DNA of 48,126 bases, from the NCBI RefSeq assembly GCF_001953305.1, contig NZ_MTFE01000010.1, forward strand, positions 3,765,809 through 3,813,934, written 5' to 3'. The stretch is from Cnuella takakiae (GTDB taxonomy: Bacteria; Bacteroidota; Bacteroidia; Chitinophagales; Chitinophagaceae). The notes beneath the pieces are model-generated. The model saw only the letters and a list, made by a program, of their open reading frames with translations. It had not been told where the DNA came from and did no database searches. Of the stretch, positions 1 to 48,126 are shown one piece after another (position 1 is the first letter of the stretch; the number at the start of each line of letters is the position of its first letter). Made by a program: the position numbers and the translations under genes.

Positions 1-1521
1 ACCATCTCCGTCCAGGTCGCCATAGGCCGAACCGTTGGAAAAAGAAGGATCAGCAAGCCCCCACTCCTTTGCTTTGTTCTGAAAGCGCAGCTCCCCCAGG
101 TTGCTGAACGCATAGTTGGATACCGGGTTGGATGGAATTTGATCGATGAGGCGGGTGATGATGTTTTGTTCTTTTTTTAATACCTGTTGCCTGATATCGG
201 CATAGGAGGCAGCAGCATACTGGATATAGTCCTGGTCGGTAATATCTTTTAAAATGCCGTTGGCCACAAAGATGTCTTTATTGCCATCAAGGTCCATATC
301 GGTGATGAGGGCACCCCAGCTCCAGTCGGTAGCATGTACGCCTGCAAAGCGGCCGATATCGGTAAAGCGAAAAGCTGTGTCGCGGCCCTGTACACCCGAA
401 TGTAGTTGGAGTGCGTTGCGTACAAATTGCTTGTAGTACCCGCTTTCAAAGTTGTTGCGGAACTTATCCCAATTTTCAAAAACTGTTTTTGTTTTAACCC
501 TCGACTCCCCTTCCGGAAGCATGTCGGTGACATATACTTCGGGCCAGCCATCGTTGTTGATATCAGCAATATCGGCACCCATGGCATTCATGCTGATCTC
601 CTGCATGTACTGCTCCAAACATTCCTTAAAGCTTCCATTTTTTTTATTGATGTATAGGTAATCGCGTTCAAAAAAATCATTGGACACATAGATATCAGGC
701 CAGCCATCTTTATTGATATCAGAAACAGAGACGCCTAATCCAAAGCCCACCTGGCTGCTGAAGACGCCGGCTTGTTCAGTGATATTGGTAAAATGGTTGC
801 CATCGTTGCGAAAAAATTTATTGCCGCCTAAGGTATCCGGAACATTGCGCTGGTCTTTTACCAATTCATAGTTTCCTACAGAGCGGAACGAGTTGTTGAG
901 GAGGTAACAATCGAGGTCGCCATCGCGGTCGTAATCAAAGAAAGCAGCATGGGTAGAGAGCCCTTTATTTTCCAAGCCATATGCATGGGCACTTTCCGTA
1001 AAGGCTGGCTTTCCACCTTTGACAGAGCCATTATTGATGAATAATTCATTGCTTCTGTGCGTGCCTTTGATATCCCCCGACTTGCAAACATAAATATCCA
1101 ACCAGCCATCACCGTTTACATCTGCCATGGTTACACCGGTGCTCCACACACCTGCCGATTGCAGTCCTGCGGCATCGGTAATGTCTTCAAATTTGAAGTT
1201 GCCTTTATTGAGATAAAGCTTATTGGAACCCTGGTTGGAACAAAAGAAAATATCCGGAAGGCTGTCGTTGTTGATATCACCAATGGCCACACCACCACCG
1301 TTAAAATAGTTGCGAAAGGTATAAGGGTTGAAGCTTTCGTTGTATGAAATGCTATTGGAAAAACCAATCCCGGTTTGGGATGCGGGAAGCAGGGAGAATA
1401 ACTTCGGTTGATCATCCTTGTTAGTACAAGCTACCAACAGTAATACTGGTAGCAGGAAAGCGCAAGCGGCTTTTGCGTAGTAAAAAAAAGCGGAAACAAA
1501 CAGGGATCGGGAAAATGGCAT
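1..1521 (-). CDS. VCBS/FG-GAP repeat lipoprotein, 3' end beyond window
   Basis: The frame is open without a stop from the ATG at 1521 to the window edge (507 codons), so the gene is partial. The N-terminus is a lipoprotein signal with a lipobox LVAC (Cys32), placing it in the outer or inner membrane facing the periplasm or surface. The body holds repeated calcium-loop motifs of FG-GAP/VCBS type, such as DVNGDGWLDIYV, DYDRDGDLDCYL and DINKDGWPDIYV, which predict a beta-propeller. The family usually ends with an ASPIC/UnbV domain, which would lie off the left edge. It follows susC1-susD1, exactly as a second such gene follows susC2-susD2 (30053-33448). Members are often found with SusCD pairs, but their role is not established; surface carbohydrate binding is an inference. 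Confidence 0.9.
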   Translation of the reverse strand, partial: MPFSRSLFVSAFFYYAKAACAFLLPVLLLVACTNKDDQPKLFSLLPASQTGIGFSNSISYNESFNPYTFRNYFNGGGVAIGDINNDSLPDIFFCSNQGSNKLYLNKGNFKFEDITDAAGLQSAGVWSTGVTMADVNGDGWLDIYVCKSGDIKGTHRSNELFINNGSVKGGKPAFTESAHAYGLENKGLSTHAAFFDYDRDGDLDCYLLNNSFRSVGNYELVKDQRNVPDTLGGNKFFRNDGNHFTNITEQAGVFSSQVGFGLGVSVSDINKDGWPDIYVSNDFFERDYLYINKKNGSFKECLEQYMQEISMNAMGADIADINNDGWPEVYVTDMLPEGESRVKTKTVFENWDKFRNNFESGYYKQFVRNALQLHSGVQGRDTAFRFTDIGRFAGVHATDWSWGALITDMDLDGNKDIFVANGILKDITDQDYIQYAAASYADIRQQVLKKEQNIITRLIDQIPSNPVSNYAFSNLGELRFQNKAKEWGLADPSFSNGSAYGDLDGDG

Positions 1522-1701
1522 AAGCAATACGCTTTTAAGATAGCACAAAACATCAACCCACAAATCAGGCGGTCTGCTGACGGCCATTCTATCTTAAAAC
1601 CTTTCTGTAAAAGATTGCGGGAGAAAAAAGGAAACCGGATGATAGAAATCGCCCGGTGTTCCGTTACTCTGCATTATGAGAACATGAGAAAAACTTGTAA
1701 A

Positions 1702-1743
1702 AAGGAAGCCGGAGCAGGTGCAGTTACTGCATGACAGCCGGCT
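1702..1743 (-). terminator. Terminator after susD1
   Basis: On the minus strand the arms AGCCGG (1738-1743) and CCGGCT (1707-1712) enclose an inner TGCAG/CTGCA stem, followed by TCCTTTTTAC. It starts 12 nt after the susD1 stop and lies between susD1 and the VCBS gene, so it could lower read-through into the latter. Confidence 0.6.
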
Positions 1744-1755
1744 ACCTTTCTGCTA

Positions 1756-3366
1756 TCAATAACCAGGATTTTGTTTCAGGTTCTTGTTGGCATTGAGCAC
1801 CACTTCCGGAATGGGGAAAATGTTCACATGCGTACTGGCATCGGCGGGGTGGAAACGGAAGGCACTGTTATAAGTACCAAAACGAATCATATCCTGCCTG
1901 CGGGTTGTTTCAAAGAACATCTCGCGACCACGTTCTGCCATAAAGGTTTCTGCAGTCATAGTAGTGTAAGGTGTTACACCGCCATGTACGGTTCGGATCT
2001 GGTTTACAATGGCGAGAGCTTCGGCATTGTTCCAGTTGGCAGCCTTGCGGGCAAGTGCTTCTGCCTTGGTGAGCAGGATGTCGGCATAGCGGAAGATCAC
2101 CCAGTCGTTGCTCAACTGGCCGGTCATACCGCGGTAGAACTCGTATTTGCCGATCCTTGCTCCCGACTGGCGCCATGCACCGGGCTGGAGTTCGTTGATA
2201 TAAGGCGTAAAATTGATCTGGCCGCCATCGGGGTCGGTGGCATCTGCAGCACCATCAATCAGGGGCGATACACCATCGCCGCGGAACTGCGGGCCAACGA
2301 TGAAATTTACCAGTCGCTTGTCCTGTGTGCCGGTAGTGGCTGTGCCTTTTTGATCCAAACCCACCACGGTACCCTGAGGGCCGGGGTTTTGAGCCGGGTC
2401 AATGTAGGAGTTGTAAAACTCCTGTACGCTGGCCCAGCCGTTCCAGGGCTGTCCACCCATCTGGTACGAATCCTGGCTGCCCATGTGCAGGGTCATGTGC
2501 GGCAACTGAAAACCTGTTGCCTGGATTTCATCGTAAGGAATTACCCAGATAAATTCTGAAGAACCTTTGTTGTCTTTTTTGAAGTTATCGCGGTAGTTGG
2601 CCATCAGTGCATAGCCCTTACCCGAGTTGATGATCTCGTCGCAGGCTTTGATGGCTTTGTCCCACTGCGGCCCTGCACCATATACTTCGGCATTGAGGTA
2701 CAGTTTTGCCAGGGTTGCCTGTGCGGTATAGTAGTTTACACGGCCATAAGTGGAGTTATCGTTGGGACCTGTTTTCTGCAGGTCAGCCATCACATCGTTC
2801 AGCTCCTTTTCCACAAAATCATACACCTGCTTACGGGTATTATTGGTGGGCGGCGTTGTGTTTTTAAAGTCGGTGCTGATGGGCACATTTCCAAACAGGT
2901 CGAGCAGCCAGTAGTAGTAAATGGCACGCAGGGCTTTCAGCTCGGAAACAAACTTCTTGGAGGCGGGAGTACCCAACGGCTCCAGGATCGACAGTACACG
3001 GTTGCAGGTATTTACACCTTTGAACAGGAAATCCCAGGTGCCGCTGATCTTGGGATCGTTGGCGCGATAGGTATGTAGTTTCAGGCGCACCCAGTGGCCG
3101 CCATCGCCCCAGTCGGGACCGCGGGTAGGCACCACCACTTCATCGGAAGGCACTTCCTGGAGGCACATGATATTGCCATCGGAGCCAAAGCTGCCATAAA
3201 GGTTGGTATAAGCCGCTGCGATAATGGACACCACTTCCGCATCGTTCTGGCCAAAGTTGTCGGAGGTAACCCGGTCGTACAGCAGTTCCTTTTCGTCCAG
3301 CCGGGTGCAGGAAGCAGCCATCAGCAGGGCAAGGCAACAGAAGTTCCGGACAGATAAGATTTTCAT
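1756..3366 (-). CDS. SusD/RagB-family outer-membrane glycan-binding lipoprotein (pair 1)
   Basis: 536 residues. The signal peptide ends in a lipobox (LMAAS before Cys20). The following TPR-rich alpha-helical body and the C-terminal half, with its RYADILLTKAEALAR segment and the ending FPIPEVVLNANKNLKQNPGY, are typical of SusD proteins, which cap the SusC channel and bind oligosaccharide at the cell surface. The start codon is 27 nt after the susC1 stop, so the two are co-transcribed. The locus context (arabinases, arabinose catabolism, a shared operator upstream of susC1) suggests arabinan or arabinose-containing oligosaccharides as the ligand; this is inferred, since SusD sequence does not reveal specificity. 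Confidence 0.95.
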   Translation of the reverse strand: MKILSVRNFCCLALLMAASCTRLDEKELLYDRVTSDNFGQNDAEVVSIIAAAYTNLYGSFGSDGNIMCLQEVPSDEVVVPTRGPDWGDGGHWVRLKLHTYRANDPKISGTWDFLFKGVNTCNRVLSILEPLGTPASKKFVSELKALRAIYYYWLLDLFGNVPISTDFKNTTPPTNNTRKQVYDFVEKELNDVMADLQKTGPNDNSTYGRVNYYTAQATLAKLYLNAEVYGAGPQWDKAIKACDEIINSGKGYALMANYRDNFKKDNKGSSEFIWVIPYDEIQATGFQLPHMTLHMGSQDSYQMGGQPWNGWASVQEFYNSYIDPAQNPGPQGTVVGLDQKGTATTGTQDKRLVNFIVGPQFRGDGVSPLIDGAADATDPDGGQINFTPYINELQPGAWRQSGARIGKYEFYRGMTGQLSNDWVIFRYADILLTKAEALARKAANWNNAEALAIVNQIRTVHGGVTPYTTMTAETFMAERGREMFFETTRRQDMIRFGTYNSAFRFHPADASTHVNIFPIPEVVLNANKNLKQNPGY

Positions 3367-3393
3367 ATCAAAAGAGATGAGGATTGTTAGAGA

Positions 3394-6300
3394 TTAAAGC
3401 TTCAGATTTACACCAAACGTGTAGCTGCGGGTACGTACCCAGCTGTCGCGGTTGTCTACACCGGGCGCCAGGATATTGCCGCCATAGCTATAGCGTACTT
3501 CAGGATCAACACCGGTATAGTCGGTGATCACAAACAGGTTCTGACCGTTTACAAAAACACGGAGGCCTTTGATGGTCTTGTCGCCTTTGAAGTTGAAATC
3601 ATAACCCAAGGTGGCGTTATCCAGTTTTACAAAAGAGGCACGCTCCACGTACAGGCTGCTGAAGGTTTGACCAGCTTTCAGTGCAGGGTTGTAGTACTTG
3701 GATTTTACTACGTTGTAGCTGGAGATAACCGTAGGCGTCGAGTTCTCGAAGAAGGCGCGATAGGTATTCACCAGGTCGTGGCCAAAAGAACCGCGGAGAA
3801 AAAAGTTCAGGTCCAGGTTCTTATAGCGGAAGGTGTTGGTCCAGCCGGCTTCAAACTTGGGCAGGCCATTACCGATCTGTGTTTTGTAAGCATCGCTGCT
3901 GGTTTCCTTACCGTTTTCATCGGCAAAGAGGAACTTACCATTGGCATCCACACCTTTGTAAATGGGTCCCCAGATAATACCGATCTTCTGGCCTTCAACG
4001 GCACGGGTGATCTGGGTGGCTTCCTGGCCGGGCGAGCCCAGGTTGGAAGCACCAATCACGTTACCTGCCAGGTCCTTATTCAGCTTGGAAAGCTTTACGC
4101 TGTAGGTAGAGAAGTTGGCACTGCTGTTCCAGGTGAAATCGCGGTTTTTGAACACGTCATAAGCCACCAGCAATTCCACGCCCTTGTTTTCCATGGTTCC
4201 GATATTCATCCAACGACGGTTGGTAGGATATGGCGGTACGGGAACGGTGGCGTTGAAGAGCAGGTCGGTGGTCTGGCGGTTGTAATAATCGAAGCTACCG
4301 GTGAGGCGGCTGTTGAATAAAGAGAAGTCCAGGCCAATATCAAACTCGCCCTTTTTCTCCCATTTCAGGTCGGGGTTTTCGTTCTGGGTTGGCTCGTACG
4401 AAGGACCAAATACACCGTTGTTCAGGAAGGAACGGCCGGTAGGGCCATAAAGAAACAGGGAGAGGTATGCACTGGGGGGTAGGGCACCGGTTACACCATA
4501 GCTTCCCCGCAGCTTCAACGAGTTTACAGTTGGAATATCTACCAGTTTGTCGATGTCCAGGCCAGCAGAGATGGCAGGGAACATACCCCACTTATTGTTT
4601 TCACCAAACTGGGTAGAACCCTCACGGCGAAGGCTAGCCGAAAGGAATGCAAAATCGCGGTAGTTCAGGTTCAACCTGCCAAAGAAAGCTACCAGTCGTG
4701 AACCATTCTTGTAACTGTTGGATTCGGCACGGCCATTTTTAAAATCCAGTGCGCTGGAAATATTTTCCGCAACGGCATCGGTCAGGAAGTTACCGGCACG
4801 GATCAGGAAACCTTTATTTTCAAAATCCTGGTACGAGTAACCGGCAACGGCTGCAACTCCCAGGTCGCCAAACAACTTGGTATCGTAGGCAAGGGTGTTT
4901 TCGTACAGGCGGTTCAGGCTTTCATCATCCTGTTTTTGTGCCAGACCATTGCGGGTGAAGCCACTGCCACCCGAAAGCAGGCGGGTATCGAAAGAGGTAC
5001 GCGGCAGGTAGGCCCAGCGGTAATTGCTGGTGGTTTGCTGCGCATAGCGGGTAGAAAACTTCAGGCCTTTGATGAGTTCGTAAGTTGCCGAAGCGTTGAA
5101 GTTGAGGCGCTTGTCCTCACCTTTGTTGGTATTCTGCTCCAGCACCGCCAGTGGGTTGGCATATTCCACGAAGTTCTGCTCCACGTAGCCGCTACCGGTC
5201 AGGTTAAGGTTGGGATCGGTGGTACGCAGGGGCGCCGTGGGGTTGAAAATGGTAGCATACTGGAAGGCTCGGTCGAAACCAAACTTAGAAGAACGGCGGT
5301 TGGCAGTTACATCCACAGTAAGGGTCAGCTTATCCTTCAGCGCCTTTTGGGTTACGCCCACGTGGCCGTTCAGTTGGTCGAAGCCGGTATTGATGGCCAC
5401 GCCCTGTACATTGCGGTAGTTGAGCGAAGCAATATAGGTGGCGCCACCGCCACCGCCCGAAAGTGAAACGTTGTGGATCTGCGAAAGCGCTGTGCGGGTA
5501 ATTTCTTTGTTCCAATCGGTCTCGGCTCCCAGGTTGCGGCCTCCGGCAGCTTTAAATTCAGCAGCACTCATATGGGGCGTAAACATGCCGGGCTGTTCGG
5601 CGGTTACGGTTCCATTGTAAGTAAGCGTGGGAATACGGCCACCACGCTTGGTGGTAATGATGATTACACCCGAAGAACCACGGGTACCATAGATGGCTGC
5701 CGAAGCGGCATCTTTCAGTACATCCACGCTGGCGATATCATTGGGGTCAACGGTGTTGATGTCGGCACCAATCTGTCCATCGATAACCACCAGGGGTGAT
5801 GCGTTGGCGCCCAGGGTGGAAAGACCACGCAGACGGATAGCAAAGCCACCGTTGGGATTGCCACCAGGACGGGCAATTGACAAACCTGCCACCTTGCCCT
5901 GGAGGAGTTGGGCCACATCACTGATATTGCCCTTGTTGAATTGCTCAGGAGATACGGTGGCTACGGCGCTGGTCACTTCTTTGCGGCGCTGGGTACCATA
6001 ACCTACCACCACCACTTCGCCCAAACTGCTGTTTTCCATCCGCATGGAAAGGTTGACCGTAGTGTTGCCCCCAACCGGCATTTCGCGGGTGCCAAAGCCA
6101 ATAGAGGAAAATACCAGTACTGCCTGGTTGTTGGCTACAGAAATGGCGTAATCACCATTGCCATTGGTGAGGGTCGCATTACGGGTTCCCTTCTCGGTAA
6201 CGGAAACGCTGGAGATGGCTTTTCCAAGACTGTCGGTAATGCGGCCGGTGATGCGTAAGCGGTTTTCGGCTTGTGCCGATGCGAGCAAAGTGCTTGCGCT

Positions 6301-6396
6301 AAAGAGTAGGAGTAGCAGCAAATAATGGATATTCTGCCGGAGTATGGGTACGGCATGCACATTCCGCTGCGGTGCGCAGTTGGTTTTCAATTTCAT
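3394..6396 (-). CDS. SusC/RagA-family TonB-dependent oligosaccharide transporter (pair 1)
   Basis: 1000 residues, a normal SusC length. A signal sequence (to about residue 43) is followed by a carboxypeptidase-regulatory-like domain (about 47-125), then the SusC signature VVVVGYGTQRRKEVTSA, the plug domain (with the ASAAIYGTRGSSGVIIITTK strand) and the 22-strand barrel ending in a strand, YTFGVNLKL. It imports oligosaccharides across the outer membrane using TonB energy, with SusD1 as lid. A 19-bp palindrome like those at araB and susC2 lies 33 bp upstream of the ATG, placing the pair under the likely arabinose regulator. I saw no associated anti-sigma/ECF sigma genes and no extra N-terminal STN domain. 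Confidence 0.96.
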   Translation of the reverse strand: MKLKTNCAPQRNVHAVPILRQNIHYLLLLLLFSASTLLASAQAENRLRITGRITDSLGKAISSVSVTEKGTRNATLTNGNGDYAISVANNQAVLVFSSIGFGTREMPVGGNTTVNLSMRMENSSLGEVVVVGYGTQRRKEVTSAVATVSPEQFNKGNISDVAQLLQGKVAGLSIARPGGNPNGGFAIRLRGLSTLGANASPLVVIDGQIGADINTVDPNDIASVDVLKDAASAAIYGTRGSSGVIIITTKRGGRIPTLTYNGTVTAEQPGMFTPHMSAAEFKAAGGRNLGAETDWNKEITRTALSQIHNVSLSGGGGGATYIASLNYRNVQGVAINTGFDQLNGHVGVTQKALKDKLTLTVDVTANRRSSKFGFDRAFQYATIFNPTAPLRTTDPNLNLTGSGYVEQNFVEYANPLAVLEQNTNKGEDKRLNFNASATYELIKGLKFSTRYAQQTTSNYRWAYLPRTSFDTRLLSGGSGFTRNGLAQKQDDESLNRLYENTLAYDTKLFGDLGVAAVAGYSYQDFENKGFLIRAGNFLTDAVAENISSALDFKNGRAESNSYKNGSRLVAFFGRLNLNYRDFAFLSASLRREGSTQFGENNKWGMFPAISAGLDIDKLVDIPTVNSLKLRGSYGVTGALPPSAYLSLFLYGPTGRSFLNNGVFGPSYEPTQNENPDLKWEKKGEFDIGLDFSLFNSRLTGSFDYYNRQTTDLLFNATVPVPPYPTNRRWMNIGTMENKGVELLVAYDVFKNRDFTWNSSANFSTYSVKLSKLNKDLAGNVIGASNLGSPGQEATQITRAVEGQKIGIIWGPIYKGVDANGKFLFADENGKETSSDAYKTQIGNGLPKFEAGWTNTFRYKNLDLNFFLRGSFGHDLVNTYRAFFENSTPTVISSYNVVKSKYYNPALKAGQTFSSLYVERASFVKLDNATLGYDFNFKGDKTIKGLRVFVNGQNLFVITDYTGVDPEVRYSYGGNILAPGVDNRDSWVRTRSYTFGVNLKL

Positions 6397-6740
6397 GTGG
6401 CAAACATTTGTTTAGAAGTGATGGCGATTAAGTGGCAAAAACACACTTATTCCTTCCGGTAGTGAAATAAGGCAGAAAAAGTGGTAGGCCTTGTGCATTA
6501 TGTTTCATTTCCTGTTCATTTTGTCTCAATGTTGCAGGAATATTTGCAGCAGGCTATTATAGTTGATGGCGCAGATGATTGCGCCTATGTTTTTGATAAA
6601 TTTTTCGATACTACGGCGGTTTGGAAAACCGGAAAAGGAAAGCAATGACCAATACAGGTATAAAATACGGTTATTCAAGGGTAACTATTGGACGCATGTC
6701 CACAGGGTAAATGATCGCACAAGGTTTGATGCCCTGGCAT
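6397..6740. other. Region between susC1 and the araR terminator
   Basis: This 344-bp stretch holds the susC1 upstream region with its palindrome (6430-6448), a 6-bp hairpin GGCGCA/TGCGCC (6568-6585) and a short plus-strand reading frame (6566-6742). A box AATATTTG at 6538-6545 matches the Bacteroidetes -7 consensus TAnnTTTG at seven of eight positions in plus orientation and could serve the short frame. I see no clear -7 box for susC1 itself. Confidence 0.6.
6430..6448. promoter_or_regulatory. Putative AraR operator upstream of susC1
   Basis: The 19-bp palindrome AAGTGGCAAAAACACACTT has outer arms AAGTG/CACTT in perfect symmetry and the same length and outer half-site as four other sites in this locus (15543, 29767, 38449, 38491). 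It lies 33 bp before the susC1 ATG, a position suited to repression. Assignment to AraR is by inference. Confidence 0.6.
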
Positions 6741-6742
6741 AA
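6566..6742 (+). CDS. Small hypothetical protein, 58 aa or shorter
   Basis: A short plus-strand frame convergent with araR. Three in-frame ATGs (6566, 6575, 6587) give 58, 55 or 51 residues; an upstream in-frame stop at 6560 bars extension. The protein starts hydrophobic (MFLINFSILRRFG from 6587) and continues with a charged, aromatic-rich part that includes YRYKIRLFKGNYWTHVHRV and the C-terminus RTRFDALA. This composition looks coding rather than random. Its TAA overlaps the first bases of a hairpin (6741-6772) that could end transcription in both directions. I do not recognise the family. A hairpin at 6568-6585 would fall in the 5' codons if 6566 is used, which favours 6587. It could still be a chance frame. 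Confidence 0.42.
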   Translation: MAQMIAPMFLINFSILRRFGKPEKESNDQYRYKIRLFKGNYWTHVHRVNDRTRFDALA

Positions 6743-6772
6743 AAAAAACGGCAACCTTCCGGCTGCCGTTTC
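6741..6772 (-). terminator. Terminator of araR, probably bidirectional
   Basis: The stem AAACGGCA (6746-6753) pairs perfectly with TGCCGTTT (6764-6771). On the minus strand it is followed by eight T (6741-6748), a textbook intrinsic terminator 3 nt after the araR stop. On the plus strand it sits at the end of the small frame 6566-6742 with a weaker T-run. Confidence 0.85.
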
Positions 6773-6774
6773 TA

Positions 6775-7461
6775 TTACATCATTTTGAAACCATCCTTTT
6801 CCAGCTTTCTATATTTTTTATCATCAAAAACATAGAGGTAAGCTCCTTTCCGCGATGATTCTTTTTCTTTTTCTTCCAGCTTTTGCAGAATTTCAAAAGA
6901 AAGAATTTTACGGGTGAAGTTGCGCTTGTCCAGCTCTGTTTCGTAGATGGCCTCGTACAAGGCCTGCAACTGGGGCAGGGTAAACTTGTTGGGCAAAAGC
7001 GCAAAACCAATCGGGTAGTTGGCAACTTTTTGCCGCAGCCTTTCCCGCGCCATGCTGATCATCTTTTTATGGTCGAAGATCAGCGGGGGTATTTCGTCCA
7101 TGGCAAACCACTCGGCCTGGTGCGACTCCATCAGTTCTTTGCTGTAGTCGTCAATTTTAATGAGGGCATAGTAGGCAATGGATACCACGCGGCCTCCGGG
7201 GTCGCGGTCCACTTCGCCAAACACATGCAATTGTTCCATGTAAATATCGTGCAAACCGGTAAGCTGGTCGAGGATGCGTTTGGCGGCATCGTCCACGCTT
7301 TCGTCTTTTTGCACAAAACCACCCATCAGCGACCATTTGCCTTTCTGGGGTTCGAATCCCCTTTTGATCAGCAGGGCTTTGAGTTGTGTTCCGTCAAAGC
7401 CGAAGATGATACAGTCAATGGCCAGCAGTAGTGGTTCGTAAGGCTTGTATTCGGCGATCAC
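6775..7461 (-). CDS. araR: Nudix-family transcriptional regulator AraR (degenerate Nudix box)
   Basis: 228 residues: an N-terminal Nudix fold (about 1-150) and a C-terminal winged-helix region (about 150-225). The Nudix box is present but its catalytic REUxEE core reads RILDQL (within GGFVQKDESVDDAAKRILDQ and onward), so the metal-binding glutamates are lost. This is the mark of the regulator branch (NrtR/AraR) rather than a hydrolase. In Bacteroides thetaiotaomicron the AraR of this architecture represses the arabinose operon and is released by L-arabinose. Here it is the last gene of araB-araD-GH127-araA-araT-araR, whose promoter has an operator-like palindrome, so it probably controls itself. 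The start is a GTG; the next in-frame upstream triplets lead to a stop 15 nt before it. Confidence 0.88.
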   Translation of the reverse strand: MIAEYKPYEPLLLAIDCIIFGFDGTQLKALLIKRGFEPQKGKWSLMGGFVQKDESVDDAAKRILDQLTGLHDIYMEQLHVFGEVDRDPGGRVVSIAYYALIKIDDYSKELMESHQAEWFAMDEIPPLIFDHKKMISMARERLRQKVANYPIGFALLPNKFTLPQLQALYEAIYETELDKRNFTRKILSFEILQKLEEKEKESSRKGAYLYVFDDKKYRKLEKDGFKMM

Positions 7462-7488
7462 AGTAAGGCAGTTTCATTAAAAATAAAG

Positions 7489-7523
7489 ACAGGAGCGCAC
7501 CGCAACCATGCTGCACACTCCTG
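7489..7523 (-). terminator. Weak hairpin between araT and araR
   Basis: Arms CAGGAG (7490-7495) and CTCCTG (7518-7523) enclose a 22-nt loop and are followed on the minus strand by a T-rich stretch (TCTTTATTTTT). It could attenuate expression of araR relative to araT, but the stem is short. Confidence 0.4.
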
Positions 7524-7532
7524 CCCTTTTGT

Positions 7533-9236
7533 TTACCAGAACTTGATATAGAAAGCACTCAGGATGAGCAGGGTGGCCACGATGAGCGCCAGCGTACCGG
7601 GCTTCACCTTGAACATCGATGCATCGATCTCAATTGCTTTGGGGTTCTCTTTAGGACCAAACAGGGAAAGCACCACCATCACCAGTACAGTGAAGAAAAA
7701 GGACCAGCCCATGCAGATCAGGAAAGGAATTTCTACAAAAGTTTGGGTAACACCGTTTACTTCTTTGGTATACTGGTAAGCCGTGTACAACAAGGTTTCG
7801 TTGCCAAATGTTTCAGGCAGTACGGTGCTGTTGAACAACAGGGAAACTAGGAAGCCGGTGATGATACCTGCTACCGCAGCTGCACCCGTTGTGCGTTTCC
7901 AGAACATACCCAGGAGGAACATGGCCAGGATACCAGGAGAGATAAAGCCGGTGTATTTCTGGATAAAGGTGAAACCACCTTCGCCGCCAATACCCAACAA
8001 GTCTTCCCAGGTAAAAATGAGGGCAATAATCATGGCTGCTACCGCTACAATACGGCCCGTCCATACCTGCTTTTGCTCAGAAGAATCTTTGGCAAAATAT
8101 TTCTTGTGCAGGTCAAGGGTGTAGATGGTGGCGATGGAGTTTACTTTTCCCGCCAGCGAAGCCACGATAGCCGCGGTGAGTGCCGCCAGCGAAAGGCCTT
8201 TCAAACCATTGGGCAGGTAACCAAGGATGGCAGCATAAGCACCGTCTTTGTTGTCTAATGTAAGGTGGCCATGCTTAACCAATACCCATGCAGCGATACC
8301 GGGCACCATCACCACAATGGGCATGAACAGTTTCAGGAAACCGGCAAACAGGATACCATTTCGTGCAGTGGTCAGGTCGGCACCAAGCGCACGCTGGGTA
8401 ATGTACTGGTTACAACCCCAGTAGTTGAGGTTTACAATCCACTGGCCTGCGAAGTACATCGCAATGCCGGGCAGCACCACGTATTTCTGAATGTCGAGGT
8501 TGGAAGAATTCGCATCCGGCTTGGGGAAGATCATCTTGAAGTGCTCGGGCGAATCGGCCATCATGGCTTTGAAGCCGGCGATGGCATTGGCACCCACACC
8601 CAGTTTGTCACCCACAATGGTCAATGCCATCCAGGTAGTAGCAAGGCCCCCGATGATGAGTACCGCCACCTGGATTACGTCGGTGTAACCAATCACCTTC
8701 ATACCACCCAGGGTGATGATAAGCGCCATAATGGCCAGCACAATCATGATGGTGTGTAGATAGGCACCACCCAACAAACCGTTGATGGCAACGGCACCCA
8801 GGTAAAGGATGGAGGTAAGGTTCACAAACACGTACAAAAAGAGCCAGAAAATAGCCATGATCAATGCCACCGTACCGTTGTAACGGTTGGTAAGGAACTG
8901 GGGCATGGTCATGATCTTGTTCTTCAGGTAAATGGGCATGAACCATACGGCGATGATGATCAGCGCAAGGGCAGCAATCCATTCGTAGGCCGCAACAGCG
9001 GTACCTACAAAGAAGCCGTCACCACTCATTCCAATGAACTGCTCGGCAGAGATGTTCGATGCAATCATCGAAGCACCGATGGCCCACCAGGTAAGGGAAC
9101 CTTCGGCGAGGAAGAAGTCGTGTGTGCTCGTTGCTTCTTTTTTCTTTTTGCTGTAGATCCAGTAACCATAGCCGGCTACAATCACGAAGTAGATCAGGAA
9201 CACGACATAGTCGCTCCAGATAAGCCCATTTTTCAT
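7533..9236 (-). CDS. araT: Sodium/solute symporter, likely L-arabinose transporter
   Basis: 567 residues with about 14 hydrophobic membrane segments, beginning with WSDYVVFLIYFVIVAGYGYW and containing the SSS-family stretch WWAIGASMIASNISAEQFIG, which carries the conserved polar and small residues of the sodium-binding core. It belongs to the solute:sodium symporter family (SGLT-like) and sits in the inner membrane. Its place between araA and araR matches the arabinose permease gene in Bacteroides arabinose operons, so import of L-arabinose with sodium is the likely role; related sugars such as galactose or xylose cannot be excluded. A hairpin separates it from araA, which may set a lower transporter level. 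Confidence 0.9.
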   Translation of the reverse strand: MKNGLIWSDYVVFLIYFVIVAGYGYWIYSKKKKEATSTHDFFLAEGSLTWWAIGASMIASNISAEQFIGMSGDGFFVGTAVAAYEWIAALALIIIAVWFMPIYLKNKIMTMPQFLTNRYNGTVALIMAIFWLFLYVFVNLTSILYLGAVAINGLLGGAYLHTIMIVLAIMALIITLGGMKVIGYTDVIQVAVLIIGGLATTWMALTIVGDKLGVGANAIAGFKAMMADSPEHFKMIFPKPDANSSNLDIQKYVVLPGIAMYFAGQWIVNLNYWGCNQYITQRALGADLTTARNGILFAGFLKLFMPIVVMVPGIAAWVLVKHGHLTLDNKDGAYAAILGYLPNGLKGLSLAALTAAIVASLAGKVNSIATIYTLDLHKKYFAKDSSEQKQVWTGRIVAVAAMIIALIFTWEDLLGIGGEGGFTFIQKYTGFISPGILAMFLLGMFWKRTTGAAAVAGIITGFLVSLLFNSTVLPETFGNETLLYTAYQYTKEVNGVTQTFVEIPFLICMGWSFFFTVLVMVVLSLFGPKENPKAIEIDASMFKVKPGTLALIVATLLILSAFYIKFW

Positions 9237-9265
9237 AATGGAAGTAAGCGTTGTTTTTGTGACAG

Positions 9266-9296
9266 AAAAAGGTGCGACTCAAGGGCCGCACCTTTT
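9266..9296 (-). terminator. Hairpin terminator or attenuator between araA and araT
   Basis: A perfect 10-bp stem AAAAGGTGCG (9267-9276) with CGCACCTTTT (9287-9296), loop of 10, ends in a T-run on the minus strand. It is 12 nt after the araA stop, so araT and araR may be expressed by partial read-through. Confidence 0.65.
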
Positions 9297-9308
9297 CAAA
9301 AATAGGGA

Positions 9309-10808
9309 TTAACCTTTTACTTGATGATAAACTTCACTCCAGCGCAGTTCCTGTTTGAAGGAATGCAGGCGGGTGTGTTCGTCAATCAGCACACACTCAA
9401 TACCGGCAATCTCAGCAAAGTCCGCGAGGTGCTCGGTAGTGAGGTTCTGGCTGTAGCAGGTGTGGTGGGCGCCACCGGCATAGATCCAGGCTGCGCAGCC
9501 GGTCTTCATGTCGGGCAGGGGCTTCCACAGCACGCGGGCTACGGGCAGCTTGGGCAAATCGTGCTGGGGTGCTACCGCTTCAACGGTATTTACCAGCAGG
9601 CGGAAACGGTTACCCATATCGATGATAGATGCGTTGAGGGCAGCGCCGCCATCTACGTTGAAAACAAGACGTACGGGATCAGCCTTTCCACCAATACCCA
9701 GTTCGTGGATCTCGCACTTGGGTTTAGCGTTGGCAATGGAAGGACAGATCTCCAGCATGTGCGAACCAAGCACCATCGAGTTGTTGGGCTCGAAGTGGTA
9801 GGTATAGTCTTCCATGAACGAGTTGCCGCCAGGCAGGCCGGCACCCATCACTTTCATGGCACGTACCAGCGCAGAAGTTTTCCAGTCGCCTTCGCCACCA
9901 AAGCCATAGCCGTCGGCCATCAGGCGCTGGGTGGCAATACCGGGCAGCTGGATCATACCGTGCAGGTCTTCGAATGTATCGGTAAAGCCTTTATAGTTGC
10001 CGTCTTTCAGGAATTTGCGCAGACCCAGTTCAATGCGGGCCGCATCGCGCAGGGCTGCGTGTTTTTCCGCACCTTGCTGCAGTTCGGGCGCCAGCTCGTA
10101 GCTGGTTGCGTATTCGGCAACCAGGGCATCTACTTCGCTTTCACCGATGGCGTTGATCACGGCAACGAGGTCGCCGATGCCATGGGTGTTCACCATGTAA
10201 CCAAATTTCATCTCGGCTTCTACTTTATCGCCATCGGTAACGGCCACAAAGCGCATGTTGTCGCCAAAGCGAACGAAGCGTGCACCCTGCCAGTCGGCCC
10301 AGCCGGCGGCGGCGCGGGTCCATGCACCCAGTTGCTGCAGCACTTCTTCATCCTGCCAGTGACCTACTACCACCTTGCGGTTGATGCGCATACGGCTCAT
10401 GATAAAACCAAACTCACGGTCGCCGTGGGCGCTTTGGTTCAGGTTCATGAAGTCCATATCGATCTCACCCCAGGGGATGTCGCGGTTGAACTGTGTATGC
10501 AGGTGTGCGATGGGCTTCTGCAGGCTTTGCAGGCCACGGATCCACATCTTGGCAGGCGAAAAGGTATGCATCCAGGTGATCACACCGATACAGGCAGTAG
10601 CGGCATTGGCCTCGGCACATACGCGGTAAATTTCCTCGGGTGTAGTAACCACAGGCTTGAATACCACGCGTACAGGAACAGCGGAAGCTTCGTTCAGGGA
10701 AGCAGCAATTTCCTGCGAATGCGCAGCTACCTGCTTCAGGGTTTCTTCACCGTACAGATGCTGGCTGCCGGTAACAAACCACACTTCAAATTCTTTCAGA
10801 TTGATCAT
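9309..10808 (-). CDS. araA: L-arabinose isomerase
   Basis: 499 residues, the standard length. It converts L-arabinose to L-ribulose in the cytoplasm. The N-terminus [15 protein letters not shown] is the family hallmark. The metal and catalytic residues are all found at nearly the Escherichia coli numbering: Glu306 (in GFGGEGDWK), Glu333 ([11 protein letters not shown]), His350 ([12 protein letters not shown]) and His449 (GGAHHTCYS). Manganese is the usual cofactor in this family. It follows the GH127 gene with an 80-bp gap that holds a double hairpin, and precedes araT. The start ATG is supported by the conserved N-terminus. Confidence 0.98.
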
Positions 10809-10845
10809 TTGGGGTTCTGCTTGTTATATTGTTTGGTTATGATTT

Positions 10846-10881
10846 AAAAAATCGCCGAGGCGGATCTCTGATGTAGAGATC
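10846..10881 (-). terminator. Double hairpin between GH127 gene and araA
   Basis: On the minus strand, 7 nt after the GH127 stop, a 7-bp stem (10863-10869 with 10875-10881, GATCTCT/AGAGATC) is followed by a short GC-rich stem CGCC/GGCG and six T (10846-10851). It resembles an intrinsic terminator or attenuator placed before araA; the first palindrome could also be a protein site. Confidence 0.45.
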
Positions 10882-10888
10882 TGATATC

Positions 10889-12892
10889 TTATTTAGCTAA
10901 AATATCTACGTCTTTCACGCCCGTTGGAAACCACACCATCATTTCGCTCTTACCACGGTTGGCCCATGCGTAATACGGAATAGCGGTGAACGGTTGCTTT
11001 ACCGTTGTAACGCTGTTGTTGTCCACTTTAACTGCAGGCACCGTGCTTTTTAATACCATCACGCCGTTCAGCAGGTTAGGCTGATATTCGGGTGTAAAGG
11101 TGGTGGATTGCGGCACCATGATGTTGGCAGCACGGCCACCATTGTCCCAGCCTTCGGCGCAGTACACCAGGGGTCCGCGCTGCAGGGCAATCTTGCCCTG
11201 GTCGTCCACCAGTTTTTCGTGTGCAACGATCTGCTGTACTTCCATAGGTAAGTTTACTTCCACCACATCACCCTTCTTCCAGGTGCGGTTGATGGTAGCA
11301 AAACCCTTATCCACGTTGTAGCTTACCTGCTGGCCGTTTACCTTGATCACCACTTCTTTGTTGTTGGTGGTAGCAAAACGGTACAGATCGGAAGGCACCA
11401 CCTGTTGTTGCGCCCATCCCGGAATGCGCACTTTCAAACCAAAGGCAATACTGCTTTTGGGGCTTACAATGAACTTCAGGTCGCCGCTCCAGGGATAGTT
11501 ATGCTGCTGCTCGATCTTTACATCTTTGTTTCCCAGTTTCAAATCGGAAACACTCACCGCAAAGAGGTTGACATAAATATCATTGTCCTTTTGCGCATAC
11601 ATATAACCGGGCACTGAAGGCAGCAGTCGGGTTACATTGGTAGGGCAGCAGGAGCAGTCGAACCAACCCGAGCGCTCCGCTTCGAGGCTGCCATGGTGAA
11701 AACTGTTTTTCACCTGCATGGCATTGGTATAAAAGAACGATTTGCCATCGAGGCCCACACCGGAGATCAGGCCGTTGTACAGGCTGCGCTCCAGCACATC
11801 GAGGTACTTGGCATCGCCGTGCAACAGGAACATGCGGTGGTTCCAGTATACGTTGGCAATGGCCGCACAGGTTTCGTTGTAGGCAGTGCCATTGGGCAGG
11901 TCGTAGTTGTCGCCAAAGCGCTCACCCGAAGGCACGGCTCCTATCCCACCCTGCACATAATACTTTTTGCTCACCATGTTGTTCCAGATGCGGTCAACAG
12001 CATGGAGGTAAGCGGTATCGCCGGTAAGGGCTGCGATATCGGCAACAGCGCTGTATAGGTATGCGGCACGCACCGCGTGGCCGATGGCTTCCTCCTGTTG
12101 TACTACAGGCTTGTGATCTTGCCAGTATGCACCATTCTTCCAGGGATCTTTATTGGTGGAATCATAACCATTAAAATGACCTCTTTCATCAATAAAGTCT
12201 TTGGCCGACGCGAGGTATTCTTTTTTACCTGTGATGCGATAGAGTTTTACCAAACCCATCTCCACCACTTCATGGCCGGGTGCCACATGATTTTTACCGG
12301 GACCAAAAACCGAACAAACGAGGTCGGCATTTTTTAAAGCGATATTGAGCAGGTTCTTTTTGCCGGTGGCATAGTAATGCGCTGCAGCGGCTTCAAAGAG
12401 GTGACCCGAGTTGTACAACTCATGGCTCAGTTCGCGTTCCTTTTCCCAACGCTGCGTTCCTGCCCAGGCATGCGGTGCAGCAGGGTTGATGGTTCGTGCC
12501 GTGTACAGGTAACCATCAGGTTCTTGTGCCCTGGCAACCTTGTCAATGAGCGTATCGATATAGCCTTCCAGCTTTTTGTCGGGGAACAAGCTCAATGAAA
12601 ACGATGCGCCTTCAATGGTCTTGTAGATGTCTGTATCATCAAATGGAAAGATGGTACAGAACTTTCCCTCGCGGGCAGCCGCCATTTCAAAGTTCTTCAC
12701 CCTTCCCGTGTTCTCGCACCGTTCAAAGGATGCGGGAATGGTAACCGTATGGTTCGTTTTGATGCGGGGCAACCAGAACTGGTCGTTCAGGTGCACCTGC
12801 GTGAAATTAACCGAGCGGATCGGGTAATCGGTTTGCTGTGCACGCCCTGTGAGGGCAGCAAGCAAGGCGAAGGAAAGGATGACTTTTTTCAT
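10889..12892 (-). CDS. GH127-family beta-L-arabinofuranosidase, exported
   Basis: 667 residues from the ATG at 12892, chosen because MKKVILSFALLAALTGRAQ is a clean signal peptide; the frame runs 21 codons further upstream, but only through a repeat element. The fold is the DUF1680/GH127 (alpha/alpha)6 barrel. The zinc-thiolate active site of this family is present: Glu340 and Cys342 (NETCAAIANVYW) and Cys415-Cys416 (FDCSCCPTN), matching the nucleophile and ligands of HypBA1. Known members remove beta-L-arabinofuranose from hydroxyproline-linked arabinans and similar chains, though the family also contains other specificities. It is expected in the periplasm and sits between araD and araA, so its product arabinose is used at once. 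Confidence 0.92.
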   Translation of the reverse strand: MKKVILSFALLAALTGRAQQTDYPIRSVNFTQVHLNDQFWLPRIKTNHTVTIPASFERCENTGRVKNFEMAAAREGKFCTIFPFDDTDIYKTIEGASFSLSLFPDKKLEGYIDTLIDKVARAQEPDGYLYTARTINPAAPHAWAGTQRWEKERELSHELYNSGHLFEAAAAHYYATGKKNLLNIALKNADLVCSVFGPGKNHVAPGHEVVEMGLVKLYRITGKKEYLASAKDFIDERGHFNGYDSTNKDPWKNGAYWQDHKPVVQQEEAIGHAVRAAYLYSAVADIAALTGDTAYLHAVDRIWNNMVSKKYYVQGGIGAVPSGERFGDNYDLPNGTAYNETCAAIANVYWNHRMFLLHGDAKYLDVLERSLYNGLISGVGLDGKSFFYTNAMQVKNSFHHGSLEAERSGWFDCSCCPTNVTRLLPSVPGYMYAQKDNDIYVNLFAVSVSDLKLGNKDVKIEQQHNYPWSGDLKFIVSPKSSIAFGLKVRIPGWAQQQVVPSDLYRFATTNNKEVVIKVNGQQVSYNVDKGFATINRTWKKGDVVEVNLPMEVQQIVAHEKLVDDQGKIALQRGPLVYCAEGWDNGGRAANIMVPQSTTFTPEYQPNLLNGVMVLKSTVPAVKVDNNSVTTVKQPFTAIPYYAWANRGKSEMMVWFPTGVKDVDILAK

Positions 12893-12910
12893 ATGTGGTT
12901 TTTGCAAGCT

Positions 12911-13091
12911 GGTTGGTGAATGGTGAATGGGCAATGGTGAATGGTTGAAAACCAAGCGGCTGTTTACAGTTAATTATTGATTACTGATTATTTATTATTA
13001 TGGGGAACGAAGCTTTGTCTGACATGGAATAATAAGTAATCAATAAATAATAATTCCATTATTCACCATTGCCCATTCACCATTCACCACC
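12911..13091. repeat. Nested inverted repeat A (gtgaatgg words) between araD and GH127
   Basis: Outer arms 12911-12942 and 13061-13091 are complementary throughout apart from one extra base. They are made of the tandem word GGTGAAT. Inner AT-rich arms 12972-12999 and 13028-13055 pair at 24 of 28 positions. The whole could fold into one stem of about 85 bp. The distal arm abuts the araD stop codon (13092-13094). It is noncoding. Confidence 0.85.
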
Positions 13092-13796
13092 TCATTGTCC
13101 ATAATAAGAATGCGGCCCATGCTTGCGCTCGTAGTGCTTTTTGATCAAAGCATCCTTGAGGCGCGGCGCGTTGGGATTGATCTGCTCGGTGAGGGTGGCC
13201 ATCTTGGCAACGGTTTCGAGCACCGCGCTGTTGTACACCGCCTTGTCGGCATTCTTGCCCCAGGTAAAAGGTGCATGGTTGCCCACCAGGATCATTTCGC
13301 ACTCTTCGTAGCTCAGGCCACGTTCTGCCAGGCAGTTCATGATCTGGAAGCCGGTTTGGTATTCATAGTCACCTGCTATCATCTCGTCGCTCATGGGCGG
13401 CGCACAGGGAATATCCACCGTAGTATGATCGCCGTGGGTAGTACCGTAGTTAATGATGTCGCGTTGCGCCTGCGCCCATGCAGTGCCATACACCGAATGG
13501 GTATGCACCACGCCGCCGATCTTTTCCCAATGCTTGTACAACACCGCATGGGTAAGGGTATCGGAAGAAGGACGGAGGTTGCCCTGAACGGTCTTACCGT
13601 CGAAGTCAACGATTACCATCTTATCGGGAGAAAGGTCTTTGTAGGGAACGCCGCTTGGTTTGATGGCAAAAACACCCAGGCTGCGGTCGGCCGCACTAAC
13701 GTTGCCAAAAGTGAAGAGAACCAGCCCCAGTTCAGGCAGCTGCATATTGGCAGCATAGGCTTCTTCCTGTATGTGTTGATACGGATTTACGATCAT
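13092..13796 (-). CDS. araD: L-ribulose-5-phosphate 4-epimerase
   Basis: 234 residues, the usual size for this class II aldolase-like zinc epimerase, which converts L-ribulose 5-phosphate to D-xylulose 5-phosphate in the cytoplasm. Zinc and catalytic residues are visible: Asp79 (SSDT), His98 and His100 (VVHTHS), His174 (GNHAPFTWG) and catalytic Asp123 (THGDHTTVD); the C-terminus HSYYGQ carries the family's essential tyrosine. The ATG overlaps the araB stop in an ATGA junction, showing translational coupling. Its product is the entry point to the transketolase and transaldolase encoded at 17007-19745. Confidence 0.97.
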   Translation of the reverse strand: MIVNPYQHIQEEAYAANMQLPELGLVLFTFGNVSAADRSLGVFAIKPSGVPYKDLSPDKMVIVDFDGKTVQGNLRPSSDTLTHAVLYKHWEKIGGVVHTHSVYGTAWAQAQRDIINYGTTHGDHTTVDIPCAPPMSDEMIAGDYEYQTGFQIMNCLAERGLSYEECEMILVGNHAPFTWGKNADKAVYNSAVLETVAKMATLTEQINPNAPRLKDALIKKHYERKHGPHSYYGQ

Positions 13797-15502
13797 GCTT
13801 CAGTGAGTTGGTTTTGTGCTACAGGCTTCTTCGTTTGTGCTTCAAGGAAAGCTCCGGTCTTGATGTATTTCTTGTAACGCTTCTCGTAAACGTCAACCCG
13901 TGCAGGGTTGGGTGTGTATTCGGCATCAAAGCCCTGGCCCATGGCCTGCATGGCGGCTTCAACGTTGGGATACAATCCGGCAGTGGTGGCAGCAAACATA
14001 GCGGCACCCAGTGCGCAGGTTTGCTCCGACTTGTGTACGCGGATGGGCATGCCAATTACATCGGCCATCATCTGCATAACAAAAGGCGATTTTTTGGCAA
14101 CGCCACCCAAAGCGATCAAACCTTTTACAGGCACGCCTTCAGCGATAAAGCGGTCAACGATGGCCTTGGCGCCAAAGCAGGTAGCTTCCACCAGGGCACG
14201 GAACATGCGCGGCGCATCGGTACCCATGTTGAGGCCGGTAAATGCGCCTTTCAGCAACTGGTCGGCATCGGGCGTACGGCGGCCATTGATCCAGTCAATA
14301 GCCAATTCGCTGCCTTCTTCAGGTTCCAGCAGGTCGGCTTGCTTGCTCAGCTCGGGAATGAGTTTATCTACGGCTTCTTCCACCAGTTTCTTGGCGGTAT
14401 CGGCATCAATGATGGATGATTGGGAAAGCACATGTTGCAGCGGCCAGGCCAGCACATCGCGCAGCCAGGCATAGGCATCACCAAATGCCGACTGGCCGGC
14501 TTCCATACCCAGCATACCGGGAATAACGGAGCCGGGCACCTGTCCGCAAATACCGCGAATCAGCTTGTCGCCCACTTCGGCTTCGGGCGCCACCAAGATA
14601 TCGCAGGTGGAAGTACCCATTACCTTGGAGAGATAGTAGGGTTCAATTTGTCCGCCTACAGCACCCATATGGCAATCGAAGGCACCGGCACCGATTTGTA
14701 CATCGGCAGGCAGGCCTAAACGCTGTGCCCACTCGGCAGAGATGGTACCTACAGCGGTATCTGAAGTATAAACTTCCGTATACAATTTTTCGGTAAAGCC
14801 CTTCAACAACGGGTCGAGGGTTGCAAAGAAATCATCGGGAGGCAGTCCGCCCCACTCTGCAGCCCAAAGACCCTTGTGACCCGCAGAACATACGCCACGC
14901 TTGATCTCGGTAGCTTTCTTGCCACCGGTGAGCAGGAAGGGAATCCAGTCGCAATGCTCTACCCAACTGTGGATGGCGGCACGTACGGTTTCATCGGCAC
15001 GCAGGATGCGCAGCAGCTTTGCCCAGAACCACTCCGAAGAGTAAATACCACCTACATATTGCAGGTAGTTGGTATCAAACTTCTCCGCATGAGCGTTGAT
15101 TTCGGCTGCCTCGCCAGTGGCCGTATGGTCTTTCCACAACACGAACATGGCGTTGGGGTTTTCGGCAAACTGAGGCAGCATGGCCAACGGAGTACCGGTA
15201 GCATCAACTGCAACCGGTGTAGAACCGGTGGTATCAACGGAGATGGCCTTTACGTTGGCAGCAATGGCCGAACCGGCCTGCAGCAGGCAGCGCTTGATGG
15301 TATCTTCCAGGCCTTCGATATAATCGAGGGGGTGCTGGCGAAACTGGTTGGCAGCTGCATTGCAATACCGGCCTTCTTTCCAGCGGGGATAATAAAACAC
15401 GGCGGAAGCTACTTCGTTGCCGTTCTGCGCATCTACCAGTACCGAACGAACCGAGTCGGAACCGTAGTCAACACCTATCACGTAGGCTTGGGACAAGCTC
15501 AT
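13793..15502 (-). CDS. araB: L-ribulokinase (FGGY family)
   Basis: 569 residues, the standard length of AraB-type ribulokinase. The N-terminal phosphate loop YVIGVDYGSDSVRSVLVDA and the segment GSTPVAVDATGTPLAMLPQF are typical, as is the second domain with GAFDCHMGAVGGQ and the C-terminal GGVAKKSPFVMQMMADVIG signature of FGGY kinases. It phosphorylates L-ribulose using ATP in the cytoplasm. It is the first gene of araB-araD-GH127-araA-araT-araR. A TAAATTTG promoter box and an overlapping 19-bp palindrome lie 40-60 bp upstream, so repression by AraR is likely. Confidence 0.97.
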   Translation of the reverse strand: MSLSQAYVIGVDYGSDSVRSVLVDAQNGNEVASAVFYYPRWKEGRYCNAAANQFRQHPLDYIEGLEDTIKRCLLQAGSAIAANVKAISVDTTGSTPVAVDATGTPLAMLPQFAENPNAMFVLWKDHTATGEAAEINAHAEKFDTNYLQYVGGIYSSEWFWAKLLRILRADETVRAAIHSWVEHCDWIPFLLTGGKKATEIKRGVCSAGHKGLWAAEWGGLPPDDFFATLDPLLKGFTEKLYTEVYTSDTAVGTISAEWAQRLGLPADVQIGAGAFDCHMGAVGGQIEPYYLSKVMGTSTCDILVAPEAEVGDKLIRGICGQVPGSVIPGMLGMEAGQSAFGDAYAWLRDVLAWPLQHVLSQSSIIDADTAKKLVEEAVDKLIPELSKQADLLEPEEGSELAIDWINGRRTPDADQLLKGAFTGLNMGTDAPRMFRALVEATCFGAKAIVDRFIAEGVPVKGLIALGGVAKKSPFVMQMMADVIGMPIRVHKSEQTCALGAAMFAATTAGLYPNVEAAMQAMGQGFDAEYTPNPARVDVYEKRYKKYIKTGAFLEAQTKKPVAQNQLTEA

Positions 15503-15542
15503 GGAATACTATTTTGGGAAGGAAAGATAAGCGCTTTTCTAG

Positions 15543-15561
15543 AAGTGTCAAATTTACATTT
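15543..15561. promoter_or_regulatory. Putative AraR operator at the araB promoter
   Basis: AAGTGTCAAATTTACATTT is an imperfect 19-bp palindrome sharing AAGTGT and TTTACA, at the same spacing, with the sites at 29767 and 38491. It fully covers the -7 box at 15549-15556, so binding would block RNA polymerase. Confidence 0.7.
15549..15556 (-). promoter_or_regulatory. araB: Promoter -7 box of araB operon
   Basis: On the minus strand this reads TAAATTTG, a full match to the Bacteroidetes primary-sigma -7 consensus TAnnTTTG, 46 bp before the araB ATG. No perfect TTTG -33 box is seen at the usual 19-21 nt spacing. Confidence 0.6.
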
Positions 15562-15662
15562 ATAATTTTTTCTCTTAGCCCTGCAACCCTGTTGAAGGAA
15601 TGTGGACAAGCCCATCAAATGCGGAATTATTGTAATCAAAACGAAGCATGGTTTAATTCCCT

Positions 15663-15686
15663 AAAAAGGTTTAAACCGTCTGGTTT
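15663..15686 (-). terminator. Weak terminator after the lytS-like gene
   Basis: On the minus strand AAACC (15682-15686) pairs with GGTTT (15673-15677) across a 4-nt loop, then AAACC and five T (15663-15667). It overlaps the kinase stop codon region and separates that gene from the araB unit. Confidence 0.45.
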
Positions 15687-16761
15687 AGGGTTGTGCAAGC
15701 GGGTAACTTAAAGGCTCTTGCAAAATAGAATTTACCTCGTCAGCTGGTGCAATAAGGGGCAAGGAAACACAAAAGCGGCCACCGGTCTCCTGAATGACAA
15801 CTTCAGGTTGGTTCAGCAAACGGTACTTGGCTGCGATATTGTTCAGACCGATGTGGGTAGAATGTACTTTTCCCAACTTACGTTGCAGGTTGTTGCTCAC
15901 CACCAGCCATCCCTTGCTGTTGGTTTCAATACATATCTGCAAAGGCTTTTCGCGGTGGGCGATGTTGTGCTTGACCGCGTTCTCCACCAAAAGCTGCAAG
16001 GTAAGCGGCGGCAAAAGGTGATTCATATACGAATCGGGCACCCCTACTGAAAGCGAAACGCCCGTACCACTGCTGGTTTGCAACATGGAAAAGTAAGCCC
16101 TGATGAATTGCAGTTCGGTAGCCAGCTCCGTTAGTTCAACCGAATTGTTGCGCAAGAGGTAGCGATATACCTGGGTCATTTCACCCAGGTAGGTTTCTGC
16201 CTTTTGCACATCATCGGTCATCAGGTAAGAGAGCGCATTGAGGCTATTAAAAAGAAAATGCGGGTTCACCTGGCTTTTCAAAGCATTGAGCTCGGTTTGC
16301 AGTTGCAGCCTTTGCAAGGCTTCGTTTGCCCGGATGCTTTCTTTCCATTTTTCAAAACTGTAAAAGAACTCATAACCAAGGGCGGCAACCGCTGCGGCCA
16401 CCAACATTACCAGGGTTGCATTAAAAGCTTTGTGCAGGGTAAACGCAAAACCGGCAAAGGGCAGGGATGCAAATACACCCAGCAGTACAAACCCGCCGGC
16501 AATATCCATAATTGCATACAGGAGAAAGGAAAGGGTAAGCCTTTGTAAGGTCCTGCTCAGTTCGGGGTACTTTTTGCGGGCATAAAACATCGACCGCATA
16601 TTGGTATAGGTAAGCAGCAAACCCAGGATACAGGTAAGCAGTGTGGCAGCGATAAAGATTTTGCCTTCGGTAAAATAGCGGGTGCCCCAGATAAAATAGT
16701 TGGCCAGCACAATGATGGAAGGCGTGGCCACGAGGTGCAACACCCAATCTTTGAGGGTCAT
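15685..16761 (-). CDS. LytS/YehU-type sensor histidine kinase, orphan
   Basis: 358 residues from the ATG at 16761 (MTLKDWVLHL). Four hydrophobic segments (about 10-27, 36-55, 76-100, 110-130) form a membrane sensor, followed by a coiled linker and the His_kinase domain LKSQVNPHFLFNSLNALSYL with the phospho-accepting His168, then an ATPase part with the N-box LLVENAVKHN. Relatives phosphorylate LytTR response regulators, but none is encoded nearby. It sits alone between the tktC terminator and the araB promoter, suggesting, not proving, a link to arabinose. Longer starts are possible (ATG at 16806 or 16866, TTG at 16884); the 16761 start was chosen because related kinases begin just before the first membrane segment. 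Confidence 0.85.
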   Translation of the reverse strand: MTLKDWVLHLVATPSIIVLANYFIWGTRYFTEGKIFIAATLLTCILGLLLTYTNMRSMFYARKKYPELSRTLQRLTLSFLLYAIMDIAGGFVLLGVFASLPFAGFAFTLHKAFNATLVMLVAAAVAALGYEFFYSFEKWKESIRANEALQRLQLQTELNALKSQVNPHFLFNSLNALSYLMTDDVQKAETYLGEMTQVYRYLLRNNSVELTELATELQFIRAYFSMLQTSSGTGVSLSVGVPDSYMNHLLPPLTLQLLVENAVKHNIAHREKPLQICIETNSKGWLVVSNNLQRKLGKVHSTHIGLNNIAAKYRLLNQPEVVIQETGGRFCVSLPLIAPADEVNSILQEPLSYPLAQP

Positions 16762-16950
16762 TTTATACGGCAGCCGGGAGCATATCGAACCTCGTTTGTT
16801 ACGCATAGATGCAACGGTTGGTTGCGGAATTGGTGATGGTTTTACCAAAGGAAAGCGGGGAGGCATCACATGGGGTAGGGACAAGCCCGCTCAAATTACA
16901 AAATACCGCAATGCCTCAAAGCGAAAATTGACAGGGGTCGTATACCCAAT

Positions 16951-16984
16951 AAAAAAGCCGCTGTCCCAAAAGGCAGCGGCTTTT
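16951..16984 (-). terminator. Strong terminator of the nine-gene glycosidase/transketolase operon
   Basis: An 11-bp perfect stem AAAAGCCGCTG (16953-16963) with CAGCGGCTTTT (16974-16984), 10-nt loop, followed on the minus strand by six T. It is 22 nt after the tktC stop and marks the end of the unit that starts at 29555. Confidence 0.9.
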
Positions 16985-17006
16985 ATAAAAAGGAAAAATG
17001 ATCCTA

Positions 17007-17981
17007 TTAAAGGGCAGCAACAACAGCGTTCTTGCGCTGCATTACTTTCTGAACGGCCTTTACAATGTGGGCTGCGTCCAAACCGTATTTGGTCATCAGT
17101 TGTGCAGGGGTACCGCTTTCGCCGAAGCTATCGTTAACGGCAACGTACTCCTGGGGCACAGGATCGTTTTGTACCAATACCTGCGCGATGGAATCACCCA
17201 AACCACCCAGGCGGTTGTGCTCTTCGGCAGTAACCACGCAACGGGTTTTGGCTACCGATTTCAGCACGGCCTCAACATCGAGGGGCTTGATGGTGTGGAT
17301 GTTGATGATCTCGGCATCAATGCCCATTTCAGCCAGCTGCTCACCGGCAAGAATGGCTTCCCATACCAGGTGGCCGGTAGCGAAGATGCTCACGTCGGCG
17401 CCTTCGTTTACCATCCATGCCTTGCCTATTACAAACTCCTGGTTGTCGGGCGTAAAGATGGGCACTACAGGACGGCCAAAACGCAGGTACACCGGGCCAT
17501 GATGCTCCGCAACAGCGATGGTGGCAGCCTTGGTCTGGTTGAAATCGCAGGGGTTGATCACGGTCATGCCGGGCAGCATTTTCATCATGCCCAGGTCTTC
17601 CAGTATCTGGTGGGTAGCACCGTCTTCACCCAGGGTAAGACCAGCATGCGAAGCGCAGATCTTTACATTCTTATCGCTGTAGGCGATGCTCTGGCGAATC
17701 TGGTCGTACACACGACCGGTAGAGAAGTTGGCAAAAGTTCCGGTAAAAGGAACCTTGCCACCAATGGTCAAACCGGCAGCGATGCCCATCATGTTGGCTT
17801 CGGCAATACCGATTTGAAAGAAGCGCTCAGGAAATTCTTTGATAAAGGCATCCATTTTCAGGGAGCCTACCAGGTCGGCGCACAGGGCAACCACGTTGGG
17901 GTTGCGGCGGCCAGCCTCCAACAGACCGGCACCAAAGCCGCTGCGGGTATCTTTCTTTTCGGTGAAAGTATATTTCTTCAT
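17007..17981 (-). CDS. Transketolase, C-terminal (pyrimidine-binding and C) subunit
   Basis: 324 residues covering only the second half of a transketolase: the pyrimidine-binding domain (about 8-175, with the conserved glutamate in FFQIGIAEANMMGIAAGL) and the C-terminal domain (about 190-310). The first half is encoded separately just upstream (18087-18959), so the enzyme is a split heteromer, as known in several archaea, bacteria and Bacteroidetes. It moves two-carbon units between pentose and other sugar phosphates with thiamine diphosphate. Being in an operon of arabinan hydrolases, it would handle the xylulose 5-phosphate made by AraD. A hairpin repeat fills the 105-bp gap to the N-terminal subunit gene. 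Confidence 0.95.
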   Translation of the reverse strand: MKKYTFTEKKDTRSGFGAGLLEAGRRNPNVVALCADLVGSLKMDAFIKEFPERFFQIGIAEANMMGIAAGLTIGGKVPFTGTFANFSTGRVYDQIRQSIAYSDKNVKICASHAGLTLGEDGATHQILEDLGMMKMLPGMTVINPCDFNQTKAATIAVAEHHGPVYLRFGRPVVPIFTPDNQEFVIGKAWMVNEGADVSIFATGHLVWEAILAGEQLAEMGIDAEIINIHTIKPLDVEAVLKSVAKTRCVVTAEEHNRLGGLGDSIAQVLVQNDPVPQEYVAVNDSFGESGTPAQLMTKYGLDAAHIVKAVQKVMQRKNAVVAAL

Positions 17982-18004
17982 GTTGAAATAGTCTGAATGG
18001 TAAA

Positions 18005-18102
18005 TGAGGCAATTAGCTAATGTGATAATAGGCTAATGTGCTAAGGAAACAGCCAAGTGGCATTCTTTTATTAGCTGATTAGCACATTAGCTAATTAGCT
18101 CA
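18005..18102. repeat. Inverted repeat B (ttagctaat words) between the two transketolase genes
   Basis: Arms 18005-18036 and 18071-18102 pair at 27 of 32 positions and consist of the word TTAGCTAATGTG. The distal arm contains the stop codon and the last four sense codons (ELIS) of the N-terminal transketolase gene, so it has become part of the coding sequence. Confidence 0.8.
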
Positions 18103-18959
18103 TTCAACTGGTAATCTTCCAGCTTGGAATGCAGTTGCTCCAGTGCCTGGTGCAGTTGCTCGTCGTTGGGTGCAACGCCGTGCCATTTGTGGCTGCCCAT
18201 CATGAAGTCAACGCCATAACCCATGCCGGTTTTCATCAGTATGCAAATGGGCTGGCCATTACCGCAGAGGCTTTTCGCCTGCTCCAGGGTAGCTACCACT
18301 TCGTCCATATTGTTACCGTTCATTTCCAGTACCTGCCAGCCAAAGGCTTCTACCTTGGCGCGGAGGTTACCGAGGGGCATTACCTGGTCGGTAGAGCCGT
18401 CGATCTGCTGGCCGTTGTGGTCAACAATCCATACCAGGTTGTCTACCTTTTTGCCGGGCGCATACATGGCAGCTTCCCAGATCTGGCCTTCGTCGAGCTC
18501 GCCGTCGCCGGTGAGCACAAATACTTTTTTATCATCGCCATTGAGCTTCTTGGCCTGAGCAGCACCAATAGCAACTGAAATACCCTGGCCCAGCGAACCC
18601 GAAGCGATGCGTACACCGGGGAGACCTTCGTGGGTGGTGGGGTGGCCCTGCAGGCGGCTGTTCAGTTTGCGGAAAGAACCCAGTTCGGAAACAGGGAAAT
18701 AACCGGAACGCGCCAGCACGGAGTAGAAAACAGGAGAAATGTGACCGTTGGAAAGAAAGAACAGGTCTTCACCGGTTCCATCCATTTTAAACTGCGGGTT
18801 GTGCTCCATTACCTTGAAGTAAAGGGCTACCAGGAGGTCGGTGCAACCCAGCGAACCACCGGGGTGGCCGCTCTGGCATGCATGCACCATACGTACGATG
18901 TCGCGACGCACCTGCACCGCGACGCCTTTCAAGTCGTCGATTGTATGTTGTTGGCTCAT
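18087..18959 (-). CDS. Transketolase, N-terminal (thiamine diphosphate-binding) subunit
   Basis: 290 residues from the ATG at 18959 (MSQQHTIDDLKG); the open frame reaches 31 codons further but only through repeat C. The subunit has the hallmarks of the PP domain: SGHPGGSLGCTDLL, and the thiamine diphosphate motif GDGELDEGQIWEAAM followed about 30 residues later by DHNGQQ. It forms the active transketolase with the product of 17007-17981. The last residues NELIS are encoded by an inverted-repeat arm, an unusual C-terminus that a family comparison could date. It is transcribed after the transaldolase gene in the nine-gene unit. Confidence 0.95.
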   Translation of the reverse strand: MSQQHTIDDLKGVAVQVRRDIVRMVHACQSGHPGGSLGCTDLLVALYFKVMEHNPQFKMDGTGEDLFFLSNGHISPVFYSVLARSGYFPVSELGSFRKLNSRLQGHPTTHEGLPGVRIASGSLGQGISVAIGAAQAKKLNGDDKKVFVLTGDGELDEGQIWEAAMYAPGKKVDNLVWIVDHNGQQIDGSTDQVMPLGNLRAKVEAFGWQVLEMNGNNMDEVVATLEQAKSLCGNGQPICILMKTGMGYGVDFMMGSHKWHGVAPNDEQLHQALEQLHSKLEDYQLNELIS

Positions 18960-18975
18960 GATTGATTTTAATGTC

Positions 18976-19070
18976 GTGAATGGTGAATGGTGAATGGTCA
19001 ATTCAAGAGAATAATTAGGTGAGTGGTACCTAGTTAAGGATACTTTCACCATTGACCATTCACCATTGAC
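18976..19070. repeat. Inverted repeat C (gtgaatgg words) between transaldolase and transketolase genes
   Basis: Arms 18976-19003 and 19044-19070 are built of GGTGAATGGTCAAT words, complementary with a few mismatches, and enclose a smaller TAGGT/ACCTA hairpin. The element uses the same word as repeat A and ends 3 nt after the transaldolase stop codon. Confidence 0.8.
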
Positions 19071-19073
19071 GGT

Positions 19074-19745
19074 TTACGCTACTGCTGCTTCGGCCTGCAT
19101 TTTCTTGGCGTCCTCGATGAACTTGGCCAGGCCGAGGTCGGTGAGAGGGTGCTTCAGCAGACCCAGGATGGGCTCGAGCGGGCAGGTGCACACATCGGCA
19201 CCGGCAGCTGCGCAGTCGATGATGTGGTTGGGGTTGCGGATAGAGGCCGCCAGGATCTGGGTTTTGAAACCCTGTACGTTGAAGATCTGTGCGATCTGCT
19301 CGATCAGTTGCACACCGTTCCAACCGCTGTCGTCGATGCGGCCCAGGAAAGGCGATACATAGGTAGCACCTGCTTTGGCGGCAAGGATGGCCTGGCCGGC
19401 AGAGAAGATCAGGGTGCAGTTGGTTTTGATACCGTTATCGGTGAACCATTTAATGGCTTTGATACCGTCTTTGATCATGGGCACCTTCACCACGATGTTG
19501 GGGTGAATGGCAGCCAGGGCCTTACCTTCTTCGATAATGCCTTCGTAATCGGTCGACAACACTTCGGCAGAGATATCACCATCCACCAAGTCGCAGATTG
19601 TGCGGTAATGTTGGTGAATGGCTTCTTCACCCTTGATGCCTTCTTTGGCCATCAGTGAAGGGTTGGTGGTCACGCCATCCAGGATACCCAGGGCGGCTGC
19701 TTCTTTGATCTGCGCCAGGTTGGCGGTGTCGATGAAAAACTTCAT
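19074..19745 (-). CDS. Transaldolase, small (TalC/MipB-like) type
   Basis: 223 residues, the size of the compact transaldolase/fructose-6-phosphate aldolase subfamily that forms decamers. The start MKFFIDTANLAQIKEA and GVTTNPSLMAKEG are diagnostic. The Schiff-base lysine is Lys87 (VVKVPM). Glu61 (ISAEV) and Phe133 (SPFLGRIDD) stand where fructose-6-phosphate aldolases have Gln and Tyr, so a true transaldolase is the better call. It exchanges three-carbon units in the pentose phosphate pathway, partnering the split transketolase downstream. A 100-bp gap to GH97 shows no distinct signal. Confidence 0.94.
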   Translation of the reverse strand: MKFFIDTANLAQIKEAAALGILDGVTTNPSLMAKEGIKGEEAIHQHYRTICDLVDGDISAEVLSTDYEGIIEEGKALAAIHPNIVVKVPMIKDGIKAIKWFTDNGIKTNCTLIFSAGQAILAAKAGATYVSPFLGRIDDSGWNGVQLIEQIAQIFNVQGFKTQILAASIRNPNHIIDCAAAGADVCTCPLEPILGLLKHPLTDLGLAKFIEDAKKMQAEAAVA

Positions 19746-19845
19746 GAGTAATACTTGCTTGAGGTTTATAAAAAATGTTTGGCTCTACTAATTTGTTTGT
19801 GGTGATGCGATGAACATTCAATTTGCCATGCACCGGGTTGTTTCC

Positions 19846-21792
19846 CTAATCCAGCACCAGCACAAAACCGCCATTGGGTTGCATGGTCACGGGAAGGTTT
19901 TCGGGAAGGGCTGGAATGTTTTGGGACTTGAGCTTTTGTTCGTCTCCGCTGTCTGTAATCAGTTGCCCCATTTTCCTGCCAAACTGTTGCAGCGGCAGGT
20001 TAATTGTCATGGACCCGGCAGTGCCGTTGAGGCCTGCAAGGTACCACCTATTCCCATTACGGCGGGCAAGCACCACGCTTTTACCCGGAAAGCCATCGAT
20101 AAATTTTACTTCATCCCAGCTGCCCGGAAGCTCCCGAAGGTACTGTTTTATAAAATATGGCATGGTAGCCATTCCCTCTGGCGACTCGGCAAAATGCTGT
20201 ACCCCCGACAAGAACACCACCGAAAGCGCCAGCTCAAAAGCAGAGGTTGTGCGACGCTGCACCGGAGTGTAAATGCGGTTGAGGTTCATGGGTGTAAAAT
20301 CCATGGGGTCAAAGGCATTGCGGGTAAAAGGCAGCATGGCCGCATGCGTGGGTTCGGCATCTGCATCGGGCTGGGTAAAGGTGATGAACTCAAAACCCTT
20401 GATGGCCTCGGCAGTTACAAAGTGGGGATAGGTGCGTTGCCAGCCACGTGGCAGGGTAGCCCCGTGAAAATTGATCATCAGCCCGGCGTCTGCAGCATCT
20501 TTCAGAATATCGTGGTAGTACCTGATTACCGAGCGGCCATCGCCACCAAAGAAGTCGATCTTCAGGCCTTTGATGCCCAGGCCCTTCAGGCGGGCAAATT
20601 CCTGCATGCGGCTTTCATGGGTCAGCAATTTATTCTTGGGTGTATACTTTACCGTATTCCAATCACCGGCTGAATTGTACCACAGGAGCAGGCCTACGTT
20701 CTTGGAGGCAGCATACTGTGCCAGTTCGGCCACTTTTTCGTACCCGATCTTGCGGTCCCAGTCTGCATCAATGAGGCAGTACTCCCACTGCATATCGGCA
20801 GCATAATCGATGTATTTCTTTTGCTCTTCGTAAGTAATGAAATCGTCCTTGCTATTGATCCAGCTCCAGGATGCCTTGCCCGGCTTGATGAAAGAAGTTT
20901 TTGTTGTGGTGGCAGGCTTTGCCAGGTCGGTACCCAGCGTGCTTTCCACGATAGTGGCCAGGCTGCCTACGGTGAGCACCCGCCAGGGGGTGGCAAAAGG
21001 CAGTTTGCCCTGGGGCAGCAAGGCGCCGTCGCCCATTACTTCGCGGGCATCCGGAAATGCTACGCGGTACTCCCCTCCTGCCGATGCGGAATCGAGGCGG
21101 GTAGCGCAATAATTGGTATCGAGGTTGGCCTCGGTTATCAGCATCCAGTTTTTGCCGGTGTTGAAAAGCGCAGGATACACCCAGCCAGCCTTGGTGGGTG
21201 CCGGGGTGCCTGCTGCAATACCTTGCTGGTAATGTTCTTCGTAGGCAGGGTTGCTCCGCTCCCATCCTGTTTTGGCCACCTGCATGGGTTGCAACCAGGC
21301 TTTTGACCCGGCAGGCAGGTGAAAAGAAGTTGCTTCTGCCGTAACCGTTTTTTGATCGGTTGTAGTTCCGGGAAACTCATAACGAAATGCCACGCCATCA
21401 TTGGACACCTGGAACACCAGGTTCATAGGTTGCCCCTGTGCATTGCGGGTTTGCAGCACCTGCCTGTTGGCCTGGTAGGTAACCGCCTTTTTTTTGCCCG
21501 TAAATAATTGGTAGGAATCAGCAACTTTTTGCAGTTGGGAAAGGGCTGTACTCTTTAGGCCTTTGCTAAAATCACCATCGGCACGCACCAGGCCAAGGGC
21601 CGAAGTGTCGAGCACCACAGTGTTGTTGTGGGTGATAAAATATTTCGGTTGCCCATTTCTGTTAACCCATGCCTTTACCTGCAGGGCGCCATCCGGGCTT
21701 TTAAGGGAAAGGGTGTGTTGCTGTGCAGCGGCTTTTTGACAAATACCAGCGGCAAGCAACAAGGAGAAAGAAAGGCGAAGGGAATGATTCAT
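19846..21792 (-). CDS. GH97 glycosidase, retaining type, exported
   Basis: 648 residues from the ATG at 21792, whose product begins with a signal peptide (MNHSLRLSFSLLLAAGICQKAAAQ). N-terminal beta-sandwich, central (beta/alpha)8 barrel and C-terminal sheet fit GH97. In this family, retaining enzymes carry an aspartate nucleophile where the inverting SusB type has none: here Asp413 (GLKIDFFGGDG) fits the retaining alpha-galactosidase branch. Because alpha-D-galactose and beta-L-arabinopyranose share configuration, and some GH97 enzymes cleave the latter, a role in removing either cap from arabinan or arabinogalactan side chains is plausible in this locus. Specificity cannot be decided from sequence. 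It lies 59 bp after the mutarotase gene. Confidence 0.9.
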   Translation of the reverse strand: MNHSLRLSFSLLLAAGICQKAAAQQHTLSLKSPDGALQVKAWVNRNGQPKYFITHNNTVVLDTSALGLVRADGDFSKGLKSTALSQLQKVADSYQLFTGKKKAVTYQANRQVLQTRNAQGQPMNLVFQVSNDGVAFRYEFPGTTTDQKTVTAEATSFHLPAGSKAWLQPMQVAKTGWERSNPAYEEHYQQGIAAGTPAPTKAGWVYPALFNTGKNWMLITEANLDTNYCATRLDSASAGGEYRVAFPDAREVMGDGALLPQGKLPFATPWRVLTVGSLATIVESTLGTDLAKPATTTKTSFIKPGKASWSWINSKDDFITYEEQKKYIDYAADMQWEYCLIDADWDRKIGYEKVAELAQYAASKNVGLLLWYNSAGDWNTVKYTPKNKLLTHESRMQEFARLKGLGIKGLKIDFFGGDGRSVIRYYHDILKDAADAGLMINFHGATLPRGWQRTYPHFVTAEAIKGFEFITFTQPDADAEPTHAAMLPFTRNAFDPMDFTPMNLNRIYTPVQRRTTSAFELALSVVFLSGVQHFAESPEGMATMPYFIKQYLRELPGSWDEVKFIDGFPGKSVVLARRNGNRWYLAGLNGTAGSMTINLPLQQFGRKMGQLITDSGDEQKLKSQNIPALPENLPVTMQPNGGFVLVLD

Positions 21793-21851
21793 TTCAGAGA
21801 CGGTGGCATAACAAAAATTTGCGTGCAGGCTTGCACCTGCACGCAATGGTT

Positions 21852-23009
21852 TTATTTCTGGACCGAAACCTTATAGGTAGTTTCAGTATGGTATTTCTGG
21901 CCGGGTTCCAAAATAGTGGTGGGGAACTTGGGCTGGTTGGGCGAATCGGGGAAGTGCTGGGTTTCCAGGCACAGACCGGTGTGCTTCTGAATGGGCTGGC
22001 CTGCATTGTCTTTCAGGGTACCATCCAGGAAGTTGCCCGAATAGAACTGAACACCGGGCTCGGTGGTAAACACTTCCAGCTGGCGGCCGCTCACCGAATC
22101 GCTGAGGGTTGCAATCTTTCGCTGGCTGGCAGTCTGGCCACCATTCAGCACATAGTTGTGGTCGTAGCCACCTTCCACCTGCGCAATGCGGGCGCCGATG
22201 GCAGTGGGCTGACGGAAGTCGAAAGGCGTACCCTGTACCGGCTTCAGTTCACCGGTGGGAATCAGGCCGGCATCAACGGGCGTATAACGGTCCGCATCGA
22301 TCTGAAGGGTGTGGTTCAATATAGGATTGGCCACATTACCCGTGAGGTTGAAATAGCTGTGGTTGGTGAGGTTCACCGGTGTTGCCTTATCGGTAGAGGC
22401 ATCGTAGGTGATCTTCAGCTCATTAGCATCGGTGAGCGTGTAGGTTACGGTCACGTCGAGGTTGCCGGGGTATCCCTCCTCCATGTCTTTGCTCAGGTAG
22501 TGTAGCGTAATGGAAGCATCGCCGGCAGCAGGTGCCTTGGTTATATCCCATACTACTTTGTCAAAACCTTTCTTGCCGCCATGCAGGTGGTTGGCGCCGT
22601 TGTTGGTAGCCAGCTTGTACGTGGAATCGCCAATTTTGAACTGGCCTTTGGCAATACGGTTGCCATAGCGGCCAATAAGCGCACCGAAATAAGGAGGCGG
22701 CGCCATATAGCCTTCCAGTTTATTGAAACCAAGAACGATGCTGCTCTTACCACCGTTTTTGTCGGCAGTAACCCAGGAGGTTACAATACCGCCATAGTTG
22801 GTGATGGTAACGGTGTCGCCGTTCTTGTTAGTGAGGGTGTAGAGGGATACTTTTTTACCGTCTACTTCGCCGAAGTCTGCTGTCATGGCTGTTTTTACAG
22901 CAGCAGTATCAGCATTCGTGCCACCCTCGCTGCTGTTGTTGTTGCCACAGGAGGCAGCCATCAGTGCAAGGGCTGCAATCGCTAGAAAAGAAAGCTTTGT
23001 TTTTTTCAT
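21852..23009 (-). CDS. Aldose 1-epimerase (mutarotase) lipoprotein
   Basis: 385 residues. A lipoprotein signal (LMAASC, Cys21) is followed by a low-complexity linker of Asn, Ser and Gly and then the GalM beta-sandwich. The catalytic acid His217 (NLTNHSYFNL) and base Glu349 (GLCLETQHFPDSPNQP) are both present, with substrate-contact NGANHLHGG (His141/His143). It interconverts sugar anomers; being exported it would act on arabinose or galactose released in the periplasm, supplying the anomer preferred by the symporter. Its gene lies between the GH43 gene (with repeat D between) and GH97. The label galM is avoided, since the substrate is unproven. Confidence 0.93.
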   Translation of the reverse strand: MKKTKLSFLAIAALALMAASCGNNNSSEGGTNADTAAVKTAMTADFGEVDGKKVSLYTLTNKNGDTVTITNYGGIVTSWVTADKNGGKSSIVLGFNKLEGYMAPPPYFGALIGRYGNRIAKGQFKIGDSTYKLATNNGANHLHGGKKGFDKVVWDITKAPAAGDASITLHYLSKDMEEGYPGNLDVTVTYTLTDANELKITYDASTDKATPVNLTNHSYFNLTGNVANPILNHTLQIDADRYTPVDAGLIPTGELKPVQGTPFDFRQPTAIGARIAQVEGGYDHNYVLNGGQTASQRKIATLSDSVSGRQLEVFTTEPGVQFYSGNFLDGTLKDNAGQPIQKHTGLCLETQHFPDSPNQPKFPTTILEPGQKYHTETTYKVSVQK

Positions 23010-23116
23010 ACCTACTTGTGTAAGGTTTATTGGTTGATTCGTTTTGGGCAGTTTAAGGTAGGGAAAATGTGAATGGGGAAAGGTGAATAGTGATTGGTGA
23101 TTGGTGATTGGTGATT

Positions 23117-23196
23117 AGGTATTGGGTATTGGGTATTTTCTAAAAGCACCACTATCACTCAGATGTGCAATACCTAATACCCAATACCCAAAACCT
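23117..23196. repeat. Inverted repeat D (gggtatt words) between GH43 and mutarotase genes
   Basis: Arms 23117-23137 and 23176-23196 match at 20 of 21 positions and are made of the tandem word TATTGGG. A further tandem array of GTGATTG words lies beside the proximal arm (23090-23116). The distal arm ends on the first base of the GH43 stop codon. Confidence 0.82.
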
Positions 23197-24227
23197 CATT
23201 TCGCAACCACCGGCCATCCATCTTCCCAACGCATTTCCTCGATGCGGAGTTTGGATGCGCCTTTATCAGCTGCATCGTATCCATGGAATACCAGGTAATC
23301 TTTTCCGTCGAAAGTGTAAGCCGAGTTGTGGCCTACGCCATGCCATTCTTTATCGCCCTGCAGCACAATGGTACCGCCACCGGTGCGGATATCCTTACCT
23401 GCTTTATCCAGGAAAGGACCTTTTACATTTTTTGACCGGCCAACGATCATTTTGTAAGTGCTTTGCTCGCCTTTGCAGCAATAATCAATCGACGCAAAGA
23501 AGTAGTACCAGGAACCCTTTTTAAACACAAAAGGTGCTTCGATGGCATTGCCACCGGCATCTTTGGGATTATTGTCAACAGAAGGCGGATTCTCAACCGA
23601 GGAAGCAGGTTTGCGGCTGGCTACGGTTGGAATCTTCGTCACATCTTCTGCAGTGTGGAGCCAGTCTTTGGTGAGCTGTACCATCTTCAAGCCATCCCAG
23701 AAAGAACCAAAGACCATGAAGGGCGTACCTTTTTTATCGGTGATGATGTTGGGATCAATGGCATTCCAGTTGGTTTTGCCGGGGTACGACTGGATCACCC
23801 GACCATGATCGGTCCAGCCAAAATATTTTGAAGCAGAGTCAAGGGTTTTAGTGGTAGCCACACCAATAGCTGAAGTGTTTTTGCCAAAGGCAGAAACAGA
23901 ATAGTACAGGTAATACTGTCCATTGTGATAGCTGATATCCGGTGCCCAAATATGGCCGCGGAAGCCTGGGATGGTATCAACAGCCCATTGCGGGGCTTTG
24001 GCAAAAACCGGTGCTTCCTTGCGCCAGTTTTGTAAGTCTTTTGAGCTCCATACAGAAATACCAAAACCGGTGCAGAACAGGTAGTAGGTATCTTTTTCCT
24101 TAATCATCACCGGGTCGTGTACCGGCACCTGGCGCGTAGGCAGTACAGCACCAACCGGTAATTGGCGGGGCTGGGCAAAAGCAGTAACGGAAAGCAGCAG
24201 GAGTAAAAAGGGTAAGATTCTTTTCAT
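23196..24227 (-). CDS. GH43 arabinanase/arabinofuranosidase, exported
   Basis: 343 residues, a single five-bladed propeller after a signal peptide (to about residue 18). The three GH43 acidic residues are visible: the base Asp in VHDPVMI, the modulating Asp in NAIDPNI, and the acid Glu in NAIEAPFVF. The blade motif HIWAPDISY is also typical. The family cleaves alpha-1,5-arabinan (endo or exo) or releases arabinofuranose; short single-domain members near arabinan loci are usually arabinan-acting. It works in the periplasm on chains brought in by SusCD. It stands between two other arabinan enzymes and is flanked on both sides by hairpin repeats. Confidence 0.92.
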   Translation of the reverse strand: MKRILPFLLLLLSVTAFAQPRQLPVGAVLPTRQVPVHDPVMIKEKDTYYLFCTGFGISVWSSKDLQNWRKEAPVFAKAPQWAVDTIPGFRGHIWAPDISYHNGQYYLYYSVSAFGKNTSAIGVATTKTLDSASKYFGWTDHGRVIQSYPGKTNWNAIDPNIITDKKGTPFMVFGSFWDGLKMVQLTKDWLHTAEDVTKIPTVASRKPASSVENPPSVDNNPKDAGGNAIEAPFVFKKGSWYYFFASIDYCCKGEQSTYKMIVGRSKNVKGPFLDKAGKDIRTGGGTIVLQGDKEWHGVGHNSAYTFDGKDYLVFHGYDAADKGASKLRIEEMRWEDGWPVVAK

Positions 24228-24245
24228 GGCTTTGTTTGGGAAAAG

Positions 24246-24321
24246 AAACCTATAAGGTTTTAAAAACCTTATAGGTTTGGAGGAAAAAACACCTAACAGG
24301 TCTTTACGACCTGTTAAGTGT
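24246..24321. repeat. Inverted repeat pair E between GH51 and GH43 genes
   Basis: Two hairpins. The first has perfect 16-bp arms AAACCTATAAGGTTTT (24246-24261) and its complement (24263-24278) with a single-base loop. The second has 14-bp arms (24289-24302 and 24308-24321) of ACACCTAACAGGTC type with one mismatch. Both recur as a pair at 27936-28004. The element starts 10 nt after the GH51 stop. Confidence 0.85.
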
Positions 24322-24331
24322 AAAATAAAAC

Positions 24332-26317
24332 TTACTTATAGGCAACCCTTACCACGCTGAACGAGTAAGGCTTGGCTTCCATTTTCACCGCCTTGCCTTT
24401 GATGGCAATGGAGCTTTCAACAGGTGCCAGGTTCTTGGGTTGTTCCAGGCTGTTCACCACGTTGAGGTCATTGCTTTGCAACAGGAAGAGTTTACCCTGG
24501 CTGGCAAGGCTTTTCACGCCCTTCAGGTCGAGGTTCACCTGCTGGGGCTTACCCGACACGTTCACCACTTTTACAATCACCTCCTTGGTTTTGGTATCCA
24601 GTGCTGCCGAAGCGTACAGGCTGTCCTGGCCGGCTACCACGTCTTTATTCAAAGTGATCGGAAGTACCTTATTGCCCTTGTTGAGTGAATACAGTTGCTG
24701 CACGTAGTAGTTGGGGGTACCATAAGCACGCAGGTTGTCAACCCAAATCATGTCGGGTGTCCACTGCCAGCCTTCAGCATGCGCAAACAAAGGTGCATAG
24801 GAGGCCATGGTTACTACATCGGCATTGCGTTCCAGGCCGGTCATGAAAGCAGCTTCTGCCAGGGCAGCCTGCCAGCTGTTCTTGTTGTGGATACTCACCA
24901 CCTTATCGGTTTGTGCGGCATACTCACCGGCAAAAACTTTAGGCCCTGTGCGGGGATAATTGTCGTAGCGGCGGGCATTTTCCAGGAACCATTCAGGGCG
25001 GCGGTAGTAGTGCTCGTCGATGATATCGGCGTTCATGCTCCGCAACTCCGTATTCAGGTAATCAAAACGGTCGCCATTGGGATCTGTACCCGAAGAGTTC
25101 ACCAGCTTGATATCAGGGTATTTATCCTTGATGGCCTTGGTAAATACTTTCAGTCGCTCCACGTATTGAGGGCCCCAGTTTTCGTTGCCCACACCCATGA
25201 ACTTAAGGTTGAAGGGTTCAGGGTGGCCCAGCTCCGCACGCTTGGCGCCCCACTTGGTGGTAACGGCACCATTGGCAAATTCAACCAGGTCGAGTGCATC
25301 CTGGATATAGGGCTGCAGGTCTTCCATGGGCACCAGTTCGGCAGTGTTGAACTGGCAGGCCATACCTGCGTTCAGGATGGGCAGGGGCTCGGCACCGATG
25401 TCTTCACAGAGCTGGAAGTATTCAAAGAAACCCAATCCAAAAGTTTGGAAATAATCGGGTGCAGGACGGTGGGCAAATTCAAAGTTCCAGCGGTTGATGA
25501 TCAGCTGTCGGTCTTCGAGTGCGCCAATGGTTTTTTTCCACTGGTAGCGCTGGTCGAGGTCGTAGCCTTCCACGATGCAACCACCGGGGAAGCGTACAAA
25601 GCCAGGCTTCATATCAGCCAGCATTTGGATCATGTCGGCACGCATGCCACCGGGACGGCCTTTCCAGGTATCGCTTGGAAAAAGGGAGATCATATCAAGG
25701 TCCACTACTCCATTGCCTTCAAACCATACACGCATACGGCCCTTGGGCACCGTAGCGTTGGCTGTGAAAGAAGCTTTGGCAGTATGCCAGTCTTGGCCAG
25801 CCTGCGACAGGTCAACAGCCGTGCCGCCATAGGTTTTACCCAGGCTGTCTACCAGTTCTACATACAGCTTTACACCGGGTGCAGCCTGGCGGTACATTAC
25901 GGAAAAATCGTAGCGCAAACCATTCTTGATACCCATGCCTTTGAAGCCTTCGTTGGTGAGGCCCAGGTCGCCACGGGCTGCATTTTTTACAGTAGCCTGC
26001 AGGTAGCGGGGATTGGCAGGTTTGTCGGCGCGGTTCATGATGATCAGGTCGCCTTCCTGGAATTGCTTGCGGGTAATGTTCCAGCCCATCAGGGGTTTGA
26101 AAAATTCGAATGATCGGTTCTTCACCAGTTCGGCATAGATACCGCCATCAGCGCCCTGGTTGATGTCTTCGAAAAATACACCCCACATGGTAGGCTGTAT
26201 ATCTGCCTTGGCAGCAGCCACGTTTACCTGCAGGTTTTTTTGAGCATCTGCCATTGCAGGTGCCATGAATGCCGCAGCACCCACACACCATTTCAGCAGT
26301 TCGCGTTTCATGTTCAT
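24332..26317 (-). CDS. GH51 alpha-L-arabinofuranosidase with CBM4/9-like domain, exported
   Basis: 661 residues. A signal peptide (to about residue 25) precedes the start of the catalytic part (PTMWGVFFEDINQGADGGIY), a carbohydrate-binding beta-sandwich inserted at about 70-215, the (beta/alpha)8 barrel (about 220-500) and a C-terminal beta domain. The acid/base is Glu379 (GVGNENWG) and the nucleophile Glu465 (KVFAGEYAAQ). This long architecture differs from the short GH51 encoded at 28011-29555; the long form often acts on branched arabinan or arabinoxylan. An ATG two codons downstream of the chosen one (MKRELL) is an equally possible start. It is preceded by GH43 at 58 bp. Confidence 0.93.
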   Translation of the reverse strand: MNMKRELLKWCVGAAAFMAPAMADAQKNLQVNVAAAKADIQPTMWGVFFEDINQGADGGIYAELVKNRSFEFFKPLMGWNITRKQFQEGDLIIMNRADKPANPRYLQATVKNAARGDLGLTNEGFKGMGIKNGLRYDFSVMYRQAAPGVKLYVELVDSLGKTYGGTAVDLSQAGQDWHTAKASFTANATVPKGRMRVWFEGNGVVDLDMISLFPSDTWKGRPGGMRADMIQMLADMKPGFVRFPGGCIVEGYDLDQRYQWKKTIGALEDRQLIINRWNFEFAHRPAPDYFQTFGLGFFEYFQLCEDIGAEPLPILNAGMACQFNTAELVPMEDLQPYIQDALDLVEFANGAVTTKWGAKRAELGHPEPFNLKFMGVGNENWGPQYVERLKVFTKAIKDKYPDIKLVNSSGTDPNGDRFDYLNTELRSMNADIIDEHYYRRPEWFLENARRYDNYPRTGPKVFAGEYAAQTDKVVSIHNKNSWQAALAEAAFMTGLERNADVVTMASYAPLFAHAEGWQWTPDMIWVDNLRAYGTPNYYVQQLYSLNKGNKVLPITLNKDVVAGQDSLYASAALDTKTKEVIVKVVNVSGKPQQVNLDLKGVKSLASQGKLFLLQSNDLNVVNSLEQPKNLAPVESSIAIKGKAVKMEAKPYSFSVVRVAYK

Positions 26318-26375
26318 GCTATCGTTTGTGTTTTGTTTTTTATGACTTTGTCAAAAACGGAAGTAAATACGCCTA

Positions 26376-27881
26376 TCACTTCTTTTTACCCCAAACTGCC
26401 CTACCATTGTTGTTGAGGCCAGTGAAGACGATCGTGTTCTTCTTGTTCTCCCAGTCACGGCCTTTTTGCACATACACCTTATCGGTGGTGCCGTTGCTCC
26501 AGCGCAGTTCCAACCAGGGAGCGGTATAACTCCAGGTATTGCCGCCGCCGCTATTAAGGCTACCGTCAGCATTGAGCGTCAGGTCTACAGCGCTTTGATA
26601 GTCGGGCGAAAGCTGCTCGTTTTCATAACCCGGCACCACGTTGTAATTGAGGTAAATCTGCTCCCAGCTGCCGGCTATATCTGCTTGGGCAACAGCAGCA
26701 TTATCTTCCAATGCATAACGCTCCGGCGAGGCCACCGGCCAGCCATCTGCCGTCCAAAACAGTTTGCGCACATGCAATACCATGTAGGCACGGTTTACTT
26801 CGGGACGGCCCTGGTGACCAATAAAAAACTGTCCATTGCCATCGGTAAATACCGATGGGTGCGAAACCCCTGCCCAGCCGGCATGACCGCTGAACTTATA
26901 AGGCGCTACGATCATGGGCCCGTGGTCGGACTGCGTGGTTACATCTACGCCGTTCCAATCAAGGAAAGGCCCGTTGGCATTGCGCGAACGGTACACCCTT
27001 GTGTTGTACTTGGTAGATAACCAGTCGTAGGCAACAAAAAGGTAATAGTACTGGGTAGTAGGATTGTAAATGATCTCAGGGCCTTCCAGGTTGCCGTTGT
27101 ACGTATTGCCCGTTTTGCCGCGGCGCACCACCAGGCTGCCTTTATCGCCGCTTGATGCTGCAAGTCCTGTTGCAGGGTCCAGTTTTACTTCAAACAAACC
27201 ATCCCATGCCGAACCATATACCATCCAATGCTCACCCGAAGGCGTAACGGTAACGGTTGGATCGATGGCATTGGTACCCGGGCCATCAGTTGCGGATTGT
27301 ACTACCAGCCCGCGCTCTGTCCATGGACCTTCGGGGTTGGAAGCAGTAAGCAATCCTATTGCACTTACGCGGAAACCGGTAGAAGCAAGCGAATAGTACA
27401 GGCGGTATTCGTTACCCACCTTCATGATATAAGGTGCCCAAATACCGGTATTTGGCGCAGCGTTCATGCCCCTGATGTACTGAACCGCCTGTGCGGGCAA
27501 GCCATTTAGTGCCTGTCCTACATAACTCCACTGCACCAGGTCTTTCGACTTGCGCACCATGATGCCGGGACCGGGCAGGGTATTGCCATAAGAGGCATCG
27601 GTGCTGTAACAGTAATACCAGTCTCCTACCTTCAAAATCGAAGGATCGTGGGTATTATAAGGCCCCCAATTATACCGGTTTTCGAATGAAACCAGGTTGG
27701 GGTAGGTATCTGTGATAGCGTTGATGTCAAAAGAAGTAGTGGGCGGTGTAACAACAGGCGGATCTACCGGTGTAGGATTGGGTGCCGGCGAATCTTTTTT
27801 CCCGCAGGATGTGGCGCCTCCCATCAGCAGCAATGCCGCTAAAGCAGTGATGCAAATATTTTTTGGCTGGGCAATCTTCAT
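26376..27881 (-). CDS. GH43 endo-arabinanase-like lipoprotein with C-terminal beta domain
   Basis: 501 residues from the ATG at 27881. A lipoprotein signal (GGATSC, Cys26) is followed by a proline-rich linker, then the propeller with Asp in THDPSILKVGDWYY, WAPYIMKVGNEY, Asp in NAIDPTVTV and Glu in NLEGPEIIY, and a C-terminal sandwich from about 400 (with GSWEQIYLNY). This two-domain layout is that of endo-1,5-alpha-L-arabinanases from Bacteroides thetaiotaomicron and Bacillus. As a lipoprotein it could sit on the cell surface and make oligosaccharides for SusCD. Upstream ATGs (27896, 27917) are possible but would only lengthen the region before the signal peptide. Confidence 0.92.
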   Translation of the reverse strand: MKIAQPKNICITALAALLLMGGATSCGKKDSPAPNPTPVDPPVVTPPTTSFDINAITDTYPNLVSFENRYNWGPYNTHDPSILKVGDWYYCYSTDASYGNTLPGPGIMVRKSKDLVQWSYVGQALNGLPAQAVQYIRGMNAAPNTGIWAPYIMKVGNEYRLYYSLASTGFRVSAIGLLTASNPEGPWTERGLVVQSATDGPGTNAIDPTVTVTPSGEHWMVYGSAWDGLFEVKLDPATGLAASSGDKGSLVVRRGKTGNTYNGNLEGPEIIYNPTTQYYYLFVAYDWLSTKYNTRVYRSRNANGPFLDWNGVDVTTQSDHGPMIVAPYKFSGHAGWAGVSHPSVFTDGNGQFFIGHQGRPEVNRAYMVLHVRKLFWTADGWPVASPERYALEDNAAVAQADIAGSWEQIYLNYNVVPGYENEQLSPDYQSAVDLTLNADGSLNSGGGNTWSYTAPWLELRWSNGTTDKVYVQKGRDWENKKNTIVFTGLNNNGRAVWGKKK

Positions 27882-27935
27882 GTTATTAAAAGGCATAAGC
27901 TTGATTGGGGAGAACACCTGACAGTTTTAAGGAAA

Positions 27936-28004
27936 CCCCTAACAGGTCTCGAAGAACTGTTAGGGGTGGTAAAACCTATAAGGTTTTGAAAACCTTATAG
28001 GTTT
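27936..28004. repeat. Inverted repeat pair F between GH51 and GH43 genes
   Basis: First hairpin: CCCCTAACAG (27936-27945) with CTGTTAGGGG (27957-27966). Second: AAACCTATAAGGTTTT (27972-27987) with its exact complement (27989-28004) around one base, identical in arm sequence to the first hairpin of repeat E. It begins 6 nt after the GH51 stop. Confidence 0.85.
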
Positions 28005-28010
28005 CTTACA

Positions 28011-29555
28011 TTATTTCAACTCGAGCACTACTACCGAGAAAGGTTGCATTTTCACGGTGAGGGTATTGCCTTTCAGGCTCGCACCTTTAAACGCTGCGGG
28101 CTGAATTTTATTAGGCTGCGCAAAAGTGTTGTAGTCCTGCAGCTTGGCAGAAGAAAGCACAGTGCCCGTTACGGTTTTGTATTGACCGCCTTCAATGTTG
28201 ATGGTCACTTCCTGTGCCTGCGTAGCGTGCACGTTGGTAAGCGACACATGCGTTACACCCGCCTTGTCTTTGGAAGCCGAAGCCGATACAGCAGGCAGGC
28301 TTTCATTGCCGAAGGTGTAATTGTTGGTCTTGATATTCAGGGGCAGCAGGGTTGCATCCTGGTGCACCTTGTACATATCCAGCACATGGTAGGTTGGGGT
28401 CAGCAGCATCTTGTCGCCCTCGGTGAGGATCACCGACTGCAGCACGTTAACCACCTGGGCCAGGTTGGCCATACGCACCCGGTCGCTGTGGTTGTGGAAG
28501 ATGTTGAGGGTAGCACCGGCGATCATCGCATCGCGCATGGTGTTTTGCTGGAACAGGAAGCCGGGATTGGTACCGGGCTCCACATCATACCAGCCACCCC
28601 ATTCGTCTACCACCAAGGCCACGTTCTTTTTGGGATCGTACTTGTCCATGATGCGCACATGCTTGGTGATGAGCGAATCCATAAACAAGGCACTCTTCAT
28701 GGTTTGGAAGTACTGCTCCTCGGTGAAGGTTGTAGAAGGACCTTTCTTGTCCCACTTGATCACCGAATAATGGTGGAGGGCCAGGCCGCTCAGCATGTTG
28801 TTCGGGATATTTTTCATGAGCACTTCGGTCCAGTTGTAGTCGGCCGAGTTGGAACCCGAAGCAATACGGAACAGCCCGCCGGTATTGGTCCAGTCGCTCA
28901 TGAAGGTGGCGTATTTGCGGTAGGTGTCGCTGTAGTACTCAGGCGTGAAGTTGCCACCGCAACCCCATGCTTCGTTGCCCACACCCCAGAACTTTACCTT
29001 CCAGGGTTCTTTCCTGCCGTTCTCCACACGAAGCTTACTCATGGGGCTTTCGCCACCAAAGTTTACATACTGTACCCAGTCGGCCAGCTCCTGCACGGTG
29101 CCGCTGCCTACATTACCTGCCAGGTAAGGCTCGGTGCCCAGCAGTTCGCACATGTTGAGGAAGTCGTGGGTACCAAAAGAGTTATCCTCGGTAACACCAC
29201 CCCACCATACGTTCACGATCTTGGGGCGCTGCGCCTTGGGGCCAATACCATCTTTCCAATGGTAGGTGTCGGCAAAGCAGCCGCCAGGCCAGCGCAGGTT
29301 GGGTATCTGGAGCTTTTTAAGGGCGGCGATCACATCGTTGCGCACACCGGCGGTGTTGGGCACACGGGAGGTATCACCTACATACATACCGCCATAGATA
29401 CAGCGGCCCAGGTGTTCGGCAAAATGGCCGTAAATGTGTTTGGAGATCACCTGCTGCGGCTTATCGGCCTGCAGGGTGGCTGTGTTTTGCGCATGGGTCA
29501 GGGAAATTGATCCGGCAAAAGCAAGCAGACCAACGATGGATTGCTTCATCTTCAT
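28011..29555 (-). CDS. GH51 alpha-L-arabinofuranosidase, exported
   Basis: 514 residues: signal peptide (to about residue 22), (beta/alpha)8 barrel and C-terminal sandwich, the compact GH51 form. Motifs HIYGHFAEHLGRCIYGGMY and NLRWPGGCFADTYHW are diagnostic. Acid/base Glu195 (GVGNEAWG) and nucleophile Glu318 (VVDEWGGWY) are present. It releases terminal alpha-L-arabinofuranose from arabinan and arabino-oligosaccharides in the periplasm. It is the first gene of the nine-gene unit, and the region before it carries an operator-like palindrome 211 bp upstream, implying a long leader or a further undetected promoter element. Confidence 0.95.
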   Translation of the reverse strand: MKMKQSIVGLLAFAGSISLTHAQNTATLQADKPQQVISKHIYGHFAEHLGRCIYGGMYVGDTSRVPNTAGVRNDVIAALKKLQIPNLRWPGGCFADTYHWKDGIGPKAQRPKIVNVWWGGVTEDNSFGTHDFLNMCELLGTEPYLAGNVGSGTVQELADWVQYVNFGGESPMSKLRVENGRKEPWKVKFWGVGNEAWGCGGNFTPEYYSDTYRKYATFMSDWTNTGGLFRIASGSNSADYNWTEVLMKNIPNNMLSGLALHHYSVIKWDKKGPSTTFTEEQYFQTMKSALFMDSLITKHVRIMDKYDPKKNVALVVDEWGGWYDVEPGTNPGFLFQQNTMRDAMIAGATLNIFHNHSDRVRMANLAQVVNVLQSVILTEGDKMLLTPTYHVLDMYKVHQDATLLPLNIKTNNYTFGNESLPAVSASASKDKAGVTHVSLTNVHATQAQEVTINIEGGQYKTVTGTVLSSAKLQDYNTFAQPNKIQPAAFKGASLKGNTLTVKMQPFSVVVLELK

Positions 29556-29766
29556 GAATGGAAATTTGCGGTTTTAATGGCGTCAAATCTTTACTGGCCG
29601 GGCAACCGGAGGTTTTACCCTAAAGAGGCTTTATCCACATTCCCCGTGCAGATTTTTCTTGCGGTAGTACAGACTTTGCAAGCAAGTTCTGGAGCGAATA
29701 TGACAAGCAGGGCAAATACAACAGGCACCCATCTTTCCAGCTTAAAGAAAGCCGGGGTTCGAATTT

Positions 29767-29785
29767 AAGTGTATTTTTTACAATT
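29767..29785. promoter_or_regulatory. Putative AraR operator upstream of the nine-gene operon
   Basis: AAGTGTATTTTTTACAATT is a 19-bp palindrome with the same outer arms as the site at 38491. Similarity to that site extends beyond it: both are preceded by CCGGGGT..GAATTT and followed by ATTA, so about 38 bp are shared. Confidence 0.7.
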
Positions 29786-29921
29786 ATTATTTTCTGGCAA
29801 AAAAATCTCGGTTTTCCACATTTATGTTGATCAAAATAGCGGTAGTGGAAAGGGCAATTTTTATACAGCCGCTGTAAAGTAGTCCGTTCCTCTTACACAT
29901 AATCGGATATCAGGGGCAGCC

Positions 29922-30002
29922 AGGATGGGAACACGGATACAACGGATTGGAACGGATATCTGTTTTCATCCGTTTCATCCGTTCAATCCGTGTTCCTATC
30001 CT
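29922..30002. repeat. Inverted repeat G (acggat words) downstream of VCBS gene 2
   Basis: Arms 29922-29957 and 29968-30002 are complementary with a few mismatches and one gap, and consist of repeated AACGGAT/ACGGATT words. The element begins 50 nt after the VCBS gene stop (30053) and could end its transcript. Confidence 0.8.
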
Positions 30003-30052
30003 ATCTGTGCAACCACTGAATCCTCATAGGGCCCAAAAGATACCGTAAGATA

Positions 30053-33000
30053 TCACCGGGAAGTGCCGGCTTTCAGTACCGCAAGGCTATGGTTGTTTCG
30101 TGCAGCCAGCAGAAGCCTGCCTTTATTTGCCGTGGGTACCAACAGCAGGTCTTTTACATCCCCATCGAGTGCCAGCCCGGAGCGGGAATAAGGCATAGGA
30201 GTGAATGCACCTTTTCCATTTCCTTGCAATAACAACCCATAACCGGCATCGTAGCGGCCGATCATCGCATCGGCTTCGTACTCGTTTCCAGCAAGCAGGA
30301 TATCTTTTTTACCATCGCCATCAGCATCAAAACAAAGAATGGCATTTACAGGTGCAAACTGTGCCTGTACGGGTAAGGCATGCTCCAGGAAACGACCACC
30401 TCCCCTGTTCTCGATCCACACCGTTTGCATATGATTGCAAGCCAGTTCCTGCCAGCCTTCCCTGCCATAATCAGTCAAAAGACCATTCATGGTTACTGAT
30501 GCAAAATCTTTGTGGAGCAGGTATTTTTTCTTGATGGCAGGAAAGCGGTCAGCCAATTGGTTGCGGTCGGCGGCAGGAAACAACTGGTAAGCACCGTCTT
30601 TGTCTTTCTGGAAATAGGCAGGGATAATGTCAATTGTACCATTCTTATCTACATCCTTTGTGAAGATCTGGAAAGGCCTTTCAGCAGACACGCGGTACCG
30701 GTTATTGGCGCCCATATTGCCGGCAACAAAATCGGTATCGCCATCGCCATCCAGGTCGGCAGCGGCAAGGGAGCGCCACATGCCATTGCCTGTAGCAAGT
30801 ATTGCTTGTGCTGTTGTCTCCACCAGTTTGCCGCCCTTATTCTGAAAAAAGCGAATCGGCATCCATTCGTTGCACAAGACCAAGTCGGGTTTGCGGTCAC
30901 CATCCAAATCCTGCCACATTGCATCGGTAACTAACCCCACCGACTTCAGCGCGGGACAAACCTGGCCTGTTACATCTGTGAAGCGGCCACCATTGTTTTG
31001 CAACACCATACTGGGTGAAGCCTGCGGGTACCGTTGCGGCACTACGTAGCCGCCAACAAAAAGGTCCTGGTCACCGTCGCCGTCGTAATCGGCGGCAGCA
31101 AGAGCTTTGGCGATCATGGAAATTCCGGGTGGCAGGGCCGCATCGTTGCGGGAGAAACGGCCCTTGCCATCATTGTTGTACAAACGCAGGGCATTGTTGG
31201 GGCTACCTGCAGGAAACTCTACGCTGCCGCCACTAACCAACAGGTCGAGGTCGCCATCTTTATCAGCATCAAAGAACAGGGCACCCAGATCTTCTTCGGG
31301 TTTACCGGCAGATACCAAATCATTGCCCAAGAAGCTGCCATCCCCCTTTTGCAAAAACAGTTTACCCGACTGCATAGCAGCACCGCCAATAAAGAAATCC
31401 TCCAACCCATCTCCGTTCACATCACCGGCAGCCATGCAGGGCCCGAGTTGGGAATATTTCTGTAAAAGGCCCCTTTGGGCACCATAGTCGTAAAACTGCA
31501 TTTCAGCATGGGTAAACAGGAGCCCTCTACCATTCCATGCTGCAAACAAAGGTGCTTCGGCAATGGCTTTTGGCATTATTGCATCCAAAGCAGCGCTATA
31601 GTTTACCACCAGCAATACATTTGTTCTGGGTGCAATAATCACCTGCTGTTTACCATCAGGCCAAACAACTTTGATTGAATCCGCTGGCGCTTTTCCCAAA
31701 CCAAAATGCAGGCGCTGGTCAACGCAAGATGAAAAGCCCCGTACAGGGTATTGCTCCAAAAACTGGGTGCTGTCTTTTTGGTAAAGGAAAAGTTTAGCAC
31801 CAATGCCGTTACGATTGGCTACTGATCCTTGCAGTTGTACGGAAATAAAATTGTGAACCGTGTCGGATACTGCTGATCGCAGTTCATTGCGGTACACAAA
31901 TGCTTCCTCGTTCATATTGTTCACCACCAGGTCGAGGTCGCCATCATTATCCAGGTCGGCATAAGCGGCGCCATTGGAAATGGATGGATTATTTAAACCA
32001 GTTTGTGCCGTGAGGTTGTCAAAACCCAGTTGGTGGTTGTTGCGAAAAAAGTAGTTGTCCACTTTTACCGAACCATAATCATCCAGGCTCTTGTTTAGTA
32101 TATCGATGGTTTGTTTGTCGGGGCGCGAAGAACCGCCTCCGAAATTGTAGGAAACAGTAGCCGCCGTGCGTTTGTTTTTAAATGCCGTAAAATCGTTATT
32201 GGTAACATCCTTTGCCAGGCCGTTGGTGATGTGTACATCTTTCCAGCCGTCATTATCAAAATCGGCAAAGAGGATGCTCCAGCTCCAGTCGGTTTCGGAG
32301 ATGCCTGCCAGCTGGCCGATCTCGCTGAAGAAAGGTTCCGTGCGGCCATCCACCTTGCGCATGCCGTTATTCAACTGGAGCACATTGCGCATAAAGGCTG
32401 GCTCGTATCCCATGCGCAGCTGCATCTCGTATTTCTCCTGGCTGAAGACGGTAAACATCATTTTCTTGCGTTCGTTGTCTTCGGGCATCATGTCGAGAGA
32501 GGCAATATCCTGCAGGCCGTCGTTGTTGATGTCGGCGGCATCGGTGCCCATGCTGTTGTAGCTCTGGTGGCGCATGGCTGTGGCAATGCGGTTGGAAAAA
32601 GTGCCATTCCCATTGTTCAGCCAAAGCAGGTCGTTGGCTATATAATCGTTGGCGGCAAATACATCGGGCCAGCCATCGCAGTTTACATCCGATACCACGA
32701 TGCCCAAACCATAACCATCTTCTTTTATTCCAGCTTCAAGGGTAACATCTTTAAAAACGGGATGACTACCTCCGGCCACAACACCTTCATTCCGATACAA
32801 ACGATCCTGCGCCACGGCATTGCCGCTGGTGTCTTTTGGCATCAGGTTGTTGGCGGTATTATCATACAGGCGATGGTTGAGCAGGTAACAATCCAGGTCG
32901 CCATCACGGTCGTAATCGAAAAATGCAGCCTGCGTTGAAAAGCTGGTATCAGCCAACCCATAAACTGCGGCTTGTTCGGTAAAGTGCAATTTGCCATCGT

Positions 33001-33448
33001 TGATGAAGAGGAGGTTTTTTCTTTTAGCACCTTCATGGCTGTGGGATGAGCACACATAGATATCCTGGAAGCCGTCGCTGTTGATATCCACTACGCTGAT
33101 ACCGGTAGCCCACTGGCCGGTACCAACACCGGCATTCTCAGTAATATCCTCAAACCGCATGTTGCCCTTATTCAGGTACAACCTGCTGCTCACCATGCTG
33201 CCACCCAGGTACACATCGGGCAGGCCATCGTTGTTGAAATCGCCGATGCCTACACCGGAGCCGTTGTACATATACTCGTTGTCGAACACATGCACCGAGT
33301 CGCTTTCAGTAATCTGGTTATTGAAAGTGATACCACTTTCGCTTCCTTGCAGAAGGGTAAAATAGAGCGAGCCGCTCTGCAGCTTTTTGGTATTGCAGGC
33401 AAACAGTAAAATCAAAAGGCAAGAGACCGCCAGTATAGAACGAAGCAT
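30053..33448 (-). CDS. VCBS/FG-GAP repeat lipoprotein with ASPIC/UnbV domain
   Basis: 1131 residues from the ATG at 33448; a TTG six codons upstream is less likely. The lipoprotein signal (LLILLFAC, Cys18) is followed by an N-terminal FG-GAP propeller with calcium loops such as DFNNDGLPDVYL, DINSDGFQDIYV and DYDRDGDLDCYL, then an ASPIC/UnbV segment at about 540-625 (GFSSCVDQRLHFGLGKA, DSIKVVWPDGKQQ), and a second set of calcium loops to the C-terminus (DFDADGDG-like variants such as DADKDGDLDLLV). The calcium-loop aspartates predict strong calcium binding. It follows susC2-susD2, matching the gene at 1-1521 after pair 1. The biochemical role is unknown; surface glycan binding or assembly is inference. 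Confidence 0.92.
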   Translation of the reverse strand: MLRSILAVSCLLILLFACNTKKLQSGSLYFTLLQGSESGITFNNQITESDSVHVFDNEYMYNGSGVGIGDFNNDGLPDVYLGGSMVSSRLYLNKGNMRFEDITENAGVGTGQWATGISVVDINSDGFQDIYVCSSHSHEGAKRKNLLFINDGKLHFTEQAAVYGLADTSFSTQAAFFDYDRDGDLDCYLLNHRLYDNTANNLMPKDTSGNAVAQDRLYRNEGVVAGGSHPVFKDVTLEAGIKEDGYGLGIVVSDVNCDGWPDVFAANDYIANDLLWLNNGNGTFSNRIATAMRHQSYNSMGTDAADINNDGLQDIASLDMMPEDNERKKMMFTVFSQEKYEMQLRMGYEPAFMRNVLQLNNGMRKVDGRTEPFFSEIGQLAGISETDWSWSILFADFDNDGWKDVHITNGLAKDVTNNDFTAFKNKRTAATVSYNFGGGSSRPDKQTIDILNKSLDDYGSVKVDNYFFRNNHQLGFDNLTAQTGLNNPSISNGAAYADLDNDGDLDLVVNNMNEEAFVYRNELRSAVSDTVHNFISVQLQGSVANRNGIGAKLFLYQKDSTQFLEQYPVRGFSSCVDQRLHFGLGKAPADSIKVVWPDGKQQVIIAPRTNVLLVVNYSAALDAIMPKAIAEAPLFAAWNGRGLLFTHAEMQFYDYGAQRGLLQKYSQLGPCMAAGDVNGDGLEDFFIGGAAMQSGKLFLQKGDGSFLGNDLVSAGKPEEDLGALFFDADKDGDLDLLVSGGSVEFPAGSPNNALRLYNNDGKGRFSRNDAALPPGISMIAKALAAADYDGDGDQDLFVGGYVVPQRYPQASPSMVLQNNGGRFTDVTGQVCPALKSVGLVTDAMWQDLDGDRKPDLVLCNEWMPIRFFQNKGGKLVETTAQAILATGNGMWRSLAAADLDGDGDTDFVAGNMGANNRYRVSAERPFQIFTKDVDKNGTIDIIPAYFQKDKDGAYQLFPAADRNQLADRFPAIKKKYLLHKDFASVTMNGLLTDYGREGWQELACNHMQTVWIENRGGGRFLEHALPVQAQFAPVNAILCFDADGDGKKDILLAGNEYEADAMIGRYDAGYGLLLQGNGKGAFTPMPYSRSGLALDGDVKDLLLVPTANKGRLLLAARNNHSLAVLKAGTSR

Positions 33449-33524
33449 AAAGAAAAGTTGGAGCAACTAAATGTCTTTTGTTCGTAGGGGTAAGGGAAGG
33501 AAGGACCATGGACCATAAAGTAAA

Positions 33525-33602
33525 GACAACGGACAACGGACTACAGACGGCTGATGAGACTACATGTTGTCGTCAGTCGTCTGTGGTCTGTGGTCTGTGG
33601 TC
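33525..33602. repeat. Inverted repeat H (acagac words) between susD2 and VCBS gene 2
   Basis: Arms 33525-33554 and 33573-33602 pair at 24 of 30 positions and are made of GACCACA/GACAACG words. The tandem copy number on each side is three. It lies in the gap between the susD2 terminator and the VCBS gene start. Confidence 0.78.
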
Positions 33603-33660
33603 ACCCTATAGGAAACCGTTCCAGGTTGCAAGCTAATAGCACCTAAACTTTAATCCTTCC

Positions 33661-33706
33661 ATAAAACGACAAGTTCCCGCCACTTTTCGGTGAACAGGAA
33701 CTTGTC
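33661..33706 (-). terminator. Terminator after susD2
   Basis: The 10-bp perfect arms GACAAGTTCC (33668-33677) and GGAACTTGTC (33697-33706) enclose an inner CAC/GTG stem and are followed on the minus strand by GTTTTAT. It begins 17 nt after the susD2 stop and would separate susCD2 from the VCBS gene. Confidence 0.7.
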
Positions 33707-33723
33707 ATTATTGATATATCTGA

Positions 33724-35274
33724 TTAGTTGGCCGGGTTGGGCTTCAGGTTTTTGTTTACATCCAGTTCGCGCTGCGGGATGGGCAGGTATTCGTTACCGG
33801 GAGTCCAGGTATTGAAGTCCTTGTCATGCGCCTTCAGCTCGGCGAGTTTGGCTGCGTCGTACAACCAACCCCAACGGATGATGTCGTGAATACGCTGTCC
33901 TTCGATTGAGAATTCCAGGGCACGCTCATGGGCAATCTGGTTGCGCATGGCTGCCTGGCTCAAACCGGGCTTGGTGGTAGCCAGGTCGGGCAGACCGGCA
34001 CGGCTGCGTACACGCTGGATGAAGGGGTAAGCTTCAGCAGTGCGGTTCAGTTCGTTCAAAGCTTCAGCATACATCAGCAGAACGTCGGCAAAGCGGAGGA
34101 TGCGGTAGTTGATACCACCTTCCACAACTTCGGCAGCTACACCCTGACCATCGTAGGTATACTTACGGGGATAGATCTTGTTCTGAGGGTTGAACCATGC
34201 ACGGCCATAGGCCTGGGTGCTGTTTTCAGTGGGTTCGTAAGAAGCAATGGTTGCCAGCAACCGGGGATCCAGTTTGTTGGCGGTAGTGCGCTCCTGTTTG
34301 AACTCATTGTAGATCCAGGTTGTAGGCAGGTAGTCGGAGAAGCCTGCGCCTTCCATACCATAGGTGATGGAGAAAGCTTCAGCAGTGCGCCACTGGGTGC
34401 TGGGATTGCCCGTCCAGTTCATTACAGTACCACCAGTTTTGTCGAACTGAATTTCGAACAGCGACTCCGCGTTGTTCTCATTCACGTCCTTGAAGTTGTC
34501 GGCATAGTTCGGCATCAGTGAGTACACGTTCAGCAGGTCACCGGAGAAGAACTTCGCCAGTTCGGCAGCGGCCTTGTTGTAATCTTTACGATACAGGTAT
34601 GCTTTACCCAGCAGGCCTGTTGCTGCGCCCTTTGTAGCACGGCCTTTCTGGCCAGCGTCGAGGCCGGTAACATTAGCGTAAGAAACAGGGAGCTTGGCCT
34701 GTGCGGCAGCCAGGTCGGTGTAGATCTGGTTCCACAGGGTTTCTTCAGAAGCGGTGGCAGGATAAAAATCACTTGCACTCTGTGCAGAGCTGGTGATCAC
34801 CGGAACCGTTTTGAAGTTGGTGGCCAATGTGAAGTAAGCAAAACCACGCAGGAAATGCGCCTGGCCTATCAGGCGATCTTTTTCAGCTGCGGGCAGCACA
34901 TCGTTGCTGTATTTGCCTACATTTTCAAGTGCCTGGTTTGCACGGTTTACAACAATATACAGGTCGCGCCAGATCCACTCAACAGGACCCGAAGTGGTGG
35001 GGATGATGAATTGACCGGTAAGCTCCAGGTCGCCCCAGGGGCTGTCACCGGCAAAGTCGTCACCGCGGCTGTCCTGCAAACCGGGCAGCGAACGCTGGTA
35101 AGTGCCATCCGTGATCAGGCCGTTGTAGATGGCGGTAACCGCTCCGTAAGCCTGTTCTTTAGTTGTATAGTAGCCTTCGTTTGTGAGGTTGTTGGGATCC
35201 ACCTGATCCAGCTTTTTGTCACAACCCATCGTCAACAGGCAGCAAGCGCCAATGATGTATATAGACTTTTTCAT
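33724..35274 (-). CDS. SusD/RagB-family outer-membrane glycan-binding lipoprotein (pair 2)
   Basis: 516 residues with lipobox LTMGC (Cys18). The N-terminal helix CDKKLDQVDPNNLTNEGYY, the TPR-like middle and the end ILRFADVLLMYAEALNELN through YLPIPQRELDVNKNLKPNPAN are characteristic of SusD proteins. It pairs with susC2 at a 24-bp gap and caps that channel at the cell surface. Its sequence is clearly different from SusD1, so the pairs probably bind different oligosaccharides, for example linear versus branched arabinan; that division is my inference. Two operator-like palindromes upstream of susC2 suggest arabinose control. Confidence 0.95.
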   Translation of the reverse strand: MKKSIYIIGACCLLTMGCDKKLDQVDPNNLTNEGYYTTKEQAYGAVTAIYNGLITDGTYQRSLPGLQDSRGDDFAGDSPWGDLELTGQFIIPTTSGPVEWIWRDLYIVVNRANQALENVGKYSNDVLPAAEKDRLIGQAHFLRGFAYFTLATNFKTVPVITSSAQSASDFYPATASEETLWNQIYTDLAAAQAKLPVSYANVTGLDAGQKGRATKGAATGLLGKAYLYRKDYNKAAAELAKFFSGDLLNVYSLMPNYADNFKDVNENNAESLFEIQFDKTGGTVMNWTGNPSTQWRTAEAFSITYGMEGAGFSDYLPTTWIYNEFKQERTTANKLDPRLLATIASYEPTENSTQAYGRAWFNPQNKIYPRKYTYDGQGVAAEVVEGGINYRILRFADVLLMYAEALNELNRTAEAYPFIQRVRSRAGLPDLATTKPGLSQAAMRNQIAHERALEFSIEGQRIHDIIRWGWLYDAAKLAELKAHDKDFNTWTPGNEYLPIPQRELDVNKNLKPNPAN

Positions 35275-35298
35275 GAGAATTTGCTCGATGTTTTTAGA

Positions 35299-38200
35299 TT
35301 AAAAACCTACCTGCACACCAAACATGAAGGTGCGGGGCTTGGGGTAAGAACCGAAATCAAAACCGGGGTTCAGCACACCCGAAGTAAAGTCGGGGTTGTA
35401 ACCATAGTACTTCTGGAAAGAGTACAGGTTCTGCGCAGTGAGGTACACGCGGGCTTTGGATACACCTTTTACCAGGTTAGTGGGCAGGGTATAACCAACA
35501 GACAGGGTGTTGATGCGCAGGAAAGAACCATCCTGCAACCAGTTGGGACGATCAGAGTCCTTGAAGTTGTTTACATCGGCATCGTTCAAACGGGGGATGT
35601 CGGTGTTGGTGTTGGTGGGGGTCCAACGGTTCATCATGTCGGTGCTGTAGTTGAGCGAACCGGCAGAGTGGTGCAGATCGCGGTACATGCGGCTCAGCAC
35701 TTTGAACTTGGCGCTACCCGATGCAAATACAGAGAAGTCGAAGCTCTTGTAAGCACCCGAGAGGTTGAGGCCATAGTTGTAACGGGGAATAGCGCTACCC
35801 AGCGATACGCGGTCGAAAGTTTCATCTACAATACCATCGGGTTTGCCGTTGGGACCGCTGATGTCTTTGTACTTCACATCACCAGGAGCCAGCACAGCGC
35901 CAAACTGCTTGGCATGTGCGTTGATCTCAGCCTGGTTCTGGAAGATACCTTCGTATACAAAGCCGTAGTGTTCGCCAATTTCACCCCCTACAACGGTGCG
36001 GGCACCTACGCCATACAGGGGCTCGTTGTTGCCACCCAGGCTCAGTACCTTGTTCTTAACAGTAGACAGGTTAGCAGACACGTCGTAAGTGAATGCACCA
36101 CCGGTTTTGTGGTAAGTGGCAGAAAACTCGAAGCCTTTGTTGGACAGGGTTGCAGCATTTACTACAGGCGCAGTATTGATATAACCGGTAGACAAAGGAA
36201 TGGGAACGTTTACCAGGATATCGGAGCTCTTAGCATTGTAGTATTCAGCAGAGAAGTCCAGTTTGTTGTTCAGGAAAGTACCATCGAAACCAAAGTTGGC
36301 AATGGCCTTTTCTTCCCATTTTATACCGGGAGATGCCACCAGTGTTTGCGAACCACCAACATAGCGGGTACCATTAAACGCATACACTACGCCTGTGTTG
36401 AGTACACCCTGGTATTGGTAGTCGGCAATCTTGTCGTTACCCAGTACACCATAAGATGCACGTAGTTTCAAGGACGATACAAGGTTGCGGGGCAGGTTCC
36501 AGAAATCCTCGTTGCTGATCTTCCAGCCAATAGAACCGGCAGGGAAATTACCATAACGGTTGTTGGGGGCAAAACGCGAAGAACCATCACGACGCAGGGT
36601 ACCGGAGAACAGGTACTTGTCGCCATAAGAATAGTTCACACGGCCAAAATAAGAACTGAGGGTTGCGATATACTCGTAACCATTGGCAGAAGTAGTCTGA
36701 CCGTTAGCAAGGGTCATTACATAGGGTGTAGTGAAACCTTCGGCGTGGCCGTTGCGGATCAAAGTATTGTTCTGGCGGTACGACTGTCCCAACAGGGCCT
36801 GCACACTGTGCTTACCCAGGTTCAGGTCGTAGTTGAAGGTGTTTTCAATAGCCGAGTTGGTGAACGTACGGGTGTTGTCGTCCAGGCGGGCACGGTCGGT
36901 ACTGAAAAATTTACCCAGGTTGAATACAGGTACAAAAGAGAAGTCGCGGGTCTGTGTTTTGTCGTAGCTCACGCTGGAACGGAAACGCAGGTTGTGCGCA
37001 TTGTTCTTCAGCAGCTGCAGTTCGCCATACACGTTACCAAAAGTGCGGTCAACATCTACCCAGTTGGTAAATATGTTGTTCACCGCAATAGCGTTAAGCG
37101 AGTTGGCACCATTGAACTCCGAGTTGGAACCACCAAAGCCATTGAGCATGGTGGCATCGTACACGGGCATGGTAGGAATGGCCGACACCAGCGATACAAT
37201 CATAGGCGGAATACCACCCAGGAGGATATCGTCGCGGAAGGTCAGCGAGTTTTCGTGCGAATGGGTATAGTTAAACGTCTGACCAATTTTGAAGATGCCT
37301 TTTTCAGCCGTAGTGTTTACACGGGCAGAGTAGCGCTGGTAGGTAGGACCATTGCCTGCATATGTACCCTTGTTGTCGAAATAATCAAGGGATACATTGT
37401 AGGTGCTGTTGGCACCGCCACCAAATACGCTTACGTTGTGGTTCTGGCGGCTGCCGGTTTTCAGGCCTGCGTTCTGCCAATCGGTATCAATGTTCTTTAC
37501 ATAGCCGGGATTGGAAGGATCGTTGGCGGGAAACAGCGGGCGGCCAGCGTTTACGCGGGCTTCGTTGTTCAGGGTCTGGTATTGCTGACGGTTGGTTACG
37601 TCCTTGGTTTGCCAAACTTTGTCTACACCGTAGTAACCGTTGTATTCAATTTTAGCAGCCGTGTTTTTCTTACCCTGCCTGGTGGTGATGATCACCACAC
37701 CGTTGGCAGCTGCGGCACCGTAAATAGATGCGGCAGATGCATCTTTCAGTACCGAAATGGACTCAATGTCGTTGGGGCTGAAGTCGCGGATAGAAGTACC
37801 TACAGGCACACCATCTACAACATAGAAAGGCTGGGCGCCGCCAAAGGTGCTGAAACCACGGATGCGTACGCTGGGAGCGGCACCGGGCTGGCCATCGGAA
37901 GTAACCTGAACACCGGGAGCGCGGCCTTGCAGCAGCGAGGAAATGTCGTTGGTACTAACCTTCTTGGCTTCCGCCACGTTTACGGTAGCAACGGCACCGG
38001 TAAGGTCCTTTTTACGCTGGGTACCATAACCGATTACCACCACTTCGTTGAGGCTGGTAGAACCGTCAACCAGCTGGAAGGCCAGGTTGCCATCACGCAC
38101 CGACCCTTCCTGGACCTGGAAACCAACAGAGCTAACCACCAGCACGGAGCCGGGGGCTGCATTGATGGAAAACAGACCATTGGCATCGGTGGTAGTACCA

Positions 38201-38382
38201 TTTCTGGAACCTTTCACCACTACGGAGGCGCCCGCTATGGGTTCACCTTTCGCATTGGTTACTACTCCCTTGTAGGTTTGCTGAACGTTTTGGGCGTGCA
38301 CCTCAGTGGAATGCAGCATTAATGCCGACACTGGGGCCGCCATGAGGCTGTATTTAAACAGCGCTTGGCAAAACAATCTCAT
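35299..38382 (-). CDS. SusC/RagA-family TonB-dependent oligosaccharide transporter (pair 2)
   Basis: 1027 residues. Signal peptide (MRLFCQALFKYSLMAAPVSA to about residue 31), carboxypeptidase-regulatory-like domain (about 36-115), SusC signature VVVIGYGTQRKKDLTGA, plug domain with NGVVIITTRQGKK, and a barrel ending TFMFGVQVGF. It takes up oligosaccharide across the outer membrane together with SusD2. The gene has its own regulated region with two 19-bp palindromes (38449 and 38491). The upstream HAD gene is in the same direction, but 327 bp away with these sites between, so an independent promoter is likely. Confidence 0.96.
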   Translation of the reverse strand: MRLFCQALFKYSLMAAPVSALMLHSTEVHAQNVQQTYKGVVTNAKGEPIAGASVVVKGSRNGTTTDANGLFSINAAPGSVLVVSSVGFQVQEGSVRDGNLAFQLVDGSTSLNEVVVIGYGTQRKKDLTGAVATVNVAEAKKVSTNDISSLLQGRAPGVQVTSDGQPGAAPSVRIRGFSTFGGAQPFYVVDGVPVGTSIRDFSPNDIESISVLKDASAASIYGAAAANGVVIITTRQGKKNTAAKIEYNGYYGVDKVWQTKDVTNRQQYQTLNNEARVNAGRPLFPANDPSNPGYVKNIDTDWQNAGLKTGSRQNHNVSVFGGGANSTYNVSLDYFDNKGTYAGNGPTYQRYSARVNTTAEKGIFKIGQTFNYTHSHENSLTFRDDILLGGIPPMIVSLVSAIPTMPVYDATMLNGFGGSNSEFNGANSLNAIAVNNIFTNWVDVDRTFGNVYGELQLLKNNAHNLRFRSSVSYDKTQTRDFSFVPVFNLGKFFSTDRARLDDNTRTFTNSAIENTFNYDLNLGKHSVQALLGQSYRQNNTLIRNGHAEGFTTPYVMTLANGQTTSANGYEYIATLSSYFGRVNYSYGDKYLFSGTLRRDGSSRFAPNNRYGNFPAGSIGWKISNEDFWNLPRNLVSSLKLRASYGVLGNDKIADYQYQGVLNTGVVYAFNGTRYVGGSQTLVASPGIKWEEKAIANFGFDGTFLNNKLDFSAEYYNAKSSDILVNVPIPLSTGYINTAPVVNAATLSNKGFEFSATYHKTGGAFTYDVSANLSTVKNKVLSLGGNNEPLYGVGARTVVGGEIGEHYGFVYEGIFQNQAEINAHAKQFGAVLAPGDVKYKDISGPNGKPDGIVDETFDRVSLGSAIPRYNYGLNLSGAYKSFDFSVFASGSAKFKVLSRMYRDLHHSAGSLNYSTDMMNRWTPTNTNTDIPRLNDADVNNFKDSDRPNWLQDGSFLRINTLSVGYTLPTNLVKGVSKARVYLTAQNLYSFQKYYGYNPDFTSGVLNPGFDFGSYPKPRTFMFGVQVGF

Positions 38383-38448
38383 AGACTGTAGTTATTGTTA
38401 GGATTGAAAAAGCATCGTTGTTCCGCACAAATCCAAAATCACATAAAT

Positions 38449-38467
38449 AAATGTATTAAATACACTT
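38449..38467. promoter_or_regulatory. Putative AraR operator 1 upstream of susC2
   Basis: AAATGTATTAAATACACTT is a 19-bp palindrome with a single mismatch between arms, 66 bp before the susC2 ATG. Its centre is 42 bp (four helical turns) from the centre of the next site. Confidence 0.7.
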
Positions 38468-38490
38468 ATTAAATTCCGGGGTGTGAATTT

Positions 38491-38509
38491 AAGTGTAAAT
38501 TTTACAATT
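38491..38509. promoter_or_regulatory. Putative AraR operator 2 upstream of susC2
   Basis: AAGTGTAAATTTTACAATT is a 19-bp palindrome with a single mismatch between arms. Together with operator 1 it could allow cooperative binding or a DNA loop. Confidence 0.72.
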
Positions 38510-38709
38510 ATTAAATTTTCGTAAAATTTTTTCGCAACACAACTTTTATGCATTCGTAACGAACTACAGTTCAGCATACGAACGCACAAAAGCTTGCTCC
38601 AGCCTGGCTTTGCAGAAAAAGGGTGATATGGTATTCGGGGCTGTTTGCAGCCGGGCGTTGTGCCCAGGGAAATGGGTGAAGGGTTGAAAAACAGGGCCGA
38701 AATTACAGC

Positions 38710-39399
38710 CTAGCGGTTGAAAGTTTGCGGCATTTTAAAAAAGATGGTCCTAAGCGCAGGATCGTTATAATTTGGGGCAAAACAGATGCTGTTGGTGTAA
38801 GCAGCAAACTCTTCCCTGGCGTGCATGGTGGTAAGCACCACGGCATTCATTCCGGCATTGGCTGCAGCTTCTACGCCTTTGGGGGCGTCTTCAAAAACAA
38901 TGCATGCTTCAGGTGCCATTCCCAGCAACTCCGCTCCTTTCAGAAAAGTTTCCGGGTGCGGTTTGCTGGTGGTCACATCATCGGCGCTAACAATGGCTCC
39001 GAAATAGTGGCGGATGCCCAGCCCGTCAATCACAAAGTCGATATTGGCGGTAATGGCAGCCGAACAGATGGCCATTTTGATACCGGCCTGGTGCGCTTGC
39101 TCCAGGAAGGCATCCAATCCTTCAATGAGTTTCAGATGGGGCTTGAAGGCTGCCTGGTACTGCTTTTCCTTTTCAACCGACAGGTATTCAATTTCCTCGG
39201 GTGAAAACCGGTTGGGACCAAAGATGCGCAGGAGCACTTCCGCATTTTTGCCATACATCTCCTTTTTTACCTCCGCATAATCCAGGCTTGCACCCAGTTG
39301 CCCGGTAAGCACCTGGTACCATGCCTGGGTGTGGTATTCCATATCATCGATCATGGTACCATTGAGGTCGAAAAGAAAAGCCTTAAATGTATTGTTCAT
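38710..39399 (-). CDS. HAD-superfamily hydrolase, beta-phosphoglucomutase-like, with DLNGT motif
   Basis: 229 residues from the ATG at 39399; the frame extends 24 codons further without any family similarity. A HAD core with an alpha-helical cap (about 17-85), motif II Ser in AICSAA, motif III Lys in TTSKPHPETFLKGAELLG and motif IV FEDAPKGVEAAANAGM are typical of the beta-phosphoglucomutase/phosphatase group. Motif I reads FDLNGTMIDD: the nucleophilic first Asp (residue 11) is kept, but the second Asp, the general acid/base, is Asn (codon AAT). Most relatives have DxDGT. Activity may be altered, for instance binding or slow hydrolysis. Substrate unknown. It lies beside the susC2 control region with no evident functional link. 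Confidence 0.85.
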   Translation of the reverse strand: MNNTFKAFLFDLNGTMIDDMEYHTQAWYQVLTGQLGASLDYAEVKKEMYGKNAEVLLRIFGPNRFSPEEIEYLSVEKEKQYQAAFKPHLKLIEGLDAFLEQAHQAGIKMAICSAAITANIDFVIDGLGIRHYFGAIVSADDVTTSKPHPETFLKGAELLGMAPEACIVFEDAPKGVEAAANAGMNAVVLTTMHAREEFAAYTNSICFAPNYNDPALRTIFFKMPQTFNR

Positions 39400-39737
39400 G
39401 ATGAGCGGGCTTGAAACTAAGCGGGCAATAAGCGTATGGCTGACGGTTGCAATTACTGCAGCCAGCGGCAAACCCGTAACAAAAATGGGGCTGCAAATTT
39501 ATTCGGTTGCAAAAAAGAGCGTTCTGGCTCCTACCATTCTTTAAACTTTGGCCTATTATTTTTACCGCCAAAGCCCCCTAGAAGCCCGCAGAAACAAGCC
39601 TGGCGGCACTTAGATCAGATTTTTACCTTTACGGCTACACCTCAGGGAGTTTTACCTAATTATTTTACTATTGATACCTGAATGGCTATAGCTTTGCTCC
39701 GCCTTTGGCAATTGAACATTGAGTTGCCAACGATTAT
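39400..39737. other. Divergent intergenic region between HAD gene and kup
   Basis: This 338-bp stretch has no supported gene. It contains a plus-strand -7 box for kup at 39689-39696. The plus-strand frame 39436-39681 has no protein-like features and is discounted. Confidence 0.55.
39689..39696 (+). promoter_or_regulatory. kup: Promoter -7 box of kup
   Basis: TAGCTTTG matches the Bacteroidetes -7 consensus TAnnTTTG fully and is 41 bp before the kup ATG. A TTTG -33 box at standard spacing is not evident. Confidence 0.5.
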
Positions 39738-41735
39738 ATGAATCATACTTCCCACAACAAGGTATCCGCCGCCGGTTTAATGGTAGCGCTGGGTATCATC
39801 TATGGCGACATTGGCACTTCTCCGCTTTACGTGCTCAATGCCATTCTCAAGGACAAAACGGTTACGGATACCCTCATCCTCGGTGCCCTGTCGCTGGTGA
39901 TCTGGACCCTGACTCTTCAAACCACCATCAAATATGTAATGCTGACCCTCAAGGCGGACAACCGTGGTGAAGGCGGCATTTTTTCATTATATGCACTGGT
40001 GCGCCGCAAGGAGCGCTGGCTTGTATTTCCGGCAATGATTGGCGGTGCCGCCCTGCTGGCCGATGGCATGATCACACCGCCCATTTCGGTTACATCGGCC
40101 ATTGAAGGTTTGCGCAACATCCCGCTGCTGCATAGCATCTCCGACCATACCATTGTGGGTATTGTGCTGGGCATCATCGCTGCCCTGTTTTTTATGCAGC
40201 AGTTTGGCACCCACAGCATCGGCCGCCTTTTCGGGCCTGTAATGGGTATCTGGTTTGGTATGCTGGCGGTGCTTGGGCTGTCGCACATCTTCGACGATTT
40301 GGCTGTCTTTAAAGCTTTTAATCCCTGGTATGGCATCAACCTGCTGATCAATTATCCCAAGGGCTTCTGGCTGCTGGGTGGCGTGTTTTTGTGTACCACG
40401 GGTGCCGAAGCGCTGTACAGCGACCTGGGTCACTGCGGCCGCGGCAATATCCGGGTGTCGTGGGTGTTTGTAAAAACCTGCCTCATCCTCAACTACCTTG
40501 GTCAGGGTGCCTGGCTCCTCTCCCACCATCACGGCGCACTCATTACCGGCGACCTGATTGAAAGCGGCTTCAACCCTTTTTACGGCATCATGCCCAAATG
40601 GTTCCTGCTGGCAGGTATTGCCATCGCCACTACGGCCGCCATCATTGCCAGCCAGGCCCTGATATCGGGTTCGTTTACCCTTATATCAGAAGCCATCCGC
40701 CTCAATCTGTGGCCCAAAATGAAGATCAAGTACCCGTCTGAAGCACGGGGACAGTTGTATGTGCCGGGTATCAATGCCATGCTTTTCCTGGGTTGCTGCG
40801 GCATTGTGCTGTACTTCCAGAAAGCTACCAATATGGAAGCGGCCTATGGCCTGGCCATCACCATGTGTATGATGGCTACCACCATCCTGTTTACCAACTT
40901 CCTGGTGATGCACCGCACCAAGGCTCCGTTTGTTTGGCTTTTCCTCATCGGGTACCTCGCTATTGAAGCTGCTTTTATGGTGGCCAACCTGGAGAAGTTT
41001 CCGCACGGTGGTTATGTAACCCTGATTGTTGGCGGCATCCTGTTTGGCATCATGTACGTGTGGTTCCGTGCCCGCAAGATCAAGAACCGCTACGTGGAGT
41101 TTGTACGCCTGGAAAACTATGTGCCCAAGATCCAGGAGTTGAGCAACGACCGTTCGGTGCCCAAGTACGCTACCCACCTGGTTTACCTTACCTCAGCCGA
41201 CAACCACAACGAGATCGAGCATAAGATCATCTACTCGATCCTGAACAAAAAACCCAAGCGTGCCGATATCTACTGGTTCATCCACGTACATACTTTGGAC
41301 GAACCTTATACTACTGAATACCAGGTAGAGCATGTAATTCCCAACGATATCATCCGCGTGGAATTCAGGTTGGGCTTCCGGGTGCAACCCCGCATCGACC
41401 TGCTGTTCCGCAAGGTGGTAGAAGACCTGGTAAATAATAAAGAAGTAAACATCACCAGCCGCTACGAAAGCCTGGAGCGCCGCAACGTGGTTGGCGATTT
41501 CTCTTTTGTGGTAATGGAAAAATACCTGAGCCAGGACAACGACCTGCCCTTCTTTGAGCGACTGGTAATGCGTGCCCACTTTATGCTGAAGGACATCTCG
41601 CTTTCCGAAGAACGCAACTTTGGACTGGATACCAGTAATGTTGTGGTAGAGAAGTTCCCGCTGGTAGTGGCGCCGGTTACCAATATCAAACTCCGACGCA
41701 CCTACAGGGGTGAGGAAATGGAACAAATAGCTTAA
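39738..41735 (+). CDS. kup: Kup/HAK/KT family potassium transporter
   Basis: 665 residues. The N-terminal region starts GLMVALGIIYGDIGTSPLYVLNAI, the family signature for low-affinity potassium uptake; the next conserved segment is ADNRGEGGIFSLYALVRR. About 12 membrane segments reach to residue 440, followed by a cytoplasmic C-terminal domain of about 220 residues. Transport is driven by protons. It is a single-gene unit with its own promoter box upstream and a strong bidirectional terminator after the stop. It is transcribed opposite to the neighbouring HAD gene and has no relation to arabinose use. Confidence 0.96.
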   Translation: MNHTSHNKVSAAGLMVALGIIYGDIGTSPLYVLNAILKDKTVTDTLILGALSLVIWTLTLQTTIKYVMLTLKADNRGEGGIFSLYALVRRKERWLVFPAMIGGAALLADGMITPPISVTSAIEGLRNIPLLHSISDHTIVGIVLGIIAALFFMQQFGTHSIGRLFGPVMGIWFGMLAVLGLSHIFDDLAVFKAFNPWYGINLLINYPKGFWLLGGVFLCTTGAEALYSDLGHCGRGNIRVSWVFVKTCLILNYLGQGAWLLSHHHGALITGDLIESGFNPFYGIMPKWFLLAGIAIATTAAIIASQALISGSFTLISEAIRLNLWPKMKIKYPSEARGQLYVPGINAMLFLGCCGIVLYFQKATNMEAAYGLAITMCMMATTILFTNFLVMHRTKAPFVWLFLIGYLAIEAAFMVANLEKFPHGGYVTLIVGGILFGIMYVWFRARKIKNRYVEFVRLENYVPKIQELSNDRSVPKYATHLVYLTSADNHNEIEHKIIYSILNKKPKRADIYWFIHVHTLDEPYTTEYQVEHVIPNDIIRVEFRLGFRVQPRIDLLFRKVVEDLVNNKEVNITSRYESLERRNVVGDFSFVVMEKYLSQDNDLPFFERLVMRAHFMLKDISLSEERNFGLDTSNVVVEKFPLVVAPVTNIKLRRTYRGEEMEQIA

Positions 41736-41746
41736 GCAGCAAGTAC

Positions 41747-41779
41747 TTAAAAGCCCGGATGATCCATCCGGGCTTTTAA
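41747..41779. terminator. Bidirectional terminator between kup and amidohydrolase gene
   Basis: A perfect 13-bp stem AAAAGCCCGGATG (41749-41761) with CATCCGGGCTTTT (41765-41777), 3-nt loop, with A-tract on one side and T-tract on the other, sits between convergent genes and serves both. Confidence 0.9.
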
Positions 41780-41797
41780 TTTATCTGGAGTGGCGTT

Positions 41798-43054
41798 TTA
41801 TCGTACGATCTTACCATCTTTTACTACCAGCAATACTTTCCTGCAATTACGTATATCTGCCGCAGGGTCGTCTTCCACGGCTACCAGGTCGGCAAGCAGA
41901 CCCTTGCGGATGCGGCCAATACGATCGGCATAGCCAAAAACATCCGCGTTTACTGAAGTAGCACTCCGCAAAACATCCAGCGGTTTCATGCCATAATCCA
42001 CCATCAATTCCATTTCACGGGCATTGGTGCCATGGGTATACACCCCTACATCGCCGCCCATTACAATGGCAACACCACTGGCAAGGGCCGCCTGAAAGCT
42101 TTTTCTTTTAGCCGCAATGCGGGCGGGCTCGGGGTCTACCCCTTTTTTCCAGCCGCCATATTTCAACAGGGCATCGCCTGCAGCCAGGGTTGCACAGAGC
42201 GCTACACCCTTTTCCTTCATCAGTTTAAAAATTTCGGCATTCCCCTCATCACCATGTTCGATGGTTCGTACCCCGCCAAGAATGGCGCGGCGCATCCCTT
42301 CCACGGTATGGGCATGTGCCACGGTTTGGCGTCCACTGGCGCCGGCTATGGCAGATGCCAGCGCGATTTCTTCCACGCTAAAGGTGGGTGCCGACTGTCC
42401 GTCACGGCCCCAGCGGTAATCAGCATACAGCTTTATCAGGTCGGCGCCTTTGCCTATCTGTGTGCGCACTTCAGCGGCCATGCTTTCCAGTCCACTTACT
42501 TCGGCAGCACCTTGCGGCACCTCAATATCGGCATTGTGCAGATTGGGGCCGTAGCTGCCTTTGGCCACGATGGCGCGGGTAGCCACAATCATCCGGGGAC
42601 CGGCAATTACGCCTTTTTCAATAGCCTGTTTCAAGCCCACATCATCGTAGCCCGCGCCCTCGGAACCCAGGTCGCGAACGGTGGTAAAACCAGCTTCCAG
42701 GGTAGCGCGGGCATGGTTTACGGCACGGGCAGTCCGCTCGGCACGGCTTTCACGCAGCACCTGGTCGTTCCAGCTTACCTCGTTGTAAGGATGCAGTAAA
42801 AGATGGGAATGGCCTTCGATAAAACCCGGCAACAGCGTAGCACCCGGCAAATTGACAATGCGGGTATTGGCGGGCAGTTTAAAGCTCATAGGTCCTGCAG
42901 CGGAAATCCGGTTGCCTTCCACCAATACCACCCAACCGGTATGCATCTGTTCGCCGTCAAATACCCTTTCGGGGCGCAGCAGGATCAAAGAATCGCCTTG
43001 GGCAGCAACAGCTAAACCAATGATTAAGAAGAGTAAAACAAAGCATTGCTTCAT
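41798..43054 (-). CDS. Exported amidohydrolase, imidazolonepropionase/prolidase-like
   Basis: 418 residues with a signal peptide (about 18 residues). The amidohydrolase metal centre is complete: His82 and His84 (EGHSHLLLHP), Lys208 (DLIKLYAD), His247/His249 (TVAHAHTVEG), His267 (TIEHGDEGN) and Asp335 (MGGDVGVYTHG). These define a binuclear zinc-type active site. The nearest characterised relatives are Xaa-Pro and Xaa-Arg dipeptidases and imidazolonepropionase-like enzymes; the substrate is open, though an extracytoplasmic peptidase is the best guess. It is transcribed from its own region toward kup and ends at a shared terminator. Confidence 0.9.
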   Translation of the reverse strand: MKQCFVLLFLIIGLAVAAQGDSLILLRPERVFDGEQMHTGWVVLVEGNRISAAGPMSFKLPANTRIVNLPGATLLPGFIEGHSHLLLHPYNEVSWNDQVLRESRAERTARAVNHARATLEAGFTTVRDLGSEGAGYDDVGLKQAIEKGVIAGPRMIVATRAIVAKGSYGPNLHNADIEVPQGAAEVSGLESMAAEVRTQIGKGADLIKLYADYRWGRDGQSAPTFSVEEIALASAIAGASGRQTVAHAHTVEGMRRAILGGVRTIEHGDEGNAEIFKLMKEKGVALCATLAAGDALLKYGGWKKGVDPEPARIAAKRKSFQAALASGVAIVMGGDVGVYTHGTNAREMELMVDYGMKPLDVLRSATSVNADVFGYADRIGRIRKGLLADLVAVEDDPAADIRNCRKVLLVVKDGKIVR

Positions 43055-43253
43055 GCAGGCAATTTAAAGGGCTTGTTTGGAATTACTAAATCAAACATCA
43101 AAGGCGCTGTTCCAAAAATTCTCCCTTCCGGCACTTTGTTGTTTCCTGAAATAAATCAACAACCCGCATGTGTAATTCTTGGAGGTGCTTCCCGGTGTTT
43201 CTATGTTGCAGGTCCGAACGAGCTCCCCGCCTTCCCAACCAATTTACCAGCAA

Positions 43254-44096
43254 ATGAAGCCCTTCTTTTTATCCTGTAAACAGGTTATGCTGCTAACCTG
43301 CTTGTTGATCGCCGGCTTTTGTGGTTTTACCCAAACCTTTACCATGGGCAAACAGTGCCGTGAGCTGGTTAATGCGGCAACAGCACTGTTGCAGGAAAAG
43401 AAGTTCCAGCAGGCACTGGAGGGTTATACCCAAATGGAGCAGTCGTGTAAAACCAGGGACGCCAGGGAACTTGTGTATACCGGCAAAGCTGAAGCGCTCA
43501 ATGGATTGGGCCGGTACGAGGAAGCCATTGCTGCAAGTGATGCCGCGCTGAAGCTATCAAAAAACAAGAGTCTTGGCGGCTATTTCCAGAAAGCCTATGC
43601 ACAAAACAAGATGGGTGATGTAGCTGCCTCCAAAGCCAGCCTTGCAAATGTTATGGACTTGACGGAAAAGAACCTGGATACCAGGACCAAGGCCCGGAAC
43701 TATGCCCTGATGTCCCTGGTGCACCAACGCCAGCTCAACGAACCAGACAGTGCTGCCTTTTACCTCGACAAAGCCATTGCTCTTGATGCCGCCAACCCTG
43801 ATTTCTACATTCAGAAAGGCGATTTACTGATGGCTGGCCAACACTACGAAGCAGCCTTTGCCCAGTATGACAAAGCCGTAGAAATGGGCCGAACCGACAT
43901 GGACATGTATGTGATCCGCAGCAATGCCCGGATGAAGATGGTACAGGCTAAATACGGCACCAACAATACCCAGGAACTGCGCAGCAAAATGACGGCTACT
44001 GAAAAAGAGCAGGTTTGCCGCGAACTCACCAAGGCGCTTTCGCTTGGATTAAAGGATATGAGAAAGGATATGTTCGCCGCCATGGTGTGCAAATAG
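43254..44096 (+). CDS. Exported TPR-repeat protein
   Basis: 280 residues from the ATG at 43254 (MKPFFLSCKQVMLLTCLL); the frame continues 25 codons upstream, but the signal peptide favours this start. After the signal sequence (to about residue 27) come about five tetratricopeptide motifs, for example YTGKAEALNGLGRYEEAIAASDAALKL and YIQKGDLLMAGQHYEAAFAQYDKAVEM, with a variable linker. TPR arrays mediate protein-protein contacts. The next gene, an OmpA-like lipoprotein, begins 26 bp downstream in the same direction, so they may form an operon acting at the envelope. No enzymatic motif is present and I do not recognise an orthologue by name. Confidence 0.85.
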   Translation: MKPFFLSCKQVMLLTCLLIAGFCGFTQTFTMGKQCRELVNAATALLQEKKFQQALEGYTQMEQSCKTRDARELVYTGKAEALNGLGRYEEAIAASDAALKLSKNKSLGGYFQKAYAQNKMGDVAASKASLANVMDLTEKNLDTRTKARNYALMSLVHQRQLNEPDSAAFYLDKAIALDAANPDFYIQKGDLLMAGQHYEAAFAQYDKAVEMGRTDMDMYVIRSNARMKMVQAKYGTNNTQELRSKMTATEKEQVCRELTKALSLGLKDMRKDMFAAMVCK

Positions 44097-44122
44097 ATTC
44101 TGTTCAACTAATAAAACAGCAT

Positions 44123-44770
44123 ATGCAAAAGATACTTGTAGCCCTTTTTACTTTTTCCTTATTGACAGGTTGCGCCACCATGAACAAACAACAGAAAGGT
44201 ACCATGATCGGCGCTGCGGGTGGTGCCGCCGCAGGAGCCCTCGTAGGGAAAGGCAGCATATGGGGCATACTGGCAGGTGCCGCCATAGGCGGCGCAGCAG
44301 GCAACCTGATTGGTAAAAAGATGGATAACCAGGCCAGAGAGCTGCAACAGGCCATACCCACTGCCCAGGTACAAAGGGTGGGCGAAGGCATCAATATGAC
44401 CTTTGAGTCGGGGTTGATGTTTGCAGTTAATTCGGCATCCATCAGTGAATCATACAAAGCCGATCTGGCAAGCGCTGCCGAGGTTTTTGTAAAATACCCC
44501 GAAACCAATATTGTCATCGAAGGGCATACCGATGATACCGGCAAGGACGATTACAACCAAACGCTTTCGGAAAAAAGGGCAAAGGCCGTAGCCGACTTCC
44601 TGGTATCCAAAGGCATCAATGGCAGCCGCATTACGCAGAAGGGTTATGGTGAAGCCCAGCCCAAATATCCCAATGACAACGAAACCAACCGCCAGAAAAA
44701 CCGACGGGTGGAGTTGGGCATTATTGCCAACGACACCATGAAGCAGCAGGCCCAGCAAGGGCAATTATAA
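44123..44770 (+). CDS. OmpA-family peptidoglycan-binding lipoprotein with glycine zipper
   Basis: 215 residues from the ATG at 44123 (the preceding 36 codons of open frame are not signal-like). Lipobox LLTGC gives Cys17. Residues about 30-66 form a glycine zipper (GAAGGAAAGALVGKGS, GAAIGGAAGNLIGKK) that can insert into or oligomerise in membranes. Residues about 95-200 are an OmpA C-terminal domain, with EGHTDDTGKDDYN and the helix NQTLSEKRAKAVADFL, which binds peptidoglycan. The likely job is to anchor the outer membrane to the cell wall. It follows the TPR gene and is followed by a hairpin shared with the convergent D-amino-acid gene. Confidence 0.9.
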   Translation: MQKILVALFTFSLLTGCATMNKQQKGTMIGAAGGAAAGALVGKGSIWGILAGAAIGGAAGNLIGKKMDNQARELQQAIPTAQVQRVGEGINMTFESGLMFAVNSASISESYKADLASAAEVFVKYPETNIVIEGHTDDTGKDDYNQTLSEKRAKAVADFLVSKGINGSRITQKGYGEAQPKYPNDNETNRQKNRRVELGIIANDTMKQQAQQGQL

Positions 44771-44796
44771 ATTGCAGATAGGGAGTGTGTTGAACC

Positions 44797-44831
44797 AGGA
44801 GGTGCCAGGTAATCTTACCAAGGCGCCTCCT
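44797..44831. terminator. Hairpin between OmpA-like and D-amino-acid gene
   Basis: Arms AGGAGGTGCC (44797-44806) and GGCGCCTCCT (44822-44831) pair with one G-T pair and enclose an inner GGTAA/TTACC stem. T-runs are poor on both sides, so termination for the two convergent genes is likely but not certain. Confidence 0.5.
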
Positions 44832-44842
44832 CTTCATTTATA

Positions 44843-45979
44843 CTACACCGTAAGCTCCCGGTCGCGGGCACCGGTGGGCCACCAGCCCCAAAGCCTGCCA
44901 TCCTCCACAACGGTTGCCTGCTGGTGCAGCGCCACCGTTGGGCATATATGGTAAGGCAGGGCAAACAGCACATCGCCAATGGCAAAACCGTGGCCTTCGG
45001 AAAGGCGCACCACCACATGCTCTTCGGAATGCATGATGGGCAGCGCGTCGGGTGCATTCAGCAATTGGAAGCGGTGCAGCAAATCATTTTCGGAAGCAAT
45101 GGCTTTATGGCCCAGGTCCAGGGTAAGGCTGCTGGGTGTGGGCATCGACACCACCCGGGTGAGCACCAAGGCCGCCGGTGCAAAGGGCAGGTCGGGAAAA
45201 GCATCGCCATAAGCTGCATCCCAGTATATAAAGGTACCCGGGCTGCACTCCCGGTCAGGGTACTGGGCATGTATAGACAGCGTGGGCGTACCGCCTGAAA
45301 TCATTGCCGGCAAGGCAAAGCCACGTGCTACCAGGTCGCGGCGCAGCTGCTCAATGGGTGCAAAGGCTGCGTCGCAGGCTGCCTTACGCTCCAGGAGGTT
45401 AAATTGGGTGATGTGGCCGTCGTAAACATGAAGCCCCAACACTTCCAATCCTTTCAGGTGGCTGCAGGTTTCGTAAAGGTCCACGGCCTGTCCACCAGGA
45501 AGGATGCCGCTGCGGTTCATTCCGGGGTTGATGTCGATATAAACCCCAACGGTTGTGGCCAAATGTACCGCTGCCGCAGCAATAGCCTTAGCCGGAACGG
45601 CATGGTCTACCAGGCAGGAAAAACGGGTGCTGGGATATTTATCCACCAGGGCCAGCAGCCTTTCTACCTTGGGCCCTACGGGCTGGTAGGCCAGCAACAC
45701 ATCGGGTGCACCGTTCATGGCCAGCAATTCGGCTTCGGCAACGGTAGCGCATTTAAAACGGGTAATGCCTGCCTGTAGAAATAAAGAACAAATGGCGGCA
45801 CACTTGCTGGTCTTAAAATGCGGCCGCAGCCTTTCGGGGTCGCCCACCAGTTCTAAGGCCTTTTGAATATTTTCTTTTACCCGGTCGGCATACACCACCA
45901 GGGCGGGCGTATCGGTTTGGGCTATCCCATCAAATACATACCATTGGGTAGCCGTTGCGGCAGAATCGGTTGTTGGCAT
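44843..45979 (-). CDS. PLP-dependent D-serine dehydratase / D-threonine aldolase-like enzyme
   Basis: 378 residues from the ATG at 45979; the open frame before it overlaps the ridA-like gene. A fold III (alanine racemase-like) barrel carries the pyridoxal phosphate lysine Lys57 (RPHFKTSK) near the N-terminus, and the C-terminal domain has a metal motif LPYHICPTV (His344, Cys346). This His-x-Cys pair is seen in eukaryotic D-serine dehydratase, where zinc is bound, and in related D-threonine aldolases. The reaction would be deamination of D-serine to pyruvate or cleavage of D-threonine. Linkage to a RidA protein 45 bp upstream, which hydrolyses the reactive imines of such dehydratases, favours the dehydratase reading. 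Confidence 0.85.
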   Translation of the reverse strand: MPTTDSAATATQWYVFDGIAQTDTPALVVYADRVKENIQKALELVGDPERLRPHFKTSKCAAICSLFLQAGITRFKCATVAEAELLAMNGAPDVLLAYQPVGPKVERLLALVDKYPSTRFSCLVDHAVPAKAIAAAAVHLATTVGVYIDINPGMNRSGILPGGQAVDLYETCSHLKGLEVLGLHVYDGHITQFNLLERKAACDAAFAPIEQLRRDLVARGFALPAMISGGTPTLSIHAQYPDRECSPGTFIYWDAAYGDAFPDLPFAPAALVLTRVVSMPTPSSLTLDLGHKAIASENDLLHRFQLLNAPDALPIMHSEEHVVVRLSEGHGFAIGDVLFALPYHICPTVALHQQATVVEDGRLWGWWPTGARDRELTV

Positions 45980-46023
45980 AATGCTTTCGTTGGTTTTGGA
46001 AAAGGGTAAAAGACCATGCCTCA

Positions 46024-46503
46024 TCAGGCACCGGCACGCAGGCGGAAGAGGGCTTCGATCTCTACGGGTATATTTCCCGGTAGCGAACCTACGCCAATGG
46101 CGCTGCGCACACCCACACCCATGTCGGGCCCCCATACCTGGGCAAATAACTCGCTGCAGCCATTGATCACAAAGGGATGTTCTTCAAAGTGGGGCTCGGC
46201 GGCCACCATTCCCAAAACTTTAATTACCTGTTCAATTTTGTCGAGGCTGCCCAGGTGCTGGCGTAGTGTGGACAGAATAGCCAGACCTACCTGCCGGGCA
46301 GCCATCTGGGCAACGTCTTTATCCATATTATAACCCACCCGGCCGATGATATAGCTGCCATCGCTTTGCAATGTGCCATGCCCCGACACGTACACATAAT
46401 TGCCGTCTACAAGGCAGGGTTTGTACACACCCAGGGGCGGGGGTGGTGGGGGCAAAACCAGTCCCAGTGCTTGGAGTCTTTGTTCAGGGCTCAGTTGTTC
46501 CAT
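46024..46503 (-). CDS. RidA/YjgF-family enamine/imine deaminase-like protein
   Basis: 159 residues, the longer RidA-type subgroup. The conserved active-site arginine is Arg133 (GVGVRSAIGVGSLPG) and the following PVEIEAL stretch carries the acidic residues. RidA proteins hydrolyse 2-aminoacrylate and related imines made by pyridoxal phosphate enzymes; this subgroup is less studied. A run of six prolines near residue 20 (VLPPPPPPLG) before the domain is unusual and marks a flexible leader. The gene is upstream of and co-directional with the D-amino-acid enzyme, and divergent from the GH5 gene. Confidence 0.9.
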   Translation of the reverse strand: MEQLSPEQRLQALGLVLPPPPPPLGVYKPCLVDGNYVYVSGHGTLQSDGSYIIGRVGYNMDKDVAQMAARQVGLAILSTLRQHLGSLDKIEQVIKVLGMVAAEPHFEEHPFVINGCSELFAQVWGPDMGVGVRSAIGVGSLPGNIPVEIEALFRLRAGA

Positions 46504-46583
46504 AAGGCTAAAGTTAGGTGCTTAAAAGGGAGAAATAACGGATCAGTACTGGCAGGGCCATAGGGTTGGGGCATTTTTCCAAT

Positions 46584-46670
46584 ATGGAGCAACAGGACAA
46601 AAAGCAATCGGTCATTCTTTTCAATCCAGGCCTTACTGGCTTAACTTACCTGCAAACTGATGCCATATGA
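46584..46670 (+). CDS. Doubtful 28-codon frame overlapping the GH5 start
   Basis: An ATG at 46584 opens a 28-residue frame (MEQQDKKQSVILFNPGLTGL to QTDAI) whose TGA overlaps the GH5 ATG, an arrangement that can couple translation. No known leader-peptide function is recognised, and the frame is short enough to be chance. Confidence 0.2.
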   Translation: MEQQDKKQSVILFNPGLTGLTYLQTDAI

Positions 46671-47803
46671 ACCGGAACGCTTTTATAAAAAATACGGGAC
46701 TGCTGGCTGCCGGGCTCCTGCTCCAGGGTGTACCAACACTTGCGGCCACACCCCCCAAGAACCCGCTACCCCGGTGGAAAGGATTCAACCTGCTCGACTT
46801 TTTCATGCCGACACCTACCACCAGGGCAAAACCCACCACGGCAGACCATCTTAAATGGATGCAGGACTGGGGTTTTGATTTTGTGCGCATCCCAATAGCC
46901 TACCCTTACTATCTTAAATTTGACCGCAGCCGCCCCATTCACCCCGATGAAGTACTGCAGTTTGATGAGGCCCGCATCAACGAAATTGAGCAACTGGTGT
47001 ACCTGGCTAATAAGCAGGGCATTCATGCCAGTATCAACCTGCACCGGGCACCAGGCTACTGTATCAATGCGGGATTTGTAGAACCATATAACCTGTGGCA
47101 AGATGCCGCTGCGCAGGAAGCTTTCTACCAGCACTGGGCAATGTGGGGCCAACGTTTCCGCGGCCTTTCTGCCAAACAGGTAAGCTTCGACCTGCTGAAC
47201 GAACCCGCTATGCGTGCAGACATGAACGACCAACATTCGCCTTCTTCGGCACTGCCCGGCGAACTGTACCGCAAGGTGGCCCTTTCAGCAGCGGCGGCCA
47301 TCCGGAAGGCCAATCCGGCGCACCTGGTGATCGCAGATGGCAACCGGGTGGGCAATGATGTCATCCCGGAACTAAAAGGAACGGGCATTGCCCAAAGCTG
47401 CCGTGGCTACTTCCCGGGCATTATTTCCCATTACAAAGCTCCGTGGGCCAATAAGAACCCCGATGCCCTGCCCGAACCAAAATGGCCGGGACAGGTAGGC
47501 AACCAGAACCTGGAAAGAGGCATGCTGGAAAAATATTACCAGCCCTGGATTGAGCTGGCCCAAAGCGGCACCGGTGTGCACTGCGGCGAGTGTGGCTGCT
47601 GGAACAAAACGCCACATGATGTGTTCCTTGCCTGGTTTGGCGATGTGCTGGATATCCTGAAGAATGCCAATATTGGCTTTGCCCTCTGGAACTTTATCGG
47701 CGATTTCGGCGTGCTCAACTCCGGCCGCACCGATGTTGCTTATGAAGACTTCCAGGGCATGAAGCTGGACCGAAAGCTGCTGGATTTGCTGCGGAAGTAT
47801 TGA
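46667..47803 (+). CDS. GH5-family exported glycoside hydrolase
   Basis: 378 residues with an N-terminal signal (MNRNAFIKNTGLLAAGLLLQ to about residue 27). A (beta/alpha)8 barrel with GH5 acid/base Glu179 (FDLLNEPAM), catalytic-core His126 (INLHRAPGYC) and nucleophile Glu308 (VHCGECGCWN). GH5 is broad (endoglucanase, mannanase, other beta-glycanases and beta-glycosidases); which one this is cannot be told from motifs. It is a stand-alone gene, divergent from the ridA-like gene, more than 8 kb from the arabinose locus. A hairpin lies 123 bp downstream. Confidence 0.88.
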   Translation: MNRNAFIKNTGLLAAGLLLQGVPTLAATPPKNPLPRWKGFNLLDFFMPTPTTRAKPTTADHLKWMQDWGFDFVRIPIAYPYYLKFDRSRPIHPDEVLQFDEARINEIEQLVYLANKQGIHASINLHRAPGYCINAGFVEPYNLWQDAAAQEAFYQHWAMWGQRFRGLSAKQVSFDLLNEPAMRADMNDQHSPSSALPGELYRKVALSAAAAIRKANPAHLVIADGNRVGNDVIPELKGTGIAQSCRGYFPGIISHYKAPWANKNPDALPEPKWPGQVGNQNLERGMLEKYYQPWIELAQSGTGVHCGECGCWNKTPHDVFLAWFGDVLDILKNANIGFALWNFIGDFGVLNSGRTDVAYEDFQGMKLDRKLLDLLRKY

Positions 47804-47881
47804 GAAGGTTTGGAGCAAGGTTTTTGGGTCCTGGTTTTTAAGCGCTTTTGTGTCGGCAGCTACTGTTGCTGAATCGTTTAC

Positions 47882-47915
47882 AATGGAATGTTGAAACAAG
47901 TGTAGCTTGACAGTG
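47882..47915. repeat. Decayed copy of the terminal repeat
   Basis: GGAATGTTGAAACAAGTG followed by AGCTTGACAGTG resembles the repeats at 47980 and 48078 with several changes, which suggests an older copy. Confidence 0.5.
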
Positions 47916-47925
47916 TTTTAGGGTT

Positions 47926-47955
47926 AGGCCATGCCAACGCATACCGGCATGGCCT
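47926..47955. terminator. Hairpin downstream of GH5 gene
   Basis: The perfect 10-bp arms AGGCCATGCC (47926-47935) and GGCATGGCCT (47946-47955) have a 10-nt loop. T-runs are weak on both sides, so it is a possible terminator or a component of the repeat cluster. Confidence 0.4.
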
Positions 47956-47979
47956 GGTTTATTCGGAGCACCTGGGTGT

Positions 47980-48018
47980 ACAAGGGGATGCCGAAACAAG
48001 TTCGGGATGACAATGTCT
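47980..48018. repeat. Dispersed repeat, copy 1
   Basis: A 39-bp unit with core GGATGCCGAAACAAGTTCGG, nearly identical to 48078-48116. Similar sequences are, to my knowledge, widespread in Bacteroidetes genomes between genes. Confidence 0.75.
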
Positions 48019-48024
48019 AAGGCT

Positions 48025-48054
48025 TCTGTCATGCTGACGTCGCAGCATCTCCTG
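48025..48054. repeat. Dispersed repeat, inverted copy
   Basis: Its reverse complement (AGGAGATGCTGCGACGTCAG and onward) is a diverged relative of copies 1 and 2, giving facing copies that can fold into a hairpin. Confidence 0.6.
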
Positions 48055-48077
48055 CTTTCTCCAGGGTACCTGTAAAC

Positions 48078-48116
48078 ACAAGGGGATGCCGAAACAAGTT
48101 CGGCATGACAGACACT
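48078..48116. repeat. Dispersed repeat, copy 2
   Basis: A 39-bp unit differing from copy 1 mainly in the GCATGACA versus GGATGACA segment. Its core TGCCGAA/TTCGGCA folds into a 7-bp stem. Confidence 0.75.
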
Positions 48117-48126
48117 GCAGACCGGA

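Follow-up and report, generated by a model that had tools for sequence, protein, structure and literature searches.

The closest described counterpart of the locus analyzed here is AraR of Bacteroides thetaiotaomicron (BtAraR, BT0354), an NrtR family member with operators tested by gel shift and with crystal data (PMC4666351). As far as this source describes the system, BtAraR loses DNA binding when L-arabinose is present, its Lys179 contacts the G of AAGTGT, the BT0365 oligonucleotide contains AAGTGT-N7-ACACTT, and AraR regulons were reconstructed for Bacteroides and Prevotella. In the same source, the identity of BtAraR to XylR (BT0791) is put at 33%; XylR, together with the NAD-linked NrtR of Shewanella, belongs to the same Nudix and winged-helix family as the AraR studied here. 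Among the matches listed in a literature search that covered few subscription papers, only PMC4666351 and PMC3878776 dealt with Bacteroidetes AraR. The other matches for AraR concerned same-named proteins of fungi or Gram-positive bacteria, or were unrelated.

Here, we analyzed a stretch of 48,126 nucleotides from Cnuella takakiae (the window), a host of another family, Chitinophagaceae. All window genes discussed lie on the minus strand, and their identities, proposed in an earlier note from the letters alone, held on Pfam and NCBIfam searches. Behind a palindrome at 15543, a single run comprises araB (ribulokinase, 13793..15502; NF003154 723.7, cut-off 428), araD (L-ribulose-5-phosphate 4-epimerase, 13092..13796; NF006047 333.4, cut-off 257), a GH127 beta-L-arabinofuranosidase gene (10889..12955, PF07944), araA (L-arabinose isomerase, 9309..10808; NF002795 849 bits, cut-off 622), a gene for a sodium:solute symporter that is probably the arabinose transporter araP (7533..9236, PF00474), and araR (6775..7461). 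Downstream of a palindrome at 29767, genes at 17007..29555 encode GH51, GH43, GH51, GH43, aldose epimerase, GH97, a transaldolase/fructose-6-phosphate aldolase-like protein, and a split transketolase (Pfam and NCBIfam); judging from strand and spacing, they would form one transcript. Two SusCD pairs, susC1-susD1 (1756..6396, TonB-dependent receptor and SusD families) and susC2-susD2 (33724..38382, Plug/CarbopepD_reg_2 and SusD_RagB), complete the set. The arrangement resembles the BtAraR regulon, as described in the source, in its Nudix-like repressor with an NrtR/AraR winged helix, its AAGTGT-N7-ACACTT-type operator, its targets (ara genes, GH51/GH43, and SusCD operons), the position of araR within the ara run, tandem sites at one target, and a SusCD operon with its own two-component regulator, which here would be the SusCD3 operon discussed below. 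It differs in that GH127 is found among the ara genes, in that the tandem sites lie upstream of susC2 and not, as in the described regulon, upstream of ara genes, and in that, unlike in that regulon as described, transketolase and transaldolase-like genes follow the site at 29767.

Judged by its domains and residues, the protein encoded at 6775..7461 is an AraR ortholog. PF21906 (1.2e-24), PF00293 (1.3e-12), and PF19368 (6.4e-9) all match above their cut-offs, indicating a Nudix-like domain plus the NrtR/AraR winged helix, and comparison with BtAraR (5bs6) gave an E value of 2.4e-80 and 56.8% identity over 213 residues; the match to Shewanella NrtR (3gz5) was weaker (2e-28). The arabinose pocket residues R34, F36, G47, G48, F49, R86, V92, F129, and H131 are identical to those of BtAraR, with Tyr5 of that pocket lying beyond the aligned part, and R34, R86, and H131 are kept in all 98 compared rows. 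At the DNA contacts, K179, R180, and N181 are retained, whereas K184R, K204R, and R205K differ from BtAraR. In PMC4666351, K184, K204, and R205 are given as "absolutely conserved" DNA contacts; over the 98 rows the counts were 88 for K179, 94 for R180, 98 for N181, 16 for K184, 46 for K204, and 7 for R205. The Nudix signature appears impaired, as three glutamates of its REUXEE part are replaced (RILDQL; translation read by eye). The araR gene clusters with arabinose utilization genes, and an AAGTGT-N7-ACACTT-type site lies upstream of these. A XylR-type NrtR identity was considered and rejected, as no xylose utilization genes cluster in the window: Pfam scanning of 29 ORFs of the window revealed neither xylose isomerase nor xylulokinase, and AraB, which passes ribulokinase models, reached 147.6 with the xylulokinase model, far below its cut-off of 380.25.

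Five 19-bp palindromes had been reported for the window, and all five are present, each on the minus strand: 6430..6448 (AAGTGGCAAAAACACACTT; a weak putative AraR-type operator), 33 bp upstream of susC1; 15543..15561, 40 bp upstream of araB at the head of the ara run that includes araR; 29767..29785, 211 bp upstream of the first GH51 gene (GH51a); and, as a pair spaced 42 bp center to center, 38449..38467, 66 bp upstream of the susC2 start, and the susC2-distal 38491..38509. The latter four are predicted AraR operators, and those at 29767 and 38491 share a common 45-column stretch. The five palindromes are real and beyond chance. Each has exactly one mismatch to the 12 fixed bases of AAGTGT-N7-ACACTT, and, in line with the earlier statement that other gaps lack such a site, the window contains no further place with up to two mismatches. 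With 89 permuted half-sites, the window held on average 0.12 places with at most one mismatch (maximum 2, against 5 observed); of the spacers from 0 to 15, only 7 gave five places, with one for spacer 6 and none for the rest. Random intergenic sequence, in the form of the window gaps resampled with a first-order Markov model in 1,000 trials, yielded a mean of 0.007 and a maximum of 1. Genome-wide (5,696,047 bases), there are 15 distinct places with at most one mismatch, five of them within the window, which makes up 0.84% of the genome (binomial p ~1e-7).

The same sites recur at araR loci of related bacteria. Among 147 genomes of the family, which we take to be Chitinophagaceae because over 18,963 bases the G008 locus shares 90% identity with Flavihumibacter fluminis, 65 had an AraR match at E<=1e-60. 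From these, 18 AraR loci were chosen, 16 of them (nearly) the best-scoring 16 besides that of our genome, and 17 were tested over 250 bp upstream of araB; L069, on a contig without araB, was left out, and for L060, whose contig ends before araB, the GH51 gene after araR (GH51a) was used instead. Sites with at most two mismatches were present in 15/17 relatives' loci (16/18 with the window) and sites with at most one in 12/17 (13/18), compared with averages of 0.13 and 0.0, respectively, and a maximum of 3 for 89 permuted half-sites on the same 18 stretches. The two loci lacking a site at araB, L063 and L074, carry one upstream of a run-heading GH51 gene, and L069 has a two-mismatch site upstream of a transporter gene. 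We also considered the best 80 named AraR loci among the matches listed, many of which come from Flavobacterium or other close relatives and so are not independent: 48 had an intergenic site with at most one mismatch (87 sites in all) and 62 one with at most two, where permuted controls gave means of 0.34 and 6.6 with maxima of 2 and 18, and spacers of 3 to 12 other than 7 gave 0 to 3 sites. At the two-mismatch level, 35 of the 41 loci with araA or araB had a site, as did 27 of the other 39; the 18 loci without an intergenic site, including 6 of the 41 ara-linked ones, are in part on short contigs. Site-bearing loci include those of Flavihumibacter, Chryseolinea, Flavobacterium, Leeuwenhoekiella, a Tannerella MAG, and Fodinibius roseus (Balneolota), and AraR and the operator form recur in Chitinophagaceae, Cytophagales, Flavobacteriaceae, and Fodinibius. 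Tandem sites also occur elsewhere: in a Ferruginibacter MAG (L102), three sites with spacings of 40 and 41 bp precede a susC2-like gene. Helical phasing of tandem sites was considered and discarded, since the spacings 42, 40, 41, 99, 66, 59, and 89 have, by eye, no general phase.

At up to two mismatches, the bare pattern proved unspecific in the genome (163 matches versus 149 for a reversed control), and we therefore scanned with a sequence model, R1. It was built from 20 relatives' operators, none from this genome and all found by a pattern equal to the published operator form; of 31 available places with at most two mismatches, 11 were dropped as lying within genes or lacking a fitting adjacent gene, among them the perfect palindrome L060:3117. 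The genome scan, for which 150 of 1,685 first-look candidates were scored, returned nine distinct places of at least 16 bits, the next best having 12.8. Four of the five palindromes are among the nine: the araB site (21.0, the best in the genome), the distal susC2 site (19.0, the second best), the GH51a site (17.2), and the proximal susC2 site (16.8). The other five are 5310668 (18.8), 4854446 (18.7), 4063384 (17.4), 2211079 (17.3), and 3552891 (17.0). The place at 5310668 lies 26 bp upstream of a SusCD pair (SusCD3) followed by a GH127 gene, an operon from which genes for a sensor kinase and an AraC-type response regulator diverge. That at 4854446 lies 26 bp upstream of a GH43 gene that weakly resembles arabinan endo-arabinosidases and scores far below the cut-offs of the models for these. 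The SusCD3-GH127 operon and the GH43 gene are probably further regulon units outside the window, and the SusCD4 pair, whose first start lies ~230 bp downstream of 2211079 (AAATGT-N7-ACATTT), is possibly another. The remaining two of the nine have no arabinose context: 3552891 separates the gene for a secreted protein from one for a sugar transferase, and 4063384 (L016), a perfect palindrome, precedes a tRNA-Met-like gene (by eye), whose presence in the gap led us to reject it as a sugar-dehydrogenase operator. Of the ten places with at most one mismatch outside the window, L017, L018, L021, and L022 lie inside long ORFs and were taken as background, and two more were discarded for want of a fitting context: L020, which coincides with the start of an aldolase ORF and precedes an amidohydrolase gene, and L025, in a 99-bp gap that separates transglycosylase and kinase genes.

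The scan separates the units of the proposed four-unit regulon: those headed by araB, GH51a, and susC2 are well supported, while the susC1 unit is weak. The site at 6430 scored 10.0 bits with R1, was absent among the genome matches at E<=10, and has its GTGT core, invariant in 26 other compared sites, broken in one half. susC1 may thus lie outside AraR control, with 6430 resembling an operator by chance or having decayed from one, a reading to which we give slightly less than an even chance. Against it, 6430 is the window's next best place after the four strong sites, and its position 33 bp upstream of susC1 is behind a terminator-like hairpin (6740..6774, minus strand) directly 3' of araR, with an eight-U run on its 3' side and a folding energy of -20.9 kcal/mol (first 45 nt of the gap). 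The hairpin and U run indicate that susC1 probably has its own promoter; when 6300-6900 was scanned for promoter and terminator consensus patterns, neither a promoter nor a minus-strand terminator came up, this hairpin included.

Sites and AraR co-occur across the family. Of 36 selected family genomes, half carry AraR, none of these having contributed to R1, and half lack an AraR match at E<=1e-60; an R1 match at E<=0.1 was found in 15/18 of the former and 3/18 of the latter (Fisher p 1.5e-4); the remaining three AraR-bearing genomes had none at this threshold. In eight AraR-bearing genomes (G027, G083, G087, G034, G100, G009, G109, and G038), the match lies ~250 bp or less from araR. Weaker AraR matches were searched for in five of the 18 genomes of the other set (G023, G032, G033, G004, and G104). 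In G023, one of the three with an R1 match, araR is cut by the contig end; G032 and G033 had no AraR match at E<=1e-20. In the congeners G004 and G104, the best AraR-like protein is 40 to 42% identical (40% in G004), and neither has an R1 match. G004 keeps araB, araD, an epimerase gene, and araA without a close AraR, and the 19.9 kb read around these genes contain no site with up to two mismatches; G104 has no araA match.

Taken together, these findings make it very probable that the palindromes serve as operators for AraR, the repressor of Nudix type whose gene lies at 6775-7461. The earlier note had made this link by inference; it gains support from the published BtAraR operator form, the pocket, half of the DNA-contact residues, the relatives' footprints, the R1 genome scan, and the co-occurrence of sites and AraR. 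The genome encodes four NrtR-type proteins, and an AraR-type paralog, G000:C1:2570154-2570804, which falls in a second AraR-type clade in a tree of 103 rows, might bind some sites, or share sites with AraR; we consider this unlikely, though with a sizeable residual chance. The paralog keeps the pocket residues, carries K179N, and belongs to a clade whose members elsewhere (L071, L072, L073, L075, L136, and L165) have ara genes carrying this motif as neighbors. The row nearest to it, from Segetibacter koreensis (L142; support 100/98), adjoins a GH51-GH51-GH43-epimerase-transaldolase-transketolase run like that behind 29767, with two two-mismatch sites, and one two-mismatch match to the 21-bp motif (L026:10615) lies in the gap that separates the paralog from its adjoining susC, so that the GH51a site could be a target of the paralog. 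The 19.9 kb surrounding the paralog, however, contain no 21-bp motif with at most one mismatch, the window araR sits among the ara genes themselves, and sites are also present in six relatives for which just one AraR match at E<=1e-60 was obtained (G039, G064, G072, G058, G108, and G008). Less likely still, and in our view improbable, is a partly split operator code in which two repressors of AraR type both sense arabinose: the K179 AraR would read AAGTGT halves and the N179 paralog AAATGT halves, as at SusCD4, with residue 179 and the third base of the half-site having changed in concert. The SusCD4 site has A at base 3 in both halves, as do L069 and L110, the two of three N179 loci with a site (both AAATGT-N7-ACATTT; L127 has none), but several K179 loci (L067, L074, L094, L101, and L144) also have G-less sites. 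An interpretation of the palindromes as AT-rich promoter elements or fortuitous matches, as the near-control count of the bare pattern and the adjoining promoter-like boxes might suggest, is very improbable given that almost none arise with permuted half-sites, with other spacers, or upon Markov resampling and that R1 rarely matches genomes without a close AraR.

Returning to AraR as the protein that would bind these sites, the motif in gene orientation reads T-AA[AGT]TGT-N7-ACA[C]TT-A, the gene-side half keeping C in 19/27 sites and the far half keeping G in 9/27. With an offset range chosen after inspecting the sites, a TA..TT box starts 12 to 16 bp past the site in 17/23 araB sites (2,000 shuffles, mean 1.5, maximum 6) and in 19/37 sites of all kinds (shuffle mean 2.3); at the window araB site, TATCTTTC is found 13 bp downstream. 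For the full TAnnTTTG box, the mean best match (4.62 of 6) hardly exceeded that of shuffles (4.33, sd 0.10), and literal TAnnTTTG boxes are near 3/28 sites only. Bacteroidetes promoters have a -33/-7 form, and an operator at this distance from a TA..TT box would lie across the -33 region, which suggests that AraR represses by occluding the promoter and that L-arabinose would lift this block. In the absence of the sugar, an AraR dimer would sit on T-AA[AGT]TGT-N7-ACACTT-A beside the TA..TT promoter box and exclude RNA polymerase; L-arabinose in the Nudix pocket would release it, and the ara genes, the arabinofuranosidase/pentose-phosphate genes, and the SusCD uptake systems would be switched on jointly, along with at least the SusCD3-GH127 operon and the GH43 gene elsewhere in the genome. 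As araR lies within the ara run that it would control, feedback is expected. A search for the Crp-like motif taken from PMC3878776 gave four places at three mismatches and none better, one of them (29823) upstream of GH51a.

The AraR circuit is already known in gut Bacteroides; what appears to be new, on comparative sequence grounds, is its extension past Bacteroides and Prevotella. With AraR and the operator form present in Chitinophagaceae, Cytophagales, Flavobacteriaceae, and Fodinibius loci, arabinose release, uptake, and catabolism may become predictable as one regulon in environmental plant-polymer degraders, and the operator model would also flag candidate arabinose-responsive uptake systems whose substrate is unassigned.

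The predicted AraR operator of GH51a, the first GH51 gene, and the distal one of the two susC2 operators have a 45-column stretch in common (compared within window 29726-29800 and 38450-38524), which continues into TTAAATTC-NN-ACCCCGG; no third exact copy of the latter was found in the genome. The sole zero-mismatch palindrome of the genome is located elsewhere, at L016:5001-5019 (G000:C1:4063384), and the 10 kb inspected around it contain no genes for arabinose use. A tRNA-Met-like gene lies downstream of this palindrome.

Upstream of susC2, the window encodes a HAD-type hydrolase (38710-39471), homologs of which immediately precede araB in relatives (loci L061-L065, L094-L097, L099, and L182). 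A histidine kinase gene (15685-16884) is situated between the two arabinose runs, and no response regulator was detected among the adjoining ORFs scanned.

In Segetibacter koreensis (L142), a GH51-GH51-GH43-epimerase-transaldolase-transketolase run resembles that of the window. The AraR encoded next to it belongs to the second clade, where its closest counterpart is the paralog at 2570154 in the C. takakiae genome. Flavobacterium loci (L121, L130, L139, L141, L155, L167, L169, and L173) carry a pair of AraR-type sites, spaced by exactly 99 bp, next to araR and susC2. An AraR-type protein was also found together with araD and araB homologs on a contig labelled as a Deltaproteobacteria MAG (L127), reflecting either transfer or misbinning.

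C. takakiae itself possesses a further NrtR paralog (L027:9522-10256), whose gene is followed by susC, susD, and SusE/F-type genes. This system has a palindrome of its own, ACGTGTTTTAAAGACACAT, positioned immediately upstream of susC (L027:10349-10367; G000:C1:752748). This paralog is perhaps an NrtR regulator for a different glycan system.
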